Assembly: GCF_900142705.1 (NCBI RefSeq)
Contig: NZ_FRBV01000013.1
Location: forward strand, 1-64,000
Direction: 5' to 3'
Source of the DNA: Nitrosospira sp. Nsp11
GTDB lineage: Bacteria > Pseudomonadota > Gammaproteobacteria > Burkholderiales > Nitrosomonadaceae
DNA: 64,000 bases
Shown one piece after another: positions 1 to 64,000 of the stretch. A program made the translations under genes and the position numbers. How positions within the stretch are numbered: the first letter of the stretch is position 1; each line of letters opens with the position of its first letter. The notes beneath the pieces are model-generated. The model searched no databases. It was given only the letters and a program-made list of their open reading frames with translations, and was not told where the DNA came from.

Positions 1-147
1 TGCTTCTCTTCACGTCATGCTCCTTTCCATTTAAGGTCAAAATCATGCCAGAAATTCTACTTTTAAATGGTACGGTTTTGTGGGGTAGGGTCAAATGATC
101 GCGCCGCGTCCGCTTGCATCAAAAACATTTTTCTTTGGAGATTCTGC

Positions 148-360
148 ATGAGCAAGCTTGTTCCCTATATTCGGAACTCGGACGGGACAATTGAGCGCAT
201 CGGAAACGCTATGTACAACACTGAGAGTAAATTAACAGCACCTTATCTGCATGAAGAACCATTGGTCGGTTTTCCGGAGTCCAAGGTCTATTGGGCAAAG
301 AAGCGTGGCCCCAGCCTTGGTGTGGCTCCTTATTACGGCCATCTTAAAACATTATCCTAA
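148..360 (+). CDS. Small hypothetical protein (70 aa)
   Basis: Soluble, charged 70-residue protein with no signal peptide, membrane helix or family I recognise. I start it at ATG 148 because a GGAG lies seven bases upstream; a longer reading from 67 has no such site and adds a low-quality N-terminus. It ends just before a perfect inverted repeat (413-440) that also follows the convergent gene at 451-861, which supports its being a real transcribed unit. Function unknown. Confidence 0.5.
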   Translation: MSKLVPYIRNSDGTIERIGNAMYNTESKLTAPYLHEEPLVGFPESKVYWAKKRGPSLGVAPYYGHLKTLS

Positions 361-412
361 ACGACCATTACTGGGGCACGGCTTTGCGCTGATTTACCGT
401 CTGCAGCGAATC

Positions 413-440
413 GGATGCCGCTACGCTGCTAGCGGCATCC
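413..440. terminator. Perfect 11-bp hairpin between convergent genes
   Basis: GGATGCCGCTA (413-423) pairs perfectly with TAGCGGCATCC (430-440) around a six-base loop. It sits between the ends of two convergent genes (stop at 360 on +, stop at 451 on -), so a bidirectional terminator is the natural reading. There is no clear T-run on either side. Confidence 0.6.
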
Positions 441-450
441 AGAGGATGGT

Positions 451-861
451 TTACTTGAGTTCTTCGATTACGAGCCGGTGGTAGCGGTGTGCAAACTCAA
501 ACGGCACACGGCGGATAACGTTCATGGCGCGATCTGAAGTGACTTTATCCGGCGCATAGATCACAAGAAAGGAACTTCCCTCTTTTGCTGCTTCCAGATG
601 TTTTTCGATGACTTTATCGACGCCACCCAGATGAGGCAGAAAGTTCCCCTGGTCAAGATTTTTGTTTGCAGCTTCCGTTACTTCCCTGCAGGAGAAAAAT
701 GTGCAGTCGTCGGGTTCATACCCTCCCGTCATTAGGTCCTGCTGTACCCGTAGAGCGTCTTCCCTGCTTTGAAATCCGACGACCAGATAGCCGACAGGAT
801 AAAACAGACTGAAACTTGTAGGATATTTCGGTTTCTCACTCGTTCTATTTTCACTTGCCAT
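451..861 (-). CDS. Hypothetical protein, YflT/GSP17M-like
   Basis: A 136-residue cytosolic protein. The segment with VVGFQSREDAL around residues 29-39, followed by an acidic GGYEPDD stretch, resembles the start of the general stress protein 17M (YflT) domain, where a beta strand leads into a helix; I judge this by eye and it is only a weak match. The start is well supported by GAGGAGGTGTT directly upstream of the ATG. The next gene upstream on the same strand encodes a DUF1269 protein, another family often found with stress genes, and the pair could form one unit (98-bp gap). Exact role unknown. Confidence 0.7.
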   Translation of the reverse strand: MASENRTSEKPKYPTSFSLFYPVGYLVVGFQSREDALRVQQDLMTGGYEPDDCTFFSCREVTEAANKNLDQGNFLPHLGGVDKVIEKHLEAAKEGSSFLVIYAPDKVTSDRAMNVIRRVPFEFAHRYHRLVIEELK

Positions 862-959
862 AACACCTCCTCATTGATTGAATTTCTGTTTTATCAAGGT
901 TGATACCACTATTGCGATCGTTTCAATCGCCCAGGATGAACCTGTTCTGAATCTATGCT

Positions 960-1727
960 TTAGGTCGCCTGCTGTTTTGCAAGCTTTTCGGATTCGGCTT
1001 GAATTTCCACGATCCGTTGCTCAATTTTGGTTTTAGTTTCCAGAGTTGCCGCCGCAGCCTGCTTCTGGAGGGCCTTGATCTTCGTGTCTGCTTGCTGTTT
1101 TAACGCTTCCACCTTGGCCTTTTCGCGTTCCAGGGCGGTTTTCAATTTGGCCTCGGCAGTCTTGATCTTGATTTCCAGCCTGGCCTTATGCTCATCCTCG
1201 GCTTGTGCGTACTCCGCCTTGAGCTGAAAAAGCTCGGCATTGCGCGCCTGGATTTCATTTTCAATCAGATCACGTTCAACGTCCAGGCGCCACTGGCGAA
1301 CTACGATTCCGCCTAGTGCTTCCATCCTCAGGTCAAGCCCCAAGGTCCAGAACTCGTCAACCTCGGCGACCAGAGCGCTCTTTCCGGGCGTTAAATTCCG
1401 CGATACCTCATCAACAAACTCCATGCCCACCCCATAATTGAAGGCATCGACCGCGTATCCCAAAAAAGCACCTGCAGCCGCGCCTGCGGCAAGCCCCACT
1501 GGTCCTCCCAACAGACCAATCAAGCTACCCACGACTGTACCTACTGCCGTCCCAAGAGGCGCTTCGCCCGGTTCATCCTTCATAGAGACCTTGCCGTCTG
1601 CACGCTTGGTGATGATGGCCATCCCATGGATCGTAAGCTTTCCTTCATCCTGAAGTTCCCTGAGCGCTTTCCCGCCCTCGTCTGCCTGTGTCTCCGTCGG
1701 AAAGATAACGACAATAAAATTACTCAT
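960..1727 (-). CDS. DUF1269-family protein with glycine zipper and coiled coil
   Basis: 255 residues. Residues 1-50 form the alpha/beta start typical of DUF1269. Residues about 57-95 are a Gly/Ala-rich hydrophobic hairpin (VGSLIGLLGGPVGLAAG) like the glycine zippers of membrane-inserting proteins. Residues about 155-255 are Lys/Glu/Ala/Gln-rich heptad-like sequence, a long predicted coiled coil not present in the short members of the family. The start has CAGGAGA upstream. The protein probably associates with the inner membrane through the zipper and oligomerises through the coiled coil; its biochemical role is not known. Neighbour of a YflT-like gene on the same strand. Confidence 0.8.
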   Translation of the reverse strand: MSNFIVVIFPTETQADEGGKALRELQDEGKLTIHGMAIITKRADGKVSMKDEPGEAPLGTAVGTVVGSLIGLLGGPVGLAAGAAAGAFLGYAVDAFNYGVGMEFVDEVSRNLTPGKSALVAEVDEFWTLGLDLRMEALGGIVVRQWRLDVERDLIENEIQARNAELFQLKAEYAQAEDEHKARLEIKIKTAEAKLKTALEREKAKVEALKQQADTKIKALQKQAAAATLETKTKIEQRIVEIQAESEKLAKQQAT

Positions 1728-2295
1728 GAATGTCTCCTGTCTGCATCAGGGGCCAGCGGACTCAGTTAAAAAACCCTGCTATGCAAGTTGCTCCCAGTCA
1801 ATGTTGTCTTGACTGTGCGCGAGATACTGCTTTCGTTGCAGCCGGATTTTTTCTGGTTCAAGGCCGTTTATAGTGCCATCGGGGTCCTCAGGTCCGTTCG
1901 ATGCCGAACGCAAAACTGTTCTTCTCCGGTGTAGGCGTATACCTTGGAGGATGACCAGCAAGGCTCGCTTGGAAAAAGGGTGCGGGTGGTGGTCTGGTAA
2001 CGTCATTCACAGCAACGCTTAAATGGACATAGGCCCCCAAACTGACAGAAAACAATTGCCGCGCTTCAATTTGAGGCTAGCCCGGATAAAGGTAGTGGCA
2101 AGAGTAGTGAAGCTTAGCTCTCTGCTATGCGCTTCCTTATACTTGTGCACTACCTTATGTGTCTTTCCGCACAGCCACCCACAATTCGCGTTTGTATCCT
2201 CGCTAGCAACCTAGAGTATTCATAGAGATTTCATGTCAATGGCGAACTAAACCCAAGCACGAAGGACTCGATGACAACTGAACTGGGGTGACATC
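1728..2295. other. Intergenic stretch, no supported gene
   Basis: Between the DUF1269 gene and a small membrane peptide gene. A 75-codon reading frame lies on the minus strand (1779-2006), but it has no ribosome binding site and no recognisable domain. Nothing else is supported apart from the promoter that the minus-strand gene must have. Confidence 0.4.
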
Positions 2296-2448
2296 ATGAA
2301 CGAATTGCTTTCAAAGACTTGGCACTCGTTGGCTTGGAATCCGCTGTTTTGGCTGCTTGTCATTTTTGCCGCCTATGCGTTAATTGGTGGCACCGTTTCC
2401 GCTCCCCCGCCTTTCAAAGCAGAAAAGTCGACAGCAACTGGTGGCTGA
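2296..2448 (+). CDS. Small single-pass membrane peptide (50 aa)
   Basis: ATG 2296 to TGA 2448 encodes 50 residues: a short polar N-terminus, one hydrophobic segment (NPLFWLLVIFAAYALIGG, about residues 16-33) and a Pro/Lys-rich tail. A GGGGTGAC stretch lies just upstream as a possible ribosome binding site. An imperfect hairpin follows at 2473-2510. It resembles the many small inner-membrane proteins of proteobacteria; no family is recognised. It could be non-coding, but the hydrophobic pattern, start context and hairpin agree. Confidence 0.45.
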   Translation: MNELLSKTWHSLAWNPLFWLLVIFAAYALIGGTVSAPPPFKAEKSTATGG

Positions 2449-2472
2449 TGCTCGCCTGGTGGGCAAAAAAAT

Positions 2473-2510
2473 GGGGGACAGCATGAGATTCTAACCTCAT
2501 GAGCTGCCCC
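2473..2510 (+). terminator. Imperfect hairpin after small membrane peptide
   Basis: CATGAG (2482-2487) pairs with CTCATG (2496-2501), extended imperfectly by GGGG (2473-2476) against CCCC (2507-2510). There is no T-run, so it is only a possible terminator or processing site. Confidence 0.35.
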
Positions 2511-2641
2511 ATGAAATCTCCTGTTGAGGTTTAAGGCAGGGGTTGCCTGGCACCGGTCCTGCCAACGGCAAGGCCGGATGCTAATAAGTGGCGCACCAAA
2601 AACCGGTGCGTTTGATCACATTACTAGAAGGAGGAAAAGGT

Positions 2642-3064
2642 ATGAATCTCACTAAAATGATTGTAGTCACAATCTGCAGCTTGTCCCTTGCCACTACGGC
2701 CATCGCTGCGGATCCCAAGGCAGACAAGGACCTGGGCCCTACCTCGGAGGAGAGTGAGCTCATTAATCTGGGATGGCAGGTATCGAAACTCAAGGGCGAG
2801 AATGTCTATAACGAGAACAAGGAAAAGGTCGGGGATATCGATGATTTTATCGTGACCAAAGATGGGCATCTGGTTTTTACCATCGTGAACCTTGGCGGCT
2901 TTCTTGGCTACGGTGATTACAAGGTAGCCGTCCCTGCGCACAGGTTCTCACAGATTGTCCCGAAAGCGATTCTTCCAGGCGCAACAAAGGAAAAATTGAG
3001 GCAACTGCCCAGATTCGATTATCGGATCTTGGTAGGAATAGAAAAGGAGCCAGAAAAACGTTAG
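2642..3064 (+). CDS. Exported PRC-barrel domain protein
   Basis: 140 residues with a clear Sec signal peptide (MNLTKMIVVTICSLSLATTAIAA, cleaved near residue 22). The mature part holds one PRC-barrel-like module: LKGENVYNENKEKVGDIDDFIV, then strands LVFTIVNLGGFLGYGDYKVAVPAHRF. PRC barrels bind ligands or partner proteins in several pathways, so the role cannot be narrowed. ATG 2642 is preceded by AAGGAGGAAAAGG, the best ribosome binding site in this region, which decides against the longer frame from 2588. A perfect hairpin follows the stop. A periplasmic location is inferred from the signal peptide and the absence of other membrane segments. Confidence 0.85.
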   Translation: MNLTKMIVVTICSLSLATTAIAADPKADKDLGPTSEESELINLGWQVSKLKGENVYNENKEKVGDIDDFIVTKDGHLVFTIVNLGGFLGYGDYKVAVPAHRFSQIVPKAILPGATKEKLRQLPRFDYRILVGIEKEPEKR

Positions 3065-3075
3065 GCAGAAAACCA

Positions 3076-3101
3076 GCGGGAACACTTACCGGTGTTCCCG
3101 C
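3076..3101 (+). terminator. Perfect 10-bp hairpin after PRC-barrel gene
   Basis: GCGGGAACAC (3076-3085) pairs with GTGTTCCCGC (3092-3101) around six bases, starting 12 bases after the stop codon. There is no T-run, but position and perfection suggest a transcript end. Confidence 0.6.
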
Positions 3102-3518
3102 CTCTGGGGACGATGAGCTGTGAGGGCCTGGTGCACATGGCGCCTCACTCGCAAGTGAGGCGGTATAGGCTCTACCGTGCCATAGCCGAGCGATTCAAGC
3201 CCTTCAATCCGCGCAACCCGCGCGGATATCTAAATGGTACTCACATTTCTTAACGGTGTTTTCCAGTATGAGGAATGGTGGTTGTATCTGGCGTGGACTA
3301 TTTCGATACGTCAGGTGACGCGACAGCACGGTAAGCATTTGCAAACCCGGGCATTTAGACCGGTGAATGATTGGCGGATGAAATAATAGAAAACAGGTAT
3401 TTTCCAGATATACCCAAGACATTACCAACCGGGTACGAGGCAGGACAGGAGATAAAATGCGCCATCCCCAGTCAGATCACTATCTCAACCCCGGTGCGAT
3501 GCTCTTATCGTGTTTTTT
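3102..3518. other. Intergenic stretch with one hairpin
   Basis: No gene is supported. CGCCTCACT (3141-3149) and AGTGAGGCG (3154-3162) form a perfect 9-bp stem with a CGCA loop. A 74-codon minus-strand frame at 3204-3428 has neither a ribosome binding site nor a recognisable domain. The stretch separates the PRC-barrel gene from the convergent recQ. Confidence 0.4.
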
Positions 3519-5327
3519 TCAACTTCGAAGAATCATAAGCAGATCGTCGCCGTAACTCTCCAGTTTTCTTGCGCCGATACCGGGCACTTCGCGCAGTTCA
3601 TTTTCCGTCTTTGGATGCAGGCGCACCAGTTCTGCCAGTGTTGTATCGTGAAACACGACATAAGCGGGAACGCCGTGCATCTTTGCAGCTTCCGTGCGCC
3701 ATGTGCGCAAGCGGGCCCATAGTGCACGAGCCGGGAGGTCAAGCGCGGCGGATTTATCTTCACTCGCCACCTTAGTCTTGGCCGTAGCCTTCTTTCTCTC
3801 TGGCTGCAGGCGCAGACGAACTGTTTGATTTCCAGTCAGTACTGCACGGCTGGCTGCGGCAAGACACAGCGAACCATGACCTTCACTGTCTGCGGTGAGC
3901 AAGCGGAGCGCCGCCAGTTGGCGGAATACTGCTCGCCATGCTTTTTCATCCAATTCCTTGCCAATACCGAAGGTGCTGACCTTGTCGTGAGCCCATTGCC
4001 TCACACGTGCGGTATCGTTGCCGCGCAGCACGTCAATCAGATGCCCGGCGCCAAAGCGCTGACCGGTGCGAAATGCACACGACAGCGCCTTCTGTGCGGC
4101 CACCGTGCCGTCCCACACTTGTGGAGGATCGAGGCAGACATCGCAATTGCCGCATGCGGCATCGGCGGGCGATTCGCCAAAATACTCGAGCAGGCGCACA
4201 CGGCGGCAGGTGGTGGCCTCGCACAGCGCCAGCAGCGCATCGAGCTTGGCTGATGCGGCCCGTTTGAATTGAGCTTCCGCTGGAGAATCCTCTATCATCC
4301 GCCGCTGCTGTACCACGTCGCCCAAGCCATAAGCCATCCATGCGCTGGCGGCTTGACCGTCGCGCCCGGCTCGGCCGGTTTCCTGATAATAGGCTTCCAC
4401 GCTTTTAGGCAGATCGAGATGAGCCACGAAGCGCACGTCCGGCTTGTCTATGCCCATCCCAAATGCGATAGTAGCGACCATTACAATGCCCTCTTCGCGC
4501 AGGAATTCTTCCTGGTTGCGGCTGCGGTCCAGTGCATTCATGCCGGCATGGTACGGAAGGGCGCGTATACCCTTTTCGACCAGCCATGCAGCTGTTTCCT
4601 CGACTTTCCTGCGCGACAGGCAATAGACGATACCGGCATCGCCATTGTGGTCAGCACGGATAAAAGCGATTAGCTGCGTCCTGCCGTTTATTTTATCGAC
4701 GATCTGATAACGAATGTTGGGGCGATCAAAACTCGAAATAAAAATTTTCGCGCCATTGAGGCCAAGCCGCCATATGATTTCCTCGCGCGTCACGCTGTCC
4801 GCAGTGGCTGTCAGGGCCACGCGCGGCACGTTGGGAAATTGCTCATGCAGGATCGAAAGCTTGATGTATTCCGGACGGAAATCATGCCCCCATTGGGACA
4901 CGCAGTGCGCCTCATCGATGGCGAACAGAGAAAGCGGCGTGCGCGCCAGAAGATCGAGAAAGCGCGGGGTCAGCAACCTCTCTGGCGCCACATACACCAG
5001 ATCGTATATGCCCGCGAGTATGCCCCGCTCGACCATGGCCGCTTCCGTCTGTGGCAGAGAGGAATTGAGAAACGCAGCGCGCACTCCAACTTCATGCAGC
5101 GCCGCTACCTGGTTCTGCATAAGCGCAATCAGCGGCGAAACTACTATCGCGACACCCTCGCGCAATAAAGCCGGAATCTGATAGCACAACGATTTTCCAC
5201 CTCCGGTCGGCATCAATACGAGGCAATCCCCGCCTCCGGTAATATGCGTGATTACCTCGGCTTGCTGCCCACGAAAAGCGGGATAGCCGAAGATATCTTT
5301 CAGAAGGGCGAGAGCGCTGGGCGCCAT
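3519..5327 (-). CDS. recQ: ATP-dependent DNA helicase RecQ
   Basis: Superfamily 2 3'-5' DNA helicase used in recombination repair and stalled-fork processing. 602 residues, the normal full length. Walker A MPTGGGKS lies at about 39-46, the DEAH box at 138-141 and the RecQ aromatic-loop motif [10 protein letters not shown] directly after it. The RecQ zinc cluster follows the helicase core (CEATTC then CGNCDVC), then the winged helix. The HRDC domain is at the C-terminus (about 528-600), with [11 protein letters not shown] near the end. It lies 129 bp downstream of pyrC on the same strand. Three direct repeats (5332-5377) sit just before its start codon, where no good ribosome binding site is visible. 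Confidence 0.97.
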
Positions 5328-5331
5328 GCTT

Positions 5332-5377
5332 AAGGAAGTTTCAAAATTAAGGGAGTTTCAACTCAAGGGAGTTTCAA
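5332..5377 (-). repeat. Three direct repeats before recQ
   Basis: Three 13-bp copies, AAGGAAGTTTCAA (5332-5344), AAGGGAGTTTCAA (5349-5361) and AAGGGAGTTTCAA (5365-5377), are spaced 17 and 16 bp apart. On the coding strand they read TTGAAACTCCCTT and lie only 4-50 bp from the recQ start. They could be operator sites, repeated -35-like TTGAAA elements or a translation-level signal. Confidence 0.7.
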
Positions 5378-5456
5378 GAATTGCCACGCTTCCGACGACG
5401 ATTTGTAGAAAATCGGGTTGACAACTCGGGCGTGACTACTACGCAAATCCTGCATC

Positions 5457-6491
5457 TTAACCGATCAATCTCCATGCCAGGCTTTCCCCCGCCCGAAGCG
5501 GGATCAATGTTTCGTTTCCAAAACTCAGTTGCGACGGCACGATCCAGCTTTCCTTCTTCAGCGTAATGCTGTCCTTGTTGCGCGGCAGTTTGTAGAAATC
5601 CGCGCCATGGAAGCTGGCGAAGGCTTCCAGTTTGTCCAAAGCGCCCGCCTGTTCGAAGGCTTCTGCATAGAGTTCAATCGCCGCGTGAGCCGTGTAGACT
5701 CCTGCGCAGCCGCAGGTGCTTTCCTTTGCAGACCGGGGATGAGGTGCGCTATCGGTGCCCAGAAAGAATTTTGGGTTACCGCTGATGGCGGCTTCGACCA
5801 ATTTCTGGCGATGGGTTTCGCGTTTTAGTACCGGGAGACAATAGTGGTGCGGCCGGATGCCGCCTTGGAACATGGCATTGCGGTTAAGCAGCATATGATG
5901 GGCGGTAATTGTGGCTGCAATGTGGCCCCATGCGCCTGTAACGAACTCCACCGCCTCTTGGGTGGTGATGTGTTCGAACACGATCCGCAATTGCGGGAAC
6001 CGCTGCGTAAGGGGCATTAATACCCTGTCCAAAAAATATTTTTCCCTGTCGAACACATCCACTGCTGGATCAGTCACCTCTCCATGCACGAGCAGCGGCA
6101 TACCCATCTCTTCCATTGCCGCGAGCGTCCGGTAACATCTGGCAATGTCAGTAACGCCAGCAGCGGAGTTTGTCGTGGCGCCGGCAGGATAATATTTCAC
6201 GCCATGTATTGTACCGTTTCTCCTGCCTTCGGAAATTTCGGAAGGCGCGGTGTTGTCGGTAAGGTAGAGTGTCATCAGTGGTTCAAAGCGCATACCCGGC
6301 GGCAGGGCGGCAAGGATATGCTCGCGGTATGTCAGTGCCATTTCAGCCGTGATTATCGGCGGCTTGAGGTTGGGCATGACAATGGCACGGGCGAAGCGGC
6401 GTGCCGTATCCGGCAGGACCGCCCGCATTTGCTCGCCGTCACGCAAATGAAGGTGACAGTCGTCCGGGCGGGTAAGGGTCAGGGTTTTCAA
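5457..6491 (-). CDS. pyrC: Dihydroorotase
   Basis: Zinc amidohydrolase that interconverts N-carbamoyl-L-aspartate and L-dihydroorotate, third step of pyrimidine synthesis. 344 residues, the length of the short PyrC class (E. coli type). The metal site is intact: HLH at 13-15 followed by RDG, the lysine expected to be carboxylated at about 99 ([10 protein letters not shown]), His 136 (LLVHGE), His 174 (FEHITT) and Asp 247 (GTDSAPH). Cytosolic. It is upstream of recQ on the same strand with a 129-bp gap that contains direct repeats, so co-transcription is possible but not certain. Confidence 0.97.
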
Positions 6492-6752
6492 GATAACGTG
6501 TGCTAATTATTTCTCTAATCTATCGGACGAGAACCTGCGGTGGATTTCAACATTTCGGTGCCGCCCCGGGTCCCAACCCAAACCAATAATAAATGGCATG
6601 CCGTGGACGACCTTGGATACCGCTCGTGTAAGTTGTACTGCTCGCGCGCCGGATCAGTAGCGGCATTTCCTGACGCGACCGAACCGAGGTCTTGAATTCA
6701 AACGCGTCTTTTATACCGGCGCGAAGGCATAGCGGGAGAACCGTATCTGACT

Positions 6753-6785
6753 GCCGCATCACGGGCTGCTAGCCCGTGATGCGGC
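6753..6785 (-). terminator. 15-bp perfect hairpin spanning a stop codon
   Basis: GCCGCATCACGGGCT (6753-6767) pairs perfectly with AGCCCGTGATGCGGC (6771-6785) around a three-base loop. The right arm holds the last codons of the oxidoreductase gene and its TAG stop (6769-6771) lies at the loop. There is no T-run after the stem on the minus strand. Confidence 0.6.
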
Positions 6786-7947
6786 CCATCAGTGTTTCGC
6801 TGGAGTGCACAGCTTTTTTGGCAATTAGCCGGGTAGCGGCGTCGACCTGTCCCCATGTGTTCCAAAGCAACACGCCGCGCACGAGTCCATCACGTAAATA
6901 ATAAATCACGCCTTTACGAAAAGGCTCCTCCCAATCTTCGACGATATCCATGCGGGAGTCCAGTTCTCCCACCGCTTCATAGCCCAAGTCAAACAGGTCG
7001 GAATAAAAGAAAGGCTGATGATGGTAGGTATCCGATTGCCCTGCCATATTCCGCCCCGCCATTTCACCCATCACATTAGCATTATCCTCATGTTCCACGC
7101 GCATACGCTTATCCAATAACGCGCTGCGGAAGTTCGCTACATCGCCTGCGGCGTAAATGTCCGGATTGCTCGTGCGCAATTGATCGTCCACGACAATGCC
7201 GTTATCTACCGCCAGTCCCGCCTGCGTGGCCAAGTCGGTGTTGGGCGAGATGCCCAGTCCGGCAACGACGCCATCGGCGGAGATATCTATGCCGTTTTCC
7301 GTGGTTACAATTGTTTTGGCGCCTTCAGTTCTCACGGATTTAACCGTTTCAGACGCAAGTACGGTGACGCCTTTCTCCCGGTAGTATGAATTCAGGAATT
7401 CAGCGAGAGGTTGCGCATAAACACGCGCGCCGATGCCGCTTTCCGGGAAAATCATCGTCACCCGCTTGTTGTTCATCGCAAGCGCGGCGGCAATTTCGGA
7501 ACCGATGAAGCCGCCTCCGATAACAACGAAATCTGAACCGTGCTGACTCAACTCCCGCAGCTTAAGGTAGTCATCTGCGGTTCTGTAGTAGATTATGCTC
7601 TCACCAAAACCGGGAAAACTCCGCACCGAGCCGCCCGTGGCGAGCAAAAGTTTTTCGTATGTATAGACGTTTCCGGCATCATCCGTTGCAGTTTTTTTTG
7701 ATGGGTCGACGGCCACCACTTTTTTTGCCAGATGCATCGCAACGTTTAGCCCGTGCGCATTCCGCCAGATTGATTCGTAAGCCGAGCCCTTCCAGAGAGA
7801 CTTTGTCAGGGGTGGACGATCATAAGGCAAATGCCGCTCCTCGCAAATCATCGCGATTGCCCCTTCTTGATCGATCTTGCGAATACCGTGAACAGCAGAA
7901 TCGGCAGTCATTCCACCGCCGACGATAAGGTATTTATGATGTTTCAT
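6769..7947 (-). CDS. FAD-dependent pyridine nucleotide-disulphide oxidoreductase
   Basis: 392 residues with the two-dinucleotide-domain fold of ferredoxin/rubredoxin reductases and AIF-like proteins. The FAD-binding VGGGMTADSA is at about 8-17, the NAD(P)-binding VIGGGFIGSEIAAAL near 142-156, and the second flavin motif YAAGDVANF near 265. The C-terminal part (about 310-392) is the reductase C-terminal domain. It has no CxxC active-site pair, so disulphide reduction is unlikely; it probably passes electrons from NAD(P)H to a ferredoxin-like partner, which is not encoded nearby. I start at ATG 7947 (MKHHKY), preceded by GGGGAAG; a start at 7959 would include that site. Its 3' end is embedded in a 15-bp hairpin. 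Stands alone. Confidence 0.88.
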   Translation of the reverse strand: MKHHKYLIVGGGMTADSAVHGIRKIDQEGAIAMICEERHLPYDRPPLTKSLWKGSAYESIWRNAHGLNVAMHLAKKVVAVDPSKKTATDDAGNVYTYEKLLLATGGSVRSFPGFGESIIYYRTADDYLKLRELSQHGSDFVVIGGGFIGSEIAAALAMNNKRVTMIFPESGIGARVYAQPLAEFLNSYYREKGVTVLASETVKSVRTEGAKTIVTTENGIDISADGVVAGLGISPNTDLATQAGLAVDNGIVVDDQLRTSNPDIYAAGDVANFRSALLDKRMRVEHEDNANVMGEMAGRNMAGQSDTYHHQPFFYSDLFDLGYEAVGELDSRMDIVEDWEEPFRKGVIYYLRDGLVRGVLLWNTWGQVDAATRLIAKKAVHSSETLMGRITG

Positions 7948-8281
7948 AATCTTCCCCATTTATATACGCGCCCAAGCGCAAATTGAGAATTGACCGGATT
8001 ACGATATTTCAAAAAGCTTTTCGTAGTGTTCAAGAAAAAGATCGCTGCCGCATATTGGGGAACTCAATATAGATCGCCTTATCTAATTGTAGATCAGTCT
8101 GAATTCTTTGGTGAATTCCTTTTTTTGGAAGCATGATAGCGCGTCGGATTTATCCGGAACCGGATCGACAACCATCCAGGCGCGGGAAGATTCATCCTCC
8201 TTCAACAAGCTTTTGCCAGTATATAATGCGTTCCTCTAACAAATTCAAAGTTAAGGTTGGGCATGTCCCGTTATTACGACA
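7948..8281. other. Divergent promoter region
   Basis: Separates the leftward oxidoreductase from the rightward membrane protein at 8282. TATAAT at 8222-8227 is a plausible -10 box for the rightward gene; no convincing -35 is seen. A start codon at 8263 opens an eight-codon peptide (MSRYYDNE) whose TGA (8287-8289) overlaps the start of the next gene. A short inverted repeat built on GAATTC lies near 8110-8130. Confidence 0.4.
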
Positions 8282-8938
8282 ATGAATGACACGAAAACTG
8301 ACTCTGAAACGACTGTAATTGAGGTTTGCGTGGTGCGTGCGCGCGAGGTGCTGGAGTCTCAACTCCCGAAAATTAAAGACAAAGGATATGATTTCGCGCC
8401 ACAGTTCAGGCAGATGACGATTCAGCTCTATCTGGTGGGTGTCATGTGGCGCCAGGGTGAGAGTCTCGATTTACCAGTTAATGCTCGCGACCATGCCTTT
8501 GCGGCGCTTGAGTCGATGCTCATCAGCGACGGCTTGAAAAAAAAGGATGCTCAAAAACGAGTTGCATTTCTGAGAAAAATGTCAAGAGCGGAGGGCGGCG
8601 ACGACTCGCTTGCCGTGAGCATGGGCTACCAAGCTATGCCCAACGATGACAGCATCCTGGCAGTTTTTGATGAATATCGAAATGAAACACGCGTTTCCGG
8701 CTCATTGTGGCGACTGTATGAGCGTGGTAAAAAGATCATGGTTATCGGCGGTGCGGTGGCTGCTTTCCTGACGGTTTGGGTCGTAACTATTTTTCTTCCA
8801 AAAACTGAGGGAATTGACGTGCTGGCGGCTGGGCTCGTGGCTGCTGCCTTGGTTGTCCTCCCAACTTTTCTGGTGGGGTTGCTGATTTATCGAATGAAGA
8901 TCAGAAAAGCAGACTCGTCGGGCGCGCGTCAATCTTGA
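8282..8938 (+). CDS. Unknown membrane protein with two C-terminal helices
   Basis: 218 residues. Residues 1-145 are polar and largely helical, with no recognised domain. Residues about 150-171 (VIGGAVAAFLTVWVVTIF) and 179-204 (AAGLVAAALVVLPTFLVGLLIY) are two transmembrane helices, giving a cytosolic head anchored to the inner membrane with a short basic tail. ATG 8282 lies inside the end of an eight-codon leader frame that begins at 8263. No ribosome binding site is strong (AAGGTTGGG lies near the leader start), so translational coupling to the leader is possible. Stands alone between oxidoreductase and folD. Function unknown. Confidence 0.7.
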   Translation: MNDTKTDSETTVIEVCVVRAREVLESQLPKIKDKGYDFAPQFRQMTIQLYLVGVMWRQGESLDLPVNARDHAFAALESMLISDGLKKKDAQKRVAFLRKMSRAEGGDDSLAVSMGYQAMPNDDSILAVFDEYRNETRVSGSLWRLYERGKKIMVIGGAVAAFLTVWVVTIFLPKTEGIDVLAAGLVAAALVVLPTFLVGLLIYRMKIRKADSSGARQS

Positions 8939-9100
8939 TCGTGGAGAACATCGGCATCATGGATGGCGCCGGTTTGCACATGGTCACCTAATAGGATGCC
9001 TGAATATAGCTTTGCCCTCATTCGCCTATCGGCGATCCACCTCCTGTTCCACTGCGGGTCGGCCTGGCGCTTACACGGGCTTATTTACTGCCCCTTGGCG

Positions 9101-9106
9101 TATAAT
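9101..9106 (+). promoter_or_regulatory. Probable -10 box of folD
   Basis: A perfect TATAAT lies 40 bp before the folD ATG in an otherwise gene-free gap. No good -35 hexamer is present at 16-18 bp, so this is a partial promoter call. Confidence 0.4.
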
Positions 9107-9145
9107 TGACCGTCTAATATTCGCTTAAGGCGATCCAAAGAAACG

Positions 9146-10003
9146 ATGAATGCCAAAATTATGGATGGGAGTGCACTTGCTCGCGAGCTTCGAGCCGACT
9201 GTAAGATCCGCGCTGCGGGTTTGACGGAAAAGGGCATGCAACCTGGGCTGGCGGTGGTTATTGCCGGTGATAATCCAGCATCACGCATCTATGTGCGAAA
9301 CAAGGCGAAAGCATGTAGCGACACGGGGATTTATTCCGAAATACACGAGTTTTCCGAAAACGCGAGCCAGGACGAGGTAATAGAGCGTATTCAGGAACTG
9401 AACCGGAATTCCAGGATTCACGGTATTCTCGTGCAGCTGCCGTTACCGCGACGCTTCGAAAGCGATAAAGTGATTGCATCCGTTGCAGTGGAAAAAGACG
9501 TGGATGGGTTCCATCTTTACAATGTAGGATCGCTGGTTACCGGTAACGCTATTTTCCCGCCCTGCACACCTCATGGGGTGATCAAAATACTGGAAAAATA
9601 CAGCGTTCCAATTGAAGGGCAGCACGCGGTGGTCGTGGGCCGCAGTAACATCGTCGGCAAACCCATGGCTCTGATGCTCTTGCAGAGAGGCGCGACAGTG
9701 ACCATCTGTACCTCGAAAACCCGCGATCTGGCCGAGCATACGCATCGGGCGGATATCCTGGTTGTAGCGACCGGAAAACCGCATATGATCACCGCCAGCA
9801 TGGTGAAGGACGGCGCAGCGGTGATAGATGTTGGCATCAATCGCATGCCGGACGGTAAACTGGCGGGTGACGTGGAGTTCGAATCGGTCAAAGAGAAGGC
9901 AGGTTACATCACGCCTGTGCCGGGCGGCGTGGGCCCGGTGACTATCGCGATGTTGCTGTATAACACTATCGAGGCTGCTGAGCGTGCATACGCACGGGCT
10001 TAA
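9146..10003 (+). CDS. folD: Bifunctional methylenetetrahydrofolate dehydrogenase/cyclohydrolase
   Basis: Makes 10-formyl-tetrahydrofolate from 5,10-methylene-tetrahydrofolate in two steps with NADP+, supplying purine and initiator-tRNA formylation. 285 residues, normal length. Conserved stretches are present: YVRNKAKAC with the catalytic lysine, [15 protein letters not shown], the Rossmann [14 protein letters not shown] and the C-terminal [14 protein letters not shown]. Cytosolic homodimer. It ends 50 bp before aceE on the same strand, so the two may share transcription, though they belong to different pathways. Confidence 0.97.
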
Positions 10004-10053
10004 CCGCGACGCAGACCAATCATATCGGTAATCCCAACAATTTCGAGACGAAA

Positions 10054-12720
10054 ATGGAACCCATTCCCGACATAGATCCATCTGAAACACAGGAGTGGCT
10101 GGACGCGCTGGAATCCGTGCTGGAGCACGAGGGAACCGAGCGCGCGCATTACCTGCTGGAAAGGCTGGTAGAAAAAGCCCGGCGCTCAGGCGCATACCTT
10201 CCTTACAGTGCCACCACGGCCTATATCAATACCATTCCACCGGGCAAGGAAGATCGCTCTCCCGGTAATCACGCGCTGGAACATCGCATTCGCTCTTATG
10301 TCCGTTGGAACTCCATGGCAATGGTGCTGCACGCCAACAAGAACTCCAATGTCGGCGGCCATATTGCCAGCTTTGCCTCCGCGGCGACGCTCTATGATGT
10401 CGGCTACAATCACTTCTGGCATGCCAGATCGGAAAACCACGGCGGAGACATGATATTCGCGCAGGGCCATTCGTCGCCTGGTCTTTATGCCTATGCTTTT
10501 ATGCTGGGGGAGCTGACGGAGGACCAGCTCAATAATTTCAGACGCGAGGTGGACGGCAAAGGGCTATCCTCTTATCCGCATCCCTGGCTAATGCCCGACT
10601 TTTGGCAGTTTCCCACAGTATCGATGGGGCTGGGGCCGCTGATGTCGATTTATCAGGCCCGTTTCATGAAGTATCTGGACAGTCGCGGACTGGTCAAGAC
10701 CAGCGGCCGCAAAGTCTGGGCTTTCATGGGTGACGGCGAAATGGATGAGCCGGAATCGCTGGGCGGTATTTCTCTGGCCGCACGCGAGAATCTGGACAAT
10801 TTGATTTTTGTGATTAACTGCAACCTTCAGCGCCTGGACGGGCCGGTACGTGGAAATGGCAAGATTATCCAGGAACTTGAAGCCGCCTTTCGCGGTGCCG
10901 GCTGGAATGTCATCAAGGTGATATGGGGCTCCTACTGGGATCCATTGTTTGCCAAGGATACCAAGGGCCTGCTGCAGCAACGCATGATGGAATGTGTAGA
11001 TGGCGAATATCAGACTTTCAAGTCGAGAGACGGTGCCTACGTCCGTGAACATTTTTTCGGCAAATATCCCGAGTTGCTGGAGATGGTCGCCAATATGTCG
11101 GACGATGACATCTGGCGCTTGAACCGCGGTGGCCATGATCCGCATAAAGTCTATGCGGCTTATGCAGCCGCGATACGGCATACGGGACAGCCCACCGTGA
11201 TCCTTGCCAAAACCATCAAGGGTTACGGGATGGGTGAAGCGGGCGAGGCGCAGAACATCACCCATCAGCAAAAAAAGATGGGTACCACTTCATTGAAAGC
11301 ATTTCGCGACCGCTTCGGTATTCCAATTGCAGACGACAAGATAGACGATATACCGTATCTGACGTTTGACAAGGCTTCGCCCGAGTATATTTACATGCAT
11401 CAGCGGCGTCAGGCCCTGGGGGGTTTCATCCACCGGCGCCAGCGGAAGGCGGAAGCGCTGCAGATTCCACCGTTATCCGCATTCGATACTCTGCTCAAGG
11501 CGAGCGGCGAGGGGCGGGAATCTTCCACCACCATGGCTTTCGTACGCATACTCAACATTCTGGTAAAGGACAAGAGCATCGGTAAGCGAGTGGTGCCCAT
11601 CGTTGCGGACGAGTCGCGGACTTTCGGTATGGAGGGGATGTTTCGACAACTGGCCATCTGGTCGTCGACGGGGCAGCTCTACAAACCGGAGGATGCCGAT
11701 CAACTGATGTATTACAAGGAAGACAAGAACGGCCAGATTCTGCAGGAAGGGATCAACGAGGCCGGGGCGATGTGTTCATGGATGGCGGCGGCAACGGCAT
11801 ACAGCAATCACGGCGTGCAGATGATCCCGTTCTATATTTATTATTCCATGTTCGGTTTTCAGCGTGTGGGCGACCTTGCCTGGGCGGCTGGAGATATGCG
11901 TTGCCGCGGATTTTTACTGGGAGGCACTGCAGGACGTACGACCCTTAACGGAGAGGGCCTGCAGCATGAGGACGGCCACAGTCATCTAGCCGCATCCACT
12001 ATTCCAAACTGCATATCTTATGATCCGACGTTTGCGTATGAGATCGCCGTCATTATCCAGGATGGCCTGCGCCGTATGTACGAAGAGCAGGAGGATGTCT
12101 ATTACTATATAACAGTAATGAACGAAAACTATTCTCACCCGGGGATGCCTGCAAATGCGGAACAAGGGATATTGAAAGGTATGTACCTGTTTCGGGAAGG
12201 TAATCCGGCAGGGGAGAATTCAAGTCTCCGGGTACAATTGCTCGGTTCCGGAACAATTCTGCGCGAAGTGATAGCAGCGGCGGAAATACTGGAAAAGGAA
12301 TATGGCGTCGCTGCCGACATCTGGAGCGCCACGAGCTTTACCGAATTGAGACGTGAAGCGCTGGACGTTACCCGATGGAACATGATGCATCCCGCCGAGG
12401 CGCCGAGGTTGTCCTATGTCGGCACGTGCCTTAAGGATCGGAAGGGGCCCGTCATAGCCGCGACGGACTACATGAAAATTTTTGCCGATCAGATCCGGGA
12501 ATTCGTGCCAGGGCGTTATAAGGTTTTGGGCACAGATGGGTTTGGTCGCTCTGACACACGTGAACAGCTGCGCCGGTTTTTTGAAGTAGACCGCTATTAC
12601 ATTACGATAGCGGCGCTCAAGTCGCTGGCCGAGGAAGGTCAGATCACGGCGGATAAAGTGGCGCAAGCGATAAGCAAACTCGGCATTGACCCCGACAAGC
12701 CCAATCCGGTAACAGTATGA
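10054..12720 (+). CDS. aceE: Pyruvate dehydrogenase E1, homodimeric type
   Basis: Thiamine-diphosphate enzyme that decarboxylates pyruvate and acetylates the lipoyl groups of AceF. 888 residues, the usual size of the single-chain E1 of proteobacteria. The thiamine diphosphate motif reads GDGEMDEPES and runs to NLIFVINCNLQRLDGPV. Further family signatures are HGHS-like QGHSSPGLYAYAF near residue 140 and the C-terminal FGRSDTREQLRRFFEVD. It is followed by aceF after 234 bp. No lpd (E3) gene adjoins, so dihydrolipoamide dehydrogenase must be encoded elsewhere. Confidence 0.98.
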   Translation: MEPIPDIDPSETQEWLDALESVLEHEGTERAHYLLERLVEKARRSGAYLPYSATTAYINTIPPGKEDRSPGNHALEHRIRSYVRWNSMAMVLHANKNSNVGGHIASFASAATLYDVGYNHFWHARSENHGGDMIFAQGHSSPGLYAYAFMLGELTEDQLNNFRREVDGKGLSSYPHPWLMPDFWQFPTVSMGLGPLMSIYQARFMKYLDSRGLVKTSGRKVWAFMGDGEMDEPESLGGISLAARENLDNLIFVINCNLQRLDGPVRGNGKIIQELEAAFRGAGWNVIKVIWGSYWDPLFAKDTKGLLQQRMMECVDGEYQTFKSRDGAYVREHFFGKYPELLEMVANMSDDDIWRLNRGGHDPHKVYAAYAAAIRHTGQPTVILAKTIKGYGMGEAGEAQNITHQQKKMGTTSLKAFRDRFGIPIADDKIDDIPYLTFDKASPEYIYMHQRRQALGGFIHRRQRKAEALQIPPLSAFDTLLKASGEGRESSTTMAFVRILNILVKDKSIGKRVVPIVADESRTFGMEGMFRQLAIWSSTGQLYKPEDADQLMYYKEDKNGQILQEGINEAGAMCSWMAAATAYSNHGVQMIPFYIYYSMFGFQRVGDLAWAAGDMRCRGFLLGGTAGRTTLNGEGLQHEDGHSHLAASTIPNCISYDPTFAYEIAVIIQDGLRRMYEEQEDVYYYITVMNENYSHPGMPANAEQGILKGMYLFREGNPAGENSSLRVQLLGSGTILREVIAAAEILEKEYGVAADIWSATSFTELRREALDVTRWNMMHPAEAPRLSYVGTCLKDRKGPVIAATDYMKIFADQIREFVPGRYKVLGTDGFGRSDTREQLRRFFEVDRYYITIAALKSLAEEGQITADKVAQAISKLGIDPDKPNPVTV

Positions 12721-12954
12721 GGGGTCCGCAAAATGGCAAGCGCACATGCGCGAGCTGATTGTGCATTCGAGAGCGCCGAGCATGAACTGATTCGCGCTTC
12801 AGTAATATTTTTTCCACTACATCGATAAGAAACAGGGCGGTAAGGGTGATGGGATGGAAGGTGTGAATATGCCGGATCCGGGGTTGCAGATGAAGCCGGT
12901 GCATTATCATTTCATTGCAAATACCACACGTAAAATACGAATGAAGGAAGAGGC

Positions 12955-14322
12955 GTGGCAGAGACCAAACAGGTATTAATCCCCGACATTGGCGATTTTA
13001 AAGATGTCCCGGTGATAGAGGTTCTAGTGAAACCCGGTGATTCTATCCAGGCGGAAGACCCCTTGATTTCATTGGAGTCGGATAAGGCAACGATAGAAGT
13101 GCCTTCACCATTTGCAGGCATAGTCAAGGATATATCTGTAAAGGTGGGTGATAAGGTTTCTGAAGGTGCGCTCGTTTTGGTAATGGAAGTCTCCGACACG
13201 GATAGTGCGCCACCTGATTCCTCATCTGCCTCAGGCACAGAACCAGCAGTGGGTTCAGTCTCAGTTCCTGAGTTGTCCGCACAGCCTTCGCCCTCGGAGG
13301 CGCCTGCCGAGTCTCAGAGTGCGCCCGACTCTGAAACCCGGCCACGAGAGCCAGCTTCGGCAGGCCAACCGGTTAGTCCATCGGTAAATTTTGCCTCCGA
13401 GACAGACGAAGCCGACTTCGCAAATGCTCATGCCGGTCCATCAGTCAGGCGATTTGCCCGGGAACTTGGCGTGAATCTCGGACTGGTAAAGGGTAGTGGC
13501 CGCAAACAGCGCATTCTCAAGGAGGATGTTCAAGCCTACGTCAAGGCTGAATTATCGAAGACGCATGCCGGCGCCGCACTTGATCTGCTGCCATGGCCGG
13601 AGGTCGATTTCGCAAAATTCGGCCCGGTGGAGTTGAAACCACTGTCGCGTATTCAAAAAATATCAGGAGCGAACTTGCATCGTAACTGGGTAATGATCCC
13701 GCATGTTACGCAGTTCGAGGGCGCTGATATTACAGAACTGGAGGCCTTACGCAAGCAATCCAACGAGGAGATAAAAGAAGAGGGTGTGAAAATAACGGTA
13801 CTGGCTTTTTTAATGCGGGCCTCCGCAGCCGCGCTGAAAAAATTTCCCGAGTTCAATGCATCGCTTGTCAACGACGGCGGGGAGATGAACCTCGCCATGA
13901 AGAAGTATTGCCATATCGGGTTTGCAGCAGATACACCCAATGGATTGGTGGTGCCGGTAATCCGGGATGTGGATCAAAAAGGAGTCGTTGCCATTGCTAA
14001 AGAGATGGCGGGTCTGGCAGCACTTGCACGCAACGGGAAGCTGAAACCCACCGACATGCAGGGAGCAAGCTTTACCATCACCAGCTTGGGAGGCATCGGC
14101 GGCACTGCATTCACGCCTATTATAAACGCACCCGAGGTAGCCATCCTCGGCGTATCCCGCGCCAGCATGCAGCCAGTTTATCGGGATGGACAGTTTGTCC
14201 CCCGTTTTATTCTGCCGTTGTCGCTATCTTATGATCATCGCGTAATCGATGGAGCAACTGCCGCGCGCTTCACTTCTTTCCTGGCCGAGGCCTTGGCCGA
14301 CCTGCGGCGGTTATTGCTCTAA
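12955..14322 (+). CDS. aceF: Dihydrolipoyllysine acetyltransferase (PDH E2)
   Basis: Core of the pyruvate dehydrogenase complex; transfers acetyl groups from lipoyl-lysine to CoA. 455 residues. One lipoyl domain (1-80) carries the lipoyl lysine in ESDKATIE (Lys 44). A Pro/Ser/Ala-rich linker (about 85-140) follows, then the E1/E3-binding domain (about 148-190, PSVRRFARELG) and the catalytic domain ending with SYDHRVIDG (His 428). It has a single lipoyl domain against three in E. coli AceF, a known variation. The start is GTG 12955 with AAGGAAGAGGC upstream; a nearby ATG at 12941 is out of frame. Confidence 0.97.
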   Translation: MAETKQVLIPDIGDFKDVPVIEVLVKPGDSIQAEDPLISLESDKATIEVPSPFAGIVKDISVKVGDKVSEGALVLVMEVSDTDSAPPDSSSASGTEPAVGSVSVPELSAQPSPSEAPAESQSAPDSETRPREPASAGQPVSPSVNFASETDEADFANAHAGPSVRRFARELGVNLGLVKGSGRKQRILKEDVQAYVKAELSKTHAGAALDLLPWPEVDFAKFGPVELKPLSRIQKISGANLHRNWVMIPHVTQFEGADITELEALRKQSNEEIKEEGVKITVLAFLMRASAAALKKFPEFNASLVNDGGEMNLAMKKYCHIGFAADTPNGLVVPVIRDVDQKGVVAIAKEMAGLAALARNGKLKPTDMQGASFTITSLGGIGGTAFTPIINAPEVAILGVSRASMQPVYRDGQFVPRFILPLSLSYDHRVIDGATAARFTSFLAEALADLRRLLL

Positions 14323-14393
14323 AAAAATACCATGAGGACAAAAATATTCTAAACAACGTTTCTCCGCTTCCATGTGTCTGATTTTATCGGCTC

Positions 14394-15068
14394 ATGAATA
14401 GTTCCGAGCATACGCTCATCGGTATTTTCGGCGGAACCTTTGATCCTATCCATTATGGTCATTTGCGGATAGCTGAAGAGATTGTCGAAATGATCGATGT
14501 GCGAAAAATGCATTTTATCCCCGCTGGGTGCCCTCGTTTACGCTGCTCTCCCGAGGCATCGCTGCAGCATCGGGCTGTTATGGTCGGTTTGGCAATCCAA
14601 AGCAACTCCAGGTTTATTCTGGATGAGCGTGAAATCCGGCGTCCCGGAGTAAGTTATAGCGTGGAGTCGTTGCGCGAGCTCAAACAGGAACTGGGGGAGG
14701 ACGTCGCGCTCTGTTTTGTTACCGGAGCAGACGCTTTCATGAATCTTGCCGCCTGGCACAATTGGCGTGAACTGTTCGGGCTGTGCCACTTTATTATTGC
14801 GGCCCGCCCGGGTCATATGCTTGCGGAAAATCCCGATCTCCTTCCGCTGGAATTAAACGCAGAGTGCGCGCGACGCTGGGTATCGAGCGTGGATAGCCTC
14901 AAACATGCAACCAGCGGCATGATTTTTATCGCTCAAACAACTTTGCTGGATATTTCAGCAACAGTCATTCGCGCACGGGTCGCCGCAGGGAAAAGCATCC
15001 GTTATTTGATTCCCGACGCTGCGCTCGATTATATTGCAGCAAATCACTTATATTCGGAAAAAGGATGA
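14394..15068 (+). CDS. nadD: Nicotinate-nucleotide adenylyltransferase
   Basis: Joins nicotinate mononucleotide and ATP to form deamido-NAD, the penultimate step of NAD synthesis. 224 residues. The nucleotidyltransferase signature FGGTFDPIHYGHL is at about 13-25, and ISATVIRAR near the C-terminus is the second ATP-binding motif (usual ISST.IR, here with Ala). Cytosolic. First gene of the nadD-rsfS-rlmH-maf-rng run; its TGA overlaps the ATG of rsfS by four bases (ATGA), which indicates translational coupling. The ribosome binding site is weak. Confidence 0.96.
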   Translation: MNSSEHTLIGIFGGTFDPIHYGHLRIAEEIVEMIDVRKMHFIPAGCPRLRCSPEASLQHRAVMVGLAIQSNSRFILDEREIRRPGVSYSVESLRELKQELGEDVALCFVTGADAFMNLAAWHNWRELFGLCHFIIAARPGHMLAENPDLLPLELNAECARRWVSSVDSLKHATSGMIFIAQTTLLDISATVIRARVAAGKSIRYLIPDAALDYIAANHLYSEKG

Positions 15069-15556
15069 CGCTCACTAAGCTGGTGAAAACGGTTGTTGCT
15101 GCCTTGGAAGAAATAAAGGCGCGAGACGTTGAAGTGCTGGATGTGACAAAAATAACAGCATTATTTGATCGAATGATTATTGCAAGCGGGGACTCTACCC
15201 GACAAACCAAAGCGATCGCCAATAATGTGGCGGAGAGCGTCAAGGCAGCCGGAGGTAAGGTTTATGGCATGGAAGGCGAGCAAAACGGTGAATGGATACT
15301 GGTCGACTTGGGTGATGTGTTGGTGCATGTCATGCAGGTTGCTGTGCGCGCGCATTACAACCTGGAGGAATTGTGGGCAGAAGGAATAAAAGTAAACAAG
15401 GCTTCCGCAAGTTCGGCCAGGAGCAAAACTCTCGTCGAGCCGTCTGCCGTCAAACGCCGTGCCGCCCCAGCTAAAGCTAAAGCTAAAGCGGTTTCCCCGG
15501 TTGAAAAAAATAAAGCCGTCAAGGCAAAGTTGGATTCCTCTGACGACGAGGCCTGA
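15065..15556 (+). CDS. rsfS: Ribosomal silencing factor RsfS with basic tail
   Basis: Binds ribosomal protein uL14 on the 50S subunit and blocks subunit joining in starvation or stationary phase. Residues 1-110 are the conserved fold, with [26 protein letters not shown] and the closing HYNLEELW. Residues about 115-163 are an extra Lys/Ala/Ser-rich tail that includes an AKAKAKA stretch coded by a GCTAAA hexamer repeated three times (15470-15487). Such tails occur in some betaproteobacteria and may add RNA contact; that is inference. Overlaps nadD by four bases and precedes rlmH by 11. Confidence 0.95.
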
Positions 15557-15567
15557 ACCGCCACCGT

Positions 15568-16038
15568 ATGAAGTTCATTATTTGTGCGGTGGGTCATAAA
15601 ATGCCGGAATGGGTCGCGGCCGGGTTTGAAGAATACGCCAAACGGATGCCGCATGAGGCTGCTATTGAACTCCTTGAAGTCAAACCGGAAAAACGCATCG
15701 GCGGCAAAAAGGTGGAGCAGTTGCTGGCAGCGGAGGCCATCCGCATCCGGGCATTGCTGCCGGCCAAGCATTATGTCGTTGCATTGGATGAGCGCGGCAG
15801 GCAGCAGACCACCATCAAGCTGGCCGATTCTATTACCCGATGGATGGGGGTTGGGGGAGATATCGCTTTTCTCATTGGTGGCGCGGATGGGTTGGACGCC
15901 AACATAAAAAAGTCGGCCGATGAAGTTCTGGCATTATCCACGCTGACGCTGCCGCATGGCTTGGCGCGGGTATTGCTGGCGGAGCAATTGTATCGTGCCA
16001 TGTCGCTTATCAAAGGACATCCCTACCATCGAGCATAG
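15568..16038 (+). CDS. rlmH: 23S rRNA pseudouridine-1915 N3-methyltransferase
   Basis: SPOUT-class methyltransferase that uses S-adenosylmethionine to methylate pseudouridine 1915 in helix 69 of 23S rRNA in 70S ribosomes. 156 residues, exactly the usual size. The trefoil-knot binding loop is [10 protein letters not shown], and the family C-terminus [17 protein letters not shown] ends with GHPYHRA, where His and Arg are conserved for catalysis. It follows rsfS by 11 bp, the common rsfS-rlmH pairing of proteobacteria. Confidence 0.97.
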
Positions 16039-16119
16039 AAAGGCCATGCTCAGGTAAGATTGAGGCATTTCCCGGAGAAGGGCAATCTGGCTTATTCGGA
16101 ATGTCTCGACACTTTCTAC

Positions 16120-16743
16120 ATGACTCTACCAGAAAATCGCATTTATCTTGCTTCCCGCAGTCCACGCCGCCGGGAATTATTGAAGCAGATCGGCGTGAAT
16201 TTCGGAACCTTATTGCTACGTGAAGCTGCACCGCGGGGCGCGGATATGGCTGAGGTCGTGCTGCCAGGCGAGGCTCCGGCTGATTACGCCAGGCGCATTG
16301 CTATAGTAAAGGTTGAAATGGGGCGAGCCCGGATTTTAGAACGCAGGTTGACGGAGCTTCCCGTGCTGGCGGCGGACACGGCTGTGGTGCTGGGAGAGCG
16401 TATTTTTGGCAAACCAGAAAACCTCACGCATGCAAAAGACATGCTGCGCGCACTTTCCGGCCAGACTCATCAGGTATTGACCGCAGTAGCGGTAGCTGCA
16501 CAAAGTGGGATACAAGTCAGTATATCCAGCTCTGCAGTGCGATTCCGCGATATCAGCGAACACGAAATCCACCGCTATCTCGCCGTGGGCGAGGCGCTCG
16601 ATAAAGCAGGTGGTTATGCAATTCAAGGAATGGCGGCAGTTTTTATCGCGGAGATTTCGGGCAGCTACAGCGGTGTAATGGGATTGCCGCTATTTGAGAC
16701 AGCGCAATTGTTACAAAAATCCGGTGTTGAAATATTTCCATGA
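16120..16743 (+). CDS. maf: Maf-family nucleotide pyrophosphatase
   Basis: Hydrolyses non-canonical or modified nucleoside triphosphates (dTTP/UTP or related) to monophosphates; Maf proteins are linked to septum inhibition and pool cleaning. 207 residues. The N-terminal LASRSPRRRELL motif is at about 10-21, and AADTAVVL supplies the catalytic Asp. I start at ATG 16120, where the family-like sequence begins, although no ribosome binding site is evident; a TTG at 16060 would add 20 residues unlike other Maf proteins. Lies in the nadD-rng run and ends 31 bp before rng. Confidence 0.93.
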   Translation: MTLPENRIYLASRSPRRRELLKQIGVNFGTLLLREAAPRGADMAEVVLPGEAPADYARRIAIVKVEMGRARILERRLTELPVLAADTAVVLGERIFGKPENLTHAKDMLRALSGQTHQVLTAVAVAAQSGIQVSISSSAVRFRDISEHEIHRYLAVGEALDKAGGYAIQGMAAVFIAEISGSYSGVMGLPLFETAQLLQKSGVEIFP

Positions 16744-16774
16744 ACTTGAAAAAAAAACTACAGAAAAATCTTTC

Positions 16775-18226
16775 ATGAACAGCGAGATTCTCGTCAACGT
16801 TACCCCGCAGGAAACCCGCGTGGCCGTAGTCGAGCATGGGGCGGTTCAAGAGCTGCACATAGAGCGCACCAGCAGTTGCGGAATTGTCGGCAACATCTAC
16901 AGTGGCCGCGTTACAAGAGTCCTGCCGGGAATGCAGTCGGCCTTTGTGGACATCGGGCTGGATCGCGCTGCCTTTCTCCACCTCGCAGATATTTGGAGAT
17001 TGCGCCAGAGCGAGGACGCCGGCAAGCCCATCGAGAAGTTGCTGCACGAAGGAAAGAATATTCTCGTCCAGGTAATCAAGGATTCCATCGGCGCCAAGGG
17101 GGCGCGGTTGTCTACGCAGGTCAGTATTGCGGGGCGAATGCTGGTTTATTTGCCCCAGGTATCCCACATTGGCATTTCCCAGCGTATCGAGGATGAAACC
17201 GAGCGAAAGTCGCTACGCGAAAAACTGAAACACTTGCTATCCCCTGATGAAAAAGGTGGCTTCATTATCCGCACCATGGCGGAAGCCGCCACCGACCAGG
17301 ACTTGCAAACGGATATCGAATATCTAAATAAATTGTGGCACGACATCAAGGAAAAGTCCGCCACTGCTCAGCCCGGGTTACTGTATCAGGACCTGAACCT
17401 CAGCTACCGCGTATTGCGCGATTTCGTTAACGACAATACGGCGCGCATCTTGGTAGATTCGCGCGAAACCTCACAAAAAATGACGGCATTTGCCCAGGTC
17501 TACATGACCAACGTCGTGGGACGAATAGATCACTATGCCGGGGTGCGGCCACTATTCGATCTTTACGGGGTGGAAGATGAAATCGAGAAGTCCCTGGCGC
17601 GACGCGTCAACCTGAAATCCGGCGGATATCTGATTATCGACCAGACCGAGGCACTCACAACCATCGATGTCAATACTGGAGGCTTCATCGGTATACGCAG
17701 CTTTGACGATACCATTTTTAAAACCAACCTCGAAGCAGCCCAGGTCATAGCGCGCCAGTTGCGCTTGCGCAACCTGGGCGGAATTATCATTATTGACTTT
17801 ATAGACATGGAGAACGTGGAACATAAAAATGCAGTCCTGGTGGAATTCAAGAGATCGCTGATGAAAGACCGGACGCATATGACGGTGAATGGTTTCACGG
17901 CGCTTGGGCTTGTGGAAATGACGCGCAAGCGCACGAGGGAAAGTCTTGCTCACATATTATGCGAGACATGCCCCACGTGCCAAGGCCGCGGCAAGGTGAG
18001 AACCGCTCAGACGATATGCTACGAAATCCTGCGTGAATTATTGCGTGAAGCCCGTCAATTCGATGCGCACGAATTTCGCATTCTCGCTTCGCAAGAAGTC
18101 ATTGATCTATTTCTAGATGAAGAATCTCAAAGCCTTGCGCAATTGGCGGATTTCATTGCCAAAACAGTCAGCCTGCAGGTGGAGGTGGCCTATACGCAGG
18201 AACAGTATGACCTTATTCTGATGTAG
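16775..18226 (+). CDS. rng: Ribonuclease G
   Basis: Endoribonuclease of the RNase E/G family; matures the 5' end of 16S rRNA and degrades some mRNAs. 483 residues, the RNase G length, without the long degradosome scaffold of RNase E. An S1 RNA-binding domain occupies about 38-125 (GNIYSGRVTRVLPGMQSAFVDIG). The catalytic Mg-binding aspartates lie in TIDVNTGGF and IIIDFIDM, and the zinc-link CPTCQG follows. ATG 16775 (MNSEILVN) matches the family start; the longer frame from 16694 overlaps maf. Last gene of the run; a hairpin overlaps the stop codon. Confidence 0.97.
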   Translation: MNSEILVNVTPQETRVAVVEHGAVQELHIERTSSCGIVGNIYSGRVTRVLPGMQSAFVDIGLDRAAFLHLADIWRLRQSEDAGKPIEKLLHEGKNILVQVIKDSIGAKGARLSTQVSIAGRMLVYLPQVSHIGISQRIEDETERKSLREKLKHLLSPDEKGGFIIRTMAEAATDQDLQTDIEYLNKLWHDIKEKSATAQPGLLYQDLNLSYRVLRDFVNDNTARILVDSRETSQKMTAFAQVYMTNVVGRIDHYAGVRPLFDLYGVEDEIEKSLARRVNLKSGGYLIIDQTEALTTIDVNTGGFIGIRSFDDTIFKTNLEAAQVIARQLRLRNLGGIIIIDFIDMENVEHKNAVLVEFKRSLMKDRTHMTVNGFTALGLVEMTRKRTRESLAHILCETCPTCQGRGKVRTAQTICYEILRELLREARQFDAHEFRILASQEVIDLFLDEESQSLAQLADFIAKTVSLQVEVAYTQEQYDLILM

Positions 18227-18250
18227 CAGCTCGCTGATGCGCTACATCAG
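18218..18250 (+). terminator. Hairpin at the end of rng
   Basis: CTGATGTAGC (18218-18227), which contains the rng stop codon, pairs perfectly with GCTACATCAG (18241-18250) around 13 bases. It lies between rng and the convergent Rh channel gene. No T-run. Confidence 0.5.
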
Positions 18251-18276
18251 AAATCGGCATTTGTCCGGCTTGCTCC

Positions 18277-19491
18277 TCAGGTTCGTGTCTCGACTTCGAG
18301 TTCTATATTCTCGATATCCGGCGTTTCACAGTGAGCGAATTCCTCGCTATCCTCATAGGCCAGTCGCGTCGTGCCTGTGGCTTTGATCGCCGCACCGGCG
18401 ATAAGTCCGGTCACGAAAGCGAACACGACACTGAAGATAATGCCGATGAGCTGAGCAGCCGCGATACCGGGCACCACCACAATGGCAGTCAACGCACCTA
18501 ACAATCCGGGCATTCCGTGAAGATTATGGACGCCGCAAGTGTCGATAATCTTGAAACGTGCTTCCAGTCCAGGCTGAATGAACACATAACCGATGACGCT
18601 GACAGCGCCGGCCAGCAGGCCGATTGCGAAGGCGCCCGTCGGTGAAACAATATTGCATGTCGATCCTATGGCTACTCCCCCAGCCAAGGCCGCATTTGCC
18701 ATGTCGACCATTGACGTTTTTCCCTTGTGAAAATACGTGCTCAGGAAATAGGTGCTGAGGGTAGCGCCGCACAACGCGAGTACTGTGTTGACGACGGTTT
18801 GCGGCATCTCTTCAAAAGGAACAATGGCTGTGGCGAAGCTTGGCCAGAAAATCCACAATACCATGGAGCCGAGCATGGCAAAACGATCAGAGGTGGCATC
18901 TGATTCAATCGGTTGACTTCGTTGCCGCGCGGTGGTCAATGCGAGGGATAATCCCAAGCCAAAATAAGCGCCAAAGGCATGGATGATGACTGACCCGGCG
19001 GTATCCTGATAACCTTCCGTCAAACCCATCCCGTTATCCAGTACCAGCCATTCGTTCATCAGATATGCCGGAACGAGGAAAAGTGCCAGTAACGCATATT
19101 GAAAAACCCGCAGACGTCCAAGTACGGCTCCCATGGCAATGAGTGCGGCAGCCACTGCGAATTCGGCAAACAGGAGCGCTTTGATTGTGTTTGGAGCAAT
19201 TTCATGAGCAAAAATACCATTTGCGCGCAGGAGCATATAAAGAGGAAGGCCGACCGCTACCACAAGGTAGGTGCCAGTCGTGGCGCCAAATCCGTATCTC
19301 CTGACAAACACCATCAGAAAACCAAAACCCACCAGCAACATTGCCAGGATGTGAATAACATAATTATACTGAGCCACTTGCCGAGCTTCATTGAGCTCGG
19401 ATCCGGCACCGCTCTCGCTCGCCCAGGCGCCGAAACACAGCAGAAACAGATTAGCTACACCACACAGCGTCAAGCAGAGGCTTTTTTTCAT
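18277..19491 (-). CDS. rh50: Rh-type ammonium/ammonia channel
   Basis: Amt/Rh/MEP superfamily trimeric membrane channel for ammonia or ammonium. 404 residues with a signal-like N-terminus (MKKSLCLTLCGVANLFLLC) and about 11 further membrane helices. Rh rather than Amt membership shows in HAFGAYFGL, LWIFWPSFATA and DTCGVHNLHGMPG. The pore histidines expected from the family are present in the first and third of these. Rh channels are rare in bacteria and known from Nitrosomonas and relatives, which fits an ammonia oxidiser. GGGAGGAATC before ATG 19491 decides the start. Monocistronic; no glnK gene lies beside it, unlike typical amtB loci. Confidence 0.95.
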   Translation of the reverse strand: MKKSLCLTLCGVANLFLLCFGAWASESGAGSELNEARQVAQYNYVIHILAMLLVGFGFLMVFVRRYGFGATTGTYLVVAVGLPLYMLLRANGIFAHEIAPNTIKALLFAEFAVAAALIAMGAVLGRLRVFQYALLALFLVPAYLMNEWLVLDNGMGLTEGYQDTAGSVIIHAFGAYFGLGLSLALTTARQRSQPIESDATSDRFAMLGSMVLWIFWPSFATAIVPFEEMPQTVVNTVLALCGATLSTYFLSTYFHKGKTSMVDMANAALAGGVAIGSTCNIVSPTGAFAIGLLAGAVSVIGYVFIQPGLEARFKIIDTCGVHNLHGMPGLLGALTAIVVVPGIAAAQLIGIIFSVVFAFVTGLIAGAAIKATGTTRLAYEDSEEFAHCETPDIENIELEVETRT

Positions 19492-19838
19492 TTTGATTCC
19501 TCCCATGTTTCGCGATTATTGGTCTACCCACGCAAAGTGTGAACCTCAATAGCCTCGAATACAATAGGGATATTTCGAATGAGTTCGTGATGTCTAAAGA
19601 TGGGGATTGCCGGGAACAACGCATGGTGTAGAGCGTTTCCAGATAGCGCACTGAGAGGTGGTAGCACATAGGCGGCGCAGATTACCTGTCCAGGCAGAAA
19701 TTGCGCCCGGGCTCACCATTTTTTTGCTATCGACTATGCGACAGATGGGGGTTTATCGCTATTGACGGCCTAGGGCGTTCCGTGCAGTTACAACGTCATG
19801 CATCGATTCTTAATCTTCCCAAGACTTGGAGATTACGT

Positions 19839-20621
19839 TTATGCAAAATTTTTATTATTCATCTTCCCGAAGCACAATGCTTCCTTTGGAAGATTTCGTT
19901 CTATATCCTCTGCAATCGTGTGATAAAGGGGAAGTAAATTAACCCGCATATTGTTGATAGTGGCGCTGACGCTCATTATCGAGGGGATGCGCTCGCCGTT
20001 ATGCTCAATTGGACTACCAATATATTGCAGATCGAAGCCTAGCTTGCTGAAGTGACTCGCCAGCCGTTTCTCCGTCAGAACGAACACCGTATCAATTCCG
20101 TTCAAGCGCGCAAGTTCGGTGGTGGCGAGGTACAGGCCAATCGGGATGAATGGGAAGCGTGGCTGGTCCGGCGTGCCGAAATCCCCGCCCGAGATGCCAA
20201 CCGCGCTGTTTGCCTCACCTTTACGCCTGCGGAAGGCGGCGATAACGGCGAGGCGTGATACCTCGGCGATGTCTTGCCGGGGTAATTTGGATGGGTCAAT
20301 GATCGATCGGTCCAGCGCGGTAGCGCAAGTCTTTTCGAAAGGTAGCTGATAATAGGGATCCTCGGGCCGCGACAGGACAATGCGCGTGCAACCGATAAAT
20401 TCGCCAGTTTTTATGCTACGCATCAGGAGATGTAGAGAATTGGCGTCGTGCTCATCGGTTTCACGTCTATCCGGCCTGGTAGGTTCAAATTTCAGGTCTT
20501 CACAATAAACCTGATGCCGCACCCGGTAGACCTCTTCCTTCAGGGCGTCTGAGAATGCGGGTACGATTTCGAAGTGCTGCTTGAATGCACTGCCCAGATT
20601 GAATATTTTTGATGAGAACAT
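19839..20621 (-). CDS. PEP-CTERM/exosortase-associated acyltransferase
   Basis: 260 residues of the GNAT-like family found next to exosortase systems (related to acyl-homoserine-lactone and N-acyl amino acid synthases). Features are the start MFSSKIFNLGSAFKQHFE, then VRHQVYCEDLKFEP (about 38-51, aligned with the YRHQVFC.E motif of the family), FIGCTRIVL, and AEVSRLAVI in the acyl/acetyl binding core. It probably transfers an acyl group from ACP or CoA to an amine; donor and acceptor are unknown. I start at 20621, where family-like sequence begins; the frame continues upstream without similarity. First gene of the accessory region; PEP-CTERM genes follow 11 kb away. Confidence 0.85.
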   Translation of the reverse strand: MFSSKIFNLGSAFKQHFEIVPAFSDALKEEVYRVRHQVYCEDLKFEPTRPDRRETDEHDANSLHLLMRSIKTGEFIGCTRIVLSRPEDPYYQLPFEKTCATALDRSIIDPSKLPRQDIAEVSRLAVIAAFRRRKGEANSAVGISGGDFGTPDQPRFPFIPIGLYLATTELARLNGIDTVFVLTEKRLASHFSKLGFDLQYIGSPIEHNGERIPSIMSVSATINNMRVNLLPLYHTIAEDIERNLPKEALCFGKMNNKNFA

Positions 20622-21337
20622 ATTTGATTTCCCGGGACCTTCTGCTGAAGCGATGTTGGAAGGTAAAAAAATATCTGGAAATAAATTGGCTTCCTGTATG
20701 AGTATTAAGATGATTGACGTGAGCGTCCTTGAATCACAGGACGGATTTACTCTCTGATTCGAGGCTGGTTCTTTGGAATTCACGTACCGGCACAGCGTCG
20801 GGGCCAAGTTCATCAGTCTCCATGCCCGCATGTATATTTACGGAAGGCCGGATGCTAACTTTAGAGCTACTCCTTTTATTTCTTCTCACGCCTTTTAGAA
20901 TGATGAGCCTCCACTGGAATACAGGCCGATTTGGCCACACGATAGCGACATTAGACACAATGTCGCTATTTGAACCGCGAGCACAAGCCGGGATTGAACC
21001 CGGTTGCGGAATGGAAGGTGGATGCAGAACTACTCGAAGGTGCTAAGGCTCAGCGTTGTTCAGCGAGATATTTACCGCCACGCGGTAAGAAACTTCATAG
21101 CCATGAAAATGCGGGAAACGCTCCACCCGAATGTCCACGAAACATTGAGCCTTATGAATGGATAGGTACTTTTTCGATTGTTAGTCTTTTGTGCGGCCCG
21201 CCGATTGCGAGTGCGCCGAACTGTCGCAAACGACTCATGAGAATGCACAAAAGATCCGCTTGAGTTCAGCGCGGTTTCAGTTTCAGACCTTGTTAGTTGA
21301 GCCCCGTTTTCTGCAAAACATGCGCGTGGTTCGTTAT
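20622..21337. other. Long intergenic stretch with one strong hairpin
   Basis: No gene is supported in about 715 bp. ATAGCGACATT (20942-20952) pairs perfectly with AATGTCGCTAT (20959-20969) around AGACAC, an 11-bp stem. GCCGGGATTGAACCCGG near 20989-21005 resembles a tRNA T-arm, but no acceptor, D or anticodon arm accompanies it. Weak frames on both strands lack ribosome binding sites and domains. Confidence 0.4.
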
Positions 21338-22090
21338 TTATTCGAGTTTCTTCAGATAGTCTTTGGTAAAAATCTTGTCGGGTAGATCGCGGAGTTTCAT
21401 TTCTGTATATTCAAGCACCGATTCCTCGCCCCTGCGCAATGCATCAGTCATAACGAGGCGGGTAGGCCGCTTCTTGCCCAGTATCATCTCAAAGTTTTCA
21501 TAGCGAGCGGTTTTAAGCAAACGATCCGACAATGAGTAGAACTCGGCGCGATAGGGCCAGAAATCCGATTGCCGTACCCAGTATAAGACTTTATGATACG
21601 TAACGCTTCGATCGACGCCAATAAGCTCCAGTACGTAGTACTTATCCCCGTCGATGGTGTCTGTGCGCAGAATCGTGGCGTTGTAATCGCCGGCAAAGTT
21701 TGCGCGCGCCAAATCGCCGTTGGCTACCTGGCCGGTCAGTCGCTGCGACATGGAAAGGCGTATAGGTTGCGAAATTTCCGGCATGAATATCCACAAATCG
21801 CGCCCTTTCATCAGTAAAATTTGCCCGCGCTCGGAAGCCGGTTCGGTCGTCATCACCACGCTGTTCTCATTTCCTTTGGATAGAACCTGGTATTTGCGCC
21901 GCTCGGCAGTTTTATCAGGCGCTGTCGTATTGATATCGACGTCTACCTGGAAACTTTCACGCGGGAAGCGAATCTGGTCAGCTTTTTCCAGGATGCTTTG
22001 GGCTAATTCCGCATCCTCGGATGCGATCGATGCCGTAGTGAAAAACATGAAAATTACCATAAGCAGGTATTGCAAAGTTTTTACTTGCAT
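21338..22090 (-). CDS. LolA-like outer membrane lipoprotein-sorting protein
   Basis: 250 residues with a Sec signal peptide (MQVKTLQYLLMVIFMFFTTASIAS, cleaved near residue 24) and a mature part typical of the LolA-like/LppX-like lipid-carrier fold: VDVDINTTAPDKTAERRKYQVLSKG, LLMKGRDLWIFMPEISQPIRLS, LARANFAGDYNATIL, then YYVLELIGVD. Such periplasmic proteins carry acylated cargo between inner and outer membranes, often with an adjacent MacB/LolCDE-type transporter. ATG 22090 is preceded by AGGAATTG. It is transcribed away from a LolD-like ATPase gene across only 63 bp, so a shared divergent promoter is likely. Cargo unknown. Confidence 0.88.
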   Translation of the reverse strand: MQVKTLQYLLMVIFMFFTTASIASEDAELAQSILEKADQIRFPRESFQVDVDINTTAPDKTAERRKYQVLSKGNENSVVMTTEPASERGQILLMKGRDLWIFMPEISQPIRLSMSQRLTGQVANGDLARANFAGDYNATILRTDTIDGDKYYVLELIGVDRSVTYHKVLYWVRQSDFWPYRAEFYSLSDRLLKTARYENFEMILGKKRPTRLVMTDALRRGEESVLEYTEMKLRDLPDKIFTKDYLKKLE

Positions 22091-22153
22091 TTCAATTCCT
22101 GTCGTGAGATGCCGTTTACCCCTGTGTGGGTTTAAATATTTATGGAGTTTCTC

Positions 22154-22936
22154 ATGAGCATTGTACACCTCGAAAATGTTTTCAAAGACTACACCCTCGG
22201 GGAACAGCAGGTCCAGGCGCTGAGGGACGTTACGCTGAATATTGAGGACGGTGCTTTTCTTGCGATCGCTGGTCCCTCCGGCAGCGGCAAATCCACGTTG
22301 CTCAACCTGATCGGTTGCATCGATACTCCCTCATCTGGAAAAATATTCATCAATGGCCAGGATATCAGTGGCAAGAAGCCTGATGAGCTTTCCGACCTTC
22401 GGGCCCGAACGCTTGGTTTTATTTTTCAGACATTCAACCTCCTGCCGGTTCTTTCGGCTGAGGAGAACGTCGAATATCCCCTATTGCAATTCAAGGAGCT
22501 GAACGCAACAGAGCGGCGCAGCCGGGTGGCAAAATACCTCGCCATCGTGGGTCTGTCTTCATTTACTCGTCATCGCCCGGGCCAGTTGAGCGGTGGACAG
22601 CGGCAGCGGGTGGCCATCGCGCGTGCGCTGGCGACACAACCGAAGATTGTGTTGGCTGACGAGCCGACCGCCAATCTTGACCATAAGACTGGTGAAGGCA
22701 TTCTCCAATTAATGAAGAATATTAACGTCGAATTCAAGACCACCTTTATTTTTTCCACCCATGATCGGCGCGTGATGGAGTTGGCGGACAGGTTGGTGCA
22801 CATAGAAGATGGACGGATTGTTACGCAGGACGTGAGGGCGGGCGGACCAGTTGCAGTTATCGAGCGGTCTCCCGCGACAAATTACCCTCTGGTTCACGGC
22901 GCCAATCAAAGCGAGGCGGATGGAACACACATCTAA
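22154..22936 (+). CDS. LolD/MacB-type ABC transporter ATPase
   Basis: 260-residue nucleotide-binding subunit. Walker A GPSGSGKS is at about 42-49, the signature [16 protein letters not shown] near 144-159, Walker [13 protein letters not shown] near 165-176, and the switch His in STHDRR. The [21 protein letters not shown] start and [22 protein letters not shown]-loop are typical of the LolD/MacB/FtsE branch, which drives mechanotransmission across the periplasm without moving substrate through the membrane. Partner permeases are probably the two FtsX-type genes at 27033-29491, on the opposite strand. GGAG in the 22142 codons precedes ATG 22154. Overlaps the next gene by 17 bp. Confidence 0.94.
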
Positions 22937-24596
22937 ATCGACGTGTGTTGTATTGGTAGCGGCATTGATGGGTTTGCCGCTACAAGGCTTTGCCGGGGCT
23001 GGCGTACCCGACTCCCCTGCTCGTGCAAAACCGCCATCAGACGCATCGCTAGTGGGTGATTCGGATAAGGAGCCTTTATATTTGTCCTTATCTTTATCTT
23101 TATCTTTATCTTTATCCCCATCTTCAACTCGCAGCGCGGTGAAACCGGCCAGCAGCGCACATATCGCTGTCGACCTGGGGAATGCCTTGTCAGGGGAGAC
23201 CAGCGGCGAGCCCCTGCACATCTCTTTATCCCCCTCCCTTTCACTGTTCTCTGTCGAATCCTCCATCAAGGAAAATATGGCTGACTTGGCCTCGGAAGCT
23301 AAAGAGGACACCGAAACCGGATTTACATCCCGCGAGTCGCTATTTGGAGGCAACGCCCCGGTAAAGGAGAAATCGCCTCCCATACCGGTGTGGAAGCAGT
23401 TGGCAACGGGATGGAAAGGGTTTTCCCAGCTCGAAATCGCTGATAATTACGCGGATCCGGAACATTTATCCAAAGCAAAGCTGCGAACCGAATTGTCCCG
23501 AACCGGACAATTTGGCGAGCACGTAAAGTGGAAGATCAGTGGCCGTTTTGATTACGACGCCGCCTATGATCTATCCAATTTCTATCCCCCGGCGGTTCGC
23601 CGGGATCAACGCTATGAGTTTTTCCTGCGCGAGAATTACCTGGATGTTTCTGCCGGTGACTTCGACTTCCGCCTCGGCCGTCAACATGTCATCTGGGGCG
23701 AAATGGTCGGGTTGTTTTTCGCAGATGTGGTCTCGGCCAAGGATATGCGCGAGTTCGTCCTGCCCTCCTTCGATATCATACGAATACCGCAATGGGCGAT
23801 GCGTGCGGAATATTCGAAAAATGACATACATGCTGAAGTAGTGTGGATTCCCGTACCGACTCTTGACGAGAGCGGCAAGCCGGGCGCGGATTTTTACCCG
23901 GGTCCCCTGAGGGGAGCAGCCAGTTTTCTGCCCGAAGACCGTTCCGGGCGCAATGTTGCGCACTCTAATTATGGAGTTCGTTTATCGCAACTTAAAAATG
24001 GCTGGGATATTTCAGGTTTCTATTATCACAGCCTGGACGCCGCGCCGACCTTCTATCGTGCCAGCGCACCGGCCGAACCCCTTGTCTTCCAGGCGCGACA
24101 CGACGAGATCGACCAGGTTGGCGCAACGCTGGCGAAAGATTTCGGCTCAGTCGTGCTAAAAGGTGAGTTAATTTACACGGATGGGCGCAAGTTCAACGTC
24201 GCGCGCCCAAACGCGATCGATGGACTGGTCAGGCAGAATACGCTCGACTACGTACTGGGTCTTGATTTCAGCTTACCGGCCGAGACCCGATTGAATCTCC
24301 AGTTCTTTCAACGCGTCTTTTTCGCGCACGATCCAGCCCTTGTTACCGATAAGCTGGAGCATGGAGCCAGCATACTCCTCAACGGCAAACTCCGGCACAA
24401 CGTTGAGGCGCAGGCATTGCTGATTCATAGCCTGAATCGCGGCGACTGGATGTTCCGCCCGAGGCTATCCTGGAATTTTGAGAGAAATTGGCGTGCAGCA
24501 CTCGGGGCCGATGTTTTCGGCGGACAACCCACGGGGTTATTTGGTCGTTTCGATCAGAGTGACCGCGTCTATACCGAGCTACGCTATTCGTTCTGA
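22920..24596 (+). CDS. Outer membrane beta-barrel protein (DUF1302-like) with Leu-Ser repeat
   Basis: 558 residues. The signal peptide spans about 1-28 (ending near GFAGAG). Residues 30-155 are low complexity, including (Leu-Ser)n runs coded by a TTATCT hexamer repeat at 23088-23117 and a second SLSPSLSLFS stretch near residue 105. From residue 160 the sequence is amphipathic strand after strand, with FDFRLGRQHVIWGE (DUF1302-like signature), ending in a terminal Phe (ELRYSF) as outer membrane barrels do. It overlaps the ABC ATPase gene by 17 bp, so the two are coupled. It may be the outer membrane end of the transport route; the cargo is unknown. Confidence 0.85.
   Translation: MEHTSKSTCVVLVAALMGLPLQGFAGAGVPDSPARAKPPSDASLVGDSDKEPLYLSLSLSLSLSLSPSSTRSAVKPASSAHIAVDLGNALSGETSGEPLHISLSPSLSLFSVESSIKENMADLASEAKEDTETGFTSRESLFGGNAPVKEKSPPIPVWKQLATGWKGFSQLEIADNYADPEHLSKAKLRTELSRTGQFGEHVKWKISGRFDYDAAYDLSNFYPPAVRRDQRYEFFLRENYLDVSAGDFDFRLGRQHVIWGEMVGLFFADVVSAKDMREFVLPSFDIIRIPQWAMRAEYSKNDIHAEVVWIPVPTLDESGKPGADFYPGPLRGAASFLPEDRSGRNVAHSNYGVRLSQLKNGWDISGFYYHSLDAAPTFYRASAPAEPLVFQARHDEIDQVGATLAKDFGSVVLKGELIYTDGRKFNVARPNAIDGLVRQNTLDYVLGLDFSLPAETRLNLQFFQRVFFAHDPALVTDKLEHGASILLNGKLRHNVEAQALLIHSLNRGDWMFRPRLSWNFERNWRAALGADVFGGQPTGLFGRFDQSDRVYTELRYSF
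23088..23117 (+). repeat. Hexanucleotide tandem repeat inside barrel gene
   Basis: Four perfect copies of TTATCT (23088-23111) and one TTATCC (23112-23117), preceded by TTGTCC. In frame it codes Leu-Ser per unit. Copy number change would keep the frame and alter the linker length after the signal peptide. Confidence 0.9.
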
Positions 24597-24956
24597 TGAC
24601 TATGCATATGAAGCTCAGCCGGCATTACCCAACAATGGACGGATCCTATAGTAGCGCTTGGGGCTCATGCGGAACCAACTTTTTTTTGACCGATCGGAGA
24701 GCCAATTGCGCGGCATGGCGTAAAGAGTGCTGTTCAGCCGGCGTGAAAAAATCCATTGCTGAGCGTATTGCCGGAATGATTCTCAATTAATTTGGTTGCG
24801 TCGGCTATTCGTCGCGGTTGAGGTTATAATGAAAGGGGGTGTGATACGTATAACGAAGTAATCTGCTTCTTCTTATCCTCGTTTTCTCACTGCTGGTTAT
24901 GGTAATTTACAACTTGCTCAGGTAGAAACTGGCGCTTGCCGGGATTTTTGCATCGC
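24597..24956. other. Gap between barrel gene and thiF-like gene
   Basis: About 360 bp on the + strand transcript path. A 64-codon frame begins at 24596, overlapping the barrel stop as TGATG, but its Cys- and Trp-rich product shows no domain or hydrophobic pattern, so I do not call it. No hairpin with a T-run is seen, so transcription may continue into the thiF-like gene. Confidence 0.35.
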
Positions 24957-25814
24957 ATGTTATCCTTTATCTATGATGAAGCCTTTTCGAGGAACATCGG
25001 CTGGCTAACCCAGCGGGAGCAGGATCAGTTGCGCCATAAACGTGTGGCGATTGCGGGTCTGGGGGGCGTCGGCGGACTGCATCTATTAACGCTTTGCCGT
25101 CTGGGCATCGGCAAGTTTCATCTGGCCGATTTCGATACATTCGATCTGGCGAACTTCAATCGTCAGGCGGGCGCGACTGTAAGCGCCTTGAGTCATTCAA
25201 AGCTTGAGGTAATGACTCAGCAAGCGCGGGACATCAATCCCGAGCTGGAAATAACAGGATTTGCCGAAGGTGTAACTGCCGGCAACTTGGATGATTTTTT
25301 GAATGGAGTCGATATTTATATCGACGGTCTGGATTTCTTTGCCTTCGAAGCTCGTCAGCAGGTTTTTGCAGCGTGTGCGGCAAGGCGCATTCCCGCTGTG
25401 ACTGCCGCGCCCCTGGGTATGGGCGCCGCGGTACTGAATTTTTTACCGGGTAGCATGAGCTTTGACGATTACTTCCGTTTTGAGGACGGCCATGAGCGAG
25501 AAAAGCCCCTGCGCTTCCTCATGGGCCTGGCGCCTGCTCGCCTGCAAATGGGCTATCTGGTTGATCCTTCTACGGTTGATCTGGCCAATCGCAAGGGGCC
25601 ATCCACCATCATGGCCTGCCAATTGTGTGCTGGCGTGGCAGCAACCGAGGCTCTGAAAATCCTTCTCGGACGGGGTCCGGTCCGGGCCGCGCCCAAGGGC
25701 TATCATTTCGATGCTTATCGCAACAAGTTGGTGTTGACCTCGCGGCCTGGTGGAAATCGCAATCCCCTGCAACGCCTCGCTATAGCCTTCGCAAAGCGCA
25801 AATTGGGTCTTTAG
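24957..25814 (+). CDS. E1-like ThiF/MoeB-family adenylyltransferase
   Basis: 285 residues. The ATP-binding loop GLGGVGG is at about 36-42, followed by ADFDTFDLANFNRQ with the Asp and Arg used by E1 enzymes for Mg-ATP and adenylate formation. GLDFFAFEARQ and TAAPLGMGA continue the fold. MoeB/ThiF normally have two CxxC zinc pairs; only one (CQLC, near residue 226) is visible, so the zinc site is incomplete or lost. ThiF-type enzymes activate a C-terminal carboxylate, yet no ubiquitin-like small protein lies nearby. I start at ATG 24957; TTG 24936 is an alternative. The stop codon abuts the nitroreductase ATG with no gap. Confidence 0.9.
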   Translation: MLSFIYDEAFSRNIGWLTQREQDQLRHKRVAIAGLGGVGGLHLLTLCRLGIGKFHLADFDTFDLANFNRQAGATVSALSHSKLEVMTQQARDINPELEITGFAEGVTAGNLDDFLNGVDIYIDGLDFFAFEARQQVFAACAARRIPAVTAAPLGMGAAVLNFLPGSMSFDDYFRFEDGHEREKPLRFLMGLAPARLQMGYLVDPSTVDLANRKGPSTIMACQLCAGVAATEALKILLGRGPVRAAPKGYHFDAYRNKLVLTSRPGGNRNPLQRLAIAFAKRKLGL

Positions 25815-26894
25815 ATGCACCAAATCCCCCAGTCCATCTCGGATATTCTCGAACTCGCCCGCTGGGCGCCCAGTGGGGATAATACCCAGCCCTGGCGGTT
25901 CGAAATCATTGACGAACGCCACCTCGTCATCCACGCTTTCGATACGCGCGACCATTGCATATATGATCTGGACGGGCACCCCAGCCAGATTTCCTTGGGA
26001 GTCCTACTGGAAACTCTTGCTATAGCCGCCAGTGCGCACGCCATGCGAGCCGAATTCCGGCACAACCCCGAATCCCCCGATACGCGTCCCGAGTATTTTC
26101 TGGAACTGATCCCTGACAGCCTCCTGCAACCGGATTCGTTGTTGCCTCACGTCCAGCATCGTTCCGTGCAGCGGCGGCCCATGCGTACCATTCCCCTTAC
26201 CGAGCCACAGAAGCAAGCGCTGCAGCATGCGATCGGAATGTTCTATACCGTCCGTTGGTTCGAGGGAGGGATACAACGCTGGCACCTGGCGAAACTGATG
26301 TTTGATAACGCCAAACTCAGGCTTACCTTGCCGGAGGCTTATGACGTTCATCGCAGAATCATTGCATGGAATACGCGTTTCAGTGAAAACAAGGTACCTG
26401 ATCAAGCACTGGGGCTGGACCCGATGACGCTCAAATTGATGCGCTGGGTAATGACCAGTTGGGGGCGTGTCGATTTTTTTAACACTTATCTTGCGGGACA
26501 CCTGGTTCCCCGAATTGAAATGGATTTGCTGCCCGGCCTGTTCTGTGCCGCACACTTTGCCATTCTGGCTAAAAAGCCACCTGAGACTTTAGACGATTAT
26601 GTTGCGGCAGGCCGCGCGGTTCAGCGTTTCTGGCTGACGGCGACGGGTCTTGGTCTGCAATTACAACCAGAGTTGACTCCTTTGATTTTTACGCGCTATG
26701 TGCGCGAAGGCAGACCATTCAGCCGCCTGCCCGGCGCCATGGATACCGCGACCAGGCTAGGTAATCGTCTCTCGAGGTTACTGCAGAACGATCCGGTAGA
26801 ACAGGCGGTTTTTCTCGGACGCATCGGCAGTGGCGACGCCGTAACCAGTCGATCCCTGCGGTTGCCCGTTGAGAGATTAATAAGTGCGGAATAA
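25815..26894 (+). CDS. Nitroreductase-family flavoprotein
   Basis: 359 residues, longer than simple nitroreductases (about 200) because of a helical insertion around 140-250. The FMN-binding start ARWAPSGDNTQPWRFE is at about 14-29; the second half has AAGRAVQRFWLTATGLGLQLQPE, the usual C-terminal nitroreductase helix region. Starts directly at the stop of the ThiF-like gene, so the two act as one translational unit. ThiF-nitroreductase fusions exist elsewhere (Mycobacterium tuberculosis Rv1355c, annotated moeY, from memory), which supports a joint function such as activation followed by redox change of a carboxyl-derived group. Substrate unknown. Confidence 0.88.
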   Translation: MHQIPQSISDILELARWAPSGDNTQPWRFEIIDERHLVIHAFDTRDHCIYDLDGHPSQISLGVLLETLAIAASAHAMRAEFRHNPESPDTRPEYFLELIPDSLLQPDSLLPHVQHRSVQRRPMRTIPLTEPQKQALQHAIGMFYTVRWFEGGIQRWHLAKLMFDNAKLRLTLPEAYDVHRRIIAWNTRFSENKVPDQALGLDPMTLKLMRWVMTSWGRVDFFNTYLAGHLVPRIEMDLLPGLFCAAHFAILAKKPPETLDDYVAAGRAVQRFWLTATGLGLQLQPELTPLIFTRYVREGRPFSRLPGAMDTATRLGNRLSRLLQNDPVEQAVFLGRIGSGDAVTSRSLRLPVERLISAE

Positions 26895-27032
26895 ATAAAA
26901 ACTGTAACTCCGATTCGCTGAAACCGGTATTTGAATAAAAATGCGACGGCAGCTGTTACCCCACGGTTTTTTTCCGCGAAAAGGAGGGTGCTCGAGCCAT
27001 AGGGTATGGAGTAGTTTCATAATGAAGGATAT

Positions 27033-28244
27033 TTAGATATTGTGCCGTAGCGCGTCTACGACCTGCAGGCGCGACGCTCGGCGCGCCGGGAGCACGGCAG
27101 CCATGACGGATGCTAGTATGCCGGTAGCGGCTGCTGCCACAAGCGCCCACGGCACCAGACGAATCGTTGCAGTATAGCCAATGCTTGACCCCGGCGGCGG
27201 CGGCATGGCTATTCCCACTGCGGAGATAACGCTCGCAAGCATGATCCCCAGGATTACGCCGAGCAAGCTGCCAAGCAAACCCATCAGTGTATTCTCTAGC
27301 AGCACGAGTTTGAAGATCTGGCGTTGACGCAGGCCCAGGGCGAGCAATGTCCCGAATTCGCCGGTACGCTCGTAGATCACCATGTTGATGGTGCTGGCCA
27401 CGCTCAGAACCAGCATGACCAGTATGATGGCCTGCAAGGCTCCGAACTGGCGCCGGTACAATGCCTCGGTCTTTTGATAAAAGTCGGCCAACTCCTGCCA
27501 GGGCTTCACTTCATAGCCGAGCGGTCCCAGCCGCGCTCTGACAATTTCTGTCACAGCGTCCGTCGCGCCGGTATCATCCAGCAGCACAACAATGCTGTGA
27601 GCCGATGGCGTAAACAGCAATTCCTGAGCGGCTGACAGCGGTATGCGTACAGCCCGGTCATCGTATTCCTTGGAGAAAGTGCGGAATACGCCGACGACTT
27701 CATATTCATGCGTGTTCAGCGCGCCCTCAGGCGTATTCACCATCAAGGTCATGAAACTGCCGGGAGGCAAATGCAGAGCGGAAGCGACGCCTTCGCCAAT
27801 TACCGCTCCGAATGCATCGGAGTCCTGCAATGAGCGGCCTTCAACGATGGTTGTTGCTGTTCCCAGTTGCGCTTCCTTGCCTGGTTCGATGCCTTCGCCA
27901 ATGATAGGTAAATCAGCGCGGCTATTGTTGGCAAGACCGGAAAAATTCACGCGGGCCATTACGGCTTGTACATGTGGGATGGATTTTACCAAATCCACCA
28001 CGACCTTTGGCTGCGTGATCATATAACGCGCCGGCTCGCGCCGCCCGTACTCGTTAAAACCGCGCCGGAAAATCTGCACATGCCCTATACGGGAGTGAAT
28101 TGTCGTCTCCCGCAGTTGCACGAACACATCCTCGATAAACCCGCCACTGATGATAATGGCAATCACCCCGGTGACGATTGCCGCCAGTGTCAGCGCCGTG
28201 CGCAAACTGTTACGGAAAATATTGCGGAAGGCAAGCCTGAACAT
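27033..28244 (-). CDS. FtsX/MacB-type ABC permease, second of pair
   Basis: 403 residues. Membrane helix 1 is at about 15-37 (TALTLAAIVTGVIAIIISGGF), then a large periplasmic MacB-like domain (about 40-270), then three helices in 275-390 and the family ending PARRASRLQVVDALRHNI. This is the MacB/LolC/LolE topology, in which the periplasmic domain moves with ATP hydrolysis in the partner subunit. It lies 14 bp downstream of a paralogous permease, giving an inner-membrane heterodimer like LolC-LolE. No ATPase is on this strand; the LolD-like subunit at 22154 is the likely partner. Confidence 0.93.
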   Translation of the reverse strand: MFRLAFRNIFRNSLRTALTLAAIVTGVIAIIISGGFIEDVFVQLRETTIHSRIGHVQIFRRGFNEYGRREPARYMITQPKVVVDLVKSIPHVQAVMARVNFSGLANNSRADLPIIGEGIEPGKEAQLGTATTIVEGRSLQDSDAFGAVIGEGVASALHLPPGSFMTLMVNTPEGALNTHEYEVVGVFRTFSKEYDDRAVRIPLSAAQELLFTPSAHSIVVLLDDTGATDAVTEIVRARLGPLGYEVKPWQELADFYQKTEALYRRQFGALQAIILVMLVLSVASTINMVIYERTGEFGTLLALGLRQRQIFKLVLLENTLMGLLGSLLGVILGIMLASVISAVGIAMPPPPGSSIGYTATIRLVPWALVAAAATGILASVMAAVLPARRASRLQVVDALRHNI

Positions 28245-28258
28245 GCGCTTTCGAAGCT

Positions 28259-29491
28259 CTAGATGTTATGACGCAACGCGTCAACAATTGGCAGGCGCGA
28301 TGCCTTCCAGGCGGGATATAAGCCAGCGAGCAAAGTGGTTACAAACGCAATTAAAAACGCGATCATCAACACACCCAGCGTTACCCGGATTTCTCCGGTA
28401 TAACCTTCTTCCATGCCCGGAGGCGGGGGCATGGGAATGCCGATCGCAGAAATCAGTTCGGCCAGGCCGTAACCAAACACCAGGCCCAAGGATGCGCCAG
28501 CCAGCCCAAGTACGAGCCCTTCGATGGCGAACAGATAAAGTATTTTTTTTCGTTTGAAACCGAGGGCCAGCAGCGTGCCGATCTCGCCGGTGCGCTCGAG
28601 TACGTTCATCACCAGCATGTTGGAAATGCTGAGAGCAATGATGCATCCAATGATCAGCCGCAGTACGTTCATCTGCTGCGAGAACAGTGCCACCGTTTTA
28701 TTGTAGAAATCGGCTTGCTGATACCATGGCACAAATACCAGCTTGTTTTCCCCAGCCGGGAAGCGCGTGCGAAACCGCGCCAGATAGTCATCTGTGCGTT
28801 CGGTGTCTTCGAGCAGCACTAGCCAGGTGTGGACATCGCTAACCCGCATCAATGACTGCGCCAGGTCGATGGGCAGACGTAAGGCAGAATCGTCGTAAGC
28901 CTGGTTAGTGCTGACGAATATCCCAACGACTTTCCCCTCGACAGCGTTGATGCCGCCACCTGCAGTGGTTGTCAGCAGTGCGACCCTGGCATCCGGCCTC
29001 ACGTTAAGGGTACGCGCCAGACCGCGGCCCAGAATCACTTCTTTCGCAGCCGCATCGGCCAGATTTCGTCCTTCCACAATACGCAAGGACTTGCTTAACT
29101 TCGCTTCCTGCTTCGGGTCGATACCATCTGCCACAAATGCCACAGTTGTCTCACCATGACTGACGAGACCCGTCACCACCAGCCGCGGCGCCACCATCTT
29201 GACGCCAGGAGTGGATTCGATCGCTTCGCGCTGCGGCGAGCTCTCCGGCAATAAATAAGCGTAAGGATCGGCTGCGCCCGCCTTGAGGTATCCCGGCCGC
29301 ATGACTTGAATATGGCCTAATTGCGATTCGATGGTGCTTTCGCGCATGGCCCAGAAAATCCACTGGATGAATCCATCGGCGAGTACCAGCGAGCTGGCAC
29401 CGACAGTCACCGTAAGTAGGGCTACCAGTGCCCGTCTTCGATTACGCGCAAGATTGCGCGTGGCGATCAGCAGGTCAACCATGGCATTCAA
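28259..29491 (-). CDS. FtsX/MacB-type ABC permease, first of pair
   Basis: 410 residues, same fold as its neighbour: helix 1 about 20-42, periplasmic domain about 45-280, three helices near 285-400 and the end PAWKASRLPIVDALRHNI, almost the same as that of its neighbour. The duplicated PMPPPPG stretch before the last helix is shared by both. The start could be 29491 or the next Met at 29482; neither has a clear ribosome binding site. The pair probably forms a LolCE-like complex that extracts an acylated substrate from the inner membrane for the LolA-like carrier encoded at 21338. Confidence 0.93.
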   Translation of the reverse strand: MNAMVDLLIATRNLARNRRRALVALLTVTVGASSLVLADGFIQWIFWAMRESTIESQLGHIQVMRPGYLKAGAADPYAYLLPESSPQREAIESTPGVKMVAPRLVVTGLVSHGETTVAFVADGIDPKQEAKLSKSLRIVEGRNLADAAAKEVILGRGLARTLNVRPDARVALLTTTAGGGINAVEGKVVGIFVSTNQAYDDSALRLPIDLAQSLMRVSDVHTWLVLLEDTERTDDYLARFRTRFPAGENKLVFVPWYQQADFYNKTVALFSQQMNVLRLIIGCIIALSISNMLVMNVLERTGEIGTLLALGFKRKKILYLFAIEGLVLGLAGASLGLVFGYGLAELISAIGIPMPPPPGMEEGYTGEIRVTLGVLMIAFLIAFVTTLLAGLYPAWKASRLPIVDALRHNI

Positions 29492-29739
29492 AAATTATAG
29501 GAAATTTAACTGGAAAATTCATGAGTTACGGGAGTACTGTCATTATCAGATCTACGGTCGTCCCGGCCATTGCAGTCGTCGGGAACGGGTTGCCACCGGT
29601 TTCACATCTACCACTCGCGGCTTCCCTTCCTATTAACGGTTGGCCGTAGTGCATCTGTAAAACTTAAGCTAATTTTGTTGCATAGCGCGATACATAATAA
29701 TCCACGTGTTATGGTATCGCTTTCCTTGGAGCGCATGTT

Positions 29740-30987
29740 ATGGAAGCGCCAAAACCTGTCATTCTTTTTGTTGCCGAGTCAGTCACCCTTGCACATTTCG
29801 GGCGGATCGCGATGCTGGCAAAGGCGCTTGCTTCGTCTGCATATGAAATAGCTGTCGCGTCAGACCCTCGCTACATCGGTCTGGAACCCTCTCTGGAGCC
29901 GGTATTCCACCCTATTCGATCGATCCCGTCGGCGGAGTTCGCGCATGCCCTTGCTCGCGGAAAGCCGTTATACAGCGTCGAGACGCTCACCCAGTATGTT
30001 GAAGACGACCTGGCACTGCTCGACAGCCTGAAGCCCGATCTGGTCATAGGCGACTTCAGGCTATCGCTGGCCGTGAGCGCGCCATTACGAAAAATACCTT
30101 ATGCGGCCGTGGTGAATGCTTACTGGAGCCCATTCGCGAGTACCCGTTATCCGGTGCCTGACCTGCCCATGACGCGAATGGTGGGCGTGCGCCTGGCGCA
30201 AAAGCTGTTTGATACCGTTCGGCCCATGGCCTTCGCGCAGCATGCGCGGCCTTTGAATCGAGTGCGCCACAACTATGGGCTGCCGCCTCTCGGACCGGAT
30301 CTCAGGAATGCGTACACTTGGGGCGATTACACTTTATATGCCGACATCCCCGAAATGGTGCCGACCTGCAATCTGCCAGCCAACCATCACTATCTCGGTC
30401 CTGTGCTTTGGTCAACCCATACTCGATTGCCCGAGTGGTGGGATCGATTGCCCGACGGCAAGCCGGTGATTTTTATCACCCTGGGCAGTTCTGGGCAGGC
30501 GAGCCTCCTGCCCATGGCGCTCGATGCCTTATCGCGGCTACCGGCCACGGTTATCGTTGCCACCGCTGGCAAAATTGCGATTACCGATACGCCCGCCAAT
30601 GCATACGTTACCGATTATTTACCCATGGATATCGCAACCCGGCGTTCGAGACTGGTGATCAGCAACGGCGGCAGCCTGACCACTTATCAGGCACTAGCCA
30701 TCGGCGTGCCGGTCATCGGCCTGTGTTCCAATATGGACCAGTTGTTGAACATGGGAGCGGTGGAACGTGCAGGAGCCGGCCTTACGCTGCGTGGTGCAGA
30801 GATATCTGCTGCCGATCTCTTTTCGGCAGCAGATGCCATACTGGGGGATTCTCGTTTTTATCAGGCGGCTAGCGGGCTCAGCCGATTGTTGCAGCAGTAT
30901 GATGCGGGGCAGCGCTTACGGGAAATTGTAACGGAGATACTTGCTAAAAAGGGAAAGCAATCTTCATTGGATCAACTTGTGGGATAG
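29740..30987 (+). CDS. UGT-like GT-B glycosyltransferase
   Basis: 415 residues of the MGT/UGT family (GT1-like). The N-terminal domain has VILFVAESVTLAHFGRIAMLAKAL, with the His that serves as catalytic base in GT1 enzymes. The C-terminal nucleotide-sugar domain has FITLGSSGQ and LVISNGGSLTTYQALAIGVPVIGL with NMDQLLNM, the counterpart of the plant PSPG box. It transfers a sugar from a nucleotide donor to a lipid or small molecule; the acceptor is unknown. TTGGAGCGC precedes ATG 29740. Convergent with a PEP-CTERM gene; a frameshifted copy of its 3' third lies at 35678-35934 beside the second PEP-CTERM gene. Confidence 0.9.
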   Translation: MEAPKPVILFVAESVTLAHFGRIAMLAKALASSAYEIAVASDPRYIGLEPSLEPVFHPIRSIPSAEFAHALARGKPLYSVETLTQYVEDDLALLDSLKPDLVIGDFRLSLAVSAPLRKIPYAAVVNAYWSPFASTRYPVPDLPMTRMVGVRLAQKLFDTVRPMAFAQHARPLNRVRHNYGLPPLGPDLRNAYTWGDYTLYADIPEMVPTCNLPANHHYLGPVLWSTHTRLPEWWDRLPDGKPVIFITLGSSGQASLLPMALDALSRLPATVIVATAGKIAITDTPANAYVTDYLPMDIATRRSRLVISNGGSLTTYQALAIGVPVIGLCSNMDQLLNMGAVERAGAGLTLRGAEISAADLFSAADAILGDSRFYQAASGLSRLLQQYDAGQRLREIVTEILAKKGKQSSLDQLVG

Positions 30988-31103
30988 CAGCAGAGCAGCT
31001 CACTTTTTTATAACCAGGTTCAAGTAATGTCGAAAAATATTACACCCGTCGCCGGGAGTACTTCCGGTCAGTGCGGACCGGCCGCAAATAGCCAATGCTG
31101 AAT

Positions 31104-31135
31104 TAAAAAGGGCAAGGATCTGACCCCTTGCCCTT
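31104..31135 (-). terminator. Rho-independent terminator of PEP-CTERM gene 1
   Basis: AAGGGCAAGG (31108-31117) pairs with CCTTGCCCTT (31126-31135). On the minus strand the stem is followed by a TTTTTAATT tract. Stem and flanks are nearly identical to the terminator of the second PEP-CTERM gene (36002-36030). Confidence 0.9.
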
Positions 31136-31156
31136 CAAAACAGCCAACAGCAAGCA

Positions 31157-32158
31157 TTATGCAGGCCGGCGACGGCGGCCCGCGAAGCCCATGCCGAGCA
31201 TTCCCAAACCTACCAGCGCCATTGTGGCTGGTTCTGGAATCTGATTGTGACTTACAAACTGGGATTCATTTGTGTCCAGCGTAAATTCGTAGCGGCCAGT
31301 GGGTAACGTATGGGTTATTACATTAAAAAAAGCGAAAGTATTAAGAGGCGAGAATGAGATATTATCGCCGGCCCTGACCGTTCCCACGGTTCCATTCAGA
31401 TTTTCGGGATCAAAGAGTTCGATTCCCCCGATCGTGCCACCTGGCGCGTTGATAATGCCATCCGGAGCCCAGTTGAACACTTCTGTGTGTGGCGCTATAC
31501 CGGCGACGTCAACGGCAGTGACGGTGAGGCTGTTGTCGAAGTTCGCTTCGGCCTTCGAACCGGGCCCCGAATTCAGGTCCAGAATCACCTGCGCGTATGG
31601 GTTCGCGAAAAATTGGAATGCCATCGTGGCGGGTCCGTCCAGGTCGATTGTGAATGACGCCAGGGAGGACGATGAGCTGTTTTCCGCGCCCGAGTTGGCG
31701 AACCCGGTGAGCGGGATGTTACCCTCCGCAGCGTTCCGGACCGCGATCAGGGAAGTTGCCGTCTGTTCGCTAGGCGTATTGCCATCTCCCCAGGAGTAGG
31801 CCGTCGCAGTTTTGCCAAACGGTGTATAGCCGGCTTCAAAAGCACCTGGGCCCCCAGTCGGGCCGGCGTTCGTGACCGTCTCATCTGTTCTCAACGTTCC
31901 CTGGCTTGCAGCGGTAGCATTCGGCAGCAGACCAGACTTGACGTCTTCCGGATTATTCATTGGCGCCGGTGTTCCTGATGTGCTGGTTGCGGAAGAGGCA
32001 ATGCCCGGCGTGACTGTACCACCCGTTACGCCGATCTGGCCATCTTGGAGAACGACAGAGGATAAGGCATAGGCACCGGCCTGGGCTTGCTCCGACAGGA
32101 CCAAGCCCCCGGCCAGCAGGCTGGCCGACAGCGTAAGCAGCTTGAATTTCGTTTTCAT
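31157..32158 (-). CDS. PEP-CTERM sorting-signal protein 1
   Basis: 333 residues. A Sec signal peptide (MKTKFKLLTLSASLLAGGLVLSEQAQA) is followed by a Gly/Ser/Thr/Asn-rich extracellular-type domain with no Cys. The C-terminus is a PEP-CTERM signal: IPEPATM, a hydrophobic stretch ALVGLGMLGMGF, and basic GRRRRPA. Exosortase cleaves at PEP and moves the protein to the surface or extracellular matrix; no exosortase gene is in the window. AGGAGTATTAATT before ATG 32158 sets the start. A perfect terminator follows. The gene is convergent with the glycosyltransferase. Confidence 0.93.
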   Translation of the reverse strand: MKTKFKLLTLSASLLAGGLVLSEQAQAGAYALSSVVLQDGQIGVTGGTVTPGIASSATSTSGTPAPMNNPEDVKSGLLPNATAASQGTLRTDETVTNAGPTGGPGAFEAGYTPFGKTATAYSWGDGNTPSEQTATSLIAVRNAAEGNIPLTGFANSGAENSSSSSLASFTIDLDGPATMAFQFFANPYAQVILDLNSGPGSKAEANFDNSLTVTAVDVAGIAPHTEVFNWAPDGIINAPGGTIGGIELFDPENLNGTVGTVRAGDNISFSPLNTFAFFNVITHTLPTGRYEFTLDTNESQFVSHNQIPEPATMALVGLGMLGMGFAGRRRRPA

Positions 32159-32777
32159 AATTAATACTCCTGAGTTGGATAATCCTGCGAAACCGAAACC
32201 CGTCAAAAGCAAGACAGCTGCTCTAACTCGACAACTCGACAGCCTTGCTCCTGCTATTTTTGAAGCAATGTATATGCGAGTGTAATGTTAATCCTAATTA
32301 ACAATAACTTACAATATGATGTGCAAAGTCAGGAGCAGGTATTCGTCTTGGCTGTAAAATAATTCGACATTTATTGCCCGCAGTGCGCTCCCGAATGGGA
32401 GTTCGTCGGATGTCGTTAGAATGCTCAGGCACGCATTTCTTACCCTGCTGTTGCACCTAATCTGGGCGCCTTGCAGCACCATGGCGGTCAGGAACAGCTG
32501 GTACTGGCAGACGCGTGGAGGAGAGGGCAAAAAAAAACACCGGGGGCGCCGGCGTGCATTGACGGAATCCTCAGCGCAGGTAGGCCAAAAACTCAACAGG
32601 TGAATAATGTTGCGCCTGCGTAGGATTTATTAAGAGATTTTTTTGCAGAATCGGCTCTAGGGGGAGGCATGCTCGTCAATTGCAGATGGGCAAGGAAAGT
32701 ACACTCAGCCGGGTCATCCCCTGGTGTGTGAGTAAACCGACATTTTGCTCGTATAATAGATTACCTTCTTATTTTAT
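32159..32777. other. Intergenic stretch upstream of PEP-CTERM gene 1
   Basis: About 620 bp. It must hold the leftward promoter of PEP-CTERM gene 1. I looked for a sigma-54 site like the one at the second PEP-CTERM gene and found only a poor match (CAGCTGTCTTGCTT near 32206-32222, lacking the GG of the -24 element). No gene is supported. Confidence 0.35.
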
Positions 32778-33410
32778 CTATACTTCGCTGCCCCGCTTGA
32801 GTAGTTTAGCTGGGACGCCACCCCAGACTTCGCCCTTTCCGATTCTGCTGCCCTTGGTTACCACTGCACCCGCCGAGACGATGGCGTCATCACAGATAGT
32901 TACCCCCGACATTACGACAGCGGTTGCGCCGATAGTCACATTGTCTCCGATATGAATTGCGGAAAGTGAAAGCCGTCTGTTTTCTATGGCATGGGAAAAT
33001 AGCACCGCATCGTGGCCAATAATGCAGTTGTTACCGATATAAGTCAGCGGCGGATCGAGGATCGCGCCTGCGCTGTAAGTGTTGTGTCCCAGGCGTGCGC
33101 CAAGCGCAAGATAAACCAGACGAAGCAGCGGCACCGGCAGGAAGTGTGTTCTGATCAGAGAATTGAACAGGATAAGGTAGAACAATATATTGACTTGTGC
33201 CACAAACTCTACTTGTGAACCCTCTGCAATATCGCCCTCCCGCAGCGGCAAGATACTCAGAAACAGTTGGTATACTGCAAAGGCTTAAATTTACACCCAG
33301 AACAGGGCCGCGCACGTCAGCGCTATACCGCGGAAATCTCCTAGCAGTAGTGAGCCAAAAAGCAGTCAGCTAGTACCTAAGCCAAGCGCGAGGATCAATA
33401 TAAGCAACAT
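32778..33410 (-). pseudogene. Left-handed beta-helix acyltransferase, broken N-terminus
   Basis: The intact part (residues from about 33251 leftward) is a hexapeptide-repeat acyltransferase of the CysE/WcaB-like type: LPVPLLRLVYLALGARLG, then IGNNCIIGHDAVLFSHAIE, IGDNVTIGATAVVMSGVTI, IVSAGAVVTKGSRIG and the ending VWGGVPAKLL. Reading the same frame upstream to ATG 33410 gives the hydrophobic N-terminus expected of the family (MLLILILALGLGTS, LLFGSLLLGDF, YQLFLSILPLREG), but it contains three stops: TGA (33366-33368), TAA (33291-33293) and TAA (33285-33287). Total span is 211 codons, normal for the family. I conclude the gene is dead, unless a truncated form starts at TTG 33251. Confidence 0.8.
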
Positions 33411-33855
33411 CAGGAAAGCAAGACATTGACTTGACGTAATCTGTCGCATATCGGCTAAACGACGTCATGATTGCTGAGAGGCGGGGAACCTAGGCCGAAC
33501 AAAATGGAAAGTGTGAGCAACTACTGAGCCCAGTAGCAGCGTCCCTGAAGAAAGGGTGGATTGGCAGCAGTTGCGTCGAACGCATCGAGCGTTTCGTTAA
33601 GCCATTGCCGCGAAGGCTATTGTCGCAACGACGATTTGCCGCTGGCTTTACAGGCTACAGCCTGCACCACAGAATGCTCGCAAGCGTACGCCTAAAAAAA
33701 TTACAAATAGATTCTGCACCTGTTCGATCCTCTGCAGAGATAATTAATACGTCCCGCTTATTGCTGTTCTGGTTTTACGCGAGAACCGATTCCGTAGAGA
33801 GTCACAGTAAAAGCTAAAACCCGGGGTGAAGTGCATATAAGAAAAGCGTTTTTGC
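33411..33855. other. Intergenic stretch, nothing recognised
   Basis: About 445 bp between the acyltransferase pseudogene and the FeeM-type gene. AT-richer than the flanks, with no ribosome-binding-site-backed frame, hairpin with T-run or recognisable remnant. Confidence 0.3.
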
Positions 33856-34680
33856 TTAACCGTATAGAGCGGCAAAATCGAAAGCTGTTGCTCGGTTAAT
33901 GTGATTGATCCTCTTGGCCACCTTTTTTTCCTCATGCTCAGGTAAAAAATAGGGGTAGAGCGATCTTTCCCGCGGTTCATGCGAACCTGCCAAGCAGGAA
34001 ACCTGCGCATCCACGTAATCCAGTTCCAAATGCAGCAGCACAGCCGGGGCGTTGACCCGTCGACAGTTAGAGGTTTCGCCAAGCTGGCGAAACCCTAGCA
34101 TACGCTTATAATACCCGGTATGACGCGGGTTAACCTCAATAAAGAAATCTGTCGCCCTGTGAATGATGCGCCCGCATATGTACGCGAGGTTGAACAGGGA
34201 TGCTAGCAATTCCTTTGAGCTGAACTGAGGATCGATTGCGAGTTTTGACAATTCGCATACTTTTCTATCTTTTACCCGAAAGGTGCTGATTTTCTCTTTA
34301 TAAAGTTCGTCAGCCAGCAGCCCATGTTCCGAATCGAGCCTTAGTGAGAGTGTGCCGACAAGGTCTTCCCCGTTGAACGCCTCCAAAGTGGTCTGACTGG
34401 GCGGTACCGCAGTATTCTCGGTATTGTAGCCACGCCATGAGTACATACGCTTAACGAGCGCGCTCACCTCACTACTTCGCCCCGGTGAATCTGCCAGGCG
34501 GATGCTGTAGTCCCCACGCCTCAAAACACACTGATCAAAGGCTTCATTCCGCAACCCCTCATTAGGTCGTACATGTGGCGCAGTCATTAACCTCAGCGAA
34601 GTGCGGTTTCCGCTCGTTGCTGCGGATGAGAAGGAATGGGGTCTGTCCAAGCGACGAGCTTCATCATTATGTAATAGCAT
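33856..34680 (-). CDS. FeeM-type N-acyl amino acid synthase
   Basis: 274 residues. The core shows the FeeM/GNAT pattern: LVKRMYSWRGYNTE (about 72-85), TTLEAFNGEDLVGTLSLRLDSE (about 92-113), LLADELYKEKI, then RKVCELSKLAIDP near 135-148 and FIEVNPRHTGYYKRMLGF near 180. FeeM joins a fatty acyl group from acyl-ACP to an amino acid; the acidic LADELY segment matches the acyl binding region of that group. The N-terminal 40 residues are variable; a Met near residue 33 (MTAPHV) is an alternative start. Flanked by an acyltransferase pseudogene and transposase debris. Product unknown, but an N-acyl amino acid is the best guess. Confidence 0.85.
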   Translation of the reverse strand: MLLHNDEARRLDRPHSFSSAATSGNRTSLRLMTAPHVRPNEGLRNEAFDQCVLRRGDYSIRLADSPGRSSEVSALVKRMYSWRGYNTENTAVPPSQTTLEAFNGEDLVGTLSLRLDSEHGLLADELYKEKISTFRVKDRKVCELSKLAIDPQFSSKELLASLFNLAYICGRIIHRATDFFIEVNPRHTGYYKRMLGFRQLGETSNCRRVNAPAVLLHLELDYVDAQVSCLAGSHEPRERSLYPYFLPEHEEKKVAKRINHINRATAFDFAALYG

Positions 34681-35340
34681 GGTATGTCCAGAGATTTAAT
34701 CGGATTGACTCAAATTTGAAACGCGCAAGCTTGGCAGTATGGCCACAGCCTCTAGCCCGCTCCCTTTTCCAATAGATGGGCTGGTAAACGCAGCAGAAGA
34801 AATCAAGCTGAGCAATTTGCGGGTCAGGCGTAGGCGGTTGAGATTGCGTGGTACGTTTTTAGAACTCTTGCATAACGAAAATTTATTGGGACGAGCTTGG
34901 TTGCATTAGCATAAAGCACAATTCGTGCCAGTTTAATAATGTTTTATAATCAATCGGTAATAAAGGTCAGGAATACTTGGACTGTCGCCGAGCAAAGCCA
35001 AATATTTCCCCTTATATCGTAATATATTGAATACATGGGGTTTTTCCTGTCGCTAGAAAGCGACAATTTTGGCGGCAATCATTGAGATCATTCGCGGCCG
35101 GTTGAACTTAAATCCGCCATTGGACGGAGCGGAGTGAGCGGTTTTTGGATAAGGGCAAGACGCAACGACGCAAAATGGTGCGACCGCGCAGGGCGGAGCA
35201 ATGCCTTCGGAAGGAAGGTGTGACCCCGAAGGGGATGCGGGCGCCCTGAACACAGTCGCGGCATCCCTATGCTGCCCGATTCCCCCGTGGCACGGCCTCT
35301 CGTGAAACGCTCTGGGCGCCCCATCCCAAGGAGTTGTAAC
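34681..35340. other. Intergenic stretch, nothing recognised
   Basis: About 660 bp upstream of the FeeM-type gene and before the transposase remnant. Several minus-strand frames (for example 35053-35574) are low-complexity Ser/Arg/Pro sequence without start signals. Palindromes such as CCTTCGGAAGG (near 35208) and CCCCGAAGGGG (near 35224) occur but have no clear meaning. Confidence 0.3.
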
Positions 35341-35674
35341 GCAGCCCGTGCCGTGAAAACTGTTCAACTCGTTCTGTTGCGAGCTCACCAGAAAGGTAAG
35401 GTTCGCGGGATACAACGGTTGTGGATAGATTGTAGCTTGAAGCGGATCTGCGGCTTCCCGAAGTGGAAACCGTTGCCAGACGAATCGAGCTTCTCGCGGG
35501 CCTTTGCCCGGCTTCGCTGAAGCGAAGCTGACCGAACGCGTCCACGAAGCGTTGATCAAGGAGCATCTGGCCACTGTGTTGACGGGTTACATGGACCCGA
35601 ATGGCACAGCCGTTGAGGTAAGTGAGAAGCCGGTGAAGACGCCGCTCGCTCATACACCGTTGCTAAACTGGTAG
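35341..35674 (+). pseudogene. Transposase remnant (DUF772/IS5-IS1182-like), frameshifted
   Basis: The frame ending at 35520 reads LKRICGFPKWKPLPDESSFSRAF, the helical DUF772 start of IS5/IS1182-type transposases (PLPDESTFSRAF). At about 35510 a +1 shift restores GFAEAKLTERVHEALIKEH and then GYMDPNGTAVEVSEKP, the counterpart of the catalytic DSTAIEAREKP segment, ending at TAG 35674. The first catalytic Asp appears changed to Asn in this copy. Nothing recognisable of the rest of the transposase follows. It directly adjoins the glycosyltransferase remnant at 35678. Confidence 0.7.
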
Positions 35675-35677
35675 AAC

Positions 35678-35934
35678 CGCTTGACCGAATACAAGCCAGT
35701 GGTTTTTCCGACCTTGTGCAGTTCCGGTCAGGCCGAACTTCCGCACATGGTTTTTACCGCCTTATCGCAGCTCCGCTTACGATTATTGTTGCCACAGGTG
35801 GCAGAATCGCATTTGCTCATGCAGCTGCCAACGTATTCATTGCAGATTACGTGCTCCTGGACATCGGTAGTCGTTGCTCTCTATTGGTGATCAGCAACGG
35901 CCGCAGCCTTACCACTCGTCAGGCACTTGCCTGA
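35678..35934 (+). pseudogene. Glycosyltransferase 3' remnant, duplicate of 29740-30987
   Basis: RLTEYKPVVFPTLCSSGQAELPH (split here by frame) matches RLPDGKPVIFITLGSSGQASLLP of the intact glycosyltransferase. After a frameshift near 35770 the match resumes as TIIVATGGRIA, then FIADYVLLDIGSRCSLLVISNGRSLTTRQALA, where the intact gene has YVTDYLPMDIATRRSRLVISNGGSLTTYQALA. A TGA follows at 35932. It has lost its first 240 residues at a junction with transposase debris, and the last 90 residues. Similar DNA is visible (for example CTGGTGATCAGCAACGG against TTGGTGATCAGCAACGG). Confidence 0.85.
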
Positions 35935-36000
35935 CGGGCGCGTACCACTGGCGTTTCCCTATGCAAGTACACCGAAACGATTCGCAGGTTGTTTAATAAA

Positions 36001-36030
36001 AAAGGGCAAGGAGTTGAACCCCTTGCCCTT
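36001..36030 (-). terminator. Rho-independent terminator of PEP-CTERM gene 2
   Basis: AAGGGCAAGG (36002-36011) pairs with CCTTGCCCTT (36021-36030); on the minus strand TTTTTTATT follows. The stem is identical to that at 31108-31135 and only the loop differs. Confidence 0.9.
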
Positions 36031-36053
36031 CAAAACTATTAGCTTGGAAGCAG

Positions 36054-37148
36054 TTATGCTTGCTTACGGCGTCGCGCGGTAAAACCCATGCCAGCTAGCC
36101 CCAGTCCTACCAGTGCGAGCGTGGCAGGTTCCGGAACACTACTGTTGCTTCCTGGAGCCAAAATCGTCCCTAAGGTTGCTCTGATGTCCCCGCTATTGAC
36201 ACCGCCTGCCACGCTGGAAGCAATGACATAAGTTAAAGGATCGGCGAGTTGCGCTGGGGTGCAGGTAGCAGGATTGCAAATACTGCTCGCAAATGATGGC
36301 AAACCGCCGAGAACTTGAGCAATTGTGTTCATCGCAGCGAATCCACCAGCAGAGGTTAAAAAGCCTTGATTGAGTGTCCCTGTAAGAATATGTTGGTTCG
36401 ATTGGATGATCAACCCCTCCCCAGAGCCTGTGGGAGTTGTTACAGTCAGCCAGTCAACGCCCGGATGCGGTGAAATCAGCGTGCCATCCGTATTTGTCAG
36501 CGGACCCCCGTTTTCCGGCTGAAACAAAATATTACCCTGTTGGTCGGTAGCTGTAGTTGTACTAATGCCCGCCTCATTAACAGCCGACGCCGGCAAGTTA
36601 AAGCCAGTATAGCCGGAACCAGGCGCGATATTGTCGGGGGTACCTAAGTTGAAGACCGCAATCGGCGTGTTAAGTAAAGTTCCCGCAGCATTCGTTGCTC
36701 CCCACGACAAGGGATCATTTAAATTGAACGAATTCGCGTCGGAAATTGTGAAAAATGCCAAACTGCCGCTCGTGAATGTCGCGGTTGATACACCATTAAC
36801 ATCCGTTGCAGACGTACTTCCAAAAAGGGAAAAGACACCTACGAGCGGCAGACCGTTAAACGTTGCGGCCGCCCCCATACCGCCGTCCAGACTGTAAGAG
36901 CCAAGGAGGTTTGAGCCAACCACGTGAATCGTCCCACCCAGGTTAGGTGCATTAGTGGTAACGTTGTTGGTATAAGTTGCCCCGCGGCCTGTGATGCCAT
37001 TTACATCAGTCACATTGTCGACTCTACCGCCGACGAAGTTTGTCGTAAAGGAGGAAAGGTCCGTGAAGAACGTTGCTGACGCTGGAGAACTACCGCAGGC
37101 CATAGCAACTGCAGCGCTTATCAAAATTTTTCTTAAATGCTTGTCCAT
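36054..37148 (-). CDS. PEP-CTERM sorting-signal protein 2
   Basis: 364 residues. The signal peptide ends near ASA (residue 25); the mature protein is rich in Gly, Thr, Asn and Ser with a spaced Cys pair (SSICNPATCTP). The C-terminal sorting signal is VPEPATLALVGLGLAGMGF then TARRRKQA, recognised by exosortase. GAAGAGGAAATTT precedes ATG 37148. A near-consensus sigma-54 promoter lies at 37208-37225 in the right orientation, with an inferred 5' leader of about 50 nt, and a T-tailed terminator follows. Beyond signal and tail I see no clear homology to PEP-CTERM protein 1, and no known enzyme domain. Confidence 0.93.
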   Translation of the reverse strand: MDKHLRKILISAAVAMACGSSPASATFFTDLSSFTTNFVGGRVDNVTDVNGITGRGATYTNNVTTNAPNLGGTIHVVGSNLLGSYSLDGGMGAAATFNGLPLVGVFSLFGSTSATDVNGVSTATFTSGSLAFFTISDANSFNLNDPLSWGATNAAGTLLNTPIAVFNLGTPDNIAPGSGYTGFNLPASAVNEAGISTTTATDQQGNILFQPENGGPLTNTDGTLISPHPGVDWLTVTTPTGSGEGLIIQSNQHILTGTLNQGFLTSAGGFAAMNTIAQVLGGLPSFASSICNPATCTPAQLADPLTYVIASSVAGGVNSGDIRATLGTILAPGSNSSVPEPATLALVGLGLAGMGFTARRRKQA

Positions 37149-37539
37149 TTTAAATTTCCTCTTCTTGTAAAGTAAAATCGAATTTTGCCACTGCCACAGT
37201 CGTTATAAAGCAATCTACGTGCCAGCCACGTTAAGAAAGTTATATGTCCTTGTTTAAATGGGACAAGGGTTGATTTTTATTGCGAGAATCAAAAGGGCAA
37301 CGAAAATTTTGATAACTAATGGGGCTTTATTGTAAGAAGTTTCGACAACTATCCCCGTTATCACTTATTCCTAAATTATTGCCACTGACTACTCATGGTA
37401 AAAGGTCATGTTCCGTCGCGGGAACGCGGACATATGGTCGGTCGCCTAACCGCGTCACGTCATTATAATGTCACAGTTGCTTCATTTATCGTATACCGAT
37501 GAGCATCTTCCCCAATGCCTGCGCTATGGAGGTAATTCC
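37149..37539. other. Promoter region of PEP-CTERM gene 2
   Basis: About 390 bp, AT-rich. It holds the sigma-54 site at 37208-37225, read leftwards. Upstream activator sites expected 80-150 bp further (about 37290-37380) are not obvious by eye. No gene is supported. Confidence 0.4.
37208..37225 (-). promoter_or_regulatory. Sigma-54 (RpoN) promoter of PEP-CTERM gene 2
   Basis: The minus strand reads CTGGCACGTAGATTGCTT. This has TGGCACG at -24 and TTGCT at -12 with GG-N10-GC spacing, an essentially perfect match to the RpoN consensus. It points at the ATG 60 bp downstream. Exosortase systems are often controlled by the RpoN-dependent PrsK-PrsR pair, so the site fits the gene it serves. Confidence 0.85.
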
Positions 37540-37760
37540 TTTTCAGCAAAATTTCACGTTGTGGGAATTGCTATGACAAGGCGCCCATCGAAAGCTTCTG
37601 GGGAGTACTCAAAAACGAACTGGCGCATCACGGGATTTCAAACGGCATCGAGGCCATCCAATCTATTGCCGAATATATCGAGCTCTAGAAACGGCAGCGT
37701 AAGCAGGCGTGATCGGGTTATTTGTTTCCCGCTGCATTTAAACGCCAGTTCTACGTGAAA
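37540..37760 (+). pseudogene. IS3-family transposase (orfB) C-terminal fragment
   Basis: Reads SKISRCGNCYDKAPIESFWG, then LKNELAHHG and YIEL, in the family's DDE end (usual SRRGNCYDNAP.ESFW...YIELYNRQR...LSPA.F). In-frame stops at 37686-37688 (TAG in place of Tyr) and 37707-37709 break it; GYLFPAAFKRQF follows. Only the last 70 codons remain, with no inverted repeats recognised. Confidence 0.8.
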
Positions 37761-37830
37761 AAAGGTTGTGGCATGAGTCCATCGGCGCTCATCATTTACA
37801 ACCTATCTCAAAATTATTAAAGGTGTTTCG

Positions 37831-39468
37831 GTGAATAAATTAAATAGTATCAAGAGTACCAATTGGGATGTCATTGTCATCGGGACAGGTGTTGGAGGTG
37901 CAACACTTGGCCATGCACTAGCTAAAGCGGGGAAAAGCGTTCTATTTTTAGAAAAAGGGCGAGTTCAACTTAAAGGGAACTGCGATTCGATATCGGGGAG
38001 ATATGCAGAGGATTTTTTTGACACGGAGGCATCGCAACCGGAGAACAGTCATCGCGACATACTTCGAAGAGCTGGTCGTTATTGGGAAAAGATTCTAGAA
38101 GTTACTTCAGACCGTCCTTATGCTTTTTCTCCGTTTATCGGCGAGGGTGGCGGCGGATCAAGCGCACTGTATGGCATGGTGATGGAGAGATTCTTCTCGG
38201 AAGATTTTAACGTCAATTCTTACTTCAATGATGTGAAGGGTGCCAATTTGCCTGAGGCCTGGCCGATCAGTTACGAGGATATCCGGCCGTACTACGTCTT
38301 GGCTGAACGGCTCTATCGGGTCAGAGGTGGCTTGGATCCCTTGCGAAAGCCCTTGCTGGATCCGCTGATAAATCCTCCTGCCTTAAGTAAGCCGAGTGGA
38401 GAGTTGTATGATTTTCTTGTAGCGAAAGGGCTACATCCGTACGTGATGCCTATGGCTTGCGAATATGTTCCGGGCTGTCAGGAGTGCATTGGGTACATTT
38501 GTCCAAAAAACTGCAAGAACGACAGTAGTCGCATCTGCATAAAACCCGCGCTAGAGGAATACTCCGCCGAGCTATTAGAGCAATGCGAAGTCACTCATTT
38601 GGAAGCAACGACCGATCGCGTCACCAGGGTATGGTGCAAATATGGTCAGGAGACGCTCAGCCTCAGCGCCGATTTGATTATACTCGCCGCTGGTGCATTG
38701 CATACGCCAGCGATCCTGCTGAAATCGAAATCTCCAACTTGGCCCAACGGGCTTGCAAATCAATCTGGGATGGTCGGCAAGAACTTAATGCGCCATTATT
38801 TCGACCTTTATTGTGTTGACACCAAGGCTAAAGTTTCGGCTGCGACGCTGACAAAACAGATAGCGCTAAACGATGCTTATTTTGATGATGGACACAAACT
38901 GGGAACGCTACAGGCTGTAGGTAGGCTTCAGTCACCCGATGTGCTCGTTAAAGAGCTATGGCAGGAATTTGACCGGAAGGGCTACCCTATTATCGCCAGG
39001 TTAATCAGATCGGTGACGCCGCTCATAACTTACATTGTCAATAGAAATATCTCGCAACGACTCATTCTAACGGGAATTATGGAAGATATACCCTACGAGC
39101 ATAACTTCGTCGACGTTACTGGTTCTGGGAATGACATAAAAATCCATTATAAAATCAGTGAGTACGACAAAAAGAGAATTTCACTATTTCGAAAAAAAGT
39201 AAAAGAATTACTCCATCCGTATACATTTACTTTTGTTAAGAACGCCGAAAATAATGAAAGGCTGGCACATGCGTGCGGAACCTGTCGATTTGGTAATGAT
39301 CCTGCGACAAGTGTTTTGAGCGCTGATAACCGTGCTCACGGTCTCGAAAATCTTTATGTTGTGGATGCCTCTTTTTTTCCGACGAGTACTGGTATCAACC
39401 CATCACTGACCCTCGCAGCAAATGCGCTTAGGGTTGCTGACCGCATCCTATTGTCCTCTGAACATTAA
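37831..39468 (+). CDS. GMC-family FAD-dependent oxidoreductase
   Basis: 545 residues. The dinucleotide fold DVIVIGTGVGGATLGHALAKAGKSVLFLEKG is at about 13-43; GEGGGGSSALYGMVMERF is the second flavin region; the C-terminus has HACGTCRFG and the GMC ending VVDASFFPTSTGINPSLTLAANALRVADRI. The catalytic His is probably that in HACGTCRFG. A Cys cluster C216-x2-C219-x4-C224-x3-C228 with C236 resembles the Cys-rich motif of long-chain alcohol oxidase-like GMC proteins. It would oxidise an alcohol, perhaps a lipid alcohol or sterol-like compound. GTG 37831 is preceded by AAAGGTG. The gene stands alone between two IS3 remnants. Confidence 0.92.
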   Translation: MNKLNSIKSTNWDVIVIGTGVGGATLGHALAKAGKSVLFLEKGRVQLKGNCDSISGRYAEDFFDTEASQPENSHRDILRRAGRYWEKILEVTSDRPYAFSPFIGEGGGGSSALYGMVMERFFSEDFNVNSYFNDVKGANLPEAWPISYEDIRPYYVLAERLYRVRGGLDPLRKPLLDPLINPPALSKPSGELYDFLVAKGLHPYVMPMACEYVPGCQECIGYICPKNCKNDSSRICIKPALEEYSAELLEQCEVTHLEATTDRVTRVWCKYGQETLSLSADLIILAAGALHTPAILLKSKSPTWPNGLANQSGMVGKNLMRHYFDLYCVDTKAKVSAATLTKQIALNDAYFDDGHKLGTLQAVGRLQSPDVLVKELWQEFDRKGYPIIARLIRSVTPLITYIVNRNISQRLILTGIMEDIPYEHNFVDVTGSGNDIKIHYKISEYDKKRISLFRKKVKELLHPYTFTFVKNAENNERLAHACGTCRFGNDPATSVLSADNRAHGLENLYVVDASFFPTSTGINPSLTLAANALRVADRILLSSEH

Positions 39469-39508
39469 TTCATGTACAGAATCTACCGACTGATTCGATG
39501 GTTTGATC

Positions 39509-40452
39509 TGTAATGGTTTAATTTGCACAGACACCTTGATAAGTGGATTATTCACTTATGGAGGAGTTTATGATAACCAAACGCAGAGTCCGCAGGCAAT
39601 TTGACAGCAACTTCAAATTGGAAATTGTGCGCATGATAAAGGACCAGGGATTGCCCTGAGTGATGTTTGCGGCAGCATGAATCTGGGAGAGACGTTAGGC
39701 GCTCGGTAAAGCAATTCGAGGCTGAACTGAATGGGCAGGGGGCATTGGCAAGCCGCTCACGGTCGAGCAGGAGCTTACGGTCTGGCTATGGCCGTTACCG
39801 GGTTCATTTTGATGTGGAAAGCCGCCTTGCGTCCGGTATGGAAACGCAAGTTTATTCACACCACGGATAGCCGTGATGACTTGCCGGTAGCTGAGAACCT
39901 GTTGAATCGACAGTTCGAGACAGACGCACCGAATCAGGCCTGGGTATAGAATATTACCTATGTTTGAACGCGCCAAGGCTGGCTCTACCTTGCCGCAGTC
40001 ATAGACCTGTTCTCGCGCAAGATCGTCAGCTAGGCAATAACACCAACGATGCCAATCGAACTGGTAGCCGCTGCGCTAGGCATGGCAGTGCAACAGCGCG
40101 AGCCCGCGCCGGGATTGCTGCTGCATATGGATCGCGGCAGTCAATATGCTGGCTTGAGTACCAGGCATTACTGGATCAACATGGAATTCGCTGCAGCATG
40201 AGCCGGAAAGGGGAATTGCTGGGACAATGCCGTGATGGAACGCTTCTTTCTGAATTTGAAGATGGAGCGAGGATGGCAACGTGACTATGCCAATCACGGC
40301 GAAGGTCAACGCGATATTACCGAATACATCGTTGGCTTCTATAACAACGTTCGACTGCACTCAAACTGGGCTATCTGCAACCCCACCGCCTATGAACGAA
40401 AAATGGCAGCAATACCACCTATCTCGGTGTCTGAAATTACTTGACCACTACA
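39509..40452 (+). mobile_element. Decayed IS3-family insertion sequence (944 bp)
   Basis: Both ends are intact: the left begins TGTAATGGTT and the right, read inward, TGTAGTGGTC. The two can be aligned without gaps over 38 positions, sharing CAGACACC and GATA.GTGG. OrfA starts at ATG 39570 after GGAGG (MITKRRVRRQF...), then is frameshifted and truncated. OrfB pieces follow (FIHTTDSRDDLPVAENLLNRQF, LYLAAVIDLFSRKIVS, MERFFLNLKMERGWQRDYANHGE, IVGFYNNVRLHSN), interrupted by several stops. Roughly 250-300 bp are missing compared with intact IS3 members. No clear target-site duplication. Confidence 0.88.
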
Positions 40453-40604
40453 ATAGGCGGTCTTATACCAAACGAATTGAGTCGGTTTTGGTTATAGACA
40501 GCAGCTCTTTTCGTTGATAGAAGTAGGAAGCAGGTGGGGCTTTCGCTAATCTCGCTACCGCGCCCCACATTGCGATTACCAAATCATCAGTCCATGCACA
40601 GTTG

Positions 40605-43400
40605 TCACAATTGATTCAATAACGTGTGAGCTTGCTCCCGTTGTGTGAATTCTTGGCCGGTAGTAAGCAATTTCTCTAGTTGTGTACGTGCCTTGGTCTT
40701 CTCCCCCATCTTGGCTAACGCCACTGCGTAATGATAGCCGATCTCCAAGTTGTTCGGCGCTGCGGCTGCGGCTCTTTGCAACAACTCAACACCATCGGCA
40801 GTTTCTCCCTGTTCCAGAAGGATCCATCCCAAGGTATCTACGACGGTAGGTGAGTCGGGATTGAGCTTATAGGCTTTCTCAGCAGCAGCCCGTGCTCGCG
40901 GGTTTTTTTCCTGCTGGTATAGTCCGGCAAGATTATTTAACACAAGAACATTATCTGGGGATTTCTGTAAAATAAGTTGATACTGCTCAATCGCTTGCTT
41001 GTTGCGGCCCGCTTTCAGGTAGGTTTGCGCCAGATAATCCCGTGCGCCGAGGTCGTCCTGCTGCCCTTTCAGCCACCGTAGTAACCCCGCATCAGCTTTT
41101 TTTTCATCGCCAGCAAGAGTCCACGCCTTGTGTGCCTCAATCGCAAGTGAGCCGCTGCTTTCAATCGCAAATGCTTTCTCATAAACCCTTGCCGCCTCCG
41201 CATATTTATTTTGTGCCAATAGAATCCTGCCTTCAAGCACGAGTCCCATCGGAGATTTAGGAGATTGCTTCTGGATTCCCTGAGCGATTTTTAGTGCTTC
41301 TGCGTGCTCGCCGGCGTTAAATTCCAGCCAGATTAGCGCTGTTTGCGCTGGTAAATAGTCGGGCTTGAGAGTCAGCGCTTTGTTAAGCGAGGATCTGACG
41401 GCGTCAGCGTCCTCCAGAGCACCCTGAACCGAGGCGAGCTTGTAATACGCAAGCGGAGACTTTGGTGCCATGACAGTTAGTTGGGTATAGGTGGCCAGCG
41501 CCTTATCCTTTTCACCATTGGCCCACTGAGCCGTACCCAACAGGTCAAGAGCGTGAGGGTTATTGGGGTTTGCGCGTACCGCTTCCTGCGCAAGTGCTAA
41601 AGCTCTGCCCGGCTGCTTTTGTTCCATGTAGTATTGAGCCAAAAGTACGCTGGGTTGGAGGGCCGATGAATCAGCCTTGACCGCCTGCTCGAGCCAGGAA
41701 CCCCTCTCTTTTTCATTGACCGCCAGTTTCGCCAGAGCCAGCATTGACTCAACATGCTTCTTATCTGTTGCAAGGATGGCTTCGAAGCGCTTGCGGGCAG
41801 CAGGTAGATTCTTGTCCTGCAGATCCAATTGCGCTAGGTTAATCAATGCGGCCTTATAGTTAGGGAGTATTGCCAGCGCCTGCTCAAAACTCCTGCGGGC
41901 ATTGACCACATCTTTCTTACCTGCATAGACCGCCCCACGGAAATTGTAGATAATGGGATCATTCGGCAGTTTTTTTTCCAGTTTCGTGATAGCTGCAAGC
42001 GCCTTATCATATTCCCGCTTGTCTAGATGGCTTAAGATCAACAGCGTATCCGCAGCGCTTTGACCCGCATTGTCTGTGGCTGCGGACTCCAATTCCGCCA
42101 TAGCGCGGTCCGAGTCGCCGGCGGCCATAAGACTCATGCCCAGCGCGGTGCGCAGTTGGGTATTTTTTGGATCGAATGCAGTGGCTCTTTGAAGATAATC
42201 ACGCGCTTTCGCGGGTTCGCCCGCCTGAAGTGACGCTTGGCTTGCCATCACCCAGACGCTCAGATCTTGGTCTTCCGCTATGAGCAGGGGTTTTAAGATG
42301 ACCAATGCGCGATCGGGTTGTCCTGTTTTCATCAACGTGGTGGCGAGGCCTTTGCGTGCATACACGTTATCGGGAAGCCGGTCCAAGACCTTTGTAAGGT
42401 TCTGAATGGCTTGCTGAAAACTGCCGAGCTCATGGAATACCAAGCCAGAAAGCAGGAGGCTCGGCATATCATCGGGTGCATCCTTCAATACTATCAGTAG
42501 GTTATCTCTTGCTGCAACATAACTGGCCTTCCGAAAATCCAGTAGAGCTTGCAGGTATATGATTCTGAGGTTATTTGGCGCCACCTTGCGCGCTACGCTA
42601 ATCTCCGCCTGCGCGGTATCGTATCTGCCCGTTGACAGGTGTAGAAAAACCAAGTTCTGGTGAGCTTCGATGTGATCCGGGGAGATCCCGAGTACGGTGG
42701 AGTACGCCTCTTCTGCCGTTTTTGGATCATTTTCCGCTTGCGCCACTTTAGCAAGCCACATCCAAGTGCTGGTGTTCCGGGCATCAAGTTTAAGCGCCTG
42801 CTCAAGTAACACCTTGGCGTGTTCAAAATCCTTCGTGATGGCGGCGCATCTGGCAAGTCCCCAATAGGTAGGGATATATGTTGAATCGGTCTGTGCGGAC
42901 TGCTTGAACAGATCGCACCCCTCATTCGGATGGCCCAAGCCAAACTGGGCCTCGGCGTGAAGTTGCTGTATTTTTGCGATGTCCTTGAGAGATGTTTTTG
43001 ATCCGGGATTGACTTCATTAAGGACACGTGCGTAGCTTTCTTGCAAAAGTAGCGCCTGCCCCAGCATTATCTTAATTAGGTCCTCGTCGATTCCGAGTTT
43101 ATGTGCTCGCAGCAGTTCTTTTTCAGCGTTCGCCCCCTCACGCACCTTGATATATATCTCACCTAGAAGCAGCCGTGCCTCACCACTATCACTTTGCTGC
43201 AATGCGTTCTTAAGTTCGATGATACTTGCGCGTAACTGACCTTCGTCCCGGAAGTCCTTCGCCTTTTGGATATACTGGTCGGAAGTTGAACTTCTCGAAT
43301 CGCACCCAGAGACAACAGGTAACACGATCATCGCCACCAACAACACGGCTTGGCGCAGCTTTCCAATCAAATATGAATGCATTATCCTTTTCTTCATCAT
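40605..43400 (-). CDS. prsT: PrsT-like TPR lipoprotein 1
   Basis: 931 residues. An N-terminal lipoprotein-type signal (LIGKLRQAVLLVAMIVLPVVSGC) is followed by tandem tetratricopeptide repeats over almost the whole length (units such as ALNKALTLKPDYLPAQTALI and YEKAFAIESSGSLAIE). This matches the PEP-CTERM system TPR-repeat protein PrsT, a periplasmic or outer-membrane-anchored scaffold linked with exosortase and exopolysaccharide loci. Start at ATG 43400 after AAAGG (MMKKRIMHSY). It lies 156 bp after a paralogue of similar length. No exosortase or EPS genes are in the window; they are expected elsewhere. Confidence 0.88.
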   Translation of the reverse strand: MMKKRIMHSYLIGKLRQAVLLVAMIVLPVVSGCDSRSSTSDQYIQKAKDFRDEGQLRASIIELKNALQQSDSGEARLLLGEIYIKVREGANAEKELLRAHKLGIDEDLIKIMLGQALLLQESYARVLNEVNPGSKTSLKDIAKIQQLHAEAQFGLGHPNEGCDLFKQSAQTDSTYIPTYWGLARCAAITKDFEHAKVLLEQALKLDARNTSTWMWLAKVAQAENDPKTAEEAYSTVLGISPDHIEAHQNLVFLHLSTGRYDTAQAEISVARKVAPNNLRIIYLQALLDFRKASYVAARDNLLIVLKDAPDDMPSLLLSGLVFHELGSFQQAIQNLTKVLDRLPDNVYARKGLATTLMKTGQPDRALVILKPLLIAEDQDLSVWVMASQASLQAGEPAKARDYLQRATAFDPKNTQLRTALGMSLMAAGDSDRAMAELESAATDNAGQSAADTLLILSHLDKREYDKALAAITKLEKKLPNDPIIYNFRGAVYAGKKDVVNARRSFEQALAILPNYKAALINLAQLDLQDKNLPAARKRFEAILATDKKHVESMLALAKLAVNEKERGSWLEQAVKADSSALQPSVLLAQYYMEQKQPGRALALAQEAVRANPNNPHALDLLGTAQWANGEKDKALATYTQLTVMAPKSPLAYYKLASVQGALEDADAVRSSLNKALTLKPDYLPAQTALIWLEFNAGEHAEALKIAQGIQKQSPKSPMGLVLEGRILLAQNKYAEAARVYEKAFAIESSGSLAIEAHKAWTLAGDEKKADAGLLRWLKGQQDDLGARDYLAQTYLKAGRNKQAIEQYQLILQKSPDNVLVLNNLAGLYQQEKNPRARAAAEKAYKLNPDSPTVVDTLGWILLEQGETADGVELLQRAAAAAPNNLEIGYHYAVALAKMGEKTKARTQLEKLLTTGQEFTQREQAHTLLNQL

Positions 43401-43556
43401 TGAGCCTTTAGCTTCATTATATTTGCCGACTTGCAATGTTTAAATGTCTTGCGTATCGTTCAAGCGAACATGCGGATCTTGTTGCCAAGAGTAAAGCGCT
43501 TAAATTTTATAAACCTGCATTGAGTTACGGCGAGTTTGCTAATACTTGGAAACAGC

Positions 43557-46349
43557 CTACTGCATCTGCTTCAGCAAGCTTCTGGCCTCATCGATACCAG
43601 CGAAATTCTTTCCCGTGCCTAGCAGTTGTTCGAGTTCCTTGCGGGCACCTGCCTTGTTGCCCGATTTGCCAAGCCCGACCGCAAGATGGTAACGAAATTC
43701 CGTCGACTCGGGCACGAGGGATGTCGCTTTCTCCAGAAATGGCAGGCCTCGTGCAATATTGCCTTGCTCCACCAGCACCCATCCCAGCGTATCCAGTACA
43801 GTCGGATCGCTGGCGGTCACCCGATAGGCCTTCTCCGCGTATTCCAGGGCGCGCGGATCTTTTTCCTGCTGGTAGAGCCAGGCCAGATTATTTAGTGCGG
43901 GCATAAAATCAGGGGCTTGCTTCAGAATGACTTGAAACTGCTCGATGGCGGCTGTATTCTGCCGCTCCGCCATATAGATTTCGGCAAGATACATGCGGGT
44001 AGCTGCGTCGGCAGGGTGTTGCTTTAGCCATTCGGTCAGCCTGGAAGTTGCCTCTTTCCCTTTTCCGGCCTCGCGCAGCGATGCATGCAACTTCGTCAAC
44101 AACGATCCACTTTTACTGAGAGCAAACGCCTGCTCATACGCCCTCGCAGCAGCGGCGGGCTCTTTTTGCGTCATCAGCAGATCGCCTTCCAGAATATAAC
44201 CCACAGGCAATTTTCCCTGCTGTTTCTGGATCTGCCTGGCGATAGCGAGAGCTTGCTCATGATTTCCTTTGCGTACTTCTAACGCAGTTTGCGCCAATTG
44301 AGCATCCACATAATCCGGCTTGATCGCCAGCGCTTTTTTCAAGGCTTCTGATGCCGCCGACGGGTTCTCCATCGCCGCATAAATCGAGGCAATACGCAAT
44401 TGAGCGCGCGCATATTCAGGTCGCATGGCGGCAAGTTTCTTGTAGCTTTCCAGCGCAGCCGCTTTGTTCTCACCGGCGAGCTGGGCTTGCGCCAGAAGTT
44501 CCAGAACCCCTGGATCGGTGGGGTTGCTGCTTTGCAGCTTTTGCGCAAGAGTCAGAGACTTCTGTTTTTCCCCCGAACGAAGATAATGCTCCGCCAGAAG
44601 CATGGCTGCCTGCTGTGATTCCGGATTCTCCTGACTGGCCCGTTCCAGCCATGCGGTGGCCTCCTTGTTCTGTTGTTGGCTGAGAGCGAGGCGCGCCAGC
44701 GCGGTCATGACCTGAATGTTCTTCTTGTCTTTTTCCAAAATCGCTTCAAAGCGCTTTTTGGCGGCATCCGGTTTTTTTTCCAGCAAATCAAGTTGAGCCA
44801 GATTAGCCACAGCGGGAAAGTACGCTGGCTGGAGAGAAAGCGCCCTCTCAAAGCTGGCGCGTGCGTTTGCGACATCGTTTTTGCCCATGTAGATGCCACC
44901 TTTCAAATTTTGAACAAGCGGATTGTCTGGATTTTCTTTTTCAACGGTTTTCGCGGCGACGAGCGCCTTGTCGAATTCCCTGAGACGAAGGTGGGTCATG
45001 ACCAGCAGGATGCCTGTCTGCGACGAATTAGGGTCGAGTTTCGCCGCTGTTTCCAACTCGGCCACTGCGCGACCGTTCTCACCCTGACCCAGTTTGCTCA
45101 TGCTGAGCGCGGTGTGGAGTAGCGCATTTTTTGGGGCGAGCTGACTGGCTTTTTCAAAATTTTCCGTGGCTTTAACGAAATCTTTGGATTGCATATAGGC
45201 TTCGCCTGCCAGAGCAAACAATTGGGGATCCTGTTGCCCGCTTTTTAGGGCCGGTGTCAATACGTCGATTACCCGCTGAGGCTGGTGGCTTTTCAAGAGA
45301 CTGGAAGCCAACAACTTGCGTGCGTAAAGGTTTTGCGGGTCCTTCCCCAGATATTGTTTCAGATGTTGCTCGGCTTGTGGCGCAGACCCCAAAGCGATTT
45401 GGACTGCCCCAGCAAGCAATAGGCTGGGCATGTGGTCCGGTGCTTTACTTAATATTTGCTGCAGAGAGTCCAAGGCGGCGCCGTATTTACCCTCGTTGAA
45501 ATCCAGGAGCGCCTGGGTATAGAAAACCATAAGGCTGCCGGGCGCCACCGCGCGAGCTGCGTCGATATTCGATTTCGCAACGTCGAATTTCCTTGTGCCA
45601 ATTTCCAAAAGTGCTTTATCAAGGTAGGCGGTGGGGCTGTCTGGTTTTAGCTTGGTAACCTGATCATAGGCGGCTAGCGCTAAATCAACTTTCCCCTGTA
45701 CGCGCAGCAGGTTACCTTTATAAAGCCAAGCATCGGGGTTGCCCGGGTTTTTGGCTACGGCTTGCTCCGCGAATTGATTTGTTGCTTCGAGATCCTGATT
45801 CGCCAATGCGCATTTTGATAAGCCGATCAGCGCATCGGAAAAATCAGGTTTGCCCTTGAGCGCGCCTTCGAACGACTCCTTGGCATCGTTAACCTTACCG
45901 AGCGCAAGTGATGCGTTTCCCCGCAATGCTAAAATTTCGGGTGAAGGCTTGTCTTCTGAAAGCTGTTTCGTCTTGTCTAACACCTGCTGGAATTCACCCA
46001 GGTTAAACAAAGTTTGTCCCAACTCGGGCATTACCGTTGCAGGGCTCATTCCCAGGTTTAAAGCCTTTTGCAGCTCTTTCTCGGCCGATCGCAAGTCCCC
46101 GGTCTTGTTGTAGGCCGTACCCAGTAGGTACCGCGCTTCCGGATCATCCGGATTTTTCTGCAACGCGTTCTTAAGCTGGATAATGGCAGCCTTGTTGTCT
46201 CCTTGTTCCTGGTACTGTCTGGCGTCGGAAATCAGGGTTTGGACATTCTCCGATTTATCGCAGCCTGCTGCACCGGTGCCAATGAGTGCCGAAGAGATCA
46301 TGAGGGCCAATAGATTTTTCGTTGCCGTAACTTTGCTTACATCACGCAT
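43557..46349 (-). CDS. prsT: PrsT-like TPR lipoprotein 2
   Basis: 930 residues, paralogous to its downstream neighbour along its whole length. Signal peptide with lipobox-like LIGTGAAGC at about 22-30, then tetratricopeptide repeats (for example ALQKNPDDPEARYLLGTAYNK, YEQAFALSKSGSLLTKLH, AYRVTASDPTVLDTLGWVL). ATG 46349 is followed by MRDVSK; a pyrimidine-rich leader precedes it and the best ribosome binding site is AGAAAGGAAAT. A direct repeat (AGAAACATTC twice, 12-bp period, 46447-46468) lies about 100 bp upstream and may be an operator. Confidence 0.9.
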   Translation of the reverse strand: MRDVSKVTATKNLLALMISSALIGTGAAGCDKSENVQTLISDARQYQEQGDNKAAIIQLKNALQKNPDDPEARYLLGTAYNKTGDLRSAEKELQKALNLGMSPATVMPELGQTLFNLGEFQQVLDKTKQLSEDKPSPEILALRGNASLALGKVNDAKESFEGALKGKPDFSDALIGLSKCALANQDLEATNQFAEQAVAKNPGNPDAWLYKGNLLRVQGKVDLALAAYDQVTKLKPDSPTAYLDKALLEIGTRKFDVAKSNIDAARAVAPGSLMVFYTQALLDFNEGKYGAALDSLQQILSKAPDHMPSLLLAGAVQIALGSAPQAEQHLKQYLGKDPQNLYARKLLASSLLKSHQPQRVIDVLTPALKSGQQDPQLFALAGEAYMQSKDFVKATENFEKASQLAPKNALLHTALSMSKLGQGENGRAVAELETAAKLDPNSSQTGILLVMTHLRLREFDKALVAAKTVEKENPDNPLVQNLKGGIYMGKNDVANARASFERALSLQPAYFPAVANLAQLDLLEKKPDAAKKRFEAILEKDKKNIQVMTALARLALSQQQNKEATAWLERASQENPESQQAAMLLAEHYLRSGEKQKSLTLAQKLQSSNPTDPGVLELLAQAQLAGENKAAALESYKKLAAMRPEYARAQLRIASIYAAMENPSAASEALKKALAIKPDYVDAQLAQTALEVRKGNHEQALAIARQIQKQQGKLPVGYILEGDLLMTQKEPAAAARAYEQAFALSKSGSLLTKLHASLREAGKGKEATSRLTEWLKQHPADAATRMYLAEIYMAERQNTAAIEQFQVILKQAPDFMPALNNLAWLYQQEKDPRALEYAEKAYRVTASDPTVLDTLGWVLVEQGNIARGLPFLEKATSLVPESTEFRYHLAVGLGKSGNKAGARKELEQLLGTGKNFAGIDEARSLLKQMQ

Positions 46350-46901
46350 ATAAAATTTCCTTTCTCTGCATTAGCATTTCTCTTGGGCGCGGATCTTGCT
46401 GCAGCTGATCGCTACAAGTCTTCAATAAATAGATCAAGAATCCAACGAATGTTTCTATGAATGTTTCTGAGAGTGGCGTCGAGCCAACAGAGTTGGGAGC
46501 CAGCATGAATTACCTCATTTCAATCAATTACGGCTGGTGTGCGAGAAAGATTAGCCCTTGAAATAAAGGCGTCTCCATACTCGGATCACCCGAATGATTA
46601 CAGGAGCACAGAACGCAGGTGGCAGAGATCGAGTTGTGCCACTATATCCATGATTTGCTACGGCTACAACATGTTGTGACATGTGTTGAGGAAGAACGTA
46701 TCAATATATCTAACTGCCTTCTTTGTATTTGCTCCGCCGATACCGTCAAGCGTGGCTGACCGCCGAACGGGCAGGCTAACTTCCCCCAGAAAACTCGAGC
46801 TGAATCCACTGGGTAAGGGATGCAGATCTCGTAGCCTCAAATTCAACGAAAGTCCGGCGGCCCCAACCGACCGAACCAAAGACTGAGATATTGTGATCAA
46901 C
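46350..46901. other. Intergenic stretch upstream of PrsT-like gene 2
   Basis: About 550 bp. It contains GAATGTTTCT twice (46447-46456 and 46459-46468) and the presumed leftward promoter. A 140-codon minus-strand frame (46664-47086) overlaps the inositol phosphatase gene and has no domain, so it is not called. Confidence 0.4.
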
Positions 46902-47684
46902 CTACCGATGCGCCCGTACCCAGTCCCGCCACTGGATGAACAGGCCCGGGTCAAGCGCAGCGACGGCCGAGCGCTGCCAGAGTGGTTCAGCCCAGAAATC
47001 ATCCTTATCAAGACCGCACATATGTCCCCCTGCCTCTTGCAGAATAAGACTGCCTGCTGCGTAGTCCCACAGTTTTTGGCCGCCATGCAGGTACAGGTCG
47101 AACCGGCCGGCAGCCGTGTAACACCATTCCAGCGAGCAGGCGCCGTAATTCCGATAGGAAGAAAAAGGGCGTAAGGAGCAGACGCTTTCCGCGAGCTTGG
47201 GTGTAAGCCGCTTCAAATCAACGTTCGCCATCGCTCCGCGCAAAGATGGGACATGCTCCTTGATCGGCAGTTTTTCACCGTTCAGGTAGGCTCCTTTGCC
47301 TTGTTCGGCATAGAACATTTCGTCTGAAACAGGATTATAAACCGCGCCGAGCACGCTCCTGCCATGGCGCATCAGGGCCACGGAAACCGCGAAATAGGGC
47401 AGTCCGTTGACAAAATTCGAAGTGCCGTCTATCGGATCCATGCACCATAGTCCGGCATCCCCCGCCTGCCAGCGATCAATCTGTTCGCGTTCCGCCATTT
47501 CTTCCCCAACCACGGGGCCCGGATAAATCTTTCGTAATTCCTTCGACAATGTTTCCTGCGTGACGAGATCTGCTTCGGTAAACAGGCTGCCATCCGCTTT
47601 GCGCTGCCGTGCCACCTTCAAATAGCGCGGCAGTATTTCCTGCTGAGCGACCGCTTTAATCGCAGCAATGACCGCGCTGAGCAC
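46902..47684 (-). CDS. Inositol monophosphatase-family protein
   Basis: 260 residues. The metal-binding motifs of the IMPase/FBPase/CysQ superfamily are present: GEEMAE near residue 61, WCMDPIDGTSNFVNGLP near 78-94, and WDYAAGSLILQEAGG near 203-217. Substrate could be inositol phosphate, 3'-phosphoadenosine 5'-phosphate or a sugar phosphate; sequence alone does not decide. The start is GTG 47684, three bases after the stop of the thioredoxin-fold gene, so the two are translated together. Cytosolic. Confidence 0.92.
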   Translation of the reverse strand: MLSAVIAAIKAVAQQEILPRYLKVARQRKADGSLFTEADLVTQETLSKELRKIYPGPVVGEEMAEREQIDRWQAGDAGLWCMDPIDGTSNFVNGLPYFAVSVALMRHGRSVLGAVYNPVSDEMFYAEQGKGAYLNGEKLPIKEHVPSLRGAMANVDLKRLTPKLAESVCSLRPFSSYRNYGACSLEWCYTAAGRFDLYLHGGQKLWDYAAGSLILQEAGGHMCGLDKDDFWAEPLWQRSAVAALDPGLFIQWRDWVRAHR

Positions 47685-47687
47685 CGG

Positions 47688-48245
47688 TTATTCCGTCCGC
47701 CACTTGATTGAACACCCGATGCTGGGGATCTGCTCGCGTGGCCCCTTGCCGGTTCGGGCAACCTCGAGCATTCCTTCGAAGAGCTCGCGTCGCACACCGA
47801 GAGGAGCGGCTTCCTTGCGGGATGCGTCCAATCGGCCGCGGTACTGCAATTCGAGCCGGTCATTCAAGCCGAAGAAGTCGGGTGTGCAGACCGCTCCGTA
47901 CGCTTTTGCCACTTCCTGGGTTTCGTCCCAAACATAGGGAAAAGAAAAATCGCATTCCCTTGCTATCCGTGCCATATTGTCGAATGAGTCCTCCGGGTAG
48001 TCGGCCGGATCGTTCGACATGATGGCAATAGCGCCTATACCGTGTGGGCGTAGTTCCGCCGCATCCCGGACAAGGCGATCTCGAATCGCTTTTACATAAG
48101 GACAATGGTTGCAGATGAACATCACAACCAATCCTCTTTCACCTTTTACGGATGCGAGGTTGTACCGTTTTCCGTCCACCCCCTGCAAGTCGAAATCCGC
48201 GGCCTTCCAGCCGAAATCGCAAACAGGTGTTTCCAGGCTCGCCAT
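47688..48245 (-). CDS. Thioredoxin-fold redoxin protein
   Basis: 185 residues with an AhpC/TSA-like thioredoxin fold. The motif FICNHCPYVK (about 43-52) supplies a CxxC (CNHC); GVDGKRYNLASVKG and VCTPDFFGLN are further family marks, the latter with cis-Pro after Thr. No signal peptide, so cytosolic. A thiol reductase or peroxidase role is likely. GGAGAGAAAAC precedes ATG 48245. It is followed after three bases by an inositol-phosphatase-family gene; proteins of this CNHCPY group are common but poorly characterised. Confidence 0.9.
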   Translation of the reverse strand: MASLETPVCDFGWKAADFDLQGVDGKRYNLASVKGERGLVVMFICNHCPYVKAIRDRLVRDAAELRPHGIGAIAIMSNDPADYPEDSFDNMARIARECDFSFPYVWDETQEVAKAYGAVCTPDFFGLNDRLELQYRGRLDASRKEAAPLGVRRELFEGMLEVARTGKGPREQIPSIGCSIKWRTE

Positions 48246-48461
48246 GTTTTCTCTCCGGAATTAATAACAAAATGAATTTGATCTCGCTGCACGTCCAAAA
48301 GCAACGGTACCAGCACTGAATGTAATTTAGCCTGCCGAACGTGTTTTATATAAAAGGTAAATCTTCGAACAATATCCTCCTGCGAAATACAAGTTTATTG
48401 ATGCGCCATTATATTATCATGGCCTGATCATTGGTTTCTTCCTGCTCACTCCTGCTAAGCG

Positions 48462-49229
48462 ATGACATTCCCCCGTTTTTTTTCACCAGAAAGAATCAGC
48501 ATAGGCCAGGTCATCGAACTGTCGGTGGTTGCGGCGCATCATGCCTCCCGCGTGTTAAGGCTCCAGCAAGGGGATGAATTGATTTTATTCAACGGCAACG
48601 GCGGCGAATATTGGGCGACTATTGAGCTTATCAATAAAAGCGGCGTTGCGGTTGTGGTCGAAAAGTACCTTGATATCGAGCGCGAGTCGCGACTCGACAT
48701 CACGCTAGCGCAAACAGTGTGCGCCAGCGAGAAAATGGACTGGATTGTCCAGAAGGGGGTGGAGTTGGGAGTAAGACGCATTCAGCCTCTGGCTGCAAAA
48801 CGGGGACTGGTGAAACTATCAGACGAGCGCGCGGAAAAACGCATGAAGCACTGGCAACAAGTTATTATTGCCGCTTGTGAGCAGTGCGGTAGAAACCGCG
48901 TTCCGCCAATGATGCCGTTGATATCGATATCCAAATGGCTGGACAATCAAGTTAGTGAGCGCAAGAATTTAAGCGACGATAATCCTCCTGGCTCATGTTT
49001 TATTCTCTCGCCCGCGGCAAAAAAAGGTTTGCGCGATCTTCCCGCATTTCCCGTGGCCGCTCCTCTAACGCTACTGGTCGGGCCCGAAGGGGGGTTTGCC
49101 GCGGAGGAAGAGGCTGCGGCCCTGGTGGCTGGATTTGTTCCGTTACGGCTAGGCGCGCGCATACTTCGTACCGAAACCGCTGCATTAGCGGCAGTTGCAG
49201 CAATACAGGCACTGTGGGGTGATTATTGA
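48462..49229 (+). CDS. rsmE: 16S rRNA U1498 N3-methyltransferase
   Basis: SPOUT methyltransferase that makes m3U1498 in 16S rRNA of the 30S subunit, with SAM as donor. 255 residues; an N-terminal PUA-like domain (about 1-70, HHASRVLRLQQGDELILFNGNGGEYWA) is followed by the knot domain with LTLAQTVCASEKMDWIVQKGVELGV and the binding loop LLVGPEGGF, ending with LGARILRTETAALAA. Cytosolic. It is divergent from the thioredoxin-fold gene and precedes argA, a frequent arrangement in betaproteobacteria. Confidence 0.97.
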   Translation: MTFPRFFSPERISIGQVIELSVVAAHHASRVLRLQQGDELILFNGNGGEYWATIELINKSGVAVVVEKYLDIERESRLDITLAQTVCASEKMDWIVQKGVELGVRRIQPLAAKRGLVKLSDERAEKRMKHWQQVIIAACEQCGRNRVPPMMPLISISKWLDNQVSERKNLSDDNPPGSCFILSPAAKKGLRDLPAFPVAAPLTLLVGPEGGFAAEEEAAALVAGFVPLRLGARILRTETAALAAVAAIQALWGDY

Positions 49230-49365
49230 TTTCCGGGATTCAATGGTAGCATCCGCATCAACATGCACATTCGGTTTTGAGGCTTTGTTCGAGCATTGAA
49301 CCGTAAGGTTAGTGCAATGCTGGCTTCCTCTTTCTATTACATAGTATGAACAGCGCATCTCCAAC

Positions 49366-50706
49366 ATGAGGCTAGACACGGATTTTGTAAGCTGGTTCCG
49401 ATCGGTAGCGCCCTACGTTAATGCTTTCCGCCATAAAATCTTTGTTGTTGCCTTTGGTGGCGAGGTCGTGGCTGACGGCAAGTTTGTCGAACTTGTTCAT
49501 GACCTAAATTTGCTGGCAAGCTTGGGCGTACGCCTGGTACTGGTCCATGGTGCGCGCCCCCAGATCGAATCGCGGCTGAATGAAAATAACCTGCAGACGA
49601 TCTATGTCAGGGGGATGCGCGTTACCGACGGCGCGGCGCTGCAGTGCGTAAAGGAATCAATAGGACGGGTCCGGGTTGAAATTGAGGCGCTGTTGTCAAT
49701 GGGCTTGCCCAATTCGCCTATGGCCAATGCCGCTATTCGTGTCGCCAGCGGAAATTTCGTCACCGCACGTCCTATCGGCGTAATAGAAGGTATTGATCTG
49801 ATGCATACCGGCGAGGTGCGGAGGGTGGATACCGCGGCTATCCGTTCGCGGTTGGAACAAGGGGAGTTGACGCTGCTTTCACCATTGGGGTATTCACCTA
49901 CGGGCGAGATTTTTAACCTAACGCTGGAAAATGTTGCGGCAGAAGCAGCGATTGCGCTCAAAGCAGAAAAACTGATTTTTCTGATGGATGCCGAAAGCAT
50001 AGAAAAAGAATCTCCTGATACGTCAGAGGCGTTGCTGCCGCGTGAACTGACTGTGGCCGAGTGCAAGGCGCTCCTGGCGCGTGCTGCCGACGGGCCTCCC
50101 AGGCTATCGGACGATGTCCGGTTGTATCTGCCGTTTGCGGTACGGGCTTGTGAAGGGGGTGTATCCCGCGTTCACCTCATCAGTCGGCATGTGGATGGTG
50201 CAATATTACAGGAGCTATTTACGCACGGCGGGATAGGAAGCATGATATCTGATGGCCCATTGCAAAATTTACGGGATGCGAGGATAGAGGATGTCGGCGC
50301 TATCCTTCAATTGATCGGGCCTCTGGAAGCTGATGGGACACTGGTACGACGGAACCGCGAATTGCTGGAGATGGAAATCGGCCGCTTCGTAGTGGTCGAA
50401 CACGATCGAATGATAGCCGGCTGCGCCGCGCTCTATCCTTTTCCCGACGATAAGGCGGGCGAGCTTGCCTGTCTCACGGTGCATCCGGATTATCGTAGCG
50501 CGGGGTGTGGCGATGCGTTGCTCAAGCGTATTGAAGCCAAGGCGAGGTCTCAGGGAAGTAAAAAATTGTTTGTTCTCACCACCCGAACTGCCCACTGGTT
50601 TGTCGAGCGAGGTTTCGTAGAGACTGATGTCCATGAATTACCCAAAGCAAAACAGGGTCTATACAACTACCGTCGCCGCTCCAAGGTATTCGTAAAAAAT
50701 ATATAA
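49366..50706 (+). CDS. argA: Amino-acid N-acetyltransferase (N-acetylglutamate synthase)
   Basis: First step of arginine synthesis: glutamate + acetyl-CoA to N-acetylglutamate. 446 residues, typical of the classical ArgA. Residues 1-290 are the amino acid kinase-like regulatory domain that binds arginine (VVAFGGEVVADG, LVLVHGARPQIE); residues about 300-446 are the GNAT domain with LACLTVHPDYRSAGCGDALLKRIEAKA. Feedback inhibition by arginine is expected for the family. The ribosome binding site is weak. Confidence 0.97.
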   Translation: MRLDTDFVSWFRSVAPYVNAFRHKIFVVAFGGEVVADGKFVELVHDLNLLASLGVRLVLVHGARPQIESRLNENNLQTIYVRGMRVTDGAALQCVKESIGRVRVEIEALLSMGLPNSPMANAAIRVASGNFVTARPIGVIEGIDLMHTGEVRRVDTAAIRSRLEQGELTLLSPLGYSPTGEIFNLTLENVAAEAAIALKAEKLIFLMDAESIEKESPDTSEALLPRELTVAECKALLARAADGPPRLSDDVRLYLPFAVRACEGGVSRVHLISRHVDGAILQELFTHGGIGSMISDGPLQNLRDARIEDVGAILQLIGPLEADGTLVRRNRELLEMEIGRFVVVEHDRMIAGCAALYPFPDDKAGELACLTVHPDYRSAGCGDALLKRIEAKARSQGSKKLFVLTTRTAHWFVERGFVETDVHELPKAKQGLYNYRRRSKVFVKNI

Positions 50707-50836
50707 GTGGTAGTTTATCGACTGCTATGTCAATTCACTGTCACGGAACCTTGTCTTTGATTAACGGGCAAGTACGGTTAAGGTTGATGTAACGGCTTAC
50801 AAATTTATCTGCTGTCATACCTGGAGAAGAGCTCAA

Positions 50837-51109
50837 ATGGCAAAATTCGTTAAATGCATCAAACTTGGGCGTGAAATGGAAGGATTGGATTTTCAACCGT
50901 ATCCGGGGGAGTTAGGGAAGCGTATATTCGATAACGTATCGAAAGAGGCCTGGGCCGGATGGATCAGGCATCAAACCATGCTGGTCAATGAGTATCGCTT
51001 GAATCTATCAGATATCAAGGCACGCAAGTATCTGGCTGAGCAACTTGAGGCGTATTTCTTTGGGGCAGGGGCCGAGCATCCTGTGGGCTATGTGCCGCCG
51101 ACGAAATAA
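50837..51109 (+). CDS. yggX: Probable Fe(2+)-trafficking protein
   Basis: 90 residues of the YggX family, which protects iron-sulphur proteins from oxidants and may carry Fe(II). The conserved Cys near the start (FVKCIKLG) and [16 protein letters not shown] are present, as are [19 protein letters not shown] and the C-terminal PVGYVPP. Cytosolic. GGAGAAGAGCTC before ATG 50837. In many betaproteobacteria it lies after argA, as here (130-bp gap). Confidence 0.96.
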
Positions 51110-51189
51110 TAAATTCGGGAGTACGTCTTGCGTGAAAGATTCGATTTATCCACTACTGCCAAACCTGCGCAGGCTGAAGCTGCTTTTTC

Positions 51190-53271
51190 ATGACAAATCC
51201 ACAAACTGTTAGTCCATTTCTCAACCGCGAACTGGGCCTGATAGAGTTTAACCGGCGAGTTCTTGCTCAGGCTGGAAACAAGGACACGCCGCTTCTGGAA
51301 CGCTTGAAATTTCTGTGCATAGTCAGCAGTAATTTGGACGAATTTTTTGAGGTGCGCATTGCCGGGCTAAAGGAGCAGATCAAGCTGGACACGCCCGGCT
51401 TCGGGCCGGACGGGATGTTACCGCATCAGGTATTCAAGCGCGTTTGCGAGCAGGCACATGCGCTCGTGGCGCGACAGTACCAGTTATTGAACCAGGATGT
51501 TCTGCCGGGCCTTGCAAGCGAAGGCATCCGGTTTCTGCGCCGCGCCACGTGGAACGATGCTCAACGCGACTGGATCAAGGCTTATTTCTTTCGTGAGATG
51601 ATGCCGGTTCTGACCCCTATAGGTCTTGATATCTCGCATCCGTTTCCACGCGTGCTCAACAAGAGCTTGAATTTCGCAGTTGAACTGGAAGGCAAAGACG
51701 CCTTTGGGCGCGGCTCTGGAACGGCTATCGTGCAAGCGCCGCGTGTACTGCCGCGTGTGATTCCGCTGCCGCCCGAGCTCAGTAACTGCGAGTATAACTT
51801 CGTGTTTCTGTCCTCTATTTTGCATGCGCATGTTGGGGAATTATTCTCCGGTATGAGCGTCCTCGGCTGCTATCAATTCCGCGCGACTCGCAATAGTAAC
51901 CTGTTTGTGGACGAGGAAGAAGTCAAGAACCTCCGCATCGCGTTGCAGGGCGAGTTGCCCCAGCGACATTTCGGCAACGCGGTACGGCTCGAAGTGGCGG
52001 ACAATTGCCCAAAACACATGTCGGATTTTTTGCTGGACCAGCTTGGCCTTTCTCAAGACGATTTTTATCAGGTGGAAGGGCCAGTGAATCTGGTACGGTT
52101 GATGCTGGTTCCCGATCAGATCGAGCGTCCCGGCCTGAAATACTCGCCGTTCATTCCCGGTCTGCCGCTAACGTTGCAAAAGAAAAAAGCCGTGGATATT
52201 TTTCAGATGATCCGGAAGAACGATATTCTTCTGCATCATCCGTATCAATCATTTCAGCCGGTAATTCATTTCATTCAGCAGGCTGCGGCTGATCCTGACG
52301 TTGTGGCCATAAAACAGACCGTATACCGTACAGGAACGGATTCGTTAGTCATGACAGCGCTTATCGCTGCCGCCAGCAGCGGCAAGGAAGTAACGGTAGC
52401 CGTGGAGTTGCTGGCGCGTTTCGATGAGGAAGCCAACATTAACTGGGCCAGCCGGCTGGAGGAAGTCGGCGCGCATGTCGTGTATGGGGTGGTCGGCTAC
52501 AAAACTCATGCCAAGATGGCAATGGTTGTTCGGCGTGAGGAGGGCAAGCTGCGGCGTTACGTACACTTGGGTACGGGTAATTACCACGCCGGCACTGCCC
52601 GGCTCTATACCGATTTCGGATTATTTACTTCCAATGAGGATGTCTGCGCGGACGTGAATGAAGTATTCACGCAGTTGACCGGCCTCGGCAAGGCAGGGAA
52701 ATTAAGGCATCTGTGGCAATCTCCGTTTAGCTTCCACAGCCAGATGCTGGCGGCCGTCGATAGCGAGATTCAGAATGCGAAAGCGGGGAAGCCTGCACGT
52801 ATCATCGCCAAAATGAATGCCTTGCTCGAGCCGGAAATCATCAAGGCGCTATATGCCGCTTCCGGTGCCGGGGTGAAAATCGATCTTATCGTGCGTGGCG
52901 TCTGCGCTCTACGACCCGGAATTAAGGGGTTATCGGATAACATCCGGGTGCGCTCGGTCATCGGACGGTTCCTCGAGCATACCCGGATTTTCTATTTTCG
53001 TAGCGGCGGCGCCCAGACCATTTATCTTTCAAGCGGCGACTGGATGGATCGGAATTTTTTTCGCCGTATCGAGATATGCTTTCCGGTTCTGGACGCGAAA
53101 CTGAAAAAGCGGGTGCTTGCCGAAGGCCTTAATATATATCTCAAGGACAACAGGCAGGCATGGGACATGGACGGTGATGGTAATTATCGTCTCAAGATGA
53201 CCCGCAGAGGCAAGCGGCTTTGTGCTCAAGAGATGCTGCTTGCGGAGTTGGCGGCATCGAAGCCAGGTTGA
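51190..53271 (+). CDS. ppk: Polyphosphate kinase 1
   Basis: Reversibly moves the gamma phosphate of ATP onto polyphosphate through a phosphohistidine. 693 residues, normal length. Domain order is N, H, C1, C2. FLNRELGLIEFNRRVLAQA is the family start; VYRTGTDSLVMTALIAAASSGK and YGVVGYKTHAKMAMV, the latter with the catalytic His of the C1 domain, are present; VHLGTGNYH and FLEHTRIFYF follow. Peripheral to the inner membrane in known cases. It is followed after 34 bp by a CYTH-CHAD protein, which makes a polyphosphate operon likely. Confidence 0.97.
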   Translation: MTNPQTVSPFLNRELGLIEFNRRVLAQAGNKDTPLLERLKFLCIVSSNLDEFFEVRIAGLKEQIKLDTPGFGPDGMLPHQVFKRVCEQAHALVARQYQLLNQDVLPGLASEGIRFLRRATWNDAQRDWIKAYFFREMMPVLTPIGLDISHPFPRVLNKSLNFAVELEGKDAFGRGSGTAIVQAPRVLPRVIPLPPELSNCEYNFVFLSSILHAHVGELFSGMSVLGCYQFRATRNSNLFVDEEEVKNLRIALQGELPQRHFGNAVRLEVADNCPKHMSDFLLDQLGLSQDDFYQVEGPVNLVRLMLVPDQIERPGLKYSPFIPGLPLTLQKKKAVDIFQMIRKNDILLHHPYQSFQPVIHFIQQAAADPDVVAIKQTVYRTGTDSLVMTALIAAASSGKEVTVAVELLARFDEEANINWASRLEEVGAHVVYGVVGYKTHAKMAMVVRREEGKLRRYVHLGTGNYHAGTARLYTDFGLFTSNEDVCADVNEVFTQLTGLGKAGKLRHLWQSPFSFHSQMLAAVDSEIQNAKAGKPARIIAKMNALLEPEIIKALYAASGAGVKIDLIVRGVCALRPGIKGLSDNIRVRSVIGRFLEHTRIFYFRSGGAQTIYLSSGDWMDRNFFRRIEICFPVLDAKLKKRVLAEGLNIYLKDNRQAWDMDGDGNYRLKMTRRGKRLCAQEMLLAELAASKPG

Positions 53272-53305
53272 GATCCGCCATGGAGCAAACCTGCAAAACC
53301 ACAGT

Positions 53306-54874
53306 ATGACTAACGAAATCGAGCTGAAATTACGCCTGCCCTCAAACTGCGTTGCCCGAGTGCAGCGGAGTCCGTTATTGAAATCTCTGAGTATTTCGCC
53401 TTCCGTTACGCAAAATCTTTACACCGTTTATTACGATACTTCTAACTTCGATCTTAGAGGTAATGACGTGGCATTCCGATTGCGTCGTTCCGGTAGACGC
53501 TGGGTACAGAGCATCAAGGGCGGAGGCAGTGTGGCAGCGGGATTGCATCAGCGATATGAGTGGGAAACTCCAGTGCCGAAGCCACAACCTGATTTCACCA
53601 AAATCTCTGATCCCTCTCTTATCAGGTTATTCGATAACGCCGACCTGCGCGAGCAAATGCGTCCGTTGTTTATCACCGAGTGTAAACGTAGGCTCCGTAC
53701 ATTGCGCTTATCCGGTGGCGGTGAAGCAGAGCTTTGCCTCGATCAGGGCAGGATCGTCGTCGGCGACGCCAGTATGCCTTTTTGCGAAATCGAACTGGAA
53801 TTGAAATCAGGCAGTCCATTACCGTTGTTTCAGCTTGCGCTGGATCTGCTGCATACCACTCCCCTCAGACTGGAAAATGTGAGCAAGGCGGAGCGTGGCT
53901 ATGCGCTTGCCGGCATCAAGCCTCTACCGCTTAAGGCGACATCAGTTCAGCTCGTTGCCGAAATGAGTGTAAATGAAGCGTTCAAGGCAATCGCTTGGAA
54001 CTGCCTTGGGCATTTGCACAGCAACGAAGCCGGCATGTTGCACGTTGGCGATATCGAATTTCTGCACCAGATGCGTGTTGCTTTGCGTAGACTGCGTTCG
54101 GCGTTGAACGTTTTTTCCAAAGCGTTTTCCAGGGCCGCGTTTGCGCCGATGGCACAAGAGTTAAGGTGGCTTGCCGGGCAATTTGGACCAGCCCGTGATT
54201 GGGATGTATTCGTGACGGAGACATTAGCCGATATTCTTCCGCATTTTTCCGACCACCCCGGCATCCTGCCGCTACAGAAAAAATGTGAGCAGATACGCCG
54301 CCGTCACAACGATGAGGCGCGCAACGCGGTAGAATCGGCGCATTATACGGAGCTGATGCTGAAGCTGGGCGCATGGCTGAGTGCGGACTCCTGGGTTGCT
54401 CCGTCCGATCTGATGGGTTTGGATAATCGGGCGGGGGTTGATGGGCCTGGTGGCTCTGGCGGACTCGGCGGGTCGGTGAAAGAATTCGCCGGAACATTGC
54501 TGGCGCATCGGCACCGGCAACTGAAGAAGTACAATAGAAAACTGGCGAAACTGAGTCCGGCGGAATTGCATGAGGTGCGTATCCTCGCCAAGAAGCAACG
54601 GTACGCAGGGGAATTTTTCGCTGGGTTCTATCCCCCGAAAAAAGTGAAAGCTTACATTAAGTCCTTAGCGAAGCTTCAAGATATTCTGGGCGTAATGAAC
54701 GACACGGCAATTATTGAGCAACTGCTGAGCGAAGTGCCTGGCACCGGCGATGAACGAGGTGAGTATGAAGCAGTCGGTATTATTCGGGGCTGGGTCGCAA
54801 GCAAGGCATTGACGAAAAAGCTGGAATTGACAAATGCATGGGTGGATTTCGATAAAAGTAACTCGTTCTGGTAA
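53306..54874 (+). CDS. CYTH-CHAD protein, probable inorganic triphosphatase
   Basis: 522 residues. The N-terminal CYTH domain (about 1-205) begins with the ExExK signature (NEIELKL) and continues with YYDTSNFDLRGNDVAFRLRRSG; in relatives (E. coli YgiF) it hydrolyses tripolyphosphate. The CHAD domain (about 215-522) has HQMRVALRRLRSALNVF and HEVRILAKKQRYAGEFF, basic helices that bind polyphosphate. A Gly-rich segment (GVDGPGGSGGLGGS, about 374-387) splits the two CHAD halves. ATG 53306 is chosen because the ExExK motif follows at once; the frame from 53222 would overlap ppk. Probable operon with ppk. Confidence 0.94.
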   Translation: MTNEIELKLRLPSNCVARVQRSPLLKSLSISPSVTQNLYTVYYDTSNFDLRGNDVAFRLRRSGRRWVQSIKGGGSVAAGLHQRYEWETPVPKPQPDFTKISDPSLIRLFDNADLREQMRPLFITECKRRLRTLRLSGGGEAELCLDQGRIVVGDASMPFCEIELELKSGSPLPLFQLALDLLHTTPLRLENVSKAERGYALAGIKPLPLKATSVQLVAEMSVNEAFKAIAWNCLGHLHSNEAGMLHVGDIEFLHQMRVALRRLRSALNVFSKAFSRAAFAPMAQELRWLAGQFGPARDWDVFVTETLADILPHFSDHPGILPLQKKCEQIRRRHNDEARNAVESAHYTELMLKLGAWLSADSWVAPSDLMGLDNRAGVDGPGGSGGLGGSVKEFAGTLLAHRHRQLKKYNRKLAKLSPAELHEVRILAKKQRYAGEFFAGFYPPKKVKAYIKSLAKLQDILGVMNDTAIIEQLLSEVPGTGDERGEYEAVGIIRGWVASKALTKKLELTNAWVDFDKSNSFW

Positions 54875-54978
54875 GAGTTCTCAGGGTCCAGGTGGCGCCT
54901 GAGCCATATCGAAAGAATAGAAATAGAAACGGACGGCGAACTCGTCCATTTGCGGTCCTGCATTTCTGACAAACAAAA

Positions 54979-55002
54979 AAGGCGGTCAATACTGACCGCC
55001 TT
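54979..55002 (-). terminator. Rho-independent terminator of the carbon operon
   Basis: AAGGCGGTCA (54979-54988) pairs with TGACCGCCTT (54993-55002) around four bases; on the minus strand TTTTTTG follows. It closes the leftward tkt-gap-pgk-pyk-fba run. Confidence 0.95.
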
Positions 55003-55033
55003 GATAGCCTTGTTATCCATCGGTTCCATCTTT

Positions 55034-55056
55034 CACGCCCAAAAGAAGAGGGCGTG
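55034..55056 (-). terminator. Secondary hairpin after fba
   Basis: CACGCCC (55034-55040) pairs with GGGCGTG (55050-55056). It lies between the fba stop (55084) and the main terminator. On the minus strand the stem is followed by AAAG, so it is an accessory structure or RNA 3'-end stabiliser. Confidence 0.4.
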
Positions 55057-55083
55057 TTTCTGGATCGATAATATATTGCCCCG

Positions 55084-56148
55084 TTACTTGATAACAGCTT
55101 TCAACTCACCTTTAGCATATTTATTGGCCATATTATCCAGCATGACGGGCTTTATCTTGCTTGCCTGACCGGCACAACCAAATGCTTCAAAACGCGCCTT
55201 GCAAATATCTTTCGCCGCGCCGGTGGCATCCTTGAGAAATTTCCGCGGGTCGAATTCGCTTTTGTTCTTGGCAAGATGACGGCGGATTGCGCCGGTCATG
55301 GCGAGGCGAATATCGGTATCGATATTTATCTTGCGCACCCCATGCTTGATGCCCTCCTGAATCTCCTCTACCGGTACCCCATAGGTTTCCTTCATCTCTC
55401 CGCCGTATTCGCGGATGATGTCAAGCCATTCCTGAGGTACGGAGCTGGAGCCGTGCATGACAAGATGCGTATTGGGAATGCGCTGGTGGATTTCCTTGAC
55501 GCGCTCGATGGCGAGAATGTCGCCAGTGGGCTTGCGGGTAAATTTATACGCGCCGTGGGAAGTCCCGATGGCAATCGCCAGGGCATCCACTCCTGTTTGC
55601 TTGACAAAGTCAGCAGCCTGCTCCGGATCGGTAAGCAATTGATCATGAGATAGCTTACCCTCCGCTCCATGACCGTCTTCTGCTTCTCCCATACCCGATT
55701 CAAGTGAGCCCAGGCATCCCAGCTCTCCCTCGACGGAAACGCCAACCGCGTGCGCCATCTCCACCACCTTGGCCGTGACCGCTACGTTGTATTCATAGGA
55801 CGAGGGGGTCTTTGCGTCTGCCTCCAGCGAGCCATCCATCATGACACTGGAAAAGCCGCTGCGGATCGCATTAATGCATACCGCCGGGGACGCACCATGA
55901 TCCTGATGCATGACGATAGGAATATGCGGATAGGCTTCCACCGCTGCCGCGATAAGGTGGCGTAAAAAAGCTTCGCCCGCATATTTGCGCGCGCCGGCGG
56001 AACCCTGCATGATTACCGGGCTGTCGCATTCGTCGGCTGCCTGCATGATGGCCTGAATCTGCTCCAGGTTGTTTACGTTGAAAGCGGGCAGCCCATAGCC
56101 ATTTTCCGCTGCATGATCCAAAAGTTGACGCAGTGATACGAGTGCCAT
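55084..56148 (-). CDS. fba: Class II fructose-bisphosphate aldolase, Calvin-cycle type
   Basis: Zinc-dependent condensation of dihydroxyacetone phosphate with glyceraldehyde 3-phosphate (or erythrose 4-phosphate in the Calvin cycle). 354 residues. The start [30 protein letters not shown] is the CbbA-type subclass; zinc ligands are in [14 protein letters not shown] and [19 protein letters not shown] before ATG 56148 sets the start. Last gene of the run tkt-gap-pgk-pyk-fba; a T-tailed terminator follows. Confidence 0.97.
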
Positions 56149-56241
56149 TTGAGCCTCCTCCAAGTTAAAATCAGTTTATCGTGTGTCGTAATGATGAGCT
56201 GTCAGCAATGAAAGGCAGAAAATATCCTGCCCGCCTGGCGC

Positions 56242-57696
56242 TCAGGATCCCGGCTTTCGTTCATGCTTTTTGTGTTCTCCTACCTTGACGATCTTCATCG
56301 TGTTGGTGCCACCGGCTTTGCCTACCGGCTCGCCGATAGTCATGATAATCAGGTCACCGTTGCGCACGGCGCCGCGCTTGAGCAATTCGTTTTCGGCATG
56401 ATTCAGAATAATCTCGGGATCGTTCGATCCGCCACCGAACTTAACGGGATAAACGCCACGAAATAACGTCATTTTACGACGGGTATCCTCTTGGGGGCTC
56501 AGCGCAAAGATAGGCACGTTGGAGCTTCTGCGCGACATCAGCAATACCGTTCTACCGCTCTGCGTAAGCGCGGCGATGGCCCGAATTTTCAACCCCCCCG
56601 CAGTGAACATGGTCGCGCGTGCAATCGCTTCCTCTATCGTTTCCGGAAGGCCTCCCTGAAGGCGGCGGAGTTCGCTGCTCACCAGGTACTCTTTTTCTGC
56701 CTCGAGACAGACTCTAGCCATCGCTGCCACCGATTCGACGGGATACTGTCCCGCCGCGGACTCCGCCGAGAGCATTACCGCATCTGTGCCATCCAGCACC
56801 GCATTAGCGACGTCGGACACTTCCGCGCGGGTTGGAATGGGACTGTTGATCATGGATTCCATCATCTGCGTCGCGGTCACCACGAGCTTGTTGTTGGCGC
56901 GTGCCGTGCGGATCATTCGTTTCTGCAGAGCCGGCACCACTGCGTCGCCCACTTCTACCGCAAGATCACCCCGCGCAACCATGATGGCATCGGAGGCTTC
57001 CAAAATATCATCCAATGCCAAAATCGCTTCAGAGCGCTCGATCTTTGCCATTAGCAGGCTTTTGCCGCCGGCATCCCGCATCACGTCTCGCGCCCAGCGC
57101 ATATCATCACCAGAGCGCGGGAAGGATACGGCAAGGTAGTCCGCCTTAAGCGCTGCCGCGGTCTTGATGTCTTCCACGTCCTTCGCGGTCAAGGCAGGTG
57201 CGCTAAGTCCGCCGCCCTTGCGGTTGATACCCTTGTTATTGGACAGTACTCCGCCCTGTTCAACCACACAGTACACCCGGCTCCCCTTGACCTCGGTAAC
57301 ACCCAACACAATGCGGCCATCATCGAGGATAAGCGTCGAGCCTGTTTCCACGTCATTTGGCAGTTCTTTGTAATCCAGACCCACCCGTTCCTGATTTCCC
57401 AGCTCACATTCGGCATCAAGTATGAATTTATCGCCGATTTTGAGCAGAACATTGCCCTTTTCAAATCTACCCACACGAATTTTCGGCCCCTGCAAGTCCG
57501 CCAGAACACCAACGGCATGTCCCGCAGCACGTGCCAGTGAGCGGGCCAATTCGGCGCTTTCTATATGTTCCTCTCTTGTGCCATGCGAAAAATTGATCCG
57601 CACCACATCCACCCCGGCATTTATCATTCGCTCGAGTACCTTGGGGTCTCTGGATGCCGGACCCAGCGTTGCTACGATTTTTGTTCTTCGAATCAT
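56242..57696 (-). CDS. pyk: Pyruvate kinase
   Basis: Phosphoenolpyruvate + ADP to pyruvate + ATP. 484 residues with the A, B and C domains. RRTKIVATLGPASRDP opens the barrel; VRINFSHGT, the active-site lysine in SLLMAKIERSEA, MVARGDLAVEVG and TATQMMESMI follow. The effector-binding C domain begins near 350. It is 42 bp after pgk with no good ribosome binding site, so it probably depends on transcript and ribosomes from upstream. In an autotroph it feeds biosynthesis from 3-phosphoglycerate. Confidence 0.97.
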   Translation of the reverse strand: MIRRTKIVATLGPASRDPKVLERMINAGVDVVRINFSHGTREEHIESAELARSLARAAGHAVGVLADLQGPKIRVGRFEKGNVLLKIGDKFILDAECELGNQERVGLDYKELPNDVETGSTLILDDGRIVLGVTEVKGSRVYCVVEQGGVLSNNKGINRKGGGLSAPALTAKDVEDIKTAAALKADYLAVSFPRSGDDMRWARDVMRDAGGKSLLMAKIERSEAILALDDILEASDAIMVARGDLAVEVGDAVVPALQKRMIRTARANNKLVVTATQMMESMINSPIPTRAEVSDVANAVLDGTDAVMLSAESAAGQYPVESVAAMARVCLEAEKEYLVSSELRRLQGGLPETIEEAIARATMFTAGGLKIRAIAALTQSGRTVLLMSRRSSNVPIFALSPQEDTRRKMTLFRGVYPVKFGGGSNDPEIILNHAENELLKRGAVRNGDLIIMTIGEPVGKAGGTNTMKIVKVGEHKKHERKPGS

Positions 57697-57738
57697 TTTG
57701 AGATAGGCGAGGCGTAGTGGTACGTCAAATCATACAAA

Positions 57739-58917
57739 TCATTGCGCTCGCTGTTCAAGTATTTCCACGGCAGGTAGTTTTTTACCTTCCAGAAACTCCA
57801 GAAAAGCACCGCCAGCGGTGGAAATGTAGGAAACCTTGTCATAGATATCGTACTTCTGGATAGCGGCGATGGTATCGCCGCCGCCAGCCAGGGTAAAGGC
57901 CTTCGTATGCGCAATGGCCATAGCGATAGTTCTGGTACCGGCGCCAAATTGGTCGAATTCGAATACACCAACTGGGCCGTTCCATACAACAGTGCCGGCT
58001 TCCATAATAATGTCCGCCAATTCCTGGGCACTCTTCGGACCGATATCGAATATCATCTCGTCGTCAGCAACTGTATCCGCATCCTTCACCACCGCAGGCT
58101 CGTCTGCGTCGAATTTCTTTCCGACCACGACATCCACGGCAATGGGGATGGAAGCATGACGTTTTGCCATTTTATCCATCAGCATTCTGGCGGTAGGAAC
58201 CAGGTTATCTTCACACAGGGATTTACCGATATTTTTCCCGGCGGCTTTCAGAAAAGTATTGGCAATGCCGCCGCCAACGACCATTTGATCAACCTTCTCC
58301 GAAAGGGATTCCAGTACAGTAAGTTTTGTCGAGACCTTCGAACCGCCAACGATCGCAACCATAGGGCGTGCCGGGCTCAGGAGCGCCTTGGCAAGTGCGT
58401 CCAGTTCTTCGGTCAGCAGAATACCGGCACATGCAACTGGAGCATATTTGGCAATACCATAAGTCGAAGCTTGAGCGCGGTGCGCTGTGCCGAAAGCATC
58501 CATCACAAACACGTCGCATAGACGTGCATATTTTTGGGCGGTTTCGTCCGAATTTTTCTTTTCGCCTTTATTAATGCGGCAGTTTTCCAGAACGACCAGT
58601 TCGCCTTCGGCAATCTCAAAATTCTGATCCACCCAATCTCGAATCAAACGCACGGGCTTGTCCAGGCGTGCAGCAATGTTATCGGCGACCGGCTTGAGTG
58701 AATTCTCCCCGGACCAGACGCCTTCTTCCGGCCGGCCAAGATGGGATGTCACCATCACTTTTGCGCCCTGCTCGAGGCAGTAGTTAATGGTAGCCATCGA
58801 GGCGGTTATTCGCGCATCCGATGTAACTTTGCCGTCCTTTACCGGGACATTGAGGTCAGCGCGGATGAATACGCGCTTGCCTTTAAGATCAAGGTCGGTG
58901 ACTTTAATGACAGACAC
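57739..58917 (-). CDS. pgk: Phosphoglycerate kinase
   Basis: 3-phosphoglycerate + ATP to 1,3-bisphosphoglycerate in the Calvin cycle direction, reversible. 392 residues. [22 protein letters not shown] (split motif) is the N-domain substrate site; [12 protein letters not shown] and [11 protein letters not shown] follow; the C-domain ATP site includes [10 protein letters not shown] (here [10 protein letters not shown]) and [10 protein letters not shown] start at GTG 58917 (MSVIKVTDL) because GGAG lies six bases upstream; an ATG at 58929 has no such signal. A perfect hairpin (58961-58983) separates it from gap. Confidence 0.97.
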
Positions 58918-58960
58918 TGGGAACTCCAATTTGTGCGGTGGAGGGAGAGCTCATGTAAAT

Positions 58961-58983
58961 CCCTTCGATGGAGCATCGAAGGG
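58961..58983 (-). terminator. Intercistronic hairpin between gap and pgk
   Basis: CCCTTCGATG (58961-58970) and CATCGAAGGG (58974-58983) form a perfect 10-bp stem with a three-base loop. Without a T-run it is more likely an RNA processing or stability element than a full terminator. Confidence 0.55.
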
Positions 58984-59058
58984 CAGAGCGGGAGGTCGGG
59001 AAGAAGAGCCTGAAAATGAACTGTATCCAGAGCTCTTCATGATGCCGCGACTATCTAT

Positions 59059-60063
<1,005 letters not shown>

Positions 60064-60141
60064 TTATATACTCCTTGGATAAAGAAAGGGGCCAGGCGAA
60101 GAAACTGTCTCCGCCTTATTGTTCGTCACGACTGATTAGAA

Positions 60142-62157
60142 TTAAATAACGCTGTTCACCGCTTTTACCACGTTCTCGACGGTGAAACCGAAGTGCTTGA
60201 ACAGATCGCCCGCGGGAGCGGATTCGCCAAATGTATCCATGCCAACCACCGCGCCTTCGAGTCCGACATATTTACGCCAGTAATCGGTAACGCCCGCCTC
60301 CACCGCAACGCGGCCCACGCCCTTCGGCAATACGCTGCCCTTGTAGGACGGATCCTGGCGATCAAAAAGATTGGTGCATGGCATCGAGACTACGCGCACG
60401 TGGACACCCGTTTCGGCCAGTGCTTTTTGTGCCATCATCGCCAATCCCACTTCGGAACCGGTAGCGATAATAATTGCCCGTGGCTTGCCGTCCGCGGCTT
60501 CAGACAGGATATAACCGCCCTTGTCGATCAATTTGATGGTGGCGGAATCACGTTTCTGAAATGGCAGATTCTGGCGACTGAAGATAAGTATGGACGGGCC
60601 ATCCCTGCGTTCGATCGCTCGCGCCCAGGATACGGTTGATTCAACCGTATCGCATGGTCGCCATACATCCATGTTGGGTATATAACGTAACGTCGCTGTC
60701 TGCTCTACCGGTTGGTGCGTGGGACCATCTTCGCCCAGCCCGATCGAATCGTGCGTGAATACGAACAGATTACGAATTTTCATCAGGGCCGCCATGCGGA
60801 GCGCATTGCGAGCATATTCCGAGAACATGAGGAAAGTGGCGCCGTAAGGGATGATACCGCCATGCAGCGACAGCCCGTTCATTATCGCGCTCATACCGAA
60901 TTCACGAACGCCATAATAGATATAGTTGCCCCCGGCATCGCGGTCGATACCTTTCGAATTCGACCAAAGGGTAAGATTGGATCCGGCCAGATCTGCGGAA
61001 CCTCCAACCAGTTCGGGCAATTGCGGCGCCAGACCTTCAATGGCGTTCTGCGAAGCCTTACGGCTGGCGATTGTTTCTTCCTTAGCATGCACACGCGCGA
61101 TCAGCGCGTCTACATGTTCACTCCATCCTTCAGGTAATTGACCCGATATCCGTCGGGTAAACTCGGCGGCCTCGGCAGGGTACTTTTCGGCATACTCGGC
61201 AAACTTGCGATTCCATGCATCCTCCAGCTTTGTGCCTTTCGCGCGGGCATCCCACATTTCATAAACATCCTGGGGGATTTCGAATGGCAGATGATTCCAT
61301 CCGATATGAGGACGGGCTGCGGCTATTTCCGCGGCTCCCAGTGCGGCGCCATGAACCTCGTGAGTATCGGCCTTATTGGGGGAACCCATGCCGATCACTG
61401 TTTTACAGCAGATCATCGAGGGCCGGTTGCCCGCCTGCTTGGCGGCCTCTATGGCGGCCTCTATGGCCACGGGATCGTGACCGTTGACGTTGGGCACCAC
61501 GTGCCAGCCGTAAGCCTCGAACCGCTTCGGCGTATCATCAGTGAACCAGCCTTCCACATGCCCGTCTATGGAAATGCCGTTATCGTCATAAAAACAGATC
61601 AGCTTGCCTAGCCCCAGCGTACCGGCCAATGAGCAGGCTTCATGGGAGATGCCTTCCATCAGGCAACCATCTCCCAGAAATACGTAGGTGTGGTGGTTGA
61701 CAATGTCAAAACCCGGACGGTTGAAATCCGCGGCAAGTATTTTTTCCGCCAGCGCCATGCCCACTGCATTGGCAAGTCCCTGCCCCAGAGGACCCGTGGT
61801 GGTTTCCACCCCGGGCGTGTACCCATATTCGGGATGACCCGGGGTTTTGGAGTGAAGCTGGCGGAAGTGCTTGATTTCCTCCATCGGCAGGTCATAGCCG
61901 GTGAGGTGCAGCAAGGCGTAAATCAACATCGATCCATGTCCGTTGGATAACACGAACCGGTCTCTGTCAGCCCATTTGGGATTCGCGGGATTGTGGCGCA
62001 GATGATGAATCCATAATACCTCAGCTATTTCCGCCATGCCCATGGGCATGCCAGGGTGGCCCGAATTGGCTTTTTGCACAGCATCCATGGCCAATGCACG
62101 GATGGCGCTGGTCAGGTCTTTGAACACCGGCGCGTCAAAATCTCTAAATGCTCCCAT
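60142..62157 (-). CDS. tkt: Transketolase
   Basis: Thiamine-diphosphate enzyme that moves two-carbon ketol units among sugar phosphates in the Calvin cycle and pentose phosphate pathway. 671 residues. [20 protein letters not shown]-like start ([21 protein letters not shown]), thiamine motif [18 protein letters not shown] and [16 protein letters not shown] are all present. A tandem 12-base repeat (about 61440-61470) codes [10 protein letters not shown], without obvious consequence. AGGGAGTCCG precedes ATG 62157. First gene of the operon, so its upstream gap should carry the main promoter. Confidence 0.98.
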
Positions 62158-62202
62158 GAATACGGACTCCCTCGCTCAACAGATATATGTAGGATACAAA
62201 AA

Positions 62203-62229
62203 CACCGCCCCCTAACCCGGGTAGCGGTG
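62203..62229 (-). promoter_or_regulatory. Short inverted repeat upstream of tkt
   Basis: CACCGC (62203-62208) and GCGGTG (62224-62229) form a six-bp dyad, 46 bp before the tkt ATG, in a gap that must contain the operon promoter. It could be an operator or a leader hairpin; no CbbR-type site is certain. Confidence 0.3.
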
Positions 62230-62413
62230 CGGGTCGGCAAAACCATTATTATCGCTTAAGATACGATGTCAGACAACATGACAAATCTCGGGCTGTCCAT
62301 ATCGGATGTGTTCGCGCTCCAGTAACCCGGGAAATGCGGCGGGATGATCCTGGCTTGATCGCATTGTCAAGTTGCTGATTCCGGAAATGCCGGCGTGCCA
62401 TCATTTTTCGATA

Positions 62414-63664
62414 TCAGGTATTCCGCAGCTTTATGCCCAGCAGTTTAAGCTTGCGGTAAAGATGCGTGCGCTCCAACCCGGCGCGCTCGGCGACCCGTGT
62501 CATGTTGCCATTTTCCAGGTCGATGAGTTGTTCAAAATACACTTTCTCGAACATATCGCGCGCTTCCCGTAACGGCATATTCAGCGGGACACCCGCAACC
62601 GCTTGTGCCGGCGATGAAGATGCCAGTATTTGCTTCACATCATCTGCCGATATTTCATCTCCGGCGCTGGTTAACGCAAGGGAGTGCACCGCGCCGGTCA
62701 GTTGCGCAAGATTTCCAGGCCAGTCATGGTTCCGTAAACAATTGAGCGCAGCGGTACTGAATTGCCGCAAGGGCACTTCGCCCGATTCAATATAGCGCGA
62801 GAGTATCTGGGCCGCGAGCTCAGGGATGTCTTCCCGATGTTCCCTCAGCGCGGGAACATTGATGCAAAGACCGCTCAATTGTTCATACAACCTTGGCTCA
62901 TAGACACCTTGCGCGGCGAGCCCCGCCAATGGTGTCGTGGTAACGCATACGAGCCGGACGCTATATTTTTCGAGCTTGCCCAACAGTAGAAGCAGCCCTT
63001 TTTGCGCCAATCTGTTGAGGTCTCCTATCTCCTTGAGAAACAGCAATCCGCCTTTTGCCTGCTCAAGCAAATCAAATGGAGCATTCGCCAGGGCAGAGAG
63101 CGTATCGGGTTCCACCCAGGGCGTGTTGGGTCGATGCAAAAAGCGGGCGCATAGATCCACCCCGGTTCCAGGTTCGCTGGTGAGTAGCAGCGGTGCGCGC
63201 AAGTTAACTACCTGTTCCAGCCGTTTTTTCAGATCTGCGATCAAAGGTCCCCTGCCCAAGCTGGCGAGGGGAAGCATTATGCTGGGTTTGACCTGTCCCC
63301 CGCGCAGTGCGCGTCCTACAGTGCTCAACAGTTTCTGCAGCGGTACCGGTTTCTCGAGGTAGCCGGCTGCGCCCATCCGCGTGGCCTCTACTGCAGTATC
63401 TATCGTGCCGTGCCCGGACATCATTACTACCGGCATGGTGAGCAGCCCGCCGCTGGCCCATTCTTTCAGCAGAGTGATCCCGTCGGTATCCGGCATCCAG
63501 ATATCCAGCAGTACGAGGTCGGGCCGTGTTTGTTTGCGCCAGTTGCGCGCTTGACCTGCATTTTCCGCGAGGGCAACGCGATAACCTTCGTCTCGTAAAA
63601 TTTCGGACAAGAGCTCGCGTATGCCAATCTCATCATCAACAACAAGTATTGTGTTATTGCTCAT
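62414..63664 (-). CDS. NtrX-like response regulator with degenerate AAA+ domain
   Basis: 416 residues. Receiver domain 1-120 with Asp 54 (VLLDIWMPD) as phosphoacceptor and Lys 105. Residues about 135-370 align with the sigma-54 activator AAA+ domain, but Walker A reads SEPGTGVD (the Lys is Val 169), Walker B reads LLFLKEIGD (Asp replaced by Lys 211), and the GAFTGA loop region is missing. The C-terminal Fis-type HTH (about 380-416, MTRVAERAGLERTHLYRKLKLLGI) is intact. So it probably binds DNA and responds to phosphorylation but cannot remodel sigma-54 holoenzyme. The upstream gene encodes its probable kinase (116-bp gap). Confidence 0.9.
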   Translation of the reverse strand: MSNNTILVVDDEIGIRELLSEILRDEGYRVALAENAGQARNWRKQTRPDLVLLDIWMPDTDGITLLKEWASGGLLTMPVVMMSGHGTIDTAVEATRMGAAGYLEKPVPLQKLLSTVGRALRGGQVKPSIMLPLASLGRGPLIADLKKRLEQVVNLRAPLLLTSEPGTGVDLCARFLHRPNTPWVEPDTLSALANAPFDLLEQAKGGLLFLKEIGDLNRLAQKGLLLLLGKLEKYSVRLVCVTTTPLAGLAAQGVYEPRLYEQLSGLCINVPALREHREDIPELAAQILSRYIESGEVPLRQFSTAALNCLRNHDWPGNLAQLTGAVHSLALTSAGDEISADDVKQILASSSPAQAVAGVPLNMPLREARDMFEKVYFEQLIDLENGNMTRVAERAGLERTHLYRKLKLLGIKLRNT

Positions 63665-63780
63665 AGTTCATAAAATCAATACGCATACGGTTGTGGTGGA
63701 ATTCATATCTGCCGATATTCCGGTTATGAATTATCGACGGATGCTCGTCTGTATGTTCAGATTCATTTATGGCTGTTTAA

Positions 63781-64000
63781 TCATGTGGCTGTTCGATAAG
63801 CCCTCAAATTGTCCTTCCCCGCGACCGGCAGAATCAGTGATATGCGTGCGCCGTGGGGTCGAATATTTTCGATCTGGATCATACCGCTGTGTTCCTCGAT
63901 TATTTTTTTGACAATGGGTAGCCCCAGCCCTGTGCCTTTGGATTTGGTGGTAACGTATGGCTCGAACACCCGGGCCCTGACTTGCTCGGGAAAACCTCCG
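63781..64000 (-). CDS. Histidine kinase, C-terminal end (NtrY-like), partial
   Basis: Only the last 72 codons are in the window; the gene continues past 64000. The visible part is the end of the HATPase domain: VFEPYVTTKSKGTGLGLPIVKKIIEEHSG with the F and G2 boxes, then GARISLILPV and a short tail. The same-strand NtrX-like regulator gene follows it after 116 bp, so an NtrY-NtrX pair is the natural reading. N-terminal sensor domains cannot be seen. Confidence 0.9.
   Translation of the reverse strand, partial: GGFPEQVRARVFEPYVTTKSKGTGLGLPIVKKIIEEHSGMIQIENIRPHGARISLILPVAGKDNLRAYRTAT

Follow-up and report, generated by a model that had tools for sequence, protein, structure and literature searches.

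A Lol-like exporter gene set co-occurs with N-acyl amino acid synthase, ThiF and nitroreductase genes in the exosortase context of Nitrosospira sp. Nsp11

We analyzed a window of 64,000 nt from Nitrosospira sp. Nsp11 (GCF_900142705.1, contig NZ_FRBV01000013.1, positions 1 to 64,000, forward strand), examining the block at 19839-34680 and, as system context, genes farther out to 46349. The families named in the original prediction, namely two acyltransferases, a carrier, an ATPase, a beta-barrel, a ThiF enzyme, a nitroreductase, two permeases and a glycosyltransferase, were all located at the positions it had assigned to them. The features are as follows.

19839..20621, minus strand: NAS-x, TIGR03694 exosortase-associated acyltransferase of the N-acyl amino acid synthase (NAS) type (258.9 bits, cut-off 111.95)
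21338..22090, minus strand: LolA-superfamily periplasmic carrier, LolA_like PF17131 (173.4 bits)
22154..22936, plus strand: LolD-like ABC ATPase (ABC_tran 120 bits; TIGR02211 LolD 224.7 bits)
22920..24596, plus strand: DUF1302 protein, predicted outer-membrane beta-barrel (PF06980 54.3 bits, cut-off 23.2)
24936..25814, plus strand: ThiF/E1-like enzyme (PF00899 151 bits; NF006077 451.5 bits, cut-off 266)
25815..26894, plus strand: nitroreductase-superfamily flavoprotein (PF00881 37.4 bits, cut-off 23.5)
27033..28244, minus strand: LolF/LolE-like FtsX permease B (MacB_PCD 79, FtsX 70, TIGR02212 108.3 bits)
28259..29491, minus strand: LolF/LolE-like FtsX permease A, type I (FtsX 70, TIGR02212 121.2 bits)
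29740..30987, plus strand: EryCIII/UDPGT-type glycosyltransferase (PF06722 50.5 bits)
31157..32212, minus strand: EDSAP-1 family PEP-CTERM protein (NF041538 168.6 bits, cut-off 100)
32778..33251, minus strand: hexapeptide-repeat acyltransferase-like ORF (partial NeuD/DapD-type matches below cut-off)
33856..34680, minus strand: FeeM-type N-acyl amino acid synthase (PF21926 168.5 bits, cut-off 27)
36054..37148, minus strand: PEP-CTERM protein, beyond the block (PF07589 33.8 bits)
40605..43436, minus strand: PrsT, XrtA/PEP-CTERM system TPR protein, beyond the block (TIGR02917 797.6 bits, cut-off 312.2)
43557..46349, minus strand: second PrsT paralogue, beyond the block (TIGR02917 943.5 bits, cut-off 312.2)

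The two bracketing acyltransferases do differ, as had been claimed, and belong to separate families, TIGR03694 and FeeM PF21926; both scored above cut-off as N-acyl amino acid synthases, and the FeeM-type protein matched the FeeM structure 2g0b (2.2e-14). The ThiF-like adenylating enzyme exceeded the cut-offs of PF00899 and NF006077, and its alignment with Escherichia coli ThiF spans the acidic motif as well as the glycine-rich loop; it was also compared with MoeB by sequence. With regard to the TyzB/OxzB/TrzS subclusters, its score against the Rv1355c family was 73 bits (cut-off 476). The nitroreductase gene begins directly after the last base of the ThiF stop codon, with zero gap. Its product matched PF00881 above cut-off and stayed below the cut-off of each NCBIfam model that it matched, the Acg/Rv3131 (108.3 bits) and Rv1355c (100.8 bits) family scores both falling below. 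In the fusion family PRK14852 (989 positions), the NAS (84-225), ThiF (312-586) and nitroreductase (622-792) regions were matched with their order kept, at 40 bits for the FeeM-type NAS on the N-terminal part, 265.7 bits for ThiF and a weak 20 bits for the nitroreductase. ThiF frames of fusion length occurred in 16 of 40 ThiF genomes, and in 15 of these 16 a nitroreductase match came next on the strand. By analogy, we propose that ThiF is an N-acyl amino acid adenylating cyclase that forms oxazolones and that the flavoprotein is a desaturase.

The putative exporter resembles the Lol system in its FtsX/MacB-type permeases, LolD-like ATPase and LolA-superfamily carrier. The carrier gene, more likely to start near 22090 than at 22168, encodes an orthologue of NE2245 (PDB 3BUU; a 37-orthologue profile matched 3buu_A at 9e-131). 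It diverges from the ATPase gene, whose end is overlapped by the DUF1302 gene (start near 22920); the barrel nature of the DUF1302 protein is predicted from its family. Searched against the PDB, the permease A profile matched LolF (1.2e-25), LolE (9.8e-24), LolC (1.6e-20) and MacB (2.8e-15). Unlike the Lol system proper, however, the permeases (A, 121.2 bits; B, 108.3 bits) and ATPase (224.7 bits) fell below the curated LolCE (TIGR02212, 362.45 bits) and LolD (TIGR02211, 307.75 bits) cut-offs, the carrier belongs to another Pfam family (PF17131 was its sole match at E up to 0.001, and PF03548 LolA did not match), a DUF1302 barrel is attached, and a separate household copy exists, with LolCE and LolA elsewhere in the genome and PF03548 LolA on another contig. 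A scan of 15 ORFs between 18277 and 39468 matched no RND family, the pump being of the FtsX/MacB-type ABC permease kind.

Synteny was analyzed in 80 close-relative loci, of which 55 formed a well-flanked subset, and in 13 more distant loci of the class. Nitrifiers are represented among the relatives, as are wastewater bacteria such as Accumulibacter. DUF1302 was present in 55/55 well-flanked loci, and LolD and DUF1302 genes adjoined co-directionally in 75 of the 78 loci having both. NAS-x occurred in 40 of the 80 loci, always (40/40) co-oriented with the LolA-like gene and at most 2.5 kb downstream of it; this order was not conserved in the distant loci (0/4 of those with NAS-x). Among the 80 relatives, 24 loci have both ThiF and permease A, and in 14 of these the two are 69-184 bp apart. 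NAS, ThiF and nitroreductase were all without a nearby match in 9/55 well-flanked loci, and just 2 of these 9 genomes have TIGR03694 above cut-off. The interval between barrel and permeases was empty in 17/53 loci and held a PEP-CTERM gene in 8/53, with families assigned from cluster representatives.

In a survey that covered 369 genomes of the class, orthologues of the carrier and of permease A turned up in an identical set of 14 genomes, from 8 families. Twelve of these 14 have ThiF (40/369 overall, P 4e-11), 11 have TIGR03694 above cut-off (47/369, P 1.3e-8) and all 14 have an exosortase (125/369, P 1.6e-7). ThiF is lacking in two exporter genomes and TIGR03694 above cut-off in three, yet one or the other was present in 14/14, and the association persists inside the exosortase-positive genomes (ThiF P 9e-6, TIGR03694 P 3e-5). 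Because the gene set recurs across genomes, the coupling of exporter and enzymes is not due to chance, and the block forms the functional neighborhood that had been predicted. The original prediction had named as counterevidence a lack of conserved co-occurrence in related genomes or an ATPase paired with a different, remote permease. We found conserved co-occurrence, a permease pair that, if away from the carrier, is still in the genome (15/17 genomes, purposely chosen), and a single LolD-like ATPase in the window, its only TIGR02211 match.

NAS genes are reportedly linked to PEP-CTERM/exosortase systems, to go by the title of Craig, Cherry and Brady (2011). TIGR03694, PEP-CTERM and PrsT genes all lie in the window. 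None of the exosortases among the matches listed is inside the block; those of the genome (PF09721, two among the matches listed) are on other contigs, C23 and C22. Among the matches listed, coordinates place an exosortase at a distance of about 20 kb or less from the exporter in at least 4 of the 14 exporter genomes. Homologues of the XrtA exopolysaccharide genes TIGR03007, TIGR03027 and TIGR03018 were matched in 12, 14 and 3 of the 80 relative loci, the families being assigned from cluster representatives above cut-off. In Methylomonas LW13, disruption of an exosortase-associated NAS disturbs the polysaccharide band, but this mutant showed no growth in the gradient either, which may itself account for the lost band (PMC11072679).

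Monophyly of the Nitrosospira/Nitrosovibrio loci was rejected by the permease data (p 1.4e-6), and the carrier data and the barrel data rejected the clade of permease type I. Within the Nitrosospira group, permease pair and ThiF-nitroreductase were swapped together; carrier and barrel were retained. Permease divergence tracks that of ThiF and nitroreductase: given LolA, co-divergence was 0.73 for permease A with ThiF (n=33), compared with 0.26 for DUF1302, 0.27 for NAS-x and 0.09 for LolD, although neighboring genes co-diverge through linkage alone. On well-supported branches, the permease-ThiF exchange is backed by one contrast only. Nitrosovibrio Nv4 (L189) has the window's ThiF type adjoining the other permease type, and in loci of family f23 the type I permeases are accompanied at most by a ThiF of another type; the permease-ThiF pairing is therefore not strict. 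The inner-membrane pump and tailoring enzymes behave like an exchangeable head, as the joint swap of permease pair and ThiF-nitroreductase among Nitrosospira/Nitrosovibrio loci illustrates, and the carrier, the barrel and, among close relatives, the TIGR03694 NAS behave as a conserved tail.

The enzyme core is already described. According to the available text of PMC10404671 and PMC12856293, a NAS, a ThiF cyclase and a nitroreductase-superfamily flavin oxidase, adjacent or fused, make acyl-oxazolones in Mycobacterium tuberculosis and relatives (TyzACB, TrzAS) and in Pseudoalteromonas rubra (OxzAB). The window enzymes are distantly like these by family score. That text mentions no Lol-like exporter; it places the tyz genes near mmpL9, and in trzAS strains the cells contained more of the tryptazolones than the medium did (PMC12856293). 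Gram-negative bacteria carry this three-gene set too, and it is tied to N-acyl dehydrotyrosines (2,3-dehydrotyrosines) in a paper whose main text is without mention of LolA, a transporter, ABC or DUF1302 (PMC12479983). The original suggestion of an undescribed system is thus not supported for the biosynthesis, a published pathway (PMC10404671, PMC12856293, PMC12479983). Our literature search found no description of an acyl-oxazolone enzyme set coupled to a dedicated Lol-like exporter. This coupling appears to be the novel element, the chemistry being of a known kind.

For the exporter, the available text of PMC6394551 describes AmeABCD of Castellaniella defragrans, in which DUF1302 outer-membrane and LolA-superfamily periplasmic proteins are co-expressed with an inner-membrane pump and deletion lowers monoterpene tolerance. 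It differs in its RND (HAE3) rather than ABC pump, its monoterpene substrates and an additional AmeC, and is a precedent for moving small hydrophobes through such parts. Borrelia BBJ23-29 likewise combines a MacB-like ABC exporter, a LolA-like protein and an outer-membrane barrel, with a non-polar ligand proposed as cargo; its barrel is of the Omp85 type, and the available text names no NAS, ThiF or nitroreductase (PMC13078400).

From the observed gene content, synteny, genome-wide co-occurrence and permease-pair exchange, we infer that the block probably makes a lipid, either an N-acyl (dehydro)amino acid or an oxazolone, that is carried to the outer membrane in the setting of the XrtA/PEP-CTERM matrix system. 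In the cytosol, one NAS enzyme or both would attach a fatty acyl chain to an amino acid. ThiF would adenylate the carboxylate and close the ring to an oxazolone, and the flavoenzyme would desaturate it; the product would be an N-acyl dehydro-amino acid or acyl-oxazolone comparable to those of TyzACB and TrzAS. The presumed complex of permease pair and ATPase would extract this lipid from the inner membrane, and the carrier would shuttle it outward through the periplasm to the DUF1302 barrel, which may insert it into, or pass it through, the outer membrane amid exopolysaccharide and PEP-CTERM proteins. What acyl-oxazolones do physiologically is termed a major unresolved question in the available text of PMC12856293; the co-occurrence of the exporter with NAS/ThiF and exosortase yields a testable proposition, a lipid destined for the outer membrane or matrix. 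The orphan structure 3BUU also gains a candidate function, and the locus offers an example of an envelope exporter in which pump and product-tailoring enzymes were swapped and carrier and barrel retained. In the nitrifier and wastewater relatives, the surface matrix is practically relevant.

The Lol-like set might instead carry proteins, either lipoproteins or those PEP-CTERM proteins of the XrtA system that are modified at the C terminus, with the NAS product used otherwise. The nearness of permease A to the lipoprotein exporters LolF, LolE and LolC, the exosortase in every exporter genome, the PEP-CTERM genes between permeases and barrel, and the two PEP-CTERM and two PrsT genes of the window fit this idea. 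However, the exporter is missing from 111 of the 125 exosortase genomes, and PEP-CTERM sorting is therefore independent of it; family annotation of neighbor-cluster representatives revealed no lipoprotein family, household LolCE and LolA exist elsewhere, and permease divergence follows ThiF and nitroreductase. We consider protein cargo unlikely. In a related scheme, the NAS/ThiF lipid would serve as the acceptor to which exosortase transfers the cleaved C terminus of PEP-CTERM proteins, the Lol-like set would deliver lipid-capped proteins to the outer membrane, and exchanged permease heads would match different caps; we regard this as a long shot.

Association inside exosortase-positive genomes, the constant LolA-NAS-x order in close relatives and co-divergence exceeding the carrier background all speak against separate functions that accumulate in exopolysaccharide islands, with the exporter moving another envelope lipid or expelling toxic hydrophobes. 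Such independence would accommodate the nine loci without nearby enzymes, the empty barrel-permease intervals and the tolerance that AmeABCD gives as an efflux system (available text of PMC6394551), but seems improbable overall. We give least credence to a redundant duplicate of the household Lol lipoprotein system: the protein superfamilies are identical, but the subcutoff permeases and ATPase, the PF17131 carrier, the DUF1302 gene in every well-flanked locus and the household genes located elsewhere all point away from it.

An acylated, redox-modified product that reaches the outer membrane through a Lol-like system survives from the original prediction as the best reading; a glycosylated product or a special lipoprotein as cargo is less well supported. 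The glycosyltransferase and the hexapeptide acyltransferase-like ORF are optional neighbors (14/93 and 9/93 loci). The latter and the EDSAP-1 PEP-CTERM gene, both inside the block, had been absent from the original prediction, as had the PEP-CTERM gene at 36054-37148 and the two PrsT genes at 40605-46349 just outside it.

HMM scans recovered all of the genes that the original prediction had named in the block at 19839-34680 of the window, which is contig C10 of a 3.2-Mb genome in 35 contigs. The features are as follows; "HMM" marks those found by HMM scan, and NAS stands for N-acyl amino acid synthase.

19839-20621, TIGR03694 acyltransferase, here NAS-x (HMM, 258.9 bits)
21338-22090, LolA_like carrier (HMM)
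22154-22936, LolD-like ATPase (HMM)
22920-24596, DUF1302 protein, a barrel predicted from its family (HMM)
24936-25814, ThiF (HMM)
25815-26894, nitroreductase (HMM)
27033-29491, two MacB_PCD/FtsX permeases (HMM)
29740-30987, glycosyltransferase (HMM)
31157-32212, EDSAP-1 PEP-CTERM gene (HMM)
32778-33251, hexapeptide ORF
33856-34680, FeeM-type acyltransferase (HMM)
36054-37148, PEP-CTERM gene beyond the block, in the context of the exosortase-linked XrtA system
40605-43436, PrsT of the XrtA system, first of two tandem paralogues (TIGR02917, 798 bits)
43557-46349, PrsT of the XrtA system, second tandem paralogue (TIGR02917, 944 bits)

The approximately 1.4 kb between the FeeM-type NAS and the PEP-CTERM gene (34681-36053) is without a recognised gene, and the ORF at 35053-35574 had neither a Pfam nor an NCBIfam match at E 0.001. 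Scanning the whole window for tRNAs and Rfam families gave no matches. The ammonium transporter family protein at 18277-19506 is a divergent subtype, scoring 125 bits against the curated Amt cut-off of 343; among the loci of the best 80 of 319 relatives, 8 have a gene of this family beside the block. Elsewhere in the genome, a second FeeM-type NAS (C23:81271-81714) is separated from the household LolCE by about 8 kb, and a second TIGR03694 acyltransferase (261 bits) lies outside the window at C34:121991-122680.

The profile of permease A (28259-29491) matched LolF (1.2e-25), LolE (9.8e-24) and LolC (1.6e-20) in the PDB, followed by MacB (2.8e-15). We rejected the possibility that the block is a household Lol copy, since its permeases and ATPase score under the curated Lol cut-offs and a separate LolCE (520 bits, contig C23) and PF03548 LolA (167 bits, contig C12) are present in the genome. 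The exporter, consisting of the permease pair, ATPase, carrier and barrel, is a Lol-like set separate from household Lol. The carrier profile matched 3buu_A at 9e-131, an entry titled "Uncharacterized LolA superfamily protein NE2245", NE being the locus tag of Nitrosomonas europaea; the available part of one report lists 3BUU among structures most of which have an unknown periplasmic function (PMC6394551). The same part describes AmeABCD, a similar set in which an RND pump is co-expressed with two partners, an outer-membrane protein of the DUF1302 family and a member of the LolA superfamily, and the deletion of which lowered monoterpene tolerance (PMC6394551). The barrel profile had no PDB match at E ≤ 1. 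Distant three-gene sets of LolD, a single permease and a LolA-like protein occur in genomes of the host's class (L082-L089; carrier 27 to 39% identical), which suggests that exporters of this Lol-like kind make up a larger class, still unnamed.

Searching GTDB with the carrier profile yielded 319 relatives, and the best 80, all close to the window, were taken as loci; locus counts refer to these 80 and to 13 further loci of the class. The 80 include loci from Nitrosospira, Nitrosovibrio, Nitrosomonas, Accumulibacter, Azonexus, Dechloromonas, Propionivibrio and Rhodocyclus. Fifty-five of the 80 were well flanked (at least 8 kb on each side of the carrier) and 25 were set aside. ORFs of the relatives were called by a greedy script that missed or misplaced some genes, and tblastn was used for L095 and L103, where it disagreed with the interval reading. 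Profile alignments A3 and A4 held 36/66 and 27/27 picked relatives, respectively.

Among the best 80 of 319, LolD was present in 79 and DUF1302 in 78; the two were neighbours on one strand in 75/78, and LolA and LolD were divergent in 76/78. A TIGR03694-like NAS was found in 40 of these 80 loci, in all 40 downstream of LolA, on its strand and within 2.5 kb, with a ThiF gene between the two in L098. The 13 class loci further from the window do not keep this order (0 of 4 with NAS-x). ThiF was rejected as a fixed exporter member, being variable (25 of the best 80 loci); it occurred together with permease A in 24, spaced 69 to 184 bp in 14 of the 24. The interval between DUF1302 and the permeases, readable in 53 loci, was empty (≤300 bp) in 17, and elsewhere contained, among others, ThiF, nitroreductases, an FAD oxidase, a methyltransferase or a glycosyltransferase, a PEP-CTERM gene in 8 of the 53, and LolA or LolD where the genes are ordered differently. 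Of the best 80 loci, 12 contained a homologue of the XrtA chain-length protein (TIGR03007), 14 one of the export protein (TIGR03027) and 3 one of the kinase (TIGR03018). Nine of the 55 well-flanked loci had neither NAS nor ThiF nor nitroreductase matches in the vicinity; only 2 of those 9 genomes had TIGR03694 over its cut-off, and among the other 7, Dechloromonas denitrificans carries both ThiF and nitroreductase next to a distant permease pair (L188). The original prediction had paired the ATPase with the local permeases, not remote ones. Consistent with a retained pair, a tandem permease pair is still present elsewhere in 15 of 17 genomes that the analyst chose from the 40 loci without permease A.

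One set of 369 class genomes was searched with all five queries. Carrier orthologues (E 6.4e-80 or better; next match 7.7e-35) and permease A orthologues (E 4.8e-114 or better) occurred in an identical 14 genomes from 8 families, so that the gene set expected to be conserved was indeed found to be so. ThiF was present in 12/14 exporter genomes versus 40/369 overall, exosortase in 14/14 versus 125/369, and TIGR03694 over its cut-off in 11/14 versus 47/369; every one of the 14 had ThiF or TIGR03694, and ThiF lay on the same stretch within 20 kb in 11 (window counted). Inside the 125 exosortase genomes, of which 111 lack the exporter, the exporter remains associated with ThiF and with TIGR03694 (P 9e-6 and 3e-5, respectively) in Fisher tests that ignore kinship. 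No orthologue outside the class was found in a 120-genome phylum sample that included own-class genomes, the best out-of-class match being 1.7e-31 at 32% identity.

The biosynthesis had been predicted to be undescribed, and this did not survive, because NAS, ThiF and nitroreductase form an already known set (PMC10404671, PMC12856293, PMC12479983, each in part). In the available parts of these reports, TyzA/TrzA attach an acyl group to an amino acid, the product is cyclised with ATP by TyzB or by the ThiF part of TrzS, and TyzC or the oxidase part carries out desaturation (PMC10404671, PMC12856293); N-acyl dehydrotyrosines accompany NasY-ThiF-nitroreductase clusters (PMC12479983). By sequence, the FeeM-type NAS matched FeeM 2g0b (2.2e-14), ThiF matched E. 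coli ThiF (5e-18) and the nitroreductase weakly matched Acg 2ymv (0.0025). The ThiF and nitroreductase genes adjoin with zero gap, and the NCBIfam model PRK14852, a single 989-residue protein, has parts matching the window enzymes in the order NAS (FeeM-type; residues 84-225, 40 bits), ThiF (312-586, 266 bits) and nitroreductase (622-792, weak, 20 bits). The ThiF open frame spans 621 to 855 residues in 16 of the 40 class genomes with a ThiF gene, and a nitroreductase match comes next on the same strand in 15 of the 16, as for a ThiF-nitroreductase fusion. The Tyz/Trz and NasY-type pathway is the best model for the window chemistry. AHL quorum-signal synthesis by NAS-x was rejected, as PDB AHL synthases matched only at E 0.023 or worse versus 258.9 bits for TIGR03694. 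RiPP/TOMM chemistry was likewise set aside, because the oxazolone pathway explains ThiF and nitroreductase; the YcaO family was absent among the 15 ORFs scanned at 18277-39468.

We compared the 12 loci of Nitrosospira/Nitrosovibrio type, the window included, in which the two permeases lie close to the carrier. Their carriers (71 to 98% identical) and NAS-x (60 to 95%) gave no sign of two types, whereas the permeases split into two types about 50% identical to each other. Type I comprises the window, L094, L095, L096 and L103, and is 72 to 83% identical both internally and to two loci from a different family (f23). In trees of 36 rows (loci hand-picked for having the two permeases as well as the carrier and the barrel; L056 fell out), the carrier and barrel data recovered the 12-locus clade with support of 96.9 and rejected the type I clade (log-likelihood drop 214, p 6e-64), whereas the permease data rejected the 12-locus clade (drop 684, p 1.4e-6). 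ThiF (78 to 85% identical) and nitroreductase lie between DUF1302 and the permeases in 5/5 type I loci of the group and 0/7 type II loci (P 0.0013). There is a counter-case, Nitrosovibrio Nv4 (L189), in which a type II pair stands beside a ThiF 82% identical to that of the window; with it counted, the association is 5/5 versus 1/8 (P 0.005). Parsimony on the carrier/barrel tree gave four type changes, with only one contrast on starred branches. In f23 the type I pair is accompanied by a glycosyltransferase (70 to 71% identical); ThiF is only 67% identical in L041 and not found nearby in L080. L094 and L103 have a LolD 82 to 86% identical to that of f23, adjoining the permease pair, and are without the resident LolD. 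These data show that in the Nitrosospira/Nitrosovibrio group the permease pair was exchanged together with ThiF-nitroreductase.

Across all loci, divergence of permease A, given that of LolA, followed that of ThiF (partial r 0.73, n=33, p 0.0005; 0.75, n=27 without type I loci) and nitroreductase (0.69, n=23); the values were lower for DUF1302 (0.26, n=51), NAS-x (0.27, n=23) and LolD (0.09, n=52). NAS-x and DUF1302 co-diverged at 0.66 (n=42). Linkage between neighbours contributes to this co-divergence.

We propose that the window enzymes would carry out N-acylation, cyclisation and desaturation, steps reported for their relatives (PMC10404671, PMC12856293, each in part), that their product would be the cargo of the exporter, and that the carrier and barrel would deliver it outward. 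When an exosortase-associated NAS was disrupted in Methylomonas LW13, the normal polysaccharide band did not form, and it returned on complementation; since the mutant also failed to grow in the gradient system, the polysaccharide effect may be indirect (PMC11072679, in part). Taken with the XrtA neighbourhood, the LW13 effect favours an exported lipid acting in or on the matrix. A bolder reading, in which the lipid would cap PEP-CTERM proteins, draws on the exosortase co-occurrence and on the PEP-CTERM genes in 8/53 intervals; that most exosortase genomes are without the exporter speaks against it.

In the openly accessible literature, we found no paper treating exosortase and LolA together; among the matches listed there for PEP-CTERM and LolA, as far as their available text goes, no link was drawn, one "LolA" being an author's name. 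Combinations of LolA-like, ABC transporter, outer membrane and DUF1302 returned, among others, a Borrelia system, seen in excerpt. The absence of a published coupling is limited to the openly accessible literature, subscription papers being outside its scope.

Sigma-54 matches with up to two mismatches numbered 49 in the window versus 38.9 expected, a count reached in 2 of 100 shuffles. An exact site (37209-37224) precedes the PEP-CTERM gene at 36054-37148 by 60 bp, one with a single mismatch (34915-34930) precedes the FeeM-type NAS by 234 bp, and one with two mismatches (32264-32279), which has TTTACA 73 nt upstream, precedes the EDSAP-1 gene. Sigma-54 co-regulation was rejected as too weak for use, the site count being not clearly above chance for the window.

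GGDEF/EAL response-regulator proteins lie near the carrier in 23 of the best 80 of 319 loci (e.g., L132:13913-16114), and the neighbours of trzAS include c-di-GMP turnover genes (PMC12856293, in part). In the DUF1302-permease interval of L115, L116, L136 and other loci, an FAD_binding_4 oxidase or SAM methyltransferase replaces or accompanies ThiF and nitroreductase, hinting that the same exporter is combined with differing tailoring chemistries.
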